From Tubulanus polymorphus (Eukaryota; Nemertea; Palaeonemertea; Tubulaniformes; Tubulanidae): a stretch of DNA of 60,000 nucleotides. The notes under the pieces are model-generated. The model made no database searches. It worked only from the letters and a program-made list of their open reading frames with translations, and was not told the DNA's origin. Each line of letters starts with the position of its first letter. Position 1 is the first letter of the stretch. The stretch spans positions 13,337,001 to 13,397,000 of the forward strand of contig NC_134025.1 of the NCBI RefSeq assembly GCF_964204645.1, read 5' to 3'. Below, in pieces: positions 1 to 60,000 of this stretch. Position numbers and translations under genes: made by a program.

Positions 1-450
1 TAACGTGTTCTATGATTTGGTGAGTTTCAAGGTCATTGGGGTCTGTATTATGGCCCACAGGGGGCGGTCAATTATACAATCACTTAGTATTTCTATATTA
101 TATTTATACCTATGTATATTTTGTTACCACATTCAATTGCAAAGTTGTAGCTCATGACATCGACTATGATTGTCGTGAGTTTTAAAGACATTGGTTTTTC
201 AATATGGTCCCCAGGGGGCGTTGAATAGTAGAATAACTTAGTATAACCTTATTGTATTGGTACCTAGGCATATTTTGTTACCATAATCGTTTGCAAAGTT
301 GTAGTTCATGACATGTTCTATGATTGTGGTGAGTTTCAAGGTCATTGCTTTTTGTATATGGCCACCAGGGGGCATTGAATATTGAAATTGTTAGACTGTT
401 GAGCATTTGAATCCACTTCCCAAGTGGGCATGGTGTCCCTGGACCCCTAG
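1..450 (+). mobile_element. 3' part of a dispersed repeat element (family R1)
   Basis: Non-coding repeat cut by the window edge. About three tandem copies of a ~153-bp monomer are visible; the phrase around CTATGATTGTGGTGAGTTT recurs near 9, 162 and 315. Each monomer carries a CCAGGGGGCGTTGAATA-type block and a CATATTTTGTTACCA block. The right end reads CCCAAGTGGG (419-428) followed by GGCATGGTGTCCCTGGACCC and TAG. The same end occurs near 47004, 48036 and 52913. No coding capacity is visible, so this looks like a non-autonomous element. Confidence 0.75.
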
Positions 451-3402
451 TTTTCTGTCTCAAAGGTTTGCGAATATTCTTTGTGAAACACGATGGACGG
501 TGAGTAATTCCGGTCAGTAATTTAACGGTACGTGTTCCTTAACACAGCTGTGTAGGCTTGATTTAAAGTATTCTCATATCCCTAGGACATTTTGCTGTTC
601 CAATGGTACGCCTGAGTGGCTTCAACTGATCATTGATTAAGCATTTGAAAGTCTGCTTTGTGATACTAGAAGTATTGCCGTCGTTTTTCTTTTTGTCGGT
701 GTGGCTTGTTACCGGTATCAACATCGATGACTACCATCTGGTGATCTGAAAGACCCGGTACTGTGATTGAATGATTTTTGGTGAATATATGCTGCTGGGC
801 TTCCGGGTGGTACTCCACCATTTTCCCAGTCTATTGATAACAAGATAGTTGAAGTTGCCTGGGAGGACGACAAACACGCATTGAGACTACGGGGTTCTAT
901 GGTGGCTACCGTTTTTTGGGATCTGGTGTGGGTTTTCTGGTGTTTGATCTCCCTTCCATTGTTGTGAGGGTTCGGGCAGCTGGTTTTAAGGGACTGAAAA
1001 CAACGTTGGTGGAGGCGGAAACAACTGATGTTTCTGAGTGGTGCAAATAAGTTTGATTTCTTGAAATCATAGCGTTGGAATGTTAAACTATCACAGTTCA
1101 CACTTTCGCATTTGTAGCAAATCTAGCATATGGTGTTTAATGGTGCTCGTAGTCATTGGTAGGCAGTTCAATAGGTCTTGTGACACCCAGGAAGAAAGAC
1201 ACTCTAAATATTTGGATGGATACATGAAAGCTGTGGGTACTGGAGTGTGTAATGGGTAGTGTAGTGCGATCTGTGTGCATTTGTGGCCAGCACACAGATC
1301 ACATTGTTCATTGGGGTTTGGTCCAGGACTCGCGAGATTTTCATCAACACGGAAGTAACGTGTAATAAATGATGACTTGAATTGCATGACTACCTTCCAC
1401 CCCTCATTATTGTTGGAAAACTAAACGTTCGGCACTGACTAAAAATTAGTAATAATATTTTAGAAATGGCCAGAATTTTAACTTAGGTGCTATCTCATTT
1501 TTATTTTACAATTGCGATTGGTATAATTTTTTTTAAAACGGCCGTTAAGGCTTCATGTTTCGTCTGCAATTCACTGCAAATAGTTACGCAACTACGCACA
1601 TTTCAGTGTTTTTGGCAGCTGTACACTCAATCGGCACCGTTCGTGACTAGCTTCACTGCGGAATTATCATTAATTAACATCGCCATATCACATCATCAAC
1701 TTATATTGTGCCTTAAAACCCTAACAGCCGAAATAATTGAAATGCACACACGATTTCTATCATTGAAAATTGAGAGAGTGGCCATGTTTGTGTTTGCTGC
1801 TTCGCGTAAATCCCGCACGGTGGCGCACCCGCGCGGAGTGGGGCCGATACGTCAAGTCGAGCAATGTTCACGCCCCTGTATTGCCAGGATACAGCCGCTT
1901 CACAACAACCACAAGGCATCATAATGCTCCTATGGTTTATGTGCCGATGAAATGCGAAAATTCTTTTATTACTGGCCAAACTTTCATCATTGAAACTCGG
2001 GGCTTGAAATCAAGCGCTGGCTTCCAGATGACAAGCTAAAACGCAATCTGGATAAATTTGAGGCCATTTGATATGGAACTGTTCTGGCTTTACGTTCTAA
2101 TCATGTAATGTTTGTTAACATCGGTGATAATCGTATAAAACTGCGCTAATTCGAAATATTGGGGTTATGTTCGATTATAAACTCGAAATGGTTGATCAAG
2201 TCACCAACATCATTCGCAAGACCTCATACCACCGTCGGGCTAATAGATAAATCCGGCGTCAGTTAACCACTGAGTCGACTTGACTGCTCATACGGTTGTT
2301 GATACTGTCGAGAATTGTTTATCGTAATTTGTGTCTAGCTCGGAAATGTGACCCTGGTAAAATGTGGTTGTCATTTTAGTGGACGACGAATTTTTCTTTC
2401 TCCTTGTTTAAGGATGGTTTATTTGGTCTCCTGATACCTATATCTTCCATTTTTCGTAGGTCTGGTGTTGCTTTATCTCGTTCTGTCGGTTTTTGCGTAT
2501 GTGAAGTCCAATGCGTGGAGTTTGGGGGCATTTTTGGCGGCTTGAAGTTGTTTCTGCTGCCCACGCGCTCTTTTTAATTAAATAAACCGTAGCTTACTTA
2601 CATGTATATTTATCATATCAAGCCTTTTTTATTGTGTTCATTATAGTCTTAATGTTGGACCTTCATCGGAAGACCCATACATCAAACTAACATAATATTC
2701 ATAATATCCCGCCCCATGAGAAAATGGGAAAGGACGAGCTTCATTTGAAGGAAAATAAACAATAGATGAAGTTGATTGATAAGGTCATTTTCAATATAAA
2801 TGACAGACGAAATTATAGTGGTTACAAATTGTTGGTAATTGAAACAAATTCTGCGAAAGGTTTTGCCAAAAAATCGCGAGATATCTTTGGAACAATATAT
2901 ATCCACAACTCGGAATTGTATGTAATTATATAGATCTGTACGTAAAGGGGGTTAATTGGTAAGAGCGGGATACTGAAATCAAGTCAGTATAGTACTAGTA
3001 GGTGAATTTCGTCGAAAATAAATTATGTTTGTTTGTGAAAGAAATATTCGTTGTCAATGTTGAACTGCTGCAAAGGTGGAGAGGGATTAAATGACGATTT
3101 CGAGGATTACCATCATATACCGTTAACACTTATTGATTATTGTGACTACAATATGCTCGAGTTATTAAGATCCTTGGACCTTTCGGAAAAATGGGCCGTC
3201 GCGTCACTTAACACATCAAAAAAGTTTCAAGATTGTTTGACCTGTCAAAGATTATTCAATCTGGACTTTTACTACGCGAAGCAAAAGTTCATTCAAATTA
3301 ACACTTTAAAATAATAGGTAAAGCTTTAATCTTTACGTTTTAGTGGCCACTGCTGCCTTGTTTGAACGATGTTTCATAATTATGATATATGTTTCTCCAC
3401 AG
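451..3402 (+). other. Intron upstream of the giant exon; no supported gene
   Basis: This AT-rich stretch ends in a good 3' splice site, TTTCTCCACAG, at 3392-3402. I looked for an upstream exon ending in phase 1, as the giant exon requires, and found none that I could defend. Short open frames on both strands (for example 718-1101 minus, 1487-1924 plus, 3051-3314 plus) lack recognisable domains and convincing splice sites. The most likely reading is a long intron whose upstream exons lie before the window. Confidence 0.6.
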
Positions 3403-6400
3403 ATGGACAGCCAAAATCAAAAGGAAACTCTTGTCGCAGGAGAAAACCTCAAACTCGACCTGTTGATAACAAAGGGCTGAGGAGTTCAGATGAATATATC
3501 ATATCAACAGACAATGATAGCATTTATTCAGAAGATTCTATCAGTCCCAATGAAGACCGAGAGCACCAGATCAGAGCTCGCAGTGCATCTGCTGTTGTAG
3601 ACGGTGCTGTTGGCGGGATTGATATGGAAGCTTTTCCCCGCAGCGCATCGACAAATGCTGTGGACAATGCGCATGGTGACTTTCAAGGGAAAATGAAAGC
3701 TATCCCACCTGAAGAATCATTCCACCTGAGCTGGGATAGCGGTATTGGAACAATACAAAGAGGCCAGTCTGTAGCTGAAACGAATGTTTTTAGTGATGCA
3801 GAAACCTTATTAGGACCAGATGAAAATGATGCCGAGAGGTCGCTGAGAGATGTTGACGATTCCTTAAGATGTACCGCTCTAGAACAAACCGTCGTTAATC
3901 ACTGGTCATCTCTAGATTCTGCCGAAGCTGATGTGGTACGTCCTAGAATCGATGTAGAAGTCGGTGGAGTAGCCCTTCTGCCAGATGAATTGCGTGTAGT
4001 TATACCTACACGAAGACTACCAGAAAATGTGATTGTCACGGATACGGATGTTTGGAATAACACATCTAATGACAGAAATGCATCTCTTTTTGGATATTTG
4101 ACACCAGGAATAGAATCTAGTACAGCTGACATCGATTCCATTACACACGAAGGCATGTCAAATGATACCGTTGTAAGTGAAGGCACCTTCGTAATTGGTT
4201 ATCATCCCGATTATAATGATTGTGTACAGTTGAATAACAAACGGACCTTATCAGATCGGAAACGTGAGGATAGTAAAAGTACAGAACAAATTGACATTTC
4301 AGTACCTAAGGGTGAGAAAAAACAACGAGGGGCAAAATCTGAAGATGTTCATACTGGTGATGAGCATCTATCAGATGAATCCGATCTTGGAAACATTGAA
4401 CCTGACAGAGAAAGATACAGCGACGAGATGATAAGGTGCCAAATTGTACATTTCAAATGTCCCGATCCGTCGTCTCGACGGAATAAACGGGATCCTAATC
4501 GGGATGAAGAGCGGAGACGAGCATTGATCTTTTCAGACTTGTTGAACTTTAACATTCATGATAATTTTCACTCGGAATGTTTTAGTGCTGAAAGTTGGCC
4601 AGCTAATAATGAACAGGGTAGTGGCGAGGCGAGTCGAATACCAGATCTAATTGAAGGCCATAATACGTCTGTAGCTGTTTCGCATAGAATTATCAGTGAG
4701 CGATTATCAAGCGAAGAGCAACCTGGCACGCGAACATTGGATAGACTTGGCCGAGGGTCTCTTGAAGTGTGGTCGACCGATTATGATCATACTCCCGTAA
4801 TGGCCTGTCCGCCACAGCCAATACCCGTGACAGCTTCTCAGAAATTTTTTGATGCAATTACAGAAAGGCTGGATTCGAAGCCATCTAGACTAACATTAGG
4901 TATTACCAAAACCGAGATCTGGGAAGGGAATGGAACTGATGCTGATGACAAAATAGAAGTAACAATGACACCCCCAGGCCAGACATTAGAATCAAATCTT
5001 GTAGCCATTGATATACCATTGTCTTCTCGAAATTATGCGGTCACAGAGTTGTCTCTAGAAAGCCCTGAATTGATTACAATGCATCTGCTAGACCAGCAGG
5101 TCACGGGAAACAATACTGTCCTGTCAATCTCCGAGAATGATTCAGCTACGTCTCAGGACAGAGTCCAACAGGTTCCATGCCGTATTGAGACGTTCGCAAA
5201 TAATGTACATCACGCTGAGAAACAACATGCTACCACGGTTAGGGCAGATCTGCCTTCCCGAATCTGTCCAATATCTAAAGTGCCTTCAATTTTACCAGAA
5301 ACTGCTCCTATTTATAGTATACCCGGAAGCATTGTAACAAGGGAAGGCGTGCAAGTACCATCTACTGGCACTGAATATGCTCACAGTCAGATGAATGACA
5401 TTCTTAATGGACTAGAAATCGCTGCCGTTGAATTATGGTCAAATTATGACGATGGACACTTAACCACGGCTGGAAGCCAACCGGATACAGTTGATGCGCA
5501 TGAAAAAATGATCAGAAGACCAATGCTACTTCAGGTAACTGCCACAAATCGATGGAGTACCGATGGCCATGGAAATATTTTAAAAGGACCAATCGTAGAC
5601 GCGACTACTCATGGTGAGTCATTTACGGTGCCATTGGAGGCAATAATACAAGACATTTGGAAGACGGAAGTACCATTGGGTAAGACTGGTGATACAATGT
5701 GTAGGATGACATCCGAAAATAATAGATTAATCAAGGAGTGCTTAGACTATCTTGATTTCGCTCCATTAGAAACATGGGCCAACTCTGACCCTGATGCAAA
5801 AAGCCTGGTCTGTTTTGAACCACCAAATGACGTTCCTCCCATGCGCTACCAAAATGCAAAAAACCTTGCTGGACTTATTATGGCAGTTTGGGCCACAGAT
5901 GGCTTAGATGTAAAAGGAGAATCTAAGATTGAAGTTGAATATGCATCGGCATTTCACAATGGATCGGTATCACTTTCAAATAATTTCGGAGCAAAAATAT
6001 CAGTGACTGCAGAACCGAGATTCATTAGGCCTCAAACGCTACTTGAAGCAGTTGAAAATGATCTTTATGATGAAACTGCTAAAACATTTTTGGACCCAAG
6101 AACTGACGTCAAATATAATCTAGCGTCTGCCATAACTAGTGGTTTGATAGATGACGAAACTACAAAACTAGCTATTCCCAATGGCGGAAGATTATCCCTG
6201 AAAGATGCTATGACTGACGGACTCGTGGACTCGTGTTCCGGACAGGTATTAGATCAAATGACCGGCAGATTGATTTCTCTGCCAGTTGCTATTGAAAGGC
6301 GGATTGTTGTTTCTGATGTACGAATGAATGAAGACCAACGAGAATTCAAGGGCATGTCTACAGAAAAAATTGAAGAAAATAATGATTTGTCTGACGAAAA

Positions 6401-9400
6401 AAATGTGCCAAAAGGTTACATCCAAAGCAATAATTCTAGCACAACGAGTTTCAAATTACCTGATGTGATGAAAAGTGGAATATTGCGGAATGAATTTACC
6501 AATCCAAAAACAGGAAGGTTAGATGAAGCTATACAGGGTGGGACGATAGATGCTCAACATTTCAATATACTCCTGCCATCTGGGGATACAAATATATTAG
6601 ACATTGCACCTGCCACTGGGCAGGTAGATCCCAAAATGCGGCGAGTAACTGGCCGTGTGGCAGCTTCACACATACCTCTCATGCAAACTGCCACAACCGA
6701 TTTGCATGAAACGCGTTCGCCCATGGTTAATCTAAGCTATGAGGCAACAAGACATATGACTCCAGATAATGCCCATGATGATGCAAAATATGCTAGCATC
6801 ATTCAACCAAAATGTAGATCAACCGATGACATAAAACCTGTAGAAACAGATTTGATTGTTGATAACAACAAATTAACTCAAGAGAGTAAAAAGTTTGATT
6901 CTATGAAGAAAATGGATGTTGAGTGTATAATTAATCCACTAACTGATCAAGTAGGTAGAGATAAATTTGACTTTCCATTGCCAAAAAAACATTTTCTCGC
7001 AGAAGTTCATACAATCACTTTGCTCTTAGAAGAGCTCAGTACTTCACAACTTGAAATTTGGTCGAATACGGATGACTTTGATAGGCCATGCGATGCTTAC
7101 CAACCACCACTTTGTCACGAGCGAAAGGAAATCAAACGTTTTCATAACCCAGCACATCTTGAATCAATAACAATTCGACCTTGGAGTACTGATGGGTTAG
7201 GAACAGAGCATGGTGCTACTGAAATTGAGTACTTGTGTGGAGGAATTATTGGTTATGGAAAACTGGTTCCACCTGAGATACCAATTCCAGATGATGATTC
7301 CGCAAAATCTCAGAAAGTTAGGGCACAAACATGTTTAAAGAAAATCAAAATTTCAAATCGTCTTTGGAAGTCTGCCATCGATATCTGGACTAATCTGTCA
7401 GCAATTCCGAAACCTTTATCGGTTTCCCATCCTAGGAGAAAAATTGGCCCATGTCCAAATAAAGTTTTGTTAAAAAAACTAAGAATTTGCATCACCGATG
7501 AATGGCAAAATGATGGAATAGCAAATACAGAAATAACTATGGAGTCTCATTTTATATCCCCGAGTAAAAGAGGAATTTCATCTTGCCGAAGACGAAATAT
7601 TGACGACAGAGATATTGGGCCTGCAGACTACTTGCAGGGTAGTGAATCCGAATCCATATATGGACCTGATGGAAATATGGATATCTCAGCACAACTTAAT
7701 CATTCTATACAAAAAGGAGAATTTGATATTGCACCTATTGATTTATGGTCATCCGTACATCCAAGCGAACCAGTTTCCTATCATTCACCATCAAATGGTC
7801 AGCCATACAGTAAAAAGGCGTTGAAGAGATGGTTCACACTTATGTCTAAGCAGCTCCCTATTTGGCATACCGAGGGTTTAGATCATGGTTTTCATAAAGT
7901 GGAGATTGAATATGATACCCCTGACAGTTTTGGAAAGTACGTTTTGCCCTTGACAGACATTGATGTCACGGTGATGGACAGTTGCAAAAATTCTGATCCC
8001 AATGAATGTCAAAAAATATCATTTAAAAATGATGACTTAAACTTTAAACTCGCGCCCATTGATGTGTGGTGTACATCAATTCGGGATAAAGATCTCTCGG
8101 TAAATGTCCCCAATGGTTTAAGGAGGAAGACACGATCTTTCTCAAGACGAAGGCTGATGGAACGTTCGGCCAATGAAGTGTGGCATACTGATGGAATAGA
8201 CCGAGCGGATTATCTTTTTGAAGTAAGCTCTATAACTTCTTATGATAAGGGCACAGTAAAAGTGCACCAGCCGCGGTTGCATAGTATAGGAGAACGAGAT
8301 GAATGTTCGTCAAATATATATACATTGGATATGGTGAACCAGCCAGATAGTTTGATACTAAGTGCGTTGGTGGATCAAGGCTTGTTGATACCACCAGTGC
8401 CAGAAGATATAGCTGTCAAAGAAACTAAAGGAATAGCATGTGGTACACCGGTGAAAGAAGAAGAGAATGAAATAACCATGTTTTCAAAACATGCAGACTC
8501 TGTGGGTTTTGATTCACGCAATATACATGCTCATCAGGATATTCCAATGACTAAGGTAAGTAACATTTCACAATCATTAAACATTCGTATTAACGATCAG
8601 GTATTCAAGGCATCAGCTGGTAGCTTCGACGGTGAAGGTTCAACCAACTCCCATATTGAGAATATGCCTACATCAGTTCACTTAGCTGAAAATGATGATG
8701 TCCAGGAATTGAGCAGTCCGCAGGAAAGTGAACCAGGCGCAGTTAGTGACCTGACTTTCCTAGACGATAACAAGGCAGGTTCTAGTAGCATTTGTGCAAC
8801 TCTGCAAAAAGGTGATATGGGCAGAGAATTGTACGATGAATGTAAAGATATCATAATGAAAGATACCAGAGGGAAAATAATCACTGCACCGCATTATTTG
8901 ACTCAACAAGCTAATTTAGATAAAACAGCAGGAGAAACTGCCACACCAGAGCGTTCGAACGTATATGATTCAAAAAAACGATATGGCGTAAACCAGAAAG
9001 ACATCAGCGAAACATTATCGAATATGTCTGTACGCATGTCAAAATCTTGGAATGACATTTCCATGCTCAACGAAAACGATGTCAGTTCAAATGATTATGC
9101 AAAAAATGGAAAGCTGTTTGCAAACACACCTAAGGTGCATGGATGTACAGGTACACTTCCACCGATTTTTGAACTAAACAGTTTTACCGATGAAGACACA
9201 TTTGATCAATATGGTTCAAGAATGCATAGAAAATATACTCAATCAGATCCTGGTATCGACAACGCTGGAGTTAATATCCCGGAACGTTCATATTCAGAAA
9301 CAGATCTATATGCATTTGACAATTACCTTATGTTAAACGAGCTATCACAGTCATCTGATAGTATAATGTACATTTTCCTGGGTACGAGGTCTTCTACCAC

Positions 9401-12400
9401 AAAAAGCACCGATGATATATGTGATAACTTGGAAAATCAATTCGAAAAGTTGGGTGCCACGCCTACAACTAAGGAACATTCTGCATTTCCAAAGTCAGTT
9501 TTGAAGAGCAAGGATTCAACAGCCATTAAGATACTAACGGAAGTCAAAGGAGAAAGACCATCTGTATATCATCCAGGATTGGTAATGAGGAAAAGGAGAT
9601 TGGCCAAAAGCAAAAGGCCGAAGAGTTATCATTTTGATAGACGTATGATTCGAGATTTCGAGGGGGAAAATCACCACGAGGAACAGAGAAAATCATTTTA
9701 TGAACAAGACCTAGCTGCAACACCGGAATATGGAAGAAAAGGCAAGGAATGGACGCCTGCAACAGAAAGTGGAAAAGATCTAGCTGAGAAACAAAGATGT
9801 TCAATTGAGCAATCTTTAGATGTCGCTTCTGGTCAAGCAAACAAACATATATTTTCACTGTCGGGCGATGTTAACAATAGCGCTGTTTCATCCGATGTAA
9901 CGAAACTGGAGCCAATGATGTTGGAAGAAACTCTCGGCACATTCGTAGACCCGCAAACACGCAGCAAGATGAAACTCGCTGATGCGGTCGCCACTAGTTT
10001 GATTGACGGAACGTCGACTAAAGTAAAGACGCCGTCCGGAGGGTCGACAACACTTTCTCAAGCAATTTCTACCGGTATCGTCGATGGCCAATCAGGAAAG
10101 GGGTTTAGTCCATCGACCGGAAAACTGGTTGACTTGTCACAAGCCATTGACTCGGGAGTGGTGAGTACCTATTCGAAACCGAAGATGACGCTGAATGAAG
10201 CCGTTGAACGGGGTCTTTACGATAGTGATGACAATACAATCATCGACCCAAATACTGGTAGCAAAGTAAAATTACTATCGGCCATCTCCGACGGATTGAT
10301 CGACGCCACTTCGTCAGCGATAACTGCATCAGATGGCAGCGTCGTACAATTAAATCGAGCCCTTTCCGATGGTCTTGTCGACGCACACACTGGCAACGTT
10401 ATCGACGAAACTACAGGCAAATCCGTCGCACTGTCGGATGTTCTCACTAATAAACCGGCGACAGTTCCAAAAAACCTAAGTATCGAAGAAGCTATCGAGA
10501 TTGGTGTTTTCGACGCAAAAAGAAACGCATTTATCGATCCATTAACCGGAAAAGATATGACGCTAGCAGAGGCCGTACAACACGGATTGGTCAGCGCTGA
10601 AAGATCACACGTGAAAACATCTGATGGTGATTTCATGACCGTTGGCCGAGCTATTGCAACTGGTAGTATCGACGGCGAAACAGGAATTGTTAACGACCAA
10701 AAGACAGGCCAGGCAGTGTGCCTCGCTGAAGCTGTCTCCAAAGGATTGGTTAGCTCAGTCGAAGCGGTTGTTCCACCACTTAAATCGCTGACCGTCGACG
10801 AAGCAGTAAAAAGGGGTCTTTACGATGAAAAGACCAACACTTTCGTGGACCCCATCAACGGCAGTCGGATGAGTTTGGTTTCGGCTATTACCAGTGGGAA
10901 AATCGACGCGGAGGCGAGCAAAGTAAAAACGCTGACCGGAGACGTGTCACTCAATGAAGCTCTTTCATCCGGAATCGTAGATGCCACAACTGGAAAGGTT
11001 GCCGACCAAACTACCGGACAGATAATTTCACTGTCGGATGCTGTTAACAATGGCGCTGTTTCATCCGATGTTAGGCAACCGGAACCAATGACGTTGGATG
11101 AAGCGCTCGGCAAAGGTATTTACGATGCCAAATCGAACACAGTGATCGATCCAAACAGCGGAAATCGCTTGTCAATCATTGATGCGGTGAAAGAAGGAGT
11201 GATTGACGGAAAATTGAGTAAACTGAAACTGGCAACTGACAGCGATCGGGAAATAAGTCTTCAAGACGTCATTAACACAGGCATGATAGACCCCGATTCC
11301 GGTAAACTGATCGACCCTAACAGTGGACAAGTTATCGATGTCGAGCAAGCATTACAAACAGGCGCGAAACTAGCCGATACAACGCAAGTACGTGGAATTA
11401 CCATTGACGAAGCCATTTCTGCTGGATTGATGGACGGAAACACATTCGTAGATCCACAAACGGGCAGAAAGATGAACCTCGCTGATGCGGTCGCCACTGG
11501 TTTGATTGACGGAATGTCGAAAAAAGTAAAGACGCCGTCCGGAGGGTCGACAACACTTTCTCAAGCAATTTCTACCGGTATCGTCGATGGCTTATCAGGA
11601 AAGGTGTTTAGTCCATCGACCGGAAAACTGGTTGACTTGTCACAAGCCATTGACTCGGGAGTGGTGAGTACCTATTCGAAACCGAAGATGACGCTGAATG
11701 AAGCCATTGAACGGGGTCTTTACGATAGTGATGACAATACAATCATCGACCCAAATACTGGTAGCAAAGTAAAATTACTATCGGCCATCTCCGACGGAGT
11801 GATCGACGCCACCTCGTCAGCGATAACAGCTTCAGATGGCAGCGTCGTTCAATTAAATCGAGCCATTTCCGATGGTCTTGTCGACGCACACACTGGCAAC
11901 GTTATCGACGAAACTACAGGCAAATCCGTCGCGCTGTCGGATGTTCTCACTAATAAACCGGCGACAGTACCAAAAAACCTAAGTATCGAAGAAGCTATCG
12001 AGATTGGTGTTTTCGACGCAAAAAGAAACGCATTTATCGATCCATTAACCGGAAAAGATATGACGCTATCAGAGGCCGTACAACACGGATTGGTCAGCGC
12101 TGAAAGATCACACGTGAAAACATCTGATGGTGATTTCATGACCGTTGGCCGAGGTATTGCAACTGGTAGTATCGACGGCGAAACAGGAATTATTAACGAC
12201 CAAAAGACAGGCCAGGCAGTGTGCCTCGCTGAAGCTGTCTCCAAAGGATTGGTTAGCTCAGTCGAAGAGGATGTTCCACCACTTAAATCGCTGACCGTCG
12301 ACGAAGCAGTAAAAAGGGGTCTTTACGATGAAAAGACCAACACTTTCGTGGACCCCATCAACGGCAGTCGGATGAGTTTGGTTTCGGCTATTACCAGCGG

Positions 12401-15400
12401 GAAAATCGACGCGGAGGCGAGCAAAGTAAAAACGCTGACCGGAGACGTGTCACTCAATGAAGCTCTTTCATCCGGAATCGTAGATGCCACAACTGGAAAG
12501 GTTGCCGACCAAACTACCGGACAGATAATTTCACTGTCGGATGCTGTTAACAATGGCGCTGTTTCATCCGATGTTAGGCAACCGGAACCAATGACGTTGG
12601 ATGAAGCGCTCGGCAAAGGTATTTACGATGCCAAATCGAACACAGTGATCGATCCAAACAGCGGAAATCGCTTGTCAATCATTGATGCGGTGAAAGAGGG
12701 AGTGATTGACGGAAAATTGAGTAAACTGAAACTGGCAACTGACAGCGATCGGGAAATAAGTCTTCAAGACGTCATTAACACAGGCATGATAGACCCCGAT
12801 TCCGGTAAACTGATCGACCCTAACAGTGGACAAGTTATCGATGTCGAGCAAGCATTACAGACAGGCGCGAAACTAGCCGATACAATGCTGGTACGTGGAA
12901 TGACCATTGACGAAGCCATTTCTGCTGGATTGATGGACGGAAACACATTCGTAGACCCACAAACGGGCAGAAAGATGAACCTCGCTGATGCGGTCGCCAC
13001 TGGTTTGATTGCCGGAACGTCGACTAAAGTAAAGACGCCGTCCGGAGAGTCGACAACACTTTCTCAAGCAATTTCTGCCGGTATCGTTGATGGCCAATCA
13101 GGAAAGGTGTTTAGTCCATCGACCGGAAAACTGGTTGACTTGTCACAAGCCATTGACTCGGGAGTGGTGAGTACCTATTCGAAACCGAAGATGACGCTGA
13201 ATGAAGCCGTTGAACGGGGTCTTTACGATAGTGATGACAAAACGATCATCGACCCAAATACTGGTAGCAAAGTAAAATTACTATCGGCCATCTCCGACGG
13301 ATTGATCGACGCCACCTCGTCAGCGATAACTGCTTCAGATGGCAGCGTCGTTCAATTAAATCGAGCCATTTCCGATGGTCTTGTCGACGCACACACTGGC
13401 AACGTTATCGACGAAACTACAGGCAAATCCGTCGCGCTGTCGGATGTTCTCACTAATAAACCGGCGACAGTACCAAAAAACCTAAGTATCGAAGAAGCTA
13501 TCGAGATTGGTGTTTTCGACGCAAAAAGAAACGCATTTATCGATCCATTAACCGGAAAAGATATGACGCTAGCAGAGGCCGTACAACACGGATTGGTCAG
13601 CGCTGAAAGATCACACGTGAAAACATCTGATGGTGATTTCATGACCGTTGGCCGAGCTATTGCAACTGGTAGTATCGACGGCGAAACAGGAATTATTAAC
13701 GACCAAAAGACAGGCCAGGCAGTGTGCCTCGCTGAAGCTGTCTCCAAAGGATTGGTTAGCTCAGTCGAAGAGGATGTTCCACCACTTAAATCGCTGACTG
13801 TCGACGAAGCAGTAAAAAGGGGTCTTTACGATGAAAAGACCAACACTTTCGTGGACCCCATCAACGGCAGTCGGATGAGTTTGGTTTCGGCTATTACCAG
13901 CGGGAAAATCGACGCGGAGGCGAGCAAAGTAAAAACGCTGACCGGAGACGTGTCACTCAATGAAGCTCTTTCATCCGGAATCGTAGATGCCACAACTGGA
14001 AAGGTTGCCGACCAAACTACCGGACAGATAATTTCACTGTCGGATGCTGTTAACAATGGCGCTGTTTCATCCGATGTTAGGCAACCTGAACCAATGACGT
14101 TGGATGAAGCGCTCGGCAAAGGTATTTACGATGCCAAATCGAACACAGTGATCGATCCAAACAGCGGAAATCGCTTGTCAATCATTGATGCGGTGAAAGA
14201 AGGAGTGATTGACGGAAAATTGAGTAAACTGAAACTGGCAACTGACAGCGATCGGGAAATAAGTCTTCAAGACGTCATTAACACAGGCATGATAGACCCC
14301 GATTCCGGTAAACTGATCGACCCTAACAGTGGACAAGTTATCGATGTCGAGCAAGCATTACAGACAGGCGCGAAACTAGCCGATACAATGCCAGTACGTG
14401 GAATGACCATTGACGAAGCCATTTCTGCTGGATTGATGGACGGAAACACATTCGTAGACCCACAAACGGGCAGAAAGATGAACCTCGCTGATGCGGTCGC
14501 CACTGGTTTGATTGACGGAGCGTCGACTAAAGTAAAGACGCCGTCCGGAGAGTCGACAACACTTTCTCAAGCAATTTCTGCCGGTATCGTTGATGGCCAA
14601 TCAGGAAAGGTGTTTAGTCCATCGACCGGAAAACTGGTTGACTTGTCACAAGCCATTGACTCGGGAGTGGTGAGTACCTATTCGAAACCGAAGATGACGC
14701 TGAATGAAGCCGTTGAACGGGGTCTTTACGATAGTGATGACAATACAATCATCGACCCAAATACTGGTAGCAAAGTAAAATTACTATCGGCCATCTCCGA
14801 CGGAGTGATCGACGCCACCTCGTCAGCGATAACTGCTTCAGATGGCAGCGTCGTTCAATTAAATCGAGCCATTTCCGATGGTCTTGTCGACGCACACACT
14901 GGCAACGTTATCGACGAAACTACAGGCAAATCCGTCGCGCTGTCGGATGTTCTCACTAATAAACCGGCGACAGTACCAAAAAACCTAAGTATCGAAGAAG
15001 CTATCGAGATTGGTGTTTTCGACGCAAAAAGAAACGCATTTATCGATCCATTAACCGGAAAAGATATGACGCTAGCAGAGGCCGTACAACACGGATTGGT
15101 CAGCGCTGAAAGATCACACGTGAAAACATCTGATGGTGATTTCATGACCGTTGGCCGAGCTATTGCAACTGGTATTATCGACGGCGAAACAGGAATTATT
15201 AACGACCAAAAGACAGGCCAGGCAGTGTGCCTCGCTGAAGCTGTCTCCAAAGGATTGGTTAGCTCAGTCGAAGAGGATGTTCCACCACTTAAATCGCTGA
15301 CTGTCGACAAAGCAGTAAAAAGGGGTCTTTACGATGAAAAGACCAACACTTTCGTGGACCCCATCAACGGCAGTCGGATGAGTTTGGTTTCGGCTATTAC

Positions 15401-18400
15401 CAGCGGGAAAATCGACGCGGAGGCGAGCAAAGTAAAAACGCTGACCGGAGACGTGTCACTCAATGAAGCTCTTTCATCCGGAATCGTAGATGCCACAACT
15501 GGAAAGGTTGCCGACCAAACTACCGGACAGATAATTTCACTGTCGGATGCTGTTAACAATGGCGCTGTTTCATCCGATGTTAGGCAACCTGAACCAATGA
15601 CGTTGGATGAAGCGCTCGGCAAAGGTATTTACGATGCCAAATCGAACACAGTGATCGATCCAAACAGCGGAAATCGCTTGTCAATCATTGATGCGGTGAA
15701 AGAGGGAGTGATTGACGGAAAATTGAGTAAACTGAAACTGGCAACTGACAGCGATCGGGAAATAAGTCTTCAAGACGTCATTAACACAGGCATGATAGAC
15801 CCCGATTCCGGTAAACTGATCGACCCTAACAGTGGACAAGTTATCGATGTCGAGCAAGCATTACAGACAGGCGCGAAACTAGCCGATACAATGCCAGTAC
15901 GTGGAATGACCATTGACGAAGCCATTTCTGCTGGATTGATGGACGGAAACACATTCGTAGACCCACAAACGGGCAGAAAGATGAACCTCGCTGATGCGGT
16001 CGCCACTGGTTTGATTGCCGGAACGTCGACTAAAGTAAAGACGCCGTCCGGAGAGTCGACAACACTTTCTCAAGCAATTTCTGCCGGTATCGTTGATGGC
16101 CAATCAGGAAAGCTGTTTAGTCCATCGACCGGAAAACTGGTTGACTTGTCACAAGCCATTGACTCGGGAGTGGTGAGTACCTATTCGAAACCGAAGATGA
16201 CGCTGAATGAAACCGTTGAACGGGGTCTTTACGATAGTGATGACAATACAATCATCGACCCAAATACTGGTAGCAAAGTAAAATTACTATCGGCCATCTC
16301 CGACGGAGTGATCGACGCCACCTCGTCAGCGATAACTGCTTCAGATGGCAGCGTCGTTCAATTAAATCGAGCCATTTCCGATGGTCTTGTCGACGCACAC
16401 ACTGGCAACGTTATCGACGAAACTACAGGCAAATCCGTCGCGCTGTCGGATGTTCTCACTAATAAACCGGCGACAGTACCAAAAAACCTAAGTATCGAAG
16501 AAGCTATCGAGATCGGTGTTTTCGACGCAAAAAGAAACGCATTTATCTATCCATTAACCGGAAAAGATATGACGCTAGCAGAGGCCGTACAACACGGATT
16601 GGTCAGCGCTGAAAGATCACACGTGAAAACATCTGATGGTGATTTCATGACCGTTGGCCGAGCTATTGCAACTGGTAGTATCGACGGCGAAACAGGAATT
16701 ATTAACGACCAAAAGACAGGCCAGGCAGTGTGCCTCGCTGAAGCTGTCTCCAAAGGATTGGTTAGCTCAGTCGAAGAGGATGTTCCACCACTTAAATCGC
16801 TGACTGTCGACGAAGCAGTAAAAAGGGGTCTTTACGATGAAAAGACCAACACTTTCGTGGACCCCATCAACGGCAGTCGGATGAGTTTGGTTTCGCCTAT
16901 TACCAGCGGGAAAATCGACGCGGAGGCGAGCAAAGTAAAAACGCTGACCGGAGACGTGTCACTCAATGAAGCTCTTTCATCCGGAATCGTAGATGCCACA
17001 ACTGGAAAGGTTGCCGACCAAACTACCGGACAGATAATTTCACTGTCGGATGCTGTTAACAATGGCGCTGTTTCATCCGATGTTAGGCAACCGGAACCAA
17101 TGACGTTGGATGAAGCGCTCGGCAAAGGTATTTACGATGCCAAATCAAACACAGTGATCGATCCAAACAGCGGAAATCGCTTGTCAATCATTGATGCGGT
17201 GAAAGAGGGAGTGATTGGCGGAAAATTGAGTAAACTGAAACTGGCAACTGACAGCGATCGGGAAATAAGTCTTCAAGACGTCATTAACACAGGCATGATA
17301 GACCCCGATTCCGGTAAACTGATCGACCCTAACAGTGGACAAGTTATCGATGTCGAGCAAGCATTACAGACAGGCGCGAAACTAGCCGATACAATGCCAG
17401 TACGTGGAATGACCATTGACGAAGCCATTTCTGCTGGATTGATGGACGGAAACACATTCGTAGACCCACAAACGGGCAGAAAGATGAACCTCGCTGATGC
17501 GGTCGCCACTGGTTTGATTGACGGAACGTCGACTAAAGTAAAGACGCCGTCCGGAGAGTCGACAACACTTTCTCAAGCAATTTCTGCCGGTATCGTTGAT
17601 GGCCAATCAGGAAAGCTGTTTAGTCCATCGACCGGAAAACTGGTTGACTTGTCACAAGCCATTGACTCGGGAGTGGTGAGTACCTATTCGAAACCGAAGA
17701 TGACGCTGAATGAAGCCGTTGAACGGGGTCTTTACGATAGTGATGACAAAACGATCATCGACCCAAATACTGGTAGCAAAGTAAAATTACTATCGGCCAT
17801 CTCCGACGGATTGATCGACGCCACCTCGTCAGCGATAACTGCTTCAGATGGCAGCGTCGTTCAATTAAATCGAGCCATTTCCGATGGTCTTGTCGACGCA
17901 CACACTGGCAACGTTATCGACGAAACTACAGGCAAATCCGTCGCGCTGTCGGATGTTCTCACTAATAAACCGGCGACAGTACCAAAAAACCTAAGTATCG
18001 AAGAAGCTATCGAGATCGGTGTTTTCGACGCAAAAAGAAACGCATTTATCGATCCATTAACCGGAAAAGATATGACGCTAGCAGAGGCCGTACAACACGG
18101 ATTGGTCAGCGCTGAAAGATCACACGTGAAAACATCTGATGGTGATTTCATGACCGTTGGCCGAGCTATTGCAACTGGTAGTATCGACGGCGAAACAGGA
18201 ATTATTAACGACCAAAAGACAGGCCAGGCAGTGTGCCTCGCTGAAGCTGTCTCCAAAGGATTGGTTAGCTCAGTCGAAGAGGATGTTCCACCACTTAAAT
18301 CGCTGACTGTCGACGAAGCAGTAAAAAGGGGTCTTTACGATGAAAAGACCAACACTTTCGTGGACCCCATCAACGGCAGTCGGATGAGTTTGGTTTCGGC

Positions 18401-21400
18401 TATTACCAGCGGGAAAATCGACGCGGAGGCGAGCAAAGTAAAAACGCTGACCGGAGACGTGTCACTCAATGAAGCTCTTTCATCCGGAATCGTAGATGCC
18501 ACAACTGGAAAGGTTGCCGACCAAACTACCGGACAGATAATTTCACTGTCGGATGCTGTTAACAATGGCGCTGTTTCATCCGATGTTAGGCAACCTGAAC
18601 CAATGACGTTGGATGAAGCGCTCGGCAAAGGTATTTACGATGCCAAATCGAACACAGTGATCGATCCAAACAGCGGAAATCGCTTGTCAATCATTGATGC
18701 GGTGAAAGAAGGAGTGATTGACGGAAAATTGAGTAAACTGAAACTGGCAACTGACAGCGATCGGGAAATAAGTCTTCAAGACGTCATTAACACAGGCATG
18801 ATAGACCCCGATTCCGGTAAACTGATCGACCCTAACAGTGGACAAGTTATCGATGTCGAGCAAGCATTACAGACAGGCGCGAAACTAGCCGATACAATGC
18901 CAGTACGTGGAATGACCATTGACGAAGCCATTTCTGCTGGATTGATGGACGGAAACACATTCGTAGACCCACAAACGGGCAGAAAGATGAACCTCGCTGA
19001 TGCGGTCGCCACTGGTTTGATTGACGGAGCGTCGACTAAAGTAAAGACGCCGTCCGGAGAGTCGACAACACTTTCTCAAGCAATTTCTGCCGGTATCGTT
19101 GATGGCCAATCAGGAAAGGTGTTTAGTCCATCGACCGGAAAACTGGTTGACTTGTCACAAGCCATTGACTCGGGAGTGGTGAGTACCTATTCGAAACCGA
19201 AGATGACGCTGAATGAAGCCGTTGAACGGGGTCTTTACGATAGTGATGACAAAACGATCATCGACCCAAATACTGGTAGCAAAGTAAAATTACTATCGGC
19301 CATCTCCGACGGATTGATCGACGCCACCTCGTCAGCGATAACTGCTTCAGATGGCAGCGTCGTTCAATTAAATCGAGCCATTTCCGATGGTCTTGTCGAC
19401 GCACACACTGGCAACGTTATCGACGAAACTACAGGCAAATCCGTCGCGCTGTCGGATGTTCTCACTAATAAACCGGCGACAGTACCAAAAAACCTAAGTA
19501 TCGAAGAAGCTATCGAGATCGGTGTTTTCGACGCAAAAAGAAACGCATTTATCGATCCATTAACCGGAAAAGATATGACGCTAGCAGAGGCCGTACAACA
19601 CGGATTGGTCAGCGCTGAAAGATCACACGTGAAAACATCTGATGGTGATTTCATGACCGTTGGCCGAGCTATTGCAACTGGTAGTATCGACGGCGAAACA
19701 GGAATTATTAACGACCAAAAGACAGGCCAGGCAGTGTGCCTCGCTGAAGCTGTCTCCAAAGGATTGGTTAGCTCAGTCGAAGAGGATGTTCCACCACTTA
19801 AATCGCTGACTGTCGACGAAGCAGTAAAAAGGGGTCTTTACGATGAAAAGACCAACACTTTCGTGGACCCCATCAACGGCAGTCGGATGAGTTTGGTTTC
19901 GGCTATTACCAGCGGGAAAATCGACGCGGAGGCGAGCAAAGTAAAAACGCTGACCGGAGACGTGTCACTCAATGAAGCTCTTTCATCCGGAATCGTAGAT
20001 GCCACAACTGGAAAGGTTGCCGACCAAACTACCGGACAGATAATTTCACTGTCGGATGCTGTTAACAATGGCGCTGTTTCATCCGATGTTAGGCAACCTG
20101 AACCAATGACGTTGGATGAAGCGCTCGGCAAAGGTATTTACGATGCCAAATCGAACACAGTGATCGATCCAAACAGCGGAAATCGCTTGTCAATCATTGA
20201 TGCGGTGAAAGAAGGAGTGATTGACGGAAAATTGAGTAAACTGAAACTGGCAACTGACAGCGATCGGGAAATAAGTCTTCAAGACGTCATTAACACAGGC
20301 ATGATAGACCCCGATTCCGGTAAACTGATCGACCCTAACAGTGGACAAGTTATCGATGTCGAGCAAGCATTACAGACAGGCGCGAAACTAGCCGATACAA
20401 TGCCAGTACGTGGAATGACCATTGACGAAGCCATTTCTGCTGGATTGATGGACGGAAACACATTCGTAGACCCACAAACGGGCAGAAAGATAAACCTCGC
20501 TGATGCCGTCGCCACTGGTTTGATTGACGGAGCGTCGACTAAAGTAAAGACGCCGTCCGGAGAGTCGACAACACTTTCTCAAGCAATTTCTGCCGGTATC
20601 GTTGATGGCCAATCAGGAAAGGTGTTTAGTCCATCGACCGGAAAACTGGTTGACTTGTCACAAGCCATTGACTCGGGAGTGGTGAGTACCTATTCGAAAC
20701 CGAAGATGACGCTGAATGAAGCCGTTGAACGGGGTCTTTACGATAGTGATGACAAAACGATCATCGACCCAAATACTGGTAGCAAAGTAAAATTACTATC
20801 GGCCATCTCCGACGGATTGATCGACGCCACCTCGTCAGCGATAACTGCTTCAGATGGCAGCGTCGTTCAATTAAATCGAGCCATTTCCGATGGTCTTGTC
20901 GACGCACACACTGGCAACGTTATCGACGAAACTACAGGCAAATCCGTCGCGCTGTCGGATGTTCTCACTAATAAACCGGCGACAGTACCAAAAAACCTAA
21001 GTATCGAAGAAGCTATCGAGATCGGTGTTTTCGACGCAAAAAGAAACGCATTTATCGATCCATTAACCGGAAAAGATATGACGCTAGCAGAGGCCGTACA
21101 ACACGGATTGGTCAGCGCTGAAAGATCACACGTGAAAACATCTGATGGTGATTTCATGACCGTTGGCCGAGCTATTGCAACTGGTAGTATCGACGGCGAA
21201 ACAGGAATTATTAACGACCAAAAGACAGGCCAGGCAGTGTGCCTCGCTGAAGCTGTCTCCAAAGGATTGGTTAGCTCAGTCGAAGAGGATGTTCCACCAC
21301 TTAAATCGCTGACTGTCGACGAAGCAGTAAAAAGGGGTCTTTACGATGAAAAGACCAACACTTTCGTGGACCCCATCAACGGCAGTCGGATGAGTTTGGT

Positions 21401-24400
21401 TTCGGCTATTACCAGCGGGAAAATCGACGCGGAGGCGAGCAAAGTAAAAACGCTGACCGGAGACGTGTCACTCAATGAAGCTCTTTCATCCGGAATCGTA
21501 GATGCCACAACTGGAAAGGTTGCCGACCAAACTACCGGACAGATAATTTCACTGTCGGATGCTGTTAACAATGGCGCTGTTTCATCCGATGTTAGGCAAC
21601 CTGAACCAATGACGTTGGATGAAGCGCTCGGCAAAGGTATTTACGATGCCAAATCGAACACAGTGATCGATCCAAACAGCGGAAATCGCTTGTCAATCAT
21701 TGATGCGGTGAAAGAAGGAGTGATTGACGGAAAATTGAGTAAACTGAAACTGGCAACTGACAGCGATCGGGAAATAAGTCTTCAAGACGTCATTAACACA
21801 GGCATGATAGACCCCGATTCCGGTAAACTGATCGACCCTAACAGTGGACAAGTTATCGATGTCGAGCAAGCATTACAGACAGGCGCGAAACTAGCCGATA
21901 CAATGCCAGTACGTGGAATGACCATTGACGAAGCCATTTCTGCTGGATTGATGGACGGAAACACATTCGTAGACCCACAAACGGGCAGAAAGATGAACCT
22001 CGCTGATGCGGTCGCCACTGGTTTGATTGACGGAGCGTCGACTAAAGTAAAGACGCCGTCCGGAGAGTCGACAACACTTTCTCAAGCAATTTCTGCCGGT
22101 ATCGTTGATGGCCAATCAGGAAAGGTGTTTAGTCCATCGACCGGAAAACTGGTTGACTTGTCACAAGCCATTGACTCGGGAGTGGTGAGTACCTATTCGA
22201 AACCGAAGATGACGCTGAATGAAGCCGTTGAACGGGGTCTTTACGATAGTGATGACAATACAATCATCGACCCAAATACTGGTAGCAAAGTAAAATTACT
22301 ATCGGCCATCTCCGACGGAGTGATCGACGCCACCTCGTCAGCGATAACTGCTTCAGATGGCAGCGTCGTTCAATTAAATCGAGCCATTTCCGATGGTCTT
22401 GTCGACGCACACACTGGCAACGTTATCGACGAAACTACAGGCAAATCCGTCGCGCTGTCGGATGTTCTCACTAATAAACCGGCGACAGTACCAAAAAACC
22501 TAAGTATCGAAGAAGCTATCGAGATTGGTGTTTTCGACGCAAAAAGAAACGCATTTATCGATCCATTAACCGGAAAAGATATGACGCTAGCAGAGGCCGT
22601 ACAACACGGATTGGTCAGCGCTGAAAGATCACACGTGAAAACATCTGATGGTGATTTCATGACCGTTGGCCGAGCTATTGCAACTGGTAGTATCGACGGC
22701 GAAACAGGAATTATTAACGACCAAAAGACAGGCCAGGCAGTGTGCCTCGCTGAAGCTGTCTCCAAAGGATTGGTTAGCTCAGTCGAAGAGGATGTTCCAC
22801 CACTTAAATCGCTGACTGTCGACGAAGCAGTAAAAAGGGGTCTTTACGATGAAAAGACCAACACTTTCGTGGACCCCATCAACGGCAGTCGGATGAGTTT
22901 GGTTTCGGCTATTACCAGCGGGAAAATCGACGCGGAGGCGAGCAAAGTAAAAACGCTGACCGGAGACGTGTCACTCAATGAAGCTCTTTCATCCGGAATC
23001 GTAGATGCCACAACTGGAAAGGTTGCCGACCAAACTACCGGACAGATAATTTCACTGTCGGATGCTGTTAATAATGGCGCTGTTTCATCCGATGTTAGGC
23101 AACCTGAACCAATGACGTTGGATGAAGCGCTCGGCAAAGGTATTTACGATGCCAAATCGAACACAGTGATCGATCCAAACAGCGGAAATCGCTTGTCAAT
23201 CATTGATGCGGTGAAAGAGGGAGTGATTGACGGAAAATTGAGTAAACTGAAACTGGCAACTGACAGCGATCGGGAAATAAGTCTTCAAGACGTCATTAAC
23301 ACAGGCATGATAGACCCCGATTCCGGTAAACTGATCGACCCTAACAGTGGACAAGTTATCGATGTCGAGCAAGCATTACAGACAGGCGCGAAACTAGCCG
23401 ATACAATGCCAGTACGTGGAATGACCATTGACGAAGCCATTTCTGCTGGATTGATGGACGGAAACACATTCGTAGACCCACAAACGGGCAGAAAGATGAA
23501 CCTCGCTGATGCGGTCGCCACTGGTTTGATTGCCGGAACGTCGACTAAAGTAAAGACGCCGTCCGGAGAGTCGACAACACTTTCTCAAGCAATTTCTGCC
23601 GGTATCGTTGATGGCCAATCAGGAAAGCTGTTTAGTCCATCGACCGGAAAACTGGTTGACTTGTCACAAGCCATTGACTCGGGAGTGGTGAGTACCTATT
23701 CGAAACCGAAGATGACGCTGAATGAAGCCGTTGAACGGGGTCTTTACGATAGTGATGACAATACAATCATCGACCCAAATACTGGTAGCAAAGTAAAATT
23801 ACTATCGGCCATCTCCGACGGAGTGATCGACGCCACCTCGTCAGCGATAACTGCTTCAGATGGCAGCGTCGTTCAATTAAATCGAGCCATTTCCGATGGT
23901 CTTGTCGACGCACACACTGGCAACGTTATCGACGAAACTACAGGCAAATCCGTCGCGCTGTCGGATGTTCTCACTAATAAACCGGCGACAGTACCAAAAA
24001 ACCTAAGTATCGAAGAAGCTATCGAGATCGGTGTTTTCGACGCAAAAAGAAACGCATTTATCTATCCATTAACCGGAAAAGATATGACGCTAGCAGAGGC
24101 CGTACAACACGGATTGGTCAGCGCTGAAAGATCACACGTGAAAACATCTGATGGTGATTTCATGACCGTTGGCCGAGCTATTGCAACTGGTAGTATCGAC
24201 GGCGAAACAGGAATTATTAACGACCAAAAGACAGGCCAGGCAGTGTGCCTCGCTGAAGCTGTCTCCAAAGGATTGGTTAGCTCAGTCGAAGAGGATGTTC
24301 CACCACTTAAATCGCTGACTGTCGACGAAGCAGTAAAAAGGGGTCTTTACGATGAAAAGACCAACACTTTCGTGGACCCCATCAACGGCAGTCGGATGAG

Positions 24401-27400
24401 TTTGGTTTCGGCTATTACCAGCGGGAAAATCGACGCGGAGGCGAGCAAAGTAAAAACGCTGACCGGAGACGTGTCACTCAATGAAGCTCTTTCATCCGGA
24501 ATCGTAGATGCCACAACTGGAAAGGTTGCCGACCAAACTACCGGACAGATAATTTCACTGTCGGATGCTGTTAACAATGGCGCTGTTTCATCCGATGTTA
24601 GGCAACCGGAACCAATGACGTTGGATGAAGCGCTCGGCAAAGGTATTTACGATGCCAAATCAAACACAGTGATCGATCCAAACAGCGGAAATCGCTTGTC
24701 AATCATTGATGCGGTGAAAGAGGGAGTGATTGACGGAAAATTGAGTAAACTGAAACTGGCAACTGACAGCGATCGGGAAATAAGTCTTCAAGACGTCATT
24801 AACACAGGCATGATAGACCCCGATTCCGGTAAACTGATCGACCCTAACAGTGGACAAGTTATCGATGTCGAGCAAGCATTACAGACAGGCGCGAAACTAG
24901 CCGATACAATGCCAGTACGTGGAATGACCATTGACGAAGCCATTTCTGCTGGATTGATGGACGGAAACACATTCGTAGACCCACAAACGGGCAGAAAGAT
25001 GAACCTCGCTGATGCGGTCGCCACTGGTTTGATTGACGGAACGTCGACTAAAGTAAAGACGCCGTCCGGAGAGTCGACAACACTTTCTCAAGCAATTTCT
25101 GCCGGTATCGTTGATGGCCAATCAGGAAAGCTGTTTAGTCCATCGACCGGAAAACTGGTTGACTTGTCACAAGCCATTGACTCGGGAGTGGTGAGTACCT
25201 ATTCGAAACCGAAGATGACGCTGAATGAAGCCGTTGAACGGGGTCTTTACGATAGTGATGACAATACAATAATCGACCCGAATACTGGTAGCAATGTAAA
25301 ATTACTATCGGCCATCTCCGACGGAGTGATCGACGCCACCTCGTCAGCGATAACTGCTTCAGATGGCAGCGTCGTTCAATTAAATCGAGCCATTTCCGAT
25401 GGTCTTGTCGACGCACACACTGGCAACGTTATCGACGAAACTACAGGCAAATCCGTCGCGCTGTCGGATGTTCTCACTAATAAACCGGCGACAGTACCAA
25501 AAAACCTAAGTATCGAAGAAGCTATCGAGATTGGTGTTTTCGACGCAAAAAGAAACGCATTTATCGATCCATTAACCGGAAAAGATATGACGCTAGCAGA
25601 GGCCGTACAACACGGATTGGTCAGCGCTGAAAGATCACACGTGAAAACATCTGATGGTGATTTCATGACCGTTGGCCGAGCTATTGCAACTGGTAGTATC
25701 GACGGCGAAACAGGAATTATTAACGACCAAAAGACAGGCCAGGCAGTGTGCCTCGCTGAAGCTGTCTCCAAAGGATTGGTTAGCTCAGTCGAAGAGGATG
25801 TTCCACCACTTAAATCGCTGACCGTCGACGAAGCAGTAAAAAGCGGTCTTTACGATGAAAAGACCAACACTTTCGTGGACCCCATCAACGGCAGTCGGAT
25901 GAGTTTGGTTTCGGCTATTACCAGCGGGAAAATCGACGCGGAGGCGAGCAAAGTAAAAACGCTGACCGGAGACGTGTCACTCAATGAAGCTCTTTCATCC
26001 GGAATCGTAGATGCCACAACTGGAAAGGTTGCCGACCAAACTACCGGACAGATAATTTCACTGTCGGATGCTGTTAACAATGGCGCTGTTTCATCCGATG
26101 TTAGGCAACCGGAACCAATGACGTTGGATGAAGCGCTCGGCAAAGGTATTTACGATGCCAAATCGAACACAGTGATCGATCCAAACAGCGGAAATCGCTT
26201 GTCAATCATTGATGCGGTGAAAGAGGGAGTGATTGACGGAAAATTGAGTAAACTGAAACTGGCAACTGACAGCGATCGGGAAATAAGTCTTCAAGACGTC
26301 ATTAACACAGGCATGATAGACCCCGATTCCGGTAAACTGATCGACCCTAACAGTGGACAAGTTATCGATGTCGAGCAAGCATTACAGACAGGCGCGAAAC
26401 TAGCCGTTACAATGCCAGTACGTGGAATGACCATTGACGAAGCCATTTCTGCTGGATTGATGAACGGAAACACATTCGTAGACCCACAAACGGGCAGAAA
26501 GATGAACCTCGCTGATGCGGTCGCCACTGGTTTGATTGACGGAACATCGACTAAAGTAAAGACGCCGTCCGGAGAGTCGACAACACTTTCTCAAGCAATT
26601 TCTGCCGGTATCGTTGATGGCCAATCAGGAAAGGTGTTTAGTCCATCGACCGGAAAACTGGTTGACTTGTCACAAGCCATTGACTCGGGAGTGGTGAGTA
26701 CCTATTCGAAACCGAAGATGACGCTGAATGAAGCCGTTGAACGGGGTTTTTTCGATAGTGATGACAATACAATCATCGACCCAAATACTGGTAGCAAAGT
26801 AAAATTACTATCGGCCATCTCCGACGGATTGATCGACGCCACCTCGTCAGCGATAACTGCTTCAGATGGCAGCGCCGTTCAATTAAATCAAGCCATTTCC
26901 GATGGTCTTGTCGACGCACACACTGGCAACGTTATCGACGAAACTACAGGCAAATCCGTCGCGCTGTCGGATGTTCTCACTAATAAACCGGCGACAGTAC
27001 CAAAAAACCTAAGTATCGAAGAAGCTATCGAGATTGGTGTTTTCGACGCAAAAAGAAACGCATTTATCGATCCATTAACCGGAAAAGATATGACGCTAGC
27101 AGAGGCCGTACAACACGGATTGGTCAGCGCGGAAAGATCACACGTGAAAACATCTGATGGTGATTTTATGACCGTTGGCCGAGCTATTGCAACTGGTAGT
27201 ATCGACGGCGAAACAGGAATTGTTAACGACCAAAAGACAGGCCAAGCAGTGTGCCTCGATGAAGCTGTCTCCAAAGGATTGGTTAGCTCAGTCGAAGCGG
27301 TTGTTCCACCACTTAAATCGCTGACCGTCGACGAAGCAGTAAAAAGGGGTCTTTACGATGAAAAGACCAACACTTTCGTGGACCCCATCAACGGCAGTCG

Positions 27401-30400
27401 GATGAGTTTGGTTTCGGCTATTACCAGCGGGAAAATCGACGCGGAGGCGAGCAAAGTAAAAACGCTGACCGGAGACGTGTCACTCAATGAAGCTCTTTCA
27501 TCCGGAATCGTAGATGCCACAACTGGAAAGGTTGCCGACCAAACTACCGGACAGATAATTTCACTGTCGGATGCTGTTAACAATGGCGCTGTTTCATCCG
27601 ATGTTAGGCAACCGGAACCAATGACGTTGGATGAAGCGCTCGGCAAAGGTATTTACGATGCCAAATCGAACACAGTGATCGATCCAAACAGCGGAAATCG
27701 CTTGTCAATCATTGATGCGGTGAAAGAGGGAGTGATTGACGGAAAATTGAGTAAACTGAAACTGGCAACTGACAGCGATCGGGAAATAAGTCTTCAAGAC
27801 GTCATTAACACAGGCATGATAGACCCCGATTCCGGTAAACTGATCGACCCTAACAGTGGACAAGTTATCGATGTCGAGCAAGCATTACAGACAGGCGCGA
27901 AACTAGCCGTTACAATGCCAGTACGTGGAATGACCATTGACGAAGCCATTTCTGCTGGATTGATGAACGGAAACACATTCGTAGACCCACAAACGGGCAG
28001 AAAGATGAACCTCGCTGATGCGGTCGCCACTGGTTTGATTGACGGAACATCGACTAAAGTAAAGACGCCGTCCGGAGAGTCGACAACACTTTCTCAAGCA
28101 ATTTCTGCCGGTATCGTTGATGGCCAATCAGGAAAGGTGTTTAGTCCATCGACCGGAAAACTGGTTGACTTGTCACAAGCCATTGACTCGGGAGTGGTGA
28201 GTACCTATTCGAAACCGAAGATGACGCTGAATGAAGCCGTTGAACGGGTTTTTTTCGATAGTGATGACAATACAATCATCGACCCAAATACTGGTAGCAA
28301 AGTAAAATTACTATCGGCCATCTCCGACGGATTGATCGACGCCACCTCGTCAGCGATAACTGCTTCAGATGGCAGCGCCGTTCAATTAAATCAAGCCATT
28401 TCCGATGGTCTTGTCGACGCACACACTGGCAACGTTATCGACGAAACTACAGGCAAATCCGTCGCGCTGTCGGATGTTCTCACTAATAAACCGGCGACAG
28501 TACCAAAAAACCTAAGTATCGAAGAAGCTATCGAGATTGGTGTTTTCGACGCAAAAAGAAACGCATTTATCGATCCATTAACCGGAAAAGATATGACGCT
28601 AGCAGAGGCCGTACAACACGGATTGGTCAGCGCGGAAAGATCACACGTGAAAACATCTGATGGTGATTTTATGACCGTTGGCCGAGCTATTGCAACTGGT
28701 AGTATCGACGGCGAAACAGGAACTGTTAACGACCAAAAGACAGGCCAAGCAGTGTGCCTCGATGAAGCTGTCTCCAAAGGATTGGTTAGCTCAGTCGAAG
28801 CGGTTGTTCCACCACTTAAATCGCTGACCGTCGACGAAGCAGTAAAAAGGGGTCTTTACGATGAAAAGACCAACACTTTCGTGGACCCCATCAACGGCAG
28901 TCGGATGAGTTTGGTTTCGGCTATTACCAGCGGGAAAATCGACGCGGAGGCGAGCAAAGTAAAAACGCTGACCGGAGACGTGTCACTCAATGAAGCTCTT
29001 TCATCCGGAATCGTAGATGCCACAACTGGAAAGGTTGCCGACCAAACTACCGGACAGATAATTTCACTGTCGGATGCTGTTAACAATGGCGCTGTTTCAT
29101 CCGATGTTAGGCAACCGGAACCAATGACGTTGGATGAAGCGCTCGGCAAAGGTATTTACGATGCCAAATCGAACACAGTGATCGATCCAAACAGCGGAAA
29201 TCGCTTGTCAATCATTGATGCGGTGAAAGAGGGAGTGATTGACGGAAAATTGAGTAAACTGAAACTGGCAACTGACAATGATCGGGAAATAAGTCTTCAA
29301 GACGTCATTAACACAGGCACGATAGACCCCGATGCCGGTAAACTGATCGACCCTAACAGTGGACAAGTTATCGATGTCGAGCAAGCATTACAGACAGGCG
29401 CGAAACTAGCCGATACAACGCAAGTACGTGGAATGACCATTGACGAAGCCATTTCTGCTGGATTGATGGACGGAAACACATTCGCAGACCCACAAACGGG
29501 CAGAAAGATGAACCTCGCTGATGCGGTCGACACTGGTTTGATTGACGGAACGTCGACTAAAGTAAAGACGCCGTCCGGAGAGTCGACAACACTTTCTCAA
29601 GCAATTTCTACCGGTATCGTTGATGGCCAATCAGGAAAGGTGTTTAGTCCATCGACCGGAAAACTGGTTGACTTGTCACAAGCCATTGACTCGGGAGTGG
29701 TGAGTACCTATTCGAAACCGAAGATGACGCTGAATGAAGCCGTTGAACGGGGTCTTTACGATAGTGATGACAATACAATCATCGACCCAAATACTGGTAG
29801 CAAAGTAAAATTACTATCGGCCATCTCCGACGGATTGATCGACGCCAACTCGTCAGCGATAACTGCTTCAGATGGCAGCGCCGTTCAATTAAATCAAGCC
29901 ATTTCCGATGGTCTTGTCGACGCACACACTGGCAACGTTATCGACGAAACTACAGGCAAATCCGTCGCGCTGTCGGATGTTCTCACTAATAAACCGGCGA
30001 CAGTACCAAAAAACCTAAGTATCGAAGAAGCTATCGAGATTGGTGTTTTCGACGCAAAAAGAAACGCATTTATCGATCCATTAACCGGAAAAGATATGAC
30101 GCTAGCAGAGGCCGTACAACACGGATTGGTCAGCGCGGAAAGATCACACGTGAAAACATCTGATGGTGATTTTATGACCGTTGGCCGAGCTATTGCAACT
30201 GGTAGTATCGACGGCGAAACAGGAATTGTTAACGACCAAAAGACAGGCCAAGCAGTGTGCCTCGATGAAGCTGTCTCCAAAGGATTGGTTAGCTCAGTCG
30301 AAGCGGTTGTTCCACCACTTAAATCGCTGACCGTCGACGAAGCAGTAAAAAGGGGTCTTTACGATGAAAAGACCAACACTTTCGTGGACCCCATCAACGG

Positions 30401-33400
30401 CAGTCGGATGAGTTTGGTTTCGGCTATTACCAGCGGGAAAATCGACGCGGAGGCGAGCAAAGTAAAAACGCTGACCGGAGACGTGTCACTCAATGAAGCT
30501 CTTTCATCCGGAATCGTAGATGCCACAACTGGAAAGGTTGCCGACCAAACTACCGGACAGATAATTTCACTGTCGGATGCTGTTAACAATGGCGCTGTTT
30601 CATCCGATGTTAGGCAACCGGAACCAATGACGTTGGATGAAGCGCCCGGCAAAGGTATTTACGATGCCAAATCGAACACAGTGATCGATCCAAACAGCGG
30701 AAATCGCTTGTCAATCATTGATGCGGTGAAAGAGGGAGTGATTGACGGAAAATTGAGTAAACTGAAACTGGCAACTGACAGCGATCGGGAAATAAGTCTT
30801 CAAGACGTCATTAACACAGGCATGATAGACCCCGATTCCGGTAAACTGATCGACCCTAACAGTGGACAAGTTATCGATGTCGAGCAAGCATTACAGACAG
30901 GCGCGAAACTAGCCGATACAATGCCAGTACGTGGAATGACCATTGACGAAGCCATTTCTGCTGGATTGATGGACGGAAACACATTCGCAGACCCACAAAC
31001 GGGCAGAAAGATGAACCTCGCTGATGCGGTCGACACTGGTTTGATTGACGGAACGTCGACTAAAGTAAAGACGCCGTCCGGAGAGTCGACAACACTTTCT
31101 CAAGCAATTTCTACCGGTATCGTTGATGGCCAATCAGGAAAGGTGTTTAGTCCATCGACCGGAAAACTGGTTGACTTGTCACAAGCCATTGACTCGGGAG
31201 TGGTGAGTACCTATTCGAAACCGAAGATGACGCTGAATGAAGCCGTTGAACGGGGTCTTTACGATAGTGATGACAATACAATCATCGACCCAAATACTGG
31301 TAGCAAAGTAAAATTACTGTCGGCCATCTCCGACGGAGTGATCGACGCCAACTCGTCAGCGATAACTGCTTCAGATGGCAGCGTCGTTCAATTAAATCGA
31401 GCCATTTCCGATGGTCTTGTCGACGCACACACTGGCAACGTTATCGACGAAACTACAGGCAAATCCGTCGCACTGTCGGATGTTCTCACTAATAAACCGG
31501 CGACAGTACCAAAAAACCTAAGTATCGAAGAAGCTATCGAGATTGGCGTTTTCGACGCAAAAAGAAACGCATTTATCTATCCATTAACCGGAAAAGATAT
31601 GACGCTAGCAGAGGCCGTACAACACGGATTGGTCAGCGCTGAAAGATCACACGTGAAAACATCTGATGGTGATTTCATGACCGTTGGCCGAGCTATTGCA
31701 ACTGGTAGTATCGACGGCGAAACAGGAATTATTAACGACCAAAAGACAGGCCAGGCAGTGTGCCTCGCTGAAGCTGTCTCCAAAGGATTGGTTAGCTCAG
31801 TCGAAGAGGATGTTCCACCACTTAAATCGCTGACCGTCGACGAAGCAGTAAAAAGGGGTCTTTACGATGAAAAGACCAACACTTTCGTGGACCCCATCAA
31901 CGGCAGTCGGATGAGTTTGGTTTCGGCTATTACCAGCGGGAAAATCGACGCGGAGGCGAGCAAAGTAAAAACGCTGACCGGAGACGTGTCACTCAATGAA
32001 GCTCTTTCATCCGGAATCGTAGATGCCACAACTGGAAAGGTTGCCGACCAAACTACCGGACAGATAATTTCACTGTCGGATGCTGTTAACAATGGCGCTG
32101 TTTCATCCGATGTTAGGCAACCGGAACCAATGACGTTGGATGAAGCGCTCGGCAAAGGTATTTACGATGCCAAATCGAACACAGTGATCGATCCAAACAG
32201 CGGAAATCGCTTGTCAATCATTGATGCGGTGAAAGAGGGAGTGATTGACGGAAAATTGAGTAAACTGAAACTGGCAACTGACAGCAATCGGGAAATAAGT
32301 CTTCAAGACGTCATTAACACAGGCACGATAGACCCCGATTCCGGTAAACTGATCGACCCTAACAGTGGACAAGTTATCGATGTCGAGCAAGCATTACAGA
32401 CAGGCGCGAAACTAGCCGATACAATGCCAGTACGTGGAATGACCATTGACGAAGCCATTTCTGCTGGATTGATGGACGGAAACACATTCGTAGACCCACA
32501 AACGGGCAGAAAGATGAACCTCGCTGATGCGGTCGCCACTGGTTTGATTGCCGGAACGTCGACTAAAGTAAAGACGCCGTCCGGAGAGTCGACAACACTT
32601 TCTCAAGCAATTTCTGCCGGTATCGTTGATGGCCAATCAGGAAAGGTGTTTAGTCCATCGACCGGAAAACTGGTTGACTTGTCACAAGCCATTGACTCGG
32701 GAGTGGTGAGTACCTATTCGAAACCGAAGATGACGCTGAATGAAGCCGTTGAACGGGGTCTTTACGATAGTGATGACAATACAATCATCGACCCAAATAC
32801 TGGTAGCAAAGTAAAATTACTATCGGCCATCTCCGACGGAGTGATCGACGCCACCTCGTCAGCGATTACTGCTTCAGATGGCAGCGTCGTTCAATTAAAT
32901 CGAGCCATTTCCGATGGTCTTGTCGACGCACACACTGGCAACGTTATCGACGAAACTACAGGCAAATCCGTCGCGCTGTCGGATGTTCTCACTAATAAAC
33001 CGGCGACAGTACCAAAAAACCTAAGTATCGAAGAAGCTATCGAGATTGGTGTTTTCGACGCAAAAAGAAACGCATTTATCTATCCATTAACCGGAAAAGA
33101 TATGACGCTAGCAGAGGCCGTACAACACGGATTGGTCAGCGCTGAAAGATCACACGTGAAAACATCTGATGGTGATTTCATGACCGTTGGCCGAGCTATT
33201 GCAACTGGTAGTATCGACGGCGAAACAGGAATTATTAACGACCAAAAGACAGGCCAGGCAGTGTGCCTCGCTGAAGCTGTCTCCAAAGGATTGGTTAGCT
33301 CAGTCGAAGAGGATGTTCCACCACTTAAATCGCTGACCGTCGACGAAGCAGTAAAAAGGGGTCTTTACGATGAAAAGACCAACACTTTCGTGGACCCCAT

Positions 33401-36400
33401 CAACGGCAGTCGGATGAGTTTGGTTTCGGCTATTACCAGCGGGAAAATCGACGCGGAGGCGAGCAAAGTAAAAACGCTGACCGGAGACGTGTCACTCAAT
33501 GAAGCTCTTTCATCCGGAATCGTAGATGCCACAACTGGAAAGGTTGCCGACCAAACTACCGGACAGATAATTTCACTGTCGGATGCTGTTAACAATGGCG
33601 CTGTTTCATCCGATGTTAGGCAACCTGAACCAATGACGTTGGATGAAGCGCTCGGCAAAGGTATTTACAATGCCAAATCGAACACAGTGATCGATCCAAA
33701 CAGCGGATATCGCTTGTCAATCATTGATGCGGTGAAAGAAGGAGTGATTGACGGAAAATTGAGTAAACTGAAACTGGCAACTGACAATGATCGGGAAATA
33801 AGTCTTCAAGACGTCATTAACACAGGCACGATAGACCCCGATGCCGGTAAACTGATCGACCCTAACAGTGGACAAGTTATCGATGTCGAGCAAGCGTTAC
33901 AGACAGGCGCGAAACTAGCCGATACAACGCAAGTACGTGGAATGACCATTGACGAAGCCATTTCTGCTGGATTGATGGACGGAAACACATTCGTAGACCC
34001 ACAAACGGGCAGCAAGATGAACCTCGCTGATGCGGTCGCCACTGGTTTGATTGACGGAACGTCGACTAAAGTAAAGACGCCGTCCGGAGAGTCGACAACA
34101 CTTTCTCAAGCAATTTCTGCCGGTATCTTTGATGGCCAATCAGGAAAGGTGTTTAGTCCATCGACCGGAAAACTGGTTGACTTGTCACAAGCCATTGACT
34201 CGGGAGTGGTGAGTACCTATTCGAAACCGAAGATGACGCTGAATGAAGCCGTTGAACGGGGTCTTTACGATAGTGATGACAATACAATCATCGACCCAAA
34301 TACTGGTAGCAAAGTAAAATTACTATCGGCCATCTCCGACGGAGTGATCGACGCCACCTCGTCAGCGATAACTGCTTCAGATGGCAGCGTCGTTCAATTA
34401 AATCGAGCCATTTCCGATGGTCTTGTCGACGCACACACTGGCAACGTTATCGACGAAACTACAGGCAAATCCGTCGCGCTGTCGGATGTTCTCACTAATA
34501 AACCGGCGACAGTACCAAAAAACCTAAATATCGAAGAAGCTATCAAGATTGGTGTTTTCGACGCCAAAAGAAACGCATTTATCGATCCATTAACCGGAAA
34601 AGATATGACGCTAGCAGAGGCCGTACAACACGGATTGGTCAGCGCTGAAAGATCACACGTGAAAACATCTGATGGTGATTTTATGACCGTTGGCCGAGCT
34701 ATTGCAACTGGTAGTATCGACGGCGAAACAGGAATTGTTAACGACCAAAAGACAGGCCAAGCAGTGTGCCTCGATGAAGCTGTCTCCAAAGGATTGGTTA
34801 GCTCAGTCGAAGCGGTTGTTCCACCACTTAAATCGCTGACCGTCGACGAAGCAGTAAAAAGGGGTCTTTACGATGAAAAGACCAACACTTTCGTGGACCC
34901 CATCAACGGCAGTCGGATGAGTTTGGTTTCGGCTATTACCAGCGGGAAAACCGACGCGGAGGCGAGCAAAGTAAAAACGCTGGCCGGAGACGTGTCACTC
35001 AATGAAGCTCTTTCATCCGGAATCGTAGATGCCACAACTGGAAAGGTTGCCGACCAAACAACCAGACAGATAATTTCACTGTCGGATGCTGTTAACAATG
35101 GCGCTTTTTCATCCGATGTTAGGCAACCTGAACCAATGACGTTGGATGAAGCGCTCGGCAAAGGTATTTACGATGCCAAATCGAACACAGTGATCGATCC
35201 AAACAGCGGAAATCGCTTGTCAATCATTGATGCGGTGAAAGAGGGAGTGATTGACGGAAAATTGAGTAAACTGAAACTGACAACTGACAGCGATCGGGAA
35301 ATAAGTCTTCAAGACGTCATTAACACAGGCATGATAGACCCCGATTCCGGTAAACTGATCGACCCTAACAGTGGACAAGTTATCGATGTCGAGCAAGTAT
35401 TACAGACAGGCGCGAAACTAGCCGATACAACGCCAGTACGTAAATTGACCATTGACGAAGCCATTTCTGCTGGATTGATGGACGGAAACACATTCGTAGA
35501 CCCACAAACGGGCAGAAAGATGAACCTCGCTGATGCGGTCGACACTGGTTTGATTGACGGAACATCGACTAAAGTAAAGACGCCGTCCGGAGAGTCGACA
35601 ACACTTTCTCAAGCAATTTCTGCCGGTATCGTTGATGGCCAATCAGGAAAGGTGTTTAGTCCATCGACCGGAAAACTGGTTGACTTGTCACAAGCCATTG
35701 ACTCGGGAGTGGAGAGTACCTATTCGAAACTGAAGATGACGCTGAATGAAGCCGTTGAACGGGGTCTTTACGATAGTGATGACAATACAATCATCGACCC
35801 AAATACTGGTAGCAAAGTAAAATTACTATCGGCCATCTCCGACGGAGTGATCGACGCCACCTCGTCAGCGATAACTGCTTCAGATGGCAGCGTCGTTCAA
35901 TTAAATCGAGTCATTTCCGATGGTCTTGTCGACGCACACACTGGCAACGTTATCGACGAAACTACAGGCAAATCCGTCGCGCTGTCGGATGTTCTCACTA
36001 ATAAACCGGCGACAGTACCAAAAAACTTAAGTATCGAAGAAGCTATCGAGATTGGTGTTTTCGACGCAAAAAGAAACGCATTTATCGATCCATTAACCGG
36101 AAAAGATATGACGCTAGCAGAGGCCGTACAACACGGATTGGTCAGCGCTGAAAGATCACTCGTGAAAACATCTGATGCTGATTTCATGACCGTTGGCCGA
36201 GCTATTGCAACTGGTAGTAACGACGGCGAAACAGGAATTGTTAACGACCAAAAGACAGGCCAAGCAGTGTGCCTCGATGAAGCTGTCTCCAAAGGATTGG
36301 TTAGCTCAGTCGAAGCGGTTGTTCCACCACTTAAATCGCTGACCGTCGACGAAGCAGTAAAAAGGGGTCCTTACGATGAAAAAACCAACACTTTCGTAGA

Positions 36401-39400
36401 CCCCATCAACGGCAGTCGGATGAGTTTGGTTTCGGCTGTTACCAGCGGGAAAATCGACGCGGAGGCAACCAAAGTAAAAACGCTGACCGGAGACGTGTCA
36501 CTCAATGAAGCTCTTTCATCCGAAATCGTAGATGCCACAACTGGAAAGGTTGCAGACCAAACTACCGGACAGGTAATTTCACTGTCGGATGCTGTTAACA
36601 ATGACCCTGTTTCATCCGATGTTAGGCAACCGGAACCAATGACGTTGGATGAAGCGCTCGGCAAAGGTATTTACGATGCCAAATCGAACACAGTGATCGA
36701 TCCAAACAGCGGATATCGCTTGTCAATCATTGATGCGGTGAAAGAAAGAGTGATTGACGGAAAATTGAGTAAACTGAAACTAGCAACTGACAGCGATCGG
36801 GAAATAAGTCTTCAAGACGTCATTAACACAGGCATGATAGACCCCGATTCCGGTAAACTGATCGACCCTGATAGTGGACAAGTTATCGATGTCGAGCAAG
36901 CATTACAGACAGGCGCGAAACTAGCCGATACAATGCCAGTACGTGGAATGACCATTGACGAAGCCATTTCTGCTGGATTGATGGACGAAAACACATTCGT
37001 AGATCCACAAACGGGCAGCACGATAAACCTCGCTGATGCGGTCACCACTGGTTTGATTGACGGAACGTCGACTAAATTAAAGACGCCGTCCGGAGGGTCG
37101 ACAACACTTTCTCAAGCAATTTCTACCGGTATCGTCGATGGCCAGTCAGGAAAGGTGTTTAGTCCATCGACCGGAAAACTGGTTGACTTGTCACAAGCCA
37201 TTGACTCGGGAGTGGTGAGTACCTATTCGAAACCGAAGATGACGCTGAATGAAGCCGTTGAACGGGGTCTTTACGATAGTGATGACAATACGATCATCGA
37301 CCCAAATACTGGTAGCAAAGTAAAATTACTATCGGCCATCTCCGACGGATTGATCGACGCCACCTCGTCAGCGATAACTGCTTCAGATGGCAGCGTCGTA
37401 CAATTAAATCGAGCCCTTTCCGATGGTCTTGTCGACGCACACACTGGCAACGTTGTCGACGAAACTACAGGCAAATCCGTCGCACTGTCGGATGTTCTCA
37501 CTAATAAACCGGCGACAGTACCAAAAAACCTAAGCATCGAAGAAGCTATCGAGATTGGTGTTTTCGACGCAAAAAGAAACGCTTTTATCGATCCATTAAC
37601 CGGAAAAGATATGACGCTAGCAGAGGCCGTAAAACACGGATTGGTCAGCGCTGAAAGATCACACGTGAAAACATCTGATGGTGATTTCATGACCGTTGGC
37701 CGAGCTATTGCAACTGGTAGTATCGACGGCGAAACAGGAATTATTTACGACCAAAAGACAGGCCAAGCAGTGTGCCTCGCTGAAGCTGTCTCCAAAGGAT
37801 TGGTTAGATCGGTCGAGGCGGTTGTTCCACCACTTAAATCGCTGACCGTCGACGAAGCAGTAAAAAGGGGTCTTTACGATGAAAAGACCAACACTTTCGT
37901 AGACCCCATCAACGGCAGTCGGATGAGTTTGGTTTCGGCTATTACCAGCGGTAAAATCGACGCGGAGGCGAGCAAAGTAAAAACGCTGACCGGAGACGTG
38001 TCACTCAATGAAGCTCTTTCATCCGGAATCGTAGATGCCACAACTGGAAAATTTGCCGACCAAACTACCGGACAGATAATTTCACTGTCGGATGCTGTTA
38101 ACAATGACCCTGTTTCATCCGATGTTAGGCAACCGAAACCAATGACGTTGGATGAAGCGCTCGGCAAAGGTATTTACGATGCCAAATCGAACGCAGTGAT
38201 CGATCCAAACAGCGGAAATCGCTTGTCAATCATTGATGCGGTGAAAGAAGGAGTGATTGACGGAAAATTGAGTAAACTGAAACTGGCAACTGACAGCGAT
38301 CGGGAAATAAGTATTCAAGACGTCATTAACACAGGCATGATAGACCCCGATTCCGGTAAACTGATCGACCCTGATAGTGGACAAGTTATCGATGTCGAGC
38401 AAGCATTACAGACAGGCGCGAAACTAGCCGATACAATGCCAGTACGTGGAATGACCATTGACGAAGCCATTTCTGCCGGATTGATGGACGAAAACACATT
38501 CGTAGATCCACAAACGGGCAGCAAGATAAACCTCGCTGATGCGGTCACCACTGGTTTGATTGACGGAACGTCGACTAAATTAAAGACGCCGTCCGGAGGG
38601 TCGACAACACTTTCTCAAGCAATTTCTACCGGTATCGTCGATGGCCAGTCAGGAAAGGTGTTTAGTCCATCGACCGGAAAACTGGTTGACTTGTCACTAG
38701 CCATTGACTCGGGAGTGGTGAGTACCTATTCGAAACCGAAAATGACGCTGAATGAAGCCGTTGAACGGGGTCTTTACGATAGTGATGACAATACGATCAT
38801 CGACCCAAATACTGGTAGCAAAGTAAAATTACTATCGGCCATCTCCGACGGATTGATCGACGCCACCTCGTCAGCGATAACTGCTTCAGATGGCAGCGTC
38901 GTACAATTAAATCGAGCCCTTTCCGATGGTCTTGTCGACGCACACACTGGCAACGTTATCGACGAAACTACAGGCAAATCCGTCGCACTGTCGGATGTTC
39001 TCACTAATAAACCGGCGACAGTACCAAAAAACCTAAGCATCGAAGAAGCTATCGAGATTGGTGTTTTCGACGCAAAAAGAAACGCATTTATCGATCCATT
39101 AACCGGAAAAGATATGACGCTAGCAGAGGCCGTAAAACACGGATTGGTCAGCGCTGAAAGATCACACGTGAAAACATCTGATGGTGATTTCATGACCGTT
39201 GGCCGAGCTATTGCAACTGGTAGTATCGACGGCGAAACAGGAATTATTAACGACCAAAAGACAGGCCAAGCAGTGTGCCTCGCTGAAGCTGTCTCCAAAG
39301 GATTGGTTAGATCGGTCGAGGCGGTTGTTCCACCACTTAAATCGCTGACCGTCGACGAAGCAGTAAAAAGGGGTCTTTACGATAAAAAGACCAACACTTT

Positions 39401-42400
39401 CGTAGACCCCATCAACGGCAGTCGGATGAGTTTGGTTTCGGCTATTACCAGCGGTAAAATCGACGCGGAGGCGAGCAAAGTAAAAACGCTGACCGGAGAC
39501 GTGTCACTCAATGAAGCTCTTTCATCCGGAATCGTAGATGCCACAACTGGAAAGGTTGCCGACCAAACTACCGGACAGATAATTTCACTGTCGGATGCTG
39601 TTAACAATGACCCTGTTTCATCCGATGTTAGGCAACCGAAACCAATGACGTTGGATGAAGCGCTCGGCAAAGGTATTTACGATGCCAAATCGAACGCAGT
39701 GATCGATCCAAACAGTGGAAATCGCTTGTCAATCATTGATGCGGTGAAAGAAGGAGTGATTGACGGAAAATTGAGTAAACTGAAACTGGCAACTGACAGC
39801 GATCGGGAAATAAGTCTTCAAGACGTCATTAACACAGGCATGATAGACCCCGATTCCGGTAAACTGATCGACCCTAACAGTGGACAAGTTAACGATGTCG
39901 AGCAAGCATTACAAACAGGCGCAAAACTTGCCGATACAATGCAAGTACGTGAAATTACCATTGACGAAGCCATTTCTGCTGGATTGATGGACGAAAACAC
40001 ATTCGTAGATCCACAAACGGGCAGCAAGATGAACCTCGCTGATGCGGTCGCCATTGGTTTGATTGACGGAACGTCGACAAAAGTAAAGACACCGTCCGGA
40101 GGGTCGACAACACTTTCTCAAGCAATTTCTACCGGTATCGTCGATGGCCAATCAGGAAAGGTGTTTAGTCCATTGACCGGAAAACTGGTTGACCTGTCAA
40201 AAGCCATTGACTCGGGAGTGGTGAGTATCTATTCGAAACCGAAGATGTCGCTGAATGAAGCCGTTGAACGGGGTCTTTACGATAGTGATGACAATACGAT
40301 CATCGACCCAAATACTGGTAGCAAAGTAAAATTACTATCGGCCATCTCCGACGGATTGATCGACGCCACCTCGTCAGCGATAACTGCTTCAGATGGCAGC
40401 GTCGTACAATTAAATCGAGCCCTTTCCGATGGTCTTGTCGACGCACACACTGGCAACGTTATCGACGAAACTACAGGCAAATCCGTCGCACTGTCGGATG
40501 TTCTCACTAATAAACCGACGACAGTACCAAAAAACCTAAGCATCGAAGAAGCTATCGAGATTGGTGTTTTCGACGCAAAAAGAAACGCATTTATCGATCC
40601 ATTAACCGGAAAAGATATGACGCTAGCAGAGGCCGTACAACACGGATTGGTCAGCGCTGAAAGATCACTCGTGAAAACATCTGATGGTGATTTCATGACC
40701 GTTGGCCGAGCTATTGCAACTGGTAGTATCGACGGCGAAACAGGAATTTTTAACGACCAAAAGACAGGCCAGGCAGTGTGCCTCGCTGAAGCTGTCTCCA
40801 TAGGATTGGTTAGCTCAGTCGAAGCGGTTGTTCCACCACTTAAATCGCTGACCGTCGACGAAGCAGTAAAAAGGGGTCTTTACGATGAAAAGACCAACAC
40901 TTTCGTGGACCCCATCGACGGCAGTCGGATGAGTTTGCTTTCGGCTATAACCAGCGGTAAAATCGACGCGGAGGCGAGCAAAGTAAAAACGCTGACCGGA
41001 GACGTGTCACTCAATGAAGCTCTTTCATCCGGAATCGTAGATGCCACAACTGGAAAGGTTGCCGACCAAACTACCGGACAGATAATTTCACTGTCGGATG
41101 CTGTTAACAATGGCGCTGTTTCATCCGATGTTAGGCAACCGGAACCAATGACGTTGGATGAAGCGCTCGGCAAAGGTATTTACGATACCAAATCGAACAC
41201 AGTGATCGATCCAAACAGCGGATATCGCTTGTCAATCATTGATGCGGTGAAAGAAAGAGTGATTGACGGAAAATTGAGTAAACTGAAACTAGCAACTGAC
41301 TGCGATCGGGAAATAAGTCTTCAAGACGTCATTAACACAGGCATGATAGACCCCGATTCCGGTAAACTGATCGACCCTGATAGTGGACAAGTTATCGATG
41401 TCGAGCAAGCATTACAGACAGGCGCGAAACTAGCCGATACAATGCCAGTACGTGGAATGACCATTGACGAAGCCATTTCTGCCGGATTGATGGACGAAAA
41501 CACATTCGTAGATCCACAAACGGGCAGCAAGATAAACCTCGCTGATGCGGTCACCACTGGTTTGATTGACGGAACGTCGACTAAATTAAAGACGCCGTCC
41601 GGAGGGTCGACAACACTTTCTCAAGCAATTTCTACCGGTATCGTCGATGGCCAATCAGGAAAGGTGTTTAGTCCATCGACCGGAAAACTGGTTGACTTGT
41701 CACAAGCCATTGACTCGGGAGTGGTGAGTACCTATTCGAAACCGAAGATGACGCTGAATGAAGCCGTTGAACGGGGTCTTTACGATAGTGATGACAATAC
41801 GATCATCGACCCAAATACTGGTAGCAAAGTAAAATTACTATCGGCCATCTCCGACGGATTGATCGACGCCACCTCGTCAGCGATAACTGCTTCAGATGGC
41901 AGCGTCGTACACCTAAATCGAGCCCTTTGCCATGGTCTTGTCGACGCACACACTGGCAACGTTATCGACGAAACTACAGGCAAATCCGTCGCGCTGTCGG
42001 ATGTTCTCACTAATAAACCGGCGACAGTACCAAAAAACCTAAGCATCGAAGAAGCTATCGAGATTGGTGTTTTCGACGCAAAAAGAAACGCATTTATCGA
42101 TCCATTAACCGGAAAAGATATGACGCTAGCAGAGGCCGTACAACACGGATTGGTCAGCGCTGAAAGATCACACGTGAAAACATCTGATGGTGATTTCATG
42201 ACCGTTGGCCGAGCTATTGCAACTGGTAGTATCGACGGCGAAACAGGAATTATTAACGACCAAAAGACAGGCCAAGCAGTGTGCCTCGCTGAAGCTGTCT
42301 CCAAAGGATTGGTTAGATCGGTCGAGGCGGTTGTTCCACCACTTAAATCGCTGACCGTCGACGAAGCATTAAAAAGGGGTCTTTACGATGAAAAGACCAA

Positions 42401-45400
42401 CACTTTCGTAGACCCCATCAACGGCAGTCGGATGAGTTTGGTTTCGGCTATTACCAGTGATAATCTCGACGCGAAGGCGGGCAAAGTAAAAACGCTGACC
42501 GGAGACGTGTCACTCAATGAAGCCCTTTCATCCGGAATCGTAGATGCCACAACTGGAAAGGTTGTCGACCAAACAAAGTTATCTACATCCTTATCTGAAC
42601 CGCATTTCATTACGAATTTTCACCGTGATGGCTCTACTCAGACGGATAGCATTACTCTATTGCCTCTTGTTTCTGACTACATTTCTTTGAAGGAATGTAA
42701 TGATATTGCTGTTCAAACATTTTGTACTGATACTGTATTGGGTCCCTTCTTCGAGGACAAAAACCTCATTGTAACGAGTGATCCTTCGCCCCTTTCCTTA
42801 CGAGGCAATCGGGAACAGTGCGAACAATACCATTATGTCCTGCAAAAAGATACTTTAATTACAAATCTTATCGACGATGCAACCCAAACTGATTTCTCTT
42901 ATACAGATAGCTCGGACGAAAGTGATTTCTTCGATGACGATGAATATGGAAACATTTGTGAAGGATTTAAATTCGAGAACACCAAACTTCAGAATATTGG
43001 TATACAAGCGGATTCGGCATCTACACAAACATTTTCTGTTGACATTAATGCCGCACTTACCAACGATGAAGTCGAAGATTGTGCTCAGGCATACAATCTT
43101 TCTTTGAAAACGGCTTTACGAGAACATAAGCCGGATGAGAATAATGATGGATGTATTGAATTGAGAGCTTATTCCCTTTCGTCTCTTGGCGATTCAGGAA
43201 TGTCTAGTTCTTTTGTGACATCTCATTCTGATATTTCTCGTTCCTCACAGCTGTCTACTTATGACATTAAAGTTAACCCATCAGTCCATCCCCCTTTAAT
43301 TCTGAGTCCCGTTGCTGAAAAGAAAAATGCGCTGGTTTCAGCGAAAAACGCCGCGATGTCTAATGCTGATTGGGGATCATCACATATGACTCCTAATATG
43401 ATGCACTCACTTTCCGAGAGTTCTCCCGAAAATGCGTCCAATGTGGCCATTCTACCTGAAGAAATCATTGCTTCATCTGAATTGACAAAATGTCGTAGCG
43501 AACCAGCATGTGAAAGATCTTGTTCTAAGGAAAAAGTGATAGGAGCTGAGAATTCTTACATATTGCCTGAATACACAGAGAAGACATCTGACGTGGCAGT
43601 GGAAGTATTCATTGAGACGCCGAAAATGTTTCCAGTTGCTACACAGACTGATTTCAATATTGATCCTATTGAATCTCATAATTCCCAAGACGAACTGTGC
43701 GAATCACTAAGTGGTGTCACACGAACAGATGTCAATACGTATATAAAAGATCGTATTCGCGATTCTCACGGGGATTTGTCAGAGTTGGTTCTACTTCCTC
43801 CTGAATATCTTAACGTTGTTGATATCGATGAACTTCTTGGAATGTTAGACGACGACGAATATAATGATAGCCACATTGAAACTCCTGAAATCATGCATGT
43901 TATGTCAATGCCTGACTTGAATGACCTTGATGACGTTGCTGGATTCAAAATAAATCTGACTAATGATCAAAGACCTACTAAGTCGGCCACAATGATTCAA
44001 AAAAGAAAGAAGATTTACTGTGATCTAGATATTCCCAACTATAAATTTGGAGTTGATGGGTTTGACGAACTTAAGGCTGAGCATCGAAGGATGTTAGATT
44101 TATTGAAGAAAACTGAGGCGGACCACCAAATTATGAAAGACAAGCGTGATCAAATTCGTTCGTCACATTCCACGCAACAAAGAACCGATGATGCAGTATC
44201 GCCATCGACGCCATTGTCAAGTTCCAGTAGTCCCGATTCGGTGATACTGTCAGAGAAGTATACTCCACAGAACAGGAATTTCCATATGAAACAAGAACTA
44301 ACCAATGCATTTAGAAAGCCCGATTGTGCAACGGACATTAGACGGACTAATGGATCGTATGAACTCTACAGTGAACATACACGTAATGACACTTATACGA
44401 CGAGCTTCACTGATGGACAGGAAGGTCAACAGCGACAAAGTTGGGAAAACCAAACGTATCCTATTGGAAAAACAGATTTAAATGATGCAGAATCAAACAC
44501 GTCGATGTCTCGAAGATTTAAAACGGTTATGGGTCACATAGAAAGGTCTTCAGATTACCAAAAGAAGCAAAGTACTGGACTGAAAACAGGCATGAACATA
44601 ACATCGAGTGAGCGAACTAGAGAATGGACGAATTATCTTCCCTCTGATAGTTTGTCAATCAAAACTGACAACCAAAAGTTACACGATATGACCAGTAACT
44701 TGGAAGCGGTTTACACCAACCAAAGGAGCAACAATTTTAGTATTGCGGATGGAGTCCCAAGCAACGCTGATGATGTTTGTCAAAATGACCTAGACCAGCA
44801 AGAGGAATTGACTTCAACAAAATCAGAGGCAGATGAAAATATATATGCTAGTCTAGCAAGAAGGTTAATGGAAAGTAAGCAGGCTGATACTAATTTGGGT
44901 ATGGATGATACTATGAGCACGTATGCAGATGACTGCACCCAAACTGGCGATCCTAACGTTGGTTTAGATGAATCAATTGAGACTGATTCAGCAATCCAAA
45001 ACCAGCTGGATAAACTCGTGCAAGAACGGACGCATATAATTGAGTTACTAGGGCATGATTACGCTCCGTCGCGAGTATGGACTGAACTGGTTGAGGCCCA
45101 GTTGAATTATGGCATTGGACAGACCGATTCTTTACTGGAAAGCTTAGACCAATGTGTTGATTTTGATCCTAATTTACTTAGTGGTCGACGAGCACGTACG
45201 GAAGACAATCTTCATATCATTACTAGATCATACCTGTTCGATTATCGACAACGATTAGAAAATTCCAAGAAAGATATTGAAGATCAAATTCAATCATTGG
45301 AGCGAATGAAAAAGAAGAAGCACAAACGGCCATCATTCAATCCTATGAAACTGCGCAGACAACTGCAGTTTGAAGCATTTAAATTAGAAAGAACTCGAAA

Positions 45401-45676
45401 TCAAGTAGTTGAACAAGCAAAAGGGCGAATATTCAATGCACGCATTCGCAGTCACACGTCAACTCCTAGAAGTGATGAATGCGATGATCTGTCAACGACA
45501 ACAGACTCGTTGCATTCAAGGCACGATAGATTTATGAGGCCCCACAACCACGTTGAGTATCTTGTTAACCTTAGACGTTCTCTCGTAGCATCAAGTTTGG
45601 AAAAAGAAAAACCTCAAAGACCTTCACCCAACCAAGGAAACTTAACACCCAAGCGTACTAGCAACAGTCTTGAAAG
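3403..45676 (+). CDS. Giant internal exon of a STARD9-like gene with a plakin-like mega-repeat array
   Basis: One uninterrupted frame of about 14,090 codons. I place the exon start at 3403, after the acceptor TTTCTCCACAG, in phase 1. The in-frame ATG at 3369 lies in the intron and is probably not a start. The donor is GAAAG|GTATAT at 45676/45677 (phase 2); reading through adds ten residues and stops at 45705-45707 inside a repeat element. Layout: Ser/Asp-rich leader; Trp-motif region (3890-8240); spacer; 501-aa tandem units (9852-42575); acidic C-terminal region with TQT motifs; a conserved-looking block around YGIGQTDSLLESL (about 45100-45150); then a basic coiled coil (about 45230-45400). 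The array makes up about 77% of the exon. Linkage to the START exons downstream rests on matching splice phases. STARD9 assignment is inference from the giant exon plus terminal START; a spectraplakin-like gene is the main alternative because of the repeats. Confidence 0.85.
6033..6323 (+). repeat. Solitary ancestral-type ~97-aa repeat module
   Basis: A single module outside the main array with the same internal geometry: segments of 29, 26 and 27 residues plus a final helix-like segment of about 15. Recognisable pieces are LLEAVENDLYDE, LASAITSGLIDDE, LKDAMTDGLVD and LPVAIERR, with DP-T and Q-TG turns at the expected positions. It sits between two Trp-motif groups and is well diverged from every array unit. 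It may represent the unit from which the array grew. Confidence 0.75.
6450..6670 (+). repeat. Second, degenerate solitary repeat module
   Basis: About 125 residues after the solitary module, a shorter and more decayed copy can be followed: VMKSGILRNEFTNPKTGR, LDEAIQGGTIDAQ, then LDIAPATGQVDP. The LDEAIxxGxID core and an NPKTG turn are kept, while spacing is disturbed. Homology is by eye only. Confidence 0.5.
8241..9851 (+). other. Low-complexity spacer within the giant exon
   Basis: About 540 residues rich in Ser, Asp, Asn and Lys with no recognised domain. A basic stretch (VMRKRRLAKSKRPKSYHFDRR, in part, near 9584-9645) precedes the array. It may be a disordered linker with a basic patch. 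Confidence 0.5.
9852..10184 (+). repeat. Fused partial first unit (module C end / D start joined to module E)
   Basis: Homology to the array starts here with a degenerate end of module C (DVNNSAVSSDV) and the first residues of module D (MLEETLG). It then jumps directly to module E (TFVDPQT). Compared with unit 1, exactly 110 codons (330 bp, equivalent to 11112-11441) are absent and frame is kept. The remainder of module E is nearly canonical. Confidence 0.8.
41748..42575 (+). repeat. Truncated last unit (unit 22: modules A, B and most of C)
   Basis: The last unit follows the consensus through modules A and B and into C, with private changes (HLNRALCHG, VDEALKRG, ITSDNLDAKAG). It stops after ATTGKVVDQT, where unique sequence begins (KLSTSLSEP). 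It therefore lacks the end of C and all of D and E. Confidence 0.85.
42576..45676 (+). other. Unique C-terminal region of the giant exon: TQT motifs, acidic segments, coiled coil
   Basis: About 1,030 residues. The first part is acidic and Ser-rich and carries five TQT motifs: STQTDS (about 42633), ATQTDF (about 42879), STQTFS (about 43019), ATQTDF (about 43638) and CTQTGD (about 44934), with related VQT and IQAD variants. TQT preceded and followed by such residues is the known recognition pattern of dynein light chain LC8. The last 250 residues are different: an amphipathic block with YGIGQTDSLLESL, then a charged helix (YRQRLENSKKDIEDQIQSLE) followed by a very basic run (MKKKKHKR). LC8 binding is inference. 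Confidence 0.65.
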
Positions 45677-45691
45677 GTATATACTTTTTAA

Positions 45692-47004
45692 CCCACTTGG
45701 GACTTAAGTCCCAGCGGGCTATTGCGTTAACTTTTCGTCGGTCCGTCCGTCCGTCCGTCCGTCCGTCCGTCCGTCCGTCCGTCCGTCCGTCCGTCCGTCC
45801 GTCCGTCCGTCCGTCCGTCCGTCCGTCCGTCCGTCCGTCCGTCCGTCCGTCCGTCCGTAGACGGAATCCAGTTATTTTGGGGAGTTTTGAAGACGCTTCA
45901 AGGTAATGTCTTGATATTTGGTTTATACATGTATCTACCCTAGACACATCTTCAGCCCCAAAACTGGCCCTGTCTGAATCAAGATGGCCGACTGGCAGCC
46001 ATCGTTGTTCGCCAAAATCAGCACTTTTTTACACGTTTTTCAACGGGAAATTTTGAAGACGCCTTGATCAATTTCCTTGATCTTTTGTATATATTTGAAC
46101 CATCCAAGGCCCATCAGCATAACAAAAATTGGGTCGATCGGACTCAAGATGGTCGTCCTAGAACCTTTTAAGTGCCCAAAATGTCAATTTCGGCCCGAAT
46201 TCTGAGTCCTGTAGCTTCCTACTGGTTTGCCATTTCTCATTGCAATTGCTAATGGTTATTCTCTGGAAAGGGAAATTTTATATATGAGACAGATATTTTT
46301 GATCAGCCAATTATGACGCAATTGGCGGCCATCTTGGTGTCATCAGTACTCATTCGTAGGTGGGAAAAAGTTTTTCGACATTATATTGATACCTAAGCAT
46401 ATTTTGTTACAACAATGAATTAGAAAGTTGTAGCTTATAACGTGTTCTTTGATTGTGGTGAGTTTCGAGTTCATTGGTTTTGTATATGGCTACCAGGGGG
46501 CGTTGAATAATACAATATCTTAGTATTTCTATATTATATTTGTACCAGTACATATTTTGTTACCACAATCAATTGCAAAGTTATAGCTCATGATTGTGGT
46601 GAGTTTTAAGGAAATTAGTTATTCTATATGGTCACCAGGGGGCGTTGAATAGTAGAATAACCTAGTATTTCCTTATTAAATTTGTACGGAGGCATATTTT
46701 GTTACCATGATCAATGGCAAAGTTGTAGTTCATGACATGTTCTATGATACTGGTGAGTTACAAGGTTATTTGGTTTTGAATATGGTCACCAGGAGGAGTT
46801 GAATAGTAGAATAACTTCTAGGCATATTTTGCTATCACAATCAATTACAAAATTGTAGTTGCTGACATGTTCTATGACTGTGGTGATGTTCAAGGTGATT
46901 GGGTTTTGTATATGGTCACCAGTGGGCGTTGAATATTGAAATTGTTAGATTGTTGAGTATTTGAAACCACTTCCAAAGTGGGCATGGTGTCCGTGGACCC
47001 CTAG
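45692..47004 (+). mobile_element. Full-length copy of dispersed element R1
   Basis: The left end reads CCCACTTGGG running into the perfect palindrome GGGACTTAAGTCCC (45699-45712). It is followed by a (GTCC)n tract and a stretch with TTTTGAAGACGCTTCAAGG and TCAAGATGGC motifs. The second half has about four ~150-bp monomers (TTTTGTTAC...GTTGTAG...GGTGAGTT...CCAGGGGGCGTTGAATA). The right end has AAAGTGGGCATGGTGTCCGT and ends near GACCCCTAG. In the better preserved copy at 419-428, CCCAAGTGGG is the inverse complement of the left end, suggesting short terminal inverted repeats. No protein is encoded. Confidence 0.7.
45741..45858 (+). repeat. (GTCC)n microsatellite
   Basis: About 29 perfect tandem copies of GTCC inside the R1 element. 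Open frames across it on both strands (SVRPSVRP and GRTDGRTD) are artefacts of the repeat. Other R1 copies near 47410 and 55275 have only a few degenerate copies at the same place. Confidence 0.97.
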
Positions 47005-47083
47005 TTGGATTTAGAATGCCATTGAAATATTGAAAGTTGAATTTTCCTTCCGTCATTGACCCTAATCTTGTTCATTATTGTAG

Positions 47084-47311
47084 ATCACGCGATTGGGAAC
47101 TAGACTCGTCTATAACAGACTTTTCATTTGGAGACATATCAAACGTCTCGTCACTTCATGATGAACCTATGCGGGTCCTTGAAGCTTGCCAGCGGCAACG
47201 CCTCCAAAGCCAGGCTCAAATTACGGAAGCAAGGGAAAAACTTCGTGACCTGCCACCAGTACTCAGATACAAACGGACGAAAGAAAAATCAAAGTCAGCC
47301 CATTCTTTAAG
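47084..47311 (+). CDS. Coding exon 2 of the window (charged, helical)
   Basis: Acceptor TTCATTATTGTAG at 47083; donor TTAAG|GTGAGG at 47311/47312. The first base completes the Arg codon begun by the giant exon and the end is phase 2, so the frame joins cleanly at both sides. It encodes 75 whole codons, beginning SRDWELDSSITDFSFGD and continuing with a charged helix (RVLEACQRQRLQSQAQITEA). The later part is basic (RYKRTKEKSKSAHSL). No named domain is recognised; it extends the coiled-coil tail coded at the end of the giant exon. Confidence 0.85.
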
Positions 47312-47354
47312 GTGAGGCCTCAATCAAAAGGTCTATTAGATTTCTAATAGAGTT

Positions 47355-48040
47355 ACATCATTTTCAGCCCTATTGGGACTTAGTCCCAGTAGGCTATAGG
47401 GTTCACTTTTTGTCCGCTAGCCGTCCGTTCGTTCGTCCCACCCACTAGAATCCAGTTTTTGTTGGGAAGTTTTGAAGATACTTCAATGGATTGTCTTGAT
47501 ATTTGGTCAGTGCATGTATCTTATCCTAGAAATAAAATATCTGCAGAATGTGAATCTTAAACACCGAACAGGTGAACCATTGTGTAGGATAATCTGGCGG
47601 TTGGACGAGGCTTGTCCGTGGGGATCCCATCTCTTTGTGGGTATTGTTATGGGAACATTGGTTTGATGTGCTTGCATTTCATCACGACGCTACGTTTTGT
47701 TTTCAAATCGACGACCTCGCCACCTTAACTGAGTGGCAGTGACTGCACGATTCAAGTTAGCCTATTGAGCTACCTGCGCGTTGGGTACGTTGAATCGTTG
47801 AGTCGTTGAGCCTCGATTCTGGGTTAACTGTTGATCATTGCCAACTACTTCTCCTTTACCTCCTTATCTTTTGGACATTATTTAATCAGCTCCATTTTCC
47901 ATATCATTAGGCAGTGGTTAACCACTTGGCCCATGGACAAGTATTTCCTTTCGCCACTAGGGGGCGTGAATATTGAAATCGTTAGATTGTTTGGCATTTC
48001 AAACTAATTTCCAAGGGGCATGGTATCCCTGGACTCACGT
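47355..48040 (+). mobile_element. R1 element copy, probably interrupted by a second insertion
   Basis: The left part (47355-47535) has a CCTATTGGGACTTAGTCCCA start, a few GTCC copies and the AGTTTTGAAGATACTTCAA block. The right part (47940-48040) has the CACTAGGGGGCGTGAATATTG block, GGGGCATGGTATCCCTGGAC and the end. About 400 bp of unrelated sequence separates them, suggesting a nested insertion. Confidence 0.55.
47560..47795 (-). mobile_element. Possible tRNA-derived SINE
   Basis: Read on the minus strand from about 47790, a tRNA-like head carries an A-box-like TAGCTCAATAGG. Some 50 bases further, GGTCGTCGATTTG could be a decayed B box. The following body has a GATGGGATCCCCACGG stretch. No intact tRNA cloverleaf is supported, so I read it as a decayed SINE rather than a tRNA gene. 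Confidence 0.35.
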
Positions 48041-48073
48041 GGCCATATAGATCTAACTCTGATCTTTGTGTAG

Positions 48074-48173
48074 GGACAGCCGGAGATTAGAGGAGGAAAA
48101 CTATCATCATCGTCACCGATTTAATACTTCTACTCAGGAATTACGATACGCACGTCCACAAGCATTAGAACAG
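48074..48173 (+). CDS. Coding exon 3 of the window
   Basis: Acceptor ATCTTTGTGTAG at 48073; donor GAACAG|GTACTT at 48173/48174. It starts in phase 2 (completing an Arg codon) and ends in phase 0. It encodes 33 residues, DSRRLEEENYHHRHRFNTST followed by QELRYARPQALEQ. Highly charged and His/Arg-rich; it continues the tail of the same protein. Confidence 0.8.
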
Positions 48174-48362
48174 GTACTTGCATGATTTTAAGATCATCTC
48201 CAAACTCGTTGCATTTGCATCCATCTTTATAGATCTTGGGCATTTGATCTCGGAAAATTATGATTCTTGCATTTGACGGAATATGGCTTTCACGGCTATA
48301 TCATCCTATAATAATACTCAACGTGATACGTATATACTAAATGTTTTACAATTTTCTATTAG

Positions 48363-48392
48363 TTACGCATAGCATCGAGTGATACAACTTCT
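48363..48392 (+). CDS. 30-nt micro-exon (phase 0-0)
   Basis: Acceptor TTTTCTATTAG at 48362 and a strong donor ACTTCT|GTAAGT at 48392/48393 define ten codons, LRIASSDTTS. Being phase 0 on both sides it can be skipped without a frameshift. Its end is phase-compatible both with the exon at 48933 and with the START-side exon at 53329, so it is the likely branch point between two 3' ends. Confidence 0.65.
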
Positions 48393-48932
48393 GTAAGTCT
48401 CTCGTGTCTATATATTTCAAAACCATAGTTCTTAAATCTTATCTATCTCAATATACAGGCCCGTAGCTAGATTATTCAAAAGCTAGTCAAGACCTAGCCA
48501 ACATGGCAAAGAGTGCGAGTGTCCTTTTTGAAACAGCGCACATATTTTGCCCTTTCGAAGTAGGCCTTTTTCTGAAATAATTGTTACAGGCGAATCTTTG
48601 AAAAAGATTCTTGGAAAGGAGCCCTCAACTCCCACTGGCTACGGGCATGATGTATTTCCGGTGTTGGAATTTTCTTTATTTAATATAGTGGCTTTGTATA
48701 TATACAGCACTCTAAAATGAAATTAGTTCAAACAAATACAAAACACCATTTCTTTATTCAGGTACATCACATTCTTGGTGTATTTATGTCAATTAGACAT
48801 ACATTCTTTGACAGAAATTCTTACAGTCTTTGATAGAAACATTTGAACCATATTGTAGTACCTTATGTTGATTGGACTACATTACGTTACGACAAGATGC
48901 ATGATCTAAAAGTTTTGTTTTCATACTCTTAG
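48393..48932 (+). other. Intron; nothing else seen
   Basis: AT-rich intron between the micro-exon and the exon at 48933. I see no repeat family or gene in it. Confidence 0.6.
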
Positions 48933-49006
48933 GTCATAGATAGCGAGATAGATGCGTTACGAAAAAATCATGAAAATGAAGCCTTAGGAAGGTCGTCATA
49001 CAGGAG
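48933..49006 (+). CDS. Coding exon on the START-less splice path
   Basis: Acceptor TCATACTCTTAG at 48932. The frame gives [19 protein letters not shown] and then RSSYR. Two phase-2 donors are possible: GGAAG|GTCGTC (exon end 48991) and AGGAG|GTATTC (exon end 49006); the second looks better. Either joins the exon at 51001 in frame. Twelve bases after the second donor a ~410-bp (TA)n tract begins. An exon ending in phase 2 cannot be joined directly to the phase-0 exon at 53329. Confidence 0.65.
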
Positions 49007-49016
49007 GTATTCTGAC

Positions 49017-49433
<417 letters not shown>

Positions 49434-49478
49434 GTCAAGAGATGCAGCCTCTAGACGGTTTTCCCCTGGTGATCGGAA

Positions 49479-49571
<93 letters not shown>

Positions 49572-49618
49572 AGTTCCGATCACCAGGGGAAAACCGTCTA
49601 GAGGCTGCATCTCTTGAC
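49434..49618. repeat. Perfect 48-bp inverted repeat around a (TA)n core
   Basis: The left arm (49434-49481, starting GTCAAGAGATGCAGCC) and right arm (49571-49618, ending GCATCTCTTGAC) are exact inverse complements. The 89-bp spacer is TA repeats and therefore self-complementary too, so the whole 185 bp is close to one palindrome. It may be a fold-back element expanded by TA slippage, or an assembly artefact at a hairpin. Confidence 0.9.
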
Positions 49619-49639
49619 CAATTTTTCAAACTCTGTACA

Positions 49640-50425
49640 CATGTTGTCGACTATCAACGCCTACCGACTCCTACCGACGCAACTGAGAGCAACCGCGATC
49701 GCACCCCAGCTTATGTCGACATGTCGACAGCTTATGTCCGATTCGCAGCAACTGAGGCCGACTAGCGGGATATGAGATCCACCCAGTTGCTTTCCTGCTT
49801 ATGTCGGTTGCGATTACTAGCAACTGCCACGGCTCAAATGGTCACGTGATAAGCACTTTGAGAATAAATTTGAAATTATTAGGAAATATATTTCTATTAG
49901 AAAAGCTATTTCTTTAAGACTTTGATCTTTCTGATTCTGTTTTGAATACAACGTGCTAGCGACATATATAAAGATGGCCGCTCACACCATAATTCTACGA
50001 ATTTCGTTTCTAGATCTTCGGTCCAGTTCTCTGCCGTGCTGAAGGTTTGGTTTACGTTTTGAACTACTTGAATTTGAAGTTTATGACTAATTACGAATGA
50101 CGCTAACTAGCGGTGATAATTTGCACTATGTATATGCGGTCTCTCATTGCCTGGAACCCCTGCGCTCAGTTCCGTCGCGTCGCAGATGAGCTTATGTCGG
50201 CTGCGATCGAAAGCAACTGCCCGCCTACCGTAGGCCGGAGTAGAACATGGGCAACTAGCCGGATACGGCTTGCGACGAGTCGGTAGGCGTCGGGTTGCCG
50301 TCGCAAGCCGGCTTATGTTGAACCGATTGAGGAGCAACTGGCGGCCTACGAGAGGCTAATCGGCGATAAACCCAGTTGCGTCGGTAGGCGTCGCGTTGCT
50401 TTTCGACATAAGCCAGCCTTTATGG
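49640..50425. mobile_element. Inverted-repeat element with GCTTATGTCG / AGCAACTG motifs
   Basis: The left end has CCTACCGACGCAACTG (49670-49685) and the right end its exact inverse complement CAGTTGCGTCGGTAGG (50373-50388). Between them short motifs recur: GCTTATGTCG near 49709, 49799 and 50190, and AGCAACTG near 49747, 49819 and 50213. No protein is recognised. It may be a non-autonomous DNA element about 0.75 kb long. Confidence 0.5.
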
Positions 50426-51000
50426 AAATACGATATTTCCAATGCATTCACCCCAAACCCAGTAACTTCATAAGTGGCGATGAATTTTCGACCGGGGATA
50501 TTCCAGGCTTTGTCTCATTCTAGTTCGTTCATATTCGTCTCCCACAAAATTCGATTTCGAAAGCTTTGCTGACAAAAATGTAACATTCTGTCTGAACGCG
50601 TAGATCTCTGAATTGGACTTCCCTTCGAAATAACCTCCCAGAAAATTACCGTGACAAAACCGCCTGGAATGTGGGAATCGTCATGCGTAAATAGTCCATT
50701 CCCTCCATTCCTACAAACTTCACCCAACGACCTCAAACATAGGATGGCTCCGAGGATATTTAGATTAGGGTAGCATCCATTTTGGTAACATTTTGCACTT
50801 ACTCCAGTTTAAAAATATCAGCTTCGAATCCCCGGCAATGGTTATTTCAATTTCTACTTTTTACCTTAAGTAAAGGTGCAGGTATCCAAATCCTGTTAAC
50901 GCCGCTTTGCAGCTATTCTTTTCTTTTGTAATTTTGTTTTCATTTCCTGTCATCATTTTCTTCACGGTTTTTCTCACCTTTAAAATGGGTTTTCTTTCAG
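50426..51000 (+). other. Remainder of intron; no gene seen
   Basis: No domain or known repeat is visible. It ends in a good polypyrimidine tract and acceptor, GGTTTTCTTTCAG, at 51000. Confidence 0.55.
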
Positions 51001-51382
51001 TCACCACTACCGACGCAGTACCACCGACTATCTGACACCATTTTCGTCCACCTTTGGACATTCACTTCACCGCACATTCGATGGAAGCGAACGAGATATT
51101 TACACTTTGGGCTTGAATAGTCTTAGTCGGAGTACCTACGCGTTGGCATCAAGCATCAGTCGACCACCATCAGAATACAGAAGTAATAGTAGTGCACGAA
51201 ATGGAAACCACCCATTGCCCAAAATAATGGACTCGGGCAATATTTTCCGTGCTAAAAGCCTAGGTGACCTAGATCCTTATGTGGTTGCCACGAAATTTGC
51301 GTACAGTCGTCCAATAAATGCGGAAATGATTAAAAGACGCCTTGAGCAAAGATATCGCTTCGATCCTGGCAGCGAAATTTAA
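51001..51382 (+). CDS. Alternative terminal exon encoding a START-less C-terminus
   Basis: Acceptor TTTTCTTTCAG at 51000. The first base completes a codon (phase 2) and an open frame of 126 codons runs to TAA at 51380-51382. It is Ser/Arg/Tyr-rich: HHYRRSTTDYLTPFSSTFG, then RDIYTLGLNSLSRSTYALA, NIFRAKSLGDLDPY, and RRLEQRYRFDPGSEI at the end. Good splice site, matching phase and a composition like the preceding tail support it. No domain is recognised. It would yield an isoform of the giant protein without START. I saw no AATAAA soon after the stop, which leaves the 3' end unproven. Confidence 0.7.
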
Positions 51383-51786
51383 TCGGAATATAACACATTC
51401 ACCAAAATTTGTTCCTGTACGATGTGCAAACGTTTTAATTTTTTTTTCTGATTTGCAAATACGAATAACTAATGGCTTATAATCTACGTGGATTGTTCTA
51501 CCGGATTTTCCTTTTCTTTTTGAAATACCGCTATTCCCTTATCATTGAACTGTGAACCGAAAAACTTTGTAAAATGTATAGCGTGCGTGACCTTAATTCA
51601 TATAAGTGATAAAAAATTTCGTTTAAATGCGTAATTCTAAGAACTCTTTGAACGGAATAACTGACAATAATACCTGACGATGGAAAACAAAGAATTCCTG
51701 TGAAACGGATATTATTTGCAATACCGTTAACTGATTCCACGTAAAAGGATCCATGCCACTTGAAAACGATGGAGCTTAATATACAG

Positions 51787-51816
51787 GCGTTGACGGTTGA
51801 TATACCAGGCATAAAT
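51787..51816 (+). CDS. Possible 30-nt cassette exon
   Basis: TTAATATACAG acceptor (weak pyrimidine tract) and a strong AAAT|GTGAGT donor. It is phase 0-0 and would encode ALTVDIPGIN, compatible with both the micro-exon at 48363 and the exon at 53329. No similarity supports it. Confidence 0.25.
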
Positions 51817-51997
51817 GTGAGTTTGATTTATCGTTTTTCGATTTAATGTGAATGTTATGAAATTAATACAGATAGATCTGCTCTGTACTGCGCTGTGTTA
51901 TAGGGCAGGGGTACATTGTAATAATCAACAGGTAGAATTACTCTCAGAAACATATCACATATTTCGAGACATTTTGATAATTGTATATTGTATTCAG

Positions 51998-52057
51998 GAA
52001 GTGCAAATATACGAACAGGAATTGACAGATATAGGAAAAAAAGGTGGTAGTTTCCAC
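51998..52057 (+). CDS. Possible 60-nt cassette exon
   Basis: Acceptor GTATATTGTATTCAG and strong donor CCAC|GTAAGG bracket exactly 20 codons, phase 0-0, reading EVQIYEQELTDIGKKGGSFH. The phase fits between the micro-exon at 48363 and the exon at 53329. Splice sites and phase only; no homology. Confidence 0.3.
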
Positions 52058-52289
52058 GTAAGGAGTATGAAGCATGAACAATGTATCATACGTATGGAGC
52101 ATCATTTAACTAATTTTCTTTTGTGCAATCATTCATTGCTTTAAGAATACTTTTGGTACTTGTCCCATGCTTTTCTAAAAGTCTATATGATTCTTAGCCC
52201 CGATGACGATCATTTTTATGTTGTATAGCGTATATATGTAAATACATGTAATTTTCACCATTGCCATAAGACACATTTCTTTACATGGA

Positions 52290-52915
52290 ATAGGGGTTAC
52301 CCAGCTTTTTTCTCCAAACTAGGAGGGGGAATATTGAATCACATACAATTTTTCCATTTGTATTGGTAGCTAGGCATATTTTGTTACCATCAGGAGGTGG
52401 TATTCATCTGTGGGTGTTGAAATGCGGTATTACATGGTATTTATCCGTATGGTTTGGTACTTAAACATGTTTAGTTGCCTAAGTTTTTTCTCACCAAAAG
52501 GAGTTAAATTTTGGATTGTATACAATTGTTTATGATTATAATAATATATTGGTACCTAAGCATATTTCGTTTTTCATATTTTGTTGCCAAAAATCAATTG
52601 CAGAGTTGTTGTTCATGACATGCTCTATGATAATGGCGAGTTTCAGTCGTTAGTTCCAGTTGAAAACACCAGGGGGCGTTGAATAGCGAAATAATATTGC
52701 ATTTATTACATACATATTGGTACATATTTTCATACATAATTTGTGACGACAATCAATTGCAAAATTCTAGGTCTTGACAAGGTTCTCTGCTTCGTGCCGA
52801 GTTTCAAGCGCATTGATTGCTGTATTTGTTCATTAGGGGGTGGGGTGTTAATATTGAAATTGTCAGATTGTTAAGCATTTCACCAAGAGGGCATGGTGTC
52901 CCTGGACCCCTATTT
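52290..52915 (+). mobile_element. Diverged R1-family copy
   Basis: Shows the GCATATTTTGTTACCA block near 52373, the CACCAGGGGGCGTTGAATA block near 52668, internal monomers, and the right end GGGCATGGTGTCCCTGGACC followed by CCTA (52889-52913). More diverged than the copies at 1-450 and 45692. Confidence 0.65.
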
Positions 52916-53328
52916 GTCTATACGTATCTTAACATTGATTTAACTCAAAATTCAGAAATCAAGTCTTAGTCAGGTCTAGACGTCTCATTTTCATTCATGA
53001 CTAAGCATGAATTTAGATATCTAGAATTTATGTAAGCACATCGTGTGGTGGGGCTATAGATCTTAAAGTTCACGGTCGTAAACACTTGACACTGAAAGTA
53101 CTGCGATATTATCAAACTGTTTTTGTACATATCCGGTCTTCCGACTAGGTCACTTTACAGCACTTGCTTATTGATATTCATGGGTTATATCATATTCATA
53201 ACAACAAAAGCACTGCATGTAGACAGCACTGGTCTCATTGGCATTAAAGTCAACGCACAACCAACGGGAAATAACATTTCATTTTAGACATTCGTGATTA
53301 TCCGTCGAATTTTCTACGACATTTTCAG

Positions 53329-53577
53329 AGTTTTCCCGTGGTAGAAAATTTGTTTTCCTTGGATGGATTTCCGTGGACTAGACACGACGAATCCCTATTA
53401 ATCTCCACCGGATGTTCGGTGGATTATGATCGTAGTGAAAAAATGTTATCGAGTACGATGGACGTAGGGGACAACGAAACTGATAGCGACTACGTATCCC
53501 AACATTCGACTTTAGAATCTTCTTTAACAAGTTCATTCGTTTCTACAATGACGGACGATACTGATTATCTCTCAATG
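53329..53577 (+). CDS. Exon preceding the START domain (acidic linker)
   Basis: Acceptor CGACATTTTCAG at 53328; donor TCAATG|GTAAGC at 53577/53578. It has 83 codons in phase 0-0, starting SFPVVENLFSLDGFPWTRHD and ending MTDDTDYLSM. It is rich in Ser, Thr and Asp and probably disordered. Its phase allows joining to the micro-exon at 48363. If START belonged to a separate gene, an upstream 5' exon and promoter would have to be found instead. Confidence 0.75.
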
Positions 53578-53778
53578 GTAAGCATATTGATTAAAATCTA
53601 CTTATGACTATACGTGAAGTGCTGCTCAGAAGTGAGCATGGGTAACGACGCGAATTATCAAAAGTAAAAAATAAAACGATAGTCTGATTGGAGTTGTAGT
53701 TGTTCCAATCCAATGTAGTAACAAGTCGTAGTCAATCCAATGCTTTAATGTAGTAGCGATATTTGTTTGTTTATTCAG

Positions 53779-53830
53779 CTTGGATCTGTCGAAACCTGTA
53801 TTTCGGAATATATGGTTCAAGAACCTATTG
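53779..53830 (+). CDS. Small exon leading into the START domain
   Basis: Acceptor TTTATTCAG at 53778; donor CTATTG|GTGAGT at 53830/53831. It encodes LGSVETCISEYMVQEPI plus one base (phase 0 to 1). Confidence 0.8.
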
Positions 53831-53929
53831 GTGAGTGCGGTTGCTAATTGTTGGCCGTAGTGTTTTTAACACTTCACTGTTATCCAACTTTTGTCACTAT
53901 TATCTCAATTTTCATTCTCTTTTACCCAG

Positions 53930-53991
53930 TAAATAATAAGATCCACTATCAAACAATAGGAAATCAAGCAGCGGCAGATCTCTTAGCACAA
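53930..53991 (+). CDS. Small exon, N-terminal flank of the START domain
   Basis: Acceptor CTTTTACCCAG at 53929; donor GCACAA|GTAAGT at 53991/53992. Phase 1 to 0. It completes a Val codon and encodes NNKIHYQTIGNQAAADLLAQ, which would be the first helix of a START fold. Confidence 0.85.
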
Positions 53992-54383
53992 GTAAGTAAG
54001 AAGACTTATATATGTGACACAGTTGTTACCATGAGAATTGTTTCAATCCTTAAAAAAGTACAAATACAACAACGGCCCTTTTTGATTCATTTTAAGCTGC
54101 TGCAGATTCGAAGAACCTATGTTAATTAGAGTAACATCATAATTCATTATATATTAGGCAATGAATATCGTATATGCCTAGGGAAAATGCCCAAGGCTAC
54201 TCCGTGGTAATTAAATGATAGAATGCCACAAATTGATTAAAATTGTATGATATTCCCTCTTTAACTCCTTTTATTCATTGGATTCGAAACATCAGATTTT
54301 GTTTTGGATCATGTCGAAACTTGTCTGTTTGTTTCTTAGGAGGATGGACGTAAGTATGAATGTTGTTGTGATTTCTAATTTAG

Positions 54384-54608
54384 GTTCATTCAATTAGAGA
54401 TTACGATCTAGAAAAACCAAATCCGAAATGGAGTATGGGCAATTGGAGATACTTCTATACAGACAATGAAGTGACCGTATTTCAAACTCGTAAAAAAGAA
54501 CGCGTGTGTAAAATCGCGGGTGTTGGCATAATCAAAGCGAACATTGACTTTGTTTACGATATTGTCAGGGATCCTTTTCGAAGATATCAATATGACAGCA
54601 TGGCAAAG
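54384..54608 (+). CDS. STARD9: START domain exon 1
   Basis: Acceptor TTCTAATTTAG at 54383; donor GCAAAG|GTTAGT at 54608/54609; 75 codons, phase 0-0. It includes WRYFYTDNEVTVFQTRKKE, then KIAGVGIIKANIDFVYDIVR and DPFRRYQYDSMAK. This is the classic START beginning: beta strands, a segment of the type hh.h.a.hehVhdhh.D, and the R-x-x-YD..h tail. START domains bind single lipid molecules in a hydrophobic tunnel. The gene symbol reflects the resemblance to the STARD9 terminal domain and the giant upstream exon; orthology is inference. Confidence 0.75.
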
Positions 54609-54951
54609 GTTAGTTTTTTGGGGATGCCTATGGACATCGACGTCCAACTGTGGTAGCTACTGTGATTTCCAACTGTGATTTCTTTATACGGGGAATTTTA
54701 TTGTCTCACCACGAGAACTAACTTCTCACGTGTGGGAAAAACCTTAGAAAAACTTCCGAAAAAAAATAAACATTTATCTCGTGCGTCAGATAAAAGATGA
54801 TTATCATCCGACAGTAAAACGGAATTTTTTGTCAAAAGCAACAAAACTATAGAAATATTTTAGGTTTGGTCTCGTATACTTTTGTACCTGTTCACAGGTT
54901 TACTTGAAAATCATTTCTATATTCGTTGTCTGTGTCATCTTATGTTTGTAG

Positions 54952-55074
54952 AAAATGCGCGTCGTTGAACACGTAAATAATACGACTCGGGTGATACACA
55001 TATTAATGGAGACCACTCGCTGTCTATTGAAACAAGCACGAGATTTCTGCTACGTTTCTACTGAGCGAATCGAG
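54952..55074 (+). CDS. STARD9: START domain exon 2
   Basis: Acceptor TATGTTTGTAG at 54951; donor ATCGAG|GTATGA at 55074/55075; 41 codons, phase 0-0. It reads KMRVVEHVNNTTRVIHILME, followed by KQARDFCYVSTERIE. The RDF(C/V) motif after a loop is characteristic of StAR-type START domains and lies at the expected position. Confidence 0.85.
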
Positions 55075-55254
55075 GTATGACACATTATCTTGATCGTATT
55101 GTTTACAGTTTTTGCACTTATTAGAATTGTTTGAAGACGTTTCGATCAGTTGTTTTGATGAGTGGCATGTTATGTCGCGGCTTTTTTAAAGCTGACGGGC
55201 GTTACAACCGGTGGGTAAAAACAACTAATACATACAATAAAATATGGCTGATAC

Positions 55255-55955
55255 CTTTTTAGCCCACTCGGGACTGTTCTTCTGTCCGTCCGTAGACAGA
55301 ATCCAATAATGCTTCAACTGATTATCTTGATATTTGGTTTATAAATACATCTACCCTTAAACATCTGGGGCCCAAAAGATGGACCGAACGGATTCAAGAT
55401 GGTTGAAGAAGTTTTGAAGACGCTTTGGTCAAATTTCTCGATGTTTCGTATGTGCATGTATCTCCCTATGGCCTTCGAAAGGAAATTGTGTCTATTGGAT
55501 AGAAGATGGCCGTAGTGACATTTTTGGTGACTAAAAAGGTCATTCTTGGCTTCAATTCCGATACCTGTAGATTACTCAATGGTTCGCCATTTTTTTATCA
55601 AAATTCATGATGGTTATACTTTGACAAAGGATCTTTAACATATCAGGACGGTTTATTGATCAATTGATATTTACGCATTTAGCGGACATCTTTAAAATTC
55701 TCTTAAATCCTCACACATAGTGCAAAATTGTATCTCATGACATGCTGTATGGTTATGGTGAGTTTCGTGGTCATTGATTTCTGTTGATTTTCACCCGGAG
55801 CATTAAATATTAGAATGTATATTTTTCAACTACAATCTATCACAAGATTTTAGCTCATTGCATGTTCTTTCATGGGACGTTGAATATAGAAATTGTTGAA
55901 TTTTAATCAAGTAATTTCATCGAGTGAGCGTGGTCTCCTTCGACACTAGTTTCAT
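55255..55955 (+). mobile_element. Diverged R1-family copy in a START intron
   Basis: Left end AGCCCACTCGGGACTG, a short GTCCGTCC tract, TTTTGAAGACGCTTTGG and TCAAGATGG blocks as in the 45692 copy, monomer traces (CATGGTTATGGTGAGTTT-like), and a GGTCTCCTTCGACACTAG end. It finishes about 30 bp before the next acceptor. Confidence 0.65.
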
Positions 55956-55983
55956 ATCAGGTAACCATTTTTATCATTTCTAG

Positions 55984-56064
55984 GATGGCGGAGTACATGT
56001 AGTAGCTGGCAGATCTGTTGAACATGCTAATTGCCTTCCGTCTGAAAAAATACCCAGACTAAAG
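55984..56064 (+). CDS. STARD9: START domain exon 3
   Basis: Acceptor ATCATTTCTAG at 55983; donor CTAAAG|GTATAT at 56064/56065; 27 codons, phase 0-0. It encodes DGGVHVVAGRSVEHANCLPS then EKIPRLK, matching the START strand and loop that follow the RDF motif. Confidence 0.85.
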
Positions 56065-56141
56065 GTATATTAAACTCTTGTCCAGCCTGTTGAAAATAGA
56101 ACTCATTCGATAACATGTTTTATTTATTCTTATTATTGTAG

Positions 56142-56216
56142 GCACATGCCAGTGGTTTTGTACTTGAACCATGCAAAGGAAATCCACGAAAAACAAAAGT
56201 TATCTATTTGCTGCAG
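56142..56216 (+). CDS. STARD9: START domain exon 4
   Basis: Acceptor CTTATTATTGTAG at 56141; donor CTGCAG|GTAATG at 56216/56217; 25 codons, phase 0-0. It encodes AHASGFVLEPCKGNPRKTKV then IYLLQ. START domains have here the strand pair with a hxP turn and a T-x-hxahhQhDhxG pattern crossing into the last exon. Confidence 0.9.
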
Positions 56217-56313
56217 GTAATGACTTTTTGAAATAATACTGGTTCAATCATGGCACCGTCGACTTTGAGACTTGTGAAGTTCAGTTGAAAAGTGTTTTTA
56301 TCTTATCTTTCAG

Positions 56314-56412
56314 GTTGACCTGGGAGATTTGCCGGAAACTATAGTAAAACTAGTTCTCAAGAAACAACCAATGGCAATTTCACGGCTCAGGAACCTAATC
56401 GAGAAAATCTGA
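56314..56412 (+). CDS. STARD9: Terminal START exon with stop codon
   Basis: Acceptor TATCTTTCAG at 56313; stop TGA at 56410-56412; 32 codons. It encodes VDLGDLPETIVKLVLKKQPM then AISRLRNLIEKI, the C-terminal helix that closes the START lipid tunnel. The LP.....hhKkQPh.I..L pattern is, as I recall, closer to STARD9 than to STARD1/STARD3. The domain ends 32 residues into this exon and the protein stops with it, as in STARD9. Confidence 0.9.
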   Translation, partial: VDLGDLPETIVKLVLKKQPMAISRLRNLIEKI

Positions 56413-57380
56413 TGTGTAACGCATACATAACAAACCTTTCAAACAGACGGTGCATAGATGATACCAATACATCGTGCAATTTCAAACTACCTGAATATAT
56501 TTCCCGACAAGACCACCAAATATTCGTCTCCGAAATGTGAGATGGCATTTTCGTGTGACTCATAAGTCTTGGAAATATATACGACTACACCCACTACCCA
56601 ACTCTGTATGATTGCTTGTACCAAAGATGGTAATGTGCATGTTAAATTTGATAAGCAGTACTCCCCTCATTGCTTTCTGATAAGTACGCCCCTGAAAAAA
56701 AAAGATAACTACGCCACAATCTTAGTTTATGAGAGAATAAACAATATCGTGTATGGGCCTAAGATTGTGGAATACCTTTAATCGACCTCTTGTGTTTGCC
56801 CCTGGTTCGTTGATAACCTCGAAAGTCTGTTGATTTTTGAAAGAAACACATTCATTAAGTAGAACATATTCAAAGTCCTTAAAAATAAGCGCCGAGTTCC
56901 GCAGTTGTTATTGTAAATTTTAAGCGCCAATATTGATGACGTAGTGCGCTTCGACACGCGCAGTTCCTCTTGAACTTGTTATCAATATCTGAGTGAAAAC
57001 GTGGTTACGGCGCCAAAAAGACCATTACTGTGATGGTACAACGATTTTAGTTAGAATGATGTGGATCAAGAAATGGAATATTTATATATTCGTGATTATT
57101 CTGTAAATTATTTCAACGTATCTGTATTGAAAAATGCAACATTTTAACCGTGTGTCTGTGTAATGTATAGGCTTTACCTTAGCTTATTGTTAATACCAAA
57201 ACTCAATTACCTCTGTAGAATAGAGGAATTATTGCACATTTCTTACGCCATTGTGTACATTTTGATATTTCTAGGGATTCAAATTTTCAAGTTCTTGTAA
57301 ATATCTTTATTTATTTGATTAGTTAGAACACGATATAGTGACAAGGAGTTTTTTAGTGCAATAAAACTGCTGCACAGACC
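56413..57380 (+). other. Probable 3' UTR of the START isoform
   Basis: No coding feature is convincing; a 70-codon frame at 56569-56781 lacks an ATG start and any recognised similarity. The first AATAAA lies at 57360, giving a 3' UTR of about 960 bases. Confidence 0.55.
57360..57365 (+). terminator. Polyadenylation signal AATAAA
   Basis: Canonical hexamer about 950 bp after the START stop codon, followed by AT-rich and TTG-rich sequence. Confidence 0.5.
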
Positions 57381-57484
57381 TAATTTAATAATGCACTTGT
57401 TTTCAACGGCATCGTTCATTATAAACACGGTACAGTGTTATTCGGTGTAACTCTTATGAAAGGTACTATGGTCATACATATGTA

Positions 57485-57490
57485 AATAAA
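57485..57490 (+). terminator. Second possible polyadenylation signal AATAAA
   Basis: Another canonical hexamer 125 bp further on, possible alternative poly(A) site. Confidence 0.35.
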
Positions 57491-57970
57491 TTGGATGTAA
57501 ATAGATAACTGTATATTATTTATATACAAAAAATACAATTGACTGTGATATTGTCTTTCTTAAAACACAAATGATAAAATATTTCATGACCATGCTTAGA
57601 GAAGCTGCATAAGGAATTTGTCTTTTTTACCAGATTGTAAGCTACATTTTGAAGAATACACTATTATTACTTAACAATGTTTTTGTAGTTTATTTTGAAC
57701 GATGAGGCCTTGGAAATACACACTACGTCAAAATGGATTCATGCATTTACATCATGAACGAGAACCAAGGTCTGAATTATGGTCAAATCCTAATACTATA
57801 CAAAATGTACAGATAAGTTTTAATGTTCAGATCGTCCAAGGTACCAAGATGAGCTGGTTCAACTCCAGAACAAGTAAAAGTCGGTCTGCGCAGGCTGAGT
57901 ACATAGCACTTTTTTTCTTCCGCGAATAGGGAAAATCAGCGGTGCGGTAGCCGACCTGTTTTACGTTTAT

Positions 57971-58251
57971 TTGTCGACAATTCCGACGATTAAATATTGG
58001 GTGTGTTCATGGATTACCCTGATATAAAGTGGCTGGAATAGAGGATCGCGTGTGTCCGTAGATCAGCCAGTATAGATCCTTTTAGATAGTGGAATGGATT
58101 GAGGGGGCTGTCTCTCTACTCGAAATCTCCCCATCAACTTTTTTAAATCTTCGTAATTGTCAACAAGTAAAATAGGCAGGCTATCTAAATCGTAAGAATT
58201 GTCGACAAGTAAAATGGGTCGGCAAACTAGAATCGTCGGAATTGTCGACAA
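57971..58251. repeat. Short inverted-repeat element with TTGTCGACAA motifs
   Basis: TTGTCGACAATTCCGACGATT (21 bp, 57971-57991) has an exact inverse complement at 58231-58251. Degenerate direct copies of the AATTGTCGACAAGTAAAAT phrase lie near 58157 and 58197. Non-coding; possibly a small fold-back element. Confidence 0.6.
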
Positions 58252-58259
58252 GTAATATA

Positions 58260-60000
58260 TGACGGTAAAACAAACCAAACCACTCACTTCATTAAAGAAA
58301 ATCCTCCATGAGGGAACTATACTGACCAATTCTGGAATTGATTTCTTTATAAACATTATTACATAGAATGAAAAAACCTCGAAAGAATTTTGCGTTTATG
58401 CGTTTCGATCATATCATACGCAAGTAAAAACCATACCAATATGAACCCACTAGTGATGAGAAAAGTAGTACATTGTACATGTTCGTGTAATTATGTTTCG
58501 GCGGTTTTCAGTAGTCTATTGAGGAGTAGGATTGATTGGTCATGGATGAAAAAAACAAGCAAGGCCAGGTCTGAAGTATTCGATTTCATGAAATGATGCA
58601 ATTTAAGACAAAATATACTTTCTGTTTGAATTCATTTCATTTTACACAGTAGGCTAGGGCAAGCAATCTTGTTTTTTTCAAATAACACATTGAGTTGGCA
58701 GGGACATATGCTTCTGATTGCATTGTTTATTTTCTAGTCGGAATGATTTGTAAAGTTTCTGCTGAATAAGAATGAATCTAATCGATAGTCTTAAAAAATA
58801 TCAATTGTTATATCTGGACAGATAGCCAGAATATTTTGAAGTCCAGTATCTGGTAACATAGTGCGTAGATGTTGCACTTAATTTGAAATGGTGTGATTCG
58901 GTCAAGCTTATCAAGTTTACTCCGACACTCCACACATACCCGAGAATCCCGACGATCCTTGAACGGTGTTTCTATCAAATCGACGCAAATTAGTCTGACG
59001 CCGCCTCCATTCTCCGCGCATCAATGCCAGTATCTTTTTCATCAAAAATATCCACTGATACGCGCACAATGAATCATAGAAATTGAATTACGTTCAAATG
59101 AATTGATTTTTTAATGGATAACCCTAAAAGCTAAGACAACTTATTACCTCTAGTTTTAAACATCGCTGAATCTGACAGTCTAACCGTCGACCTGCTTCTG
59201 ACGGCATTTTCCGATTAAGGTACCGGTACAATGTGAGACGACGAGTGTCGGTATATCGTGTAAACATACGACCGAAATTACGAATAACGAATCATCTTTC
59301 TGTTCGCTTGCTGCCACTATATATGTCTTCTTTGGGTGCATTTTCTTTACTATGTATAACTACCAGACGTCCCAATTTTACCCATCAACCACAAGAGCCT
59401 GACACAAAATGTTATTGACCCCTAGTATCCTAGAGTACTACCTATACATAAAAAGACTTTTTATATAGTACCTTTGATGCTGGGTCAAACCTTTTGTTTC
59501 AGGCCCCTGTGATATAAACGATATTTGTCAACGATATTTACATTCAAGAATAGGGGACTAGGTTGTTTACACACCTAATATCAACCCGCCGTCCAAATAC
59601 ATACCCTCCACTATAATTTGCATTAATTACTACAACAGCCGACGATTTTTGTCAAAATAATAACCCCTCGATTAGAAACCACAACAACCCAACCTAATCT
59701 GTCAATGACAATGGAACCACAAATAAACGAACGAACACGGTCCGCCCTGATGTCACACTAATTACCACCGAAAACCGTCCGACTACCGTCATGTAAAGCG
59801 GGGTGTCCAGCGAGCGCAACGGAAAAGCCGCCAATGATACAATTTCAATCAGGGTTAGTTCTTTTGATAAATGGAAAACAACATTACGGTAACAAAAACA
59901 GACACAACACAAACAATGAAGAGACAACAAATAAGGGGGCACCTCCATATTTTCCCAATTCACATTCCCAACCAAACAAGGACTTGGTGTAGATATGACC
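58260..60000. other. Intergenic sequence, no gene seen
   Basis: AT-rich sequence. Short frames on both strands (for example 59694-59975 minus) have no recognisable domain or splice context. No RNA gene or known repeat family was identified. Confidence 0.5.

Follow-up and report, generated by a model that had tools for sequence, protein, structure and literature searches.

In this study, we analysed a 60-kb stretch of the genome of the nemertean Tubulanus polymorphus (the window), most of which is taken up by a stop-free reading frame of 14,113 codons on the forward strand (3366–45707), to which strand all features given below by window position belong. It is the only stop-to-stop frame of at least 300 aa on either strand of the window, and the five remaining frames across the same interval contain 261 to 1155 stops, with a longest open stretch of 200 codons. 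Splice signals, an acceptor (...tctccacag|3403) and a donor (45676|gtatatac), set within this frame an internal exon of 42,274 bp (3403–45676) with 14,091 codons, the length of which is 1 mod 3, with one codon base at entry and two at exit. The initial annotation had described a single exon of about 42 kb without a stop, encoding some 14,000 residues and made up for three quarters of one tandem array, and had set its size against the giant exons of titin (about 17 kb) and MUC16 (about 22 kb). Both the exon and its composition are confirmed here, as the array accounts for about 77% of the exon with 21.7 copies of its unit. This number is that of the assembly and depends on it.

The array (9933–42575, ends approximate; about residues 2190–13070 of the frame) consists of a 1503-bp unit of 501 aa, each with five subunits of ~100 aa, and is strongly acidic (pI 4.50). 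Self-identity peaks at lags of exactly 501 aa (97.2%) and 1503 nt (98.5%) and at their multiples, the mean nucleotide identity between copies is 98.1%, and the register is constant. When identity at the 501-residue lag was scanned from frame residue 2160 to 12520 (40-residue windows, steps of 20 residues), it fell below 80% only at 2160 and 2180, both at the array edge. Tandem Repeats Finder does not list the 1503-bp array because the periods it reports stop at 500. The unique N-terminal flank of the exon (3403–9932; ~2,176 aa) is acidic (pI 5.1), has a dispersed tryptophan motif and contains a diverged single plakin-type subunit at 6036–6323 (76 bits against the subunit profile), possibly the founder or a relic of the array, and a second, weaker and degenerate one at 6486–6704 (18 bits). 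The unique C-terminal flank (42576–45676; ~1,033 aa) carries five TQT motifs and is in part homologous to two gastropod proteins, the homology extending close to the donor at 45676. Both gastropod proteins are partial and gave no match to plakin repeats, kinesin or START, so that their link to STARD9 is putative.

One array unit matches the plakin (plectin) repeat family PF00681 with an E value of 1.2e-44 (150.2 bits; curated cut-off 20.5), and none of the NCBIfam families matched it. A profile built from the array repeats found six PDB sequences at E values up to 0.01, all of them plakins, and judged by these profile matches the array belongs to the PF00681 family. The canonical plakin repeat domain (PRD) is composed of ~38-residue repeats, each with a hairpin and two helices. 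The array repeats are short, with 24–28 residues between helix ends in 15 of 18 cases, and an AlphaFold model (pLDDT 81, pTM 0.46) places one helix in each repeat; on this spacing and the predicted single helix, the array would not be classed as a canonical PRD. The same genome has one clear (on contig C2) and one probable (on contig C1) spectraplakin locus elsewhere, both with plakin repeats. A GAS2 domain is present at each of the two, and the C2 locus has spectrin repeats in addition. A 4,750-aa frame at C2, which itself contains a homogenised 100-aa repeat, is the best relative of the array (37.5–39.6% over ~500 aa, E values down to 6e-108); a subunit tree does not single out an origin for the array. 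Homologue searches took proteins of 0.55–1.75 times the query length and one search scored the best 8000 candidates, so that relatives bearing the same array could be missed.

Across the 21 full copies, 163 unique variants are present. None is a nonsense variant, compared with 5.2 expected from the observed substitution spectrum (P 0.005). Synonymous variants outnumber expectation (55 versus 43; P 0.024), but the dN/dS ratio among the copies is reduced only slightly (0.52–0.63). Copies 3–10 differ pairwise at 2–15 of 1503 sites, copy 1 differs from the others at 26–47 sites and copy 21 at 39–56. Just 5, 3 and 3 sites distinguish the pairs 3–8, 4–9 and 5–10. This pattern of differences speaks for unequal exchange among units.

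Downstream, the next exon after the giant one is E1 (47084–47311), which is phase-compatible, followed by E2 (48074–48173), E3 (48933–49006), E4 (51001–51263, with an internal donor, AG|GTGACC, used), E6 (53288–53577), E7 (53779–53830) and E8 (53930–53991). The START domain begins in E9 (54384–54608), continues through E10 (54952–55074), E11 (55984–56064) and E12 (56142–56216), and ends in the last coding exon with the stop codon, E13 (56314–56412). The joined exons E8–E13 match PF01852 (E 1e-18, profile positions 44–189 of 207), with StAR (7e-9), STARD5 and STARD6 as PDB matches; a fragment lacking some of these exons gave no START match. Unless the internal donor of E4 is used, the frame stops at 51380–51382, ahead of START, and an isoform may therefore lack this domain. 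A small alternative exon, E5 (51998–52043), also allows an in-frame path from E2 through E5 to E6.

Upstream, five ORF pieces, separate from the phase-joined frame described below, match the kinesin motor domain (PF00225, E 2.4e-52). Among the best 60 of 139 PDB matches, KIF1A (4e-84) is followed by KIF13B and KIF14, and by this order the motor is of kinesin-3 type. The STARD9 motor is absent from these best 60 of 139 matches, the nearest solved kinesins being KIF1A and KIF13B; the motor presumably resembles the STARD9/KIF16 group. The piece covering the FHA region, which has a gap and lacks part of that region, gave no match to Pfam FHA, and Kinesin_assoc (0.0017) fell below the cut-off; its exons match a second kinesin locus (C1:27736308) at 54% identity. 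When the exons C1:13328610–13331409 (2.8 kb) and C1:13331829–13331926 (98 nt), the giant exon, E1–E4 and E6–E13 are joined in phase, the 15 exons give a continuous frame of 15,613 aa whose only stop is at its end. The earlier claim of credible splice sites in compatible phases is thus supported by 14 further exons, and a preceding coiled-coil exon is likewise compatible. However, the interval from the 2.8-kb exon to 3403 contains seven candidate exons that fit in phase, and phase alone is therefore weak evidence for the upstream link. Based on splice phase and domain order, the motor, the giant exon and START would nevertheless constitute a single gene, and the 42-kb frame has the appearance of a single, genuine exon belonging to an animal START-domain kinesin gene. 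A spectraplakin, first suggested by the plakin repeats, was rejected, as the flanks consist of a kinesin motor and START without GAS2 or spectrin: the closest of eight GAS2 matches in the genome that lies on the contig of the window is 9.4 Mb away, and no spectrin match was found in the N-terminal flank, one unit, the C-terminal flank or the product of E1–E4, E6 and E7.

Vertebrate STARD9, which has an FHA domain after the motor, has been reported to act in the tubulation of lysosomes and the transport of cholesterol. The human protein has 4700 aa encoded by 36 exons, with an N-terminal kinesin domain, predicted coiled coils and a C-terminal START domain (PMC10203878). The gene in the window shares with STARD9 this order of kinesin and START, the coiled coil and a very long middle part, but is more than three times longer and contains a plakin-repeat array; in the literature searched, STARD9 and plakin were paired only in expression correlations. 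With the spectraplakins of the same genome (Shot/MACF1/dystonin type) it shares plakin repeats in giant open frames, but it has kinesin and START in place of the spectrin repeats and GAS2 of the C2 locus and the GAS2 of the C1 locus. Epiplakin (EPPK1) is described as having many plakin repeat domains, a single-exon coding sequence and a species-dependent repeat number (PMC8782857). Numerous plakin repeats in a single giant coding exon are found here as well; however, EPPK1 has PRDs only (5,088 aa in human), whereas here the repeats belong to a kinesin gene, a single exon of which has 14,091 codons. An epiplakin-type gene, with plakin domains only and a one-exon coding sequence, does not fit, since exons of the kinesin gene and of START can be joined to the giant exon in phase. 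To our knowledge, giant ankyrins have neither a motor nor a plakin array. They do resemble the gene described here in that one exon of a gene for a cytoskeletal protein is exceptionally long (PMC5135030).

Several other explanations have to be weighed. That the locus is a pseudogene or a coding-looking satellite, for which the high identity of the copies could be invoked, seems scarcely credible: the array runs without a stop or register change, nonsense variants are missing where about five were expected, and two gastropods have proteins homologous to part of the C-terminal flank. This supports the initial view of a real coding exon. Two or three adjacent genes, encoding first a kinesin, then a giant plakin-repeat protein and last a START protein, are an improbable arrangement, although the giant frame could formally stand alone, as it has an ATG of its own at 3369, ahead of the acceptor, and a stop at 45705, E4 can terminate the frame before START, and the 8.5 kb from the 98-nt exon to 3403 hold no provable exon. 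Against this stand the phase compatibility of 15 exons, whose joined frame has a single, terminal stop, the gastropod homology reaching close to the giant exon's donor, and the order of motor, coiled coil and START, which is that of vertebrate STARD9 (PMC10203878).

It is somewhat unlikely that the true array is longer or shorter than assembled, or confined to a minor isoform. Units of 1.5 kb at 98–99.9% identity are difficult to assemble, and the plakin copy number of epiplakin is also reported as difficult to determine (PMC8782857), but the copies are distinguishable by 2–56 differences per 1503 sites. As for splicing, one donor-like site above threshold occurs per unit (22 across the array), but skipping the giant exon would break the frame because of its length, and no acceptor-like site above threshold lies in the 32.6-kb array, although the non-coding DNA nearby has 22 of them in 14.3 kb. 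The C-terminal flank has five such sites in 3.1 kb and the N-terminal flank none; when one unit was compared with codon-preserving shuffles, their absence from it was not significant. We also regard it as unlikely that, within the same gene, the plakin repeats bind intermediate filaments and thereby link microtubule motors to that network. The repeats are clearly of the plakin family, whose repeat domains in vertebrates do bind intermediate filaments; however, envoplakin is described as binding vimentin via a basic, electropositive groove (PMC4782060 for both statements), whereas the array is acidic, though a local basic patch is possible. The short repeats with a single predicted helix also argue against such binding, and of three database relatives measured, P0001 (pI 4.5) and P0002 (4.7) are acidic as well, a termite protein having a pI of 5.5.

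We therefore consider it probable that the locus is a STARD9-type kinesin-3 gene whose giant exon acquired spectraplakin-type repeats and amplified a 501-residue block about 22-fold into an acidic spacer. Its product would comprise a kinesin motor, an FHA-like region, a coiled coil, the giant-exon part and, at the C terminus, a START domain for lipid binding. In this lineage, a middle exon of a START kinesin would have gained plakin repeats of the spectraplakin kind, and the five-subunit block would then have multiplied through unequal crossing-over or gene conversion, its reading frame kept by selection. The motor would walk on microtubules while the START end carries lipid or membrane, and the acidic array may keep the two far apart as an extremely long spacer or tether; the TQT motifs beside it might serve as LC8-binding sites and bring two chains together. 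From ~109 subunits, the tether can be guessed at perhaps some tenths of a micrometre. More tentatively, in this motor of more than 15,600 residues a fast-evolving coding array, formed when spectraplakin repeats moved into a START kinesin, might set the distance from motor to cargo, with a tether that possibly varies within populations.

If correct, this kinesin would be far larger than vertebrate STARD9 (4,700 aa), and it would combine a motor protein with plakin repeats, which elsewhere occur in cross-linkers of the cytoskeleton, a combination undescribed in the literature searched. The gene offers a test of how a 42-kb internal exon is spliced and translated and of the role of long acidic plakin arrays in invertebrates, and natural variation of the repeat number could occur between individuals.

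The only frame of at least 300 residues in the window runs free of stops from 3366 to 45707 on the forward strand; the open frame of about 42 kb claimed in the initial annotation is real, and splice signals set the giant exon at the same limits as proposed there, 3403–45676 (42,274 bp). The exon consists of 14,090 whole codons, one base at its start, which completes a codon of the preceding exon, and two bases at its end; its length is 1 modulo 3, and the frame would therefore be broken if it were skipped. A tandem array, predicted to make up three-quarters of the exon and found to make up 77%, extends from about 9933 to 42575 as 21.7 copies of a 1503-bp (501-aa) unit in constant register, with a mean nucleotide identity of 98.1% (range 96.3–99.9%) between the 21 full copies compared. 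Its G+C content is about 48%, against 30–43% in the remaining window (2-kb steps without the array). One antisense frame over 3366–45707 contains fewer stops than the other frames (261 in 14,113 codons), probably owing to the codon usage of the array. On either side of the exon lie short tandem runs with repeat units near 154 and 130 bp (49–381 and 46690–46935), and CGTC (45736–45858) and TA (49019–49568) microsatellites are also present.

The 21 copies carry 163 unique variants. None of these is a nonsense change, although 5.2 were expected from the observed substitution spectrum (P 0.005), and 55 are synonymous against 43 expected on the same basis (P 0.024). Measured against the consensus, dN/dS is 0.52 for all changes and 0.63 for unique changes, which argues for mild amino-acid constraint within the array. 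Copies 3–10 differ from one another at only 2–15 of 1503 sites, and the pairs 3–8, 4–9 and 5–10 at 5, 3 and 3 sites, respectively; copy 1 differs from the other copies at 26–47 sites and copy 21 at 39–56. Such a pattern would be expected from unequal crossing-over with block duplication.

A single unit, which is composed of five subunits of 97–104 aa each, matches the Pfam plectin repeat PF00681 with 150 bits (cut-off 20.5). With a profile built from two-subunit stretches of the array and of a locus on another contig, C2, six PDB matches were obtained at E ≤0.01, all to plakins, namely desmoplakin (three, best 1.6e-15), plectin, envoplakin and periplakin. The textbook plakin repeat has 38 residues; helix-end spacings in the array repeats are shorter, 24–28 residues in 15 of 18, and in a 298-residue AlphaFold model (pLDDT 81, pTM 0.46, six sequences) each repeat forms a hairpin and a single short helix. 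The array repeats belong to the plakin repeat family, yet because of the short spacings and the one helix per repeat in the model they fall outside the canonical plakin repeat domains.

A genome search with PF00681, in which 150 of 280 candidates were scored, gave at least 16 matches, 14 at C2:23.143–23.168 Mb and two at 22.815–22.820 Mb of C1, the contig holding the window; the array is absent among the 16 listed, so this number is a floor. The C2 locus is clearly a spectraplakin by its predicted domains: plakin repeats, a GAS2 domain at C2:23194481 and, past its large frames, spectrin repeats (of three C2 pieces scanned, two exceed the Pfam cut-off and one, upstream, falls short of it). The interval C2:23142742–23170336 contains two giant open reading frames, one of 4,320 aa and one of 4,750 aa; the second includes a 100-aa repeat that is homogenised, 18 subunits forming a single clade. 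The C1 locus, with a 1,951-aa frame and a GAS2 domain at C1:22797278, is graded only as a probable second spectraplakin because no spectrin match was found in the single neighbouring frame scanned. Of the three frames compared, the 4,750-aa frame is closest to the unit (37.5–39.6% across some 500 aa, E as low as 6e-108), with 27–30% for the 4,320-aa frame and 24–28% for the C1 locus. A lone plakin subunit outside the array, at 6036–6323, is 44–45% identical to the 4,750-aa frame. In a poorly resolved tree of 107 subunits, two array subunits group with this lone subunit (98/83), and a single origin of the five array subunits is not supported by that tree.

Downstream of the giant exon, predicted exons E1–E4 and E6–E13 carry the frame on to a stop at 56412, and E8–E13 encode a START domain (PF01852, 1e-18; PDB StAR, 7e-9). 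Fifteen exons joined, with the motor exons outside this join, give 15,613 aa with a single stop at the end. An isoform with an alternative C-terminus and without START is possible, since E4 avoids an in-frame stop at 51380–51382 only through an internal donor, and a second in-phase route leads from E2 through E5 to E6. Further 3', beyond the window, a 713-aa frame at C1:13430714–13432852 (+) looks by eye like the reverse transcriptase of a mobile element, with a receptor-like 370-aa frame nearby on the opposite strand.

Upstream, where window position x equals C1 13337000 + x and negative values precede the window, kinesin exons lie at about −37,160 to −20,000 (PF00225, E 2.4e-52 from five pieces; best PDB matches of a longer piece KIF1A, KIF13B and KIF14). 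They are followed, all on the forward strand, by FHA-like exons at about −17,440 to −16,620, then by one coiled-coil exon (−9310 to −9090) and by an exon of 2.8 kb (−8390 to −5591) that ends two bases into a codon. Another kinesin of this group, which we take to be probably the KIF16B counterpart, occurs at C1:27736308–27736463 (54% identical in 52 residues compared within the FHA-like stretch). Seven candidate exons between the 2.8-kb exon and 3403 fit the phase on both sides; we picked the 98-nt candidate at −5171 to −5074, which enters 3403 in frame, by judgement, for its consensus donor TG/GTAAGT and a translation resembling that of the adjacent exons, and GTAAGT is present in one further candidate. 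An in-frame ATG at 3369–3371, 34 bases 5' of the giant exon acceptor, is a possible alternative start and would allow the giant frame to be free-standing, from ATG 3369 to the stop at 45705. With seven candidates fitting, phase by itself is weak support for the 5' link, and the argument for one kinesin–START gene is carried by domain order, which is common to STARD9, described in PMC10203878 as kinesin first, coiled coil between and START last, with 4,700 aa and 36 exons in human.

Searches with the 3' flank (42576–45676) gave two gastropod proteins, from Batillaria attramentaria (38% over 208 aa) and Elysia chlorotica (33% over 249 aa); both are partial models, and Pfam searches at E ≤1 matched no plakin, kinesin or START domain in either. 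The Batillaria model has at least about 3,360 residues ahead of the part common with the 3' flank. The 5' flank (3403–9932) gave two plakin-repeat proteins, aligned over 4–5% of the query, and its comparison with the Batillaria protein was not significant (best E 0.10). This flank has 23 tryptophans in 2,176 residues, and a motif of approximately hydrophobic-x-W-S/T/N-x-D was counted about 16 times by eye; similar stretches begin the Batillaria protein. Two units retrieved 12 proteins at 23–29% identity, all 12 with PF00681. Within the length limits of the searches, these flank and two-unit results suggest that the array is a lineage-specific addition. TQT, the LC8 dynein-light-chain motif, occurs five times in the 3' flank (shuffled mean 0.33, maximum 3 in 500 shuffles) and not in the 5' flank or array; the gastropod counts of 6 (mean 1.27, maximum 6) and 3 (mean 0.42, maximum 4) are within the range reached by shuffles. 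The 3'-flank motifs are likely LC8 sites, which suggests chain pairing beside the array.

The computed domain set comprises a long acidic repeat array, a START domain joined to it in phase and, upstream, a motor. No STARD9 with plakin, plakin-repeat giant exon or plakin-repeat/kinesin fusion is described in the titles or abstract openings found by searches of open-licence papers. Epiplakin (PMC8782857) likewise has its plakin domains within one exon but, unlike the gene studied here, has nothing else. The main rival for the function of the array is intermediate-filament binding; in envoplakin this depends on a basic groove (PMC4782060), and it is not favoured by the acidic composition of the array (pI 4.50). 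Vertebrate STARD9 is a lysosomal kinesin on which membrane tubulation and cholesterol transport depend (PMC10203878), and in the predicted Tubulanus protein the array probably serves as a spacer between the motor and the lipid-bound end.
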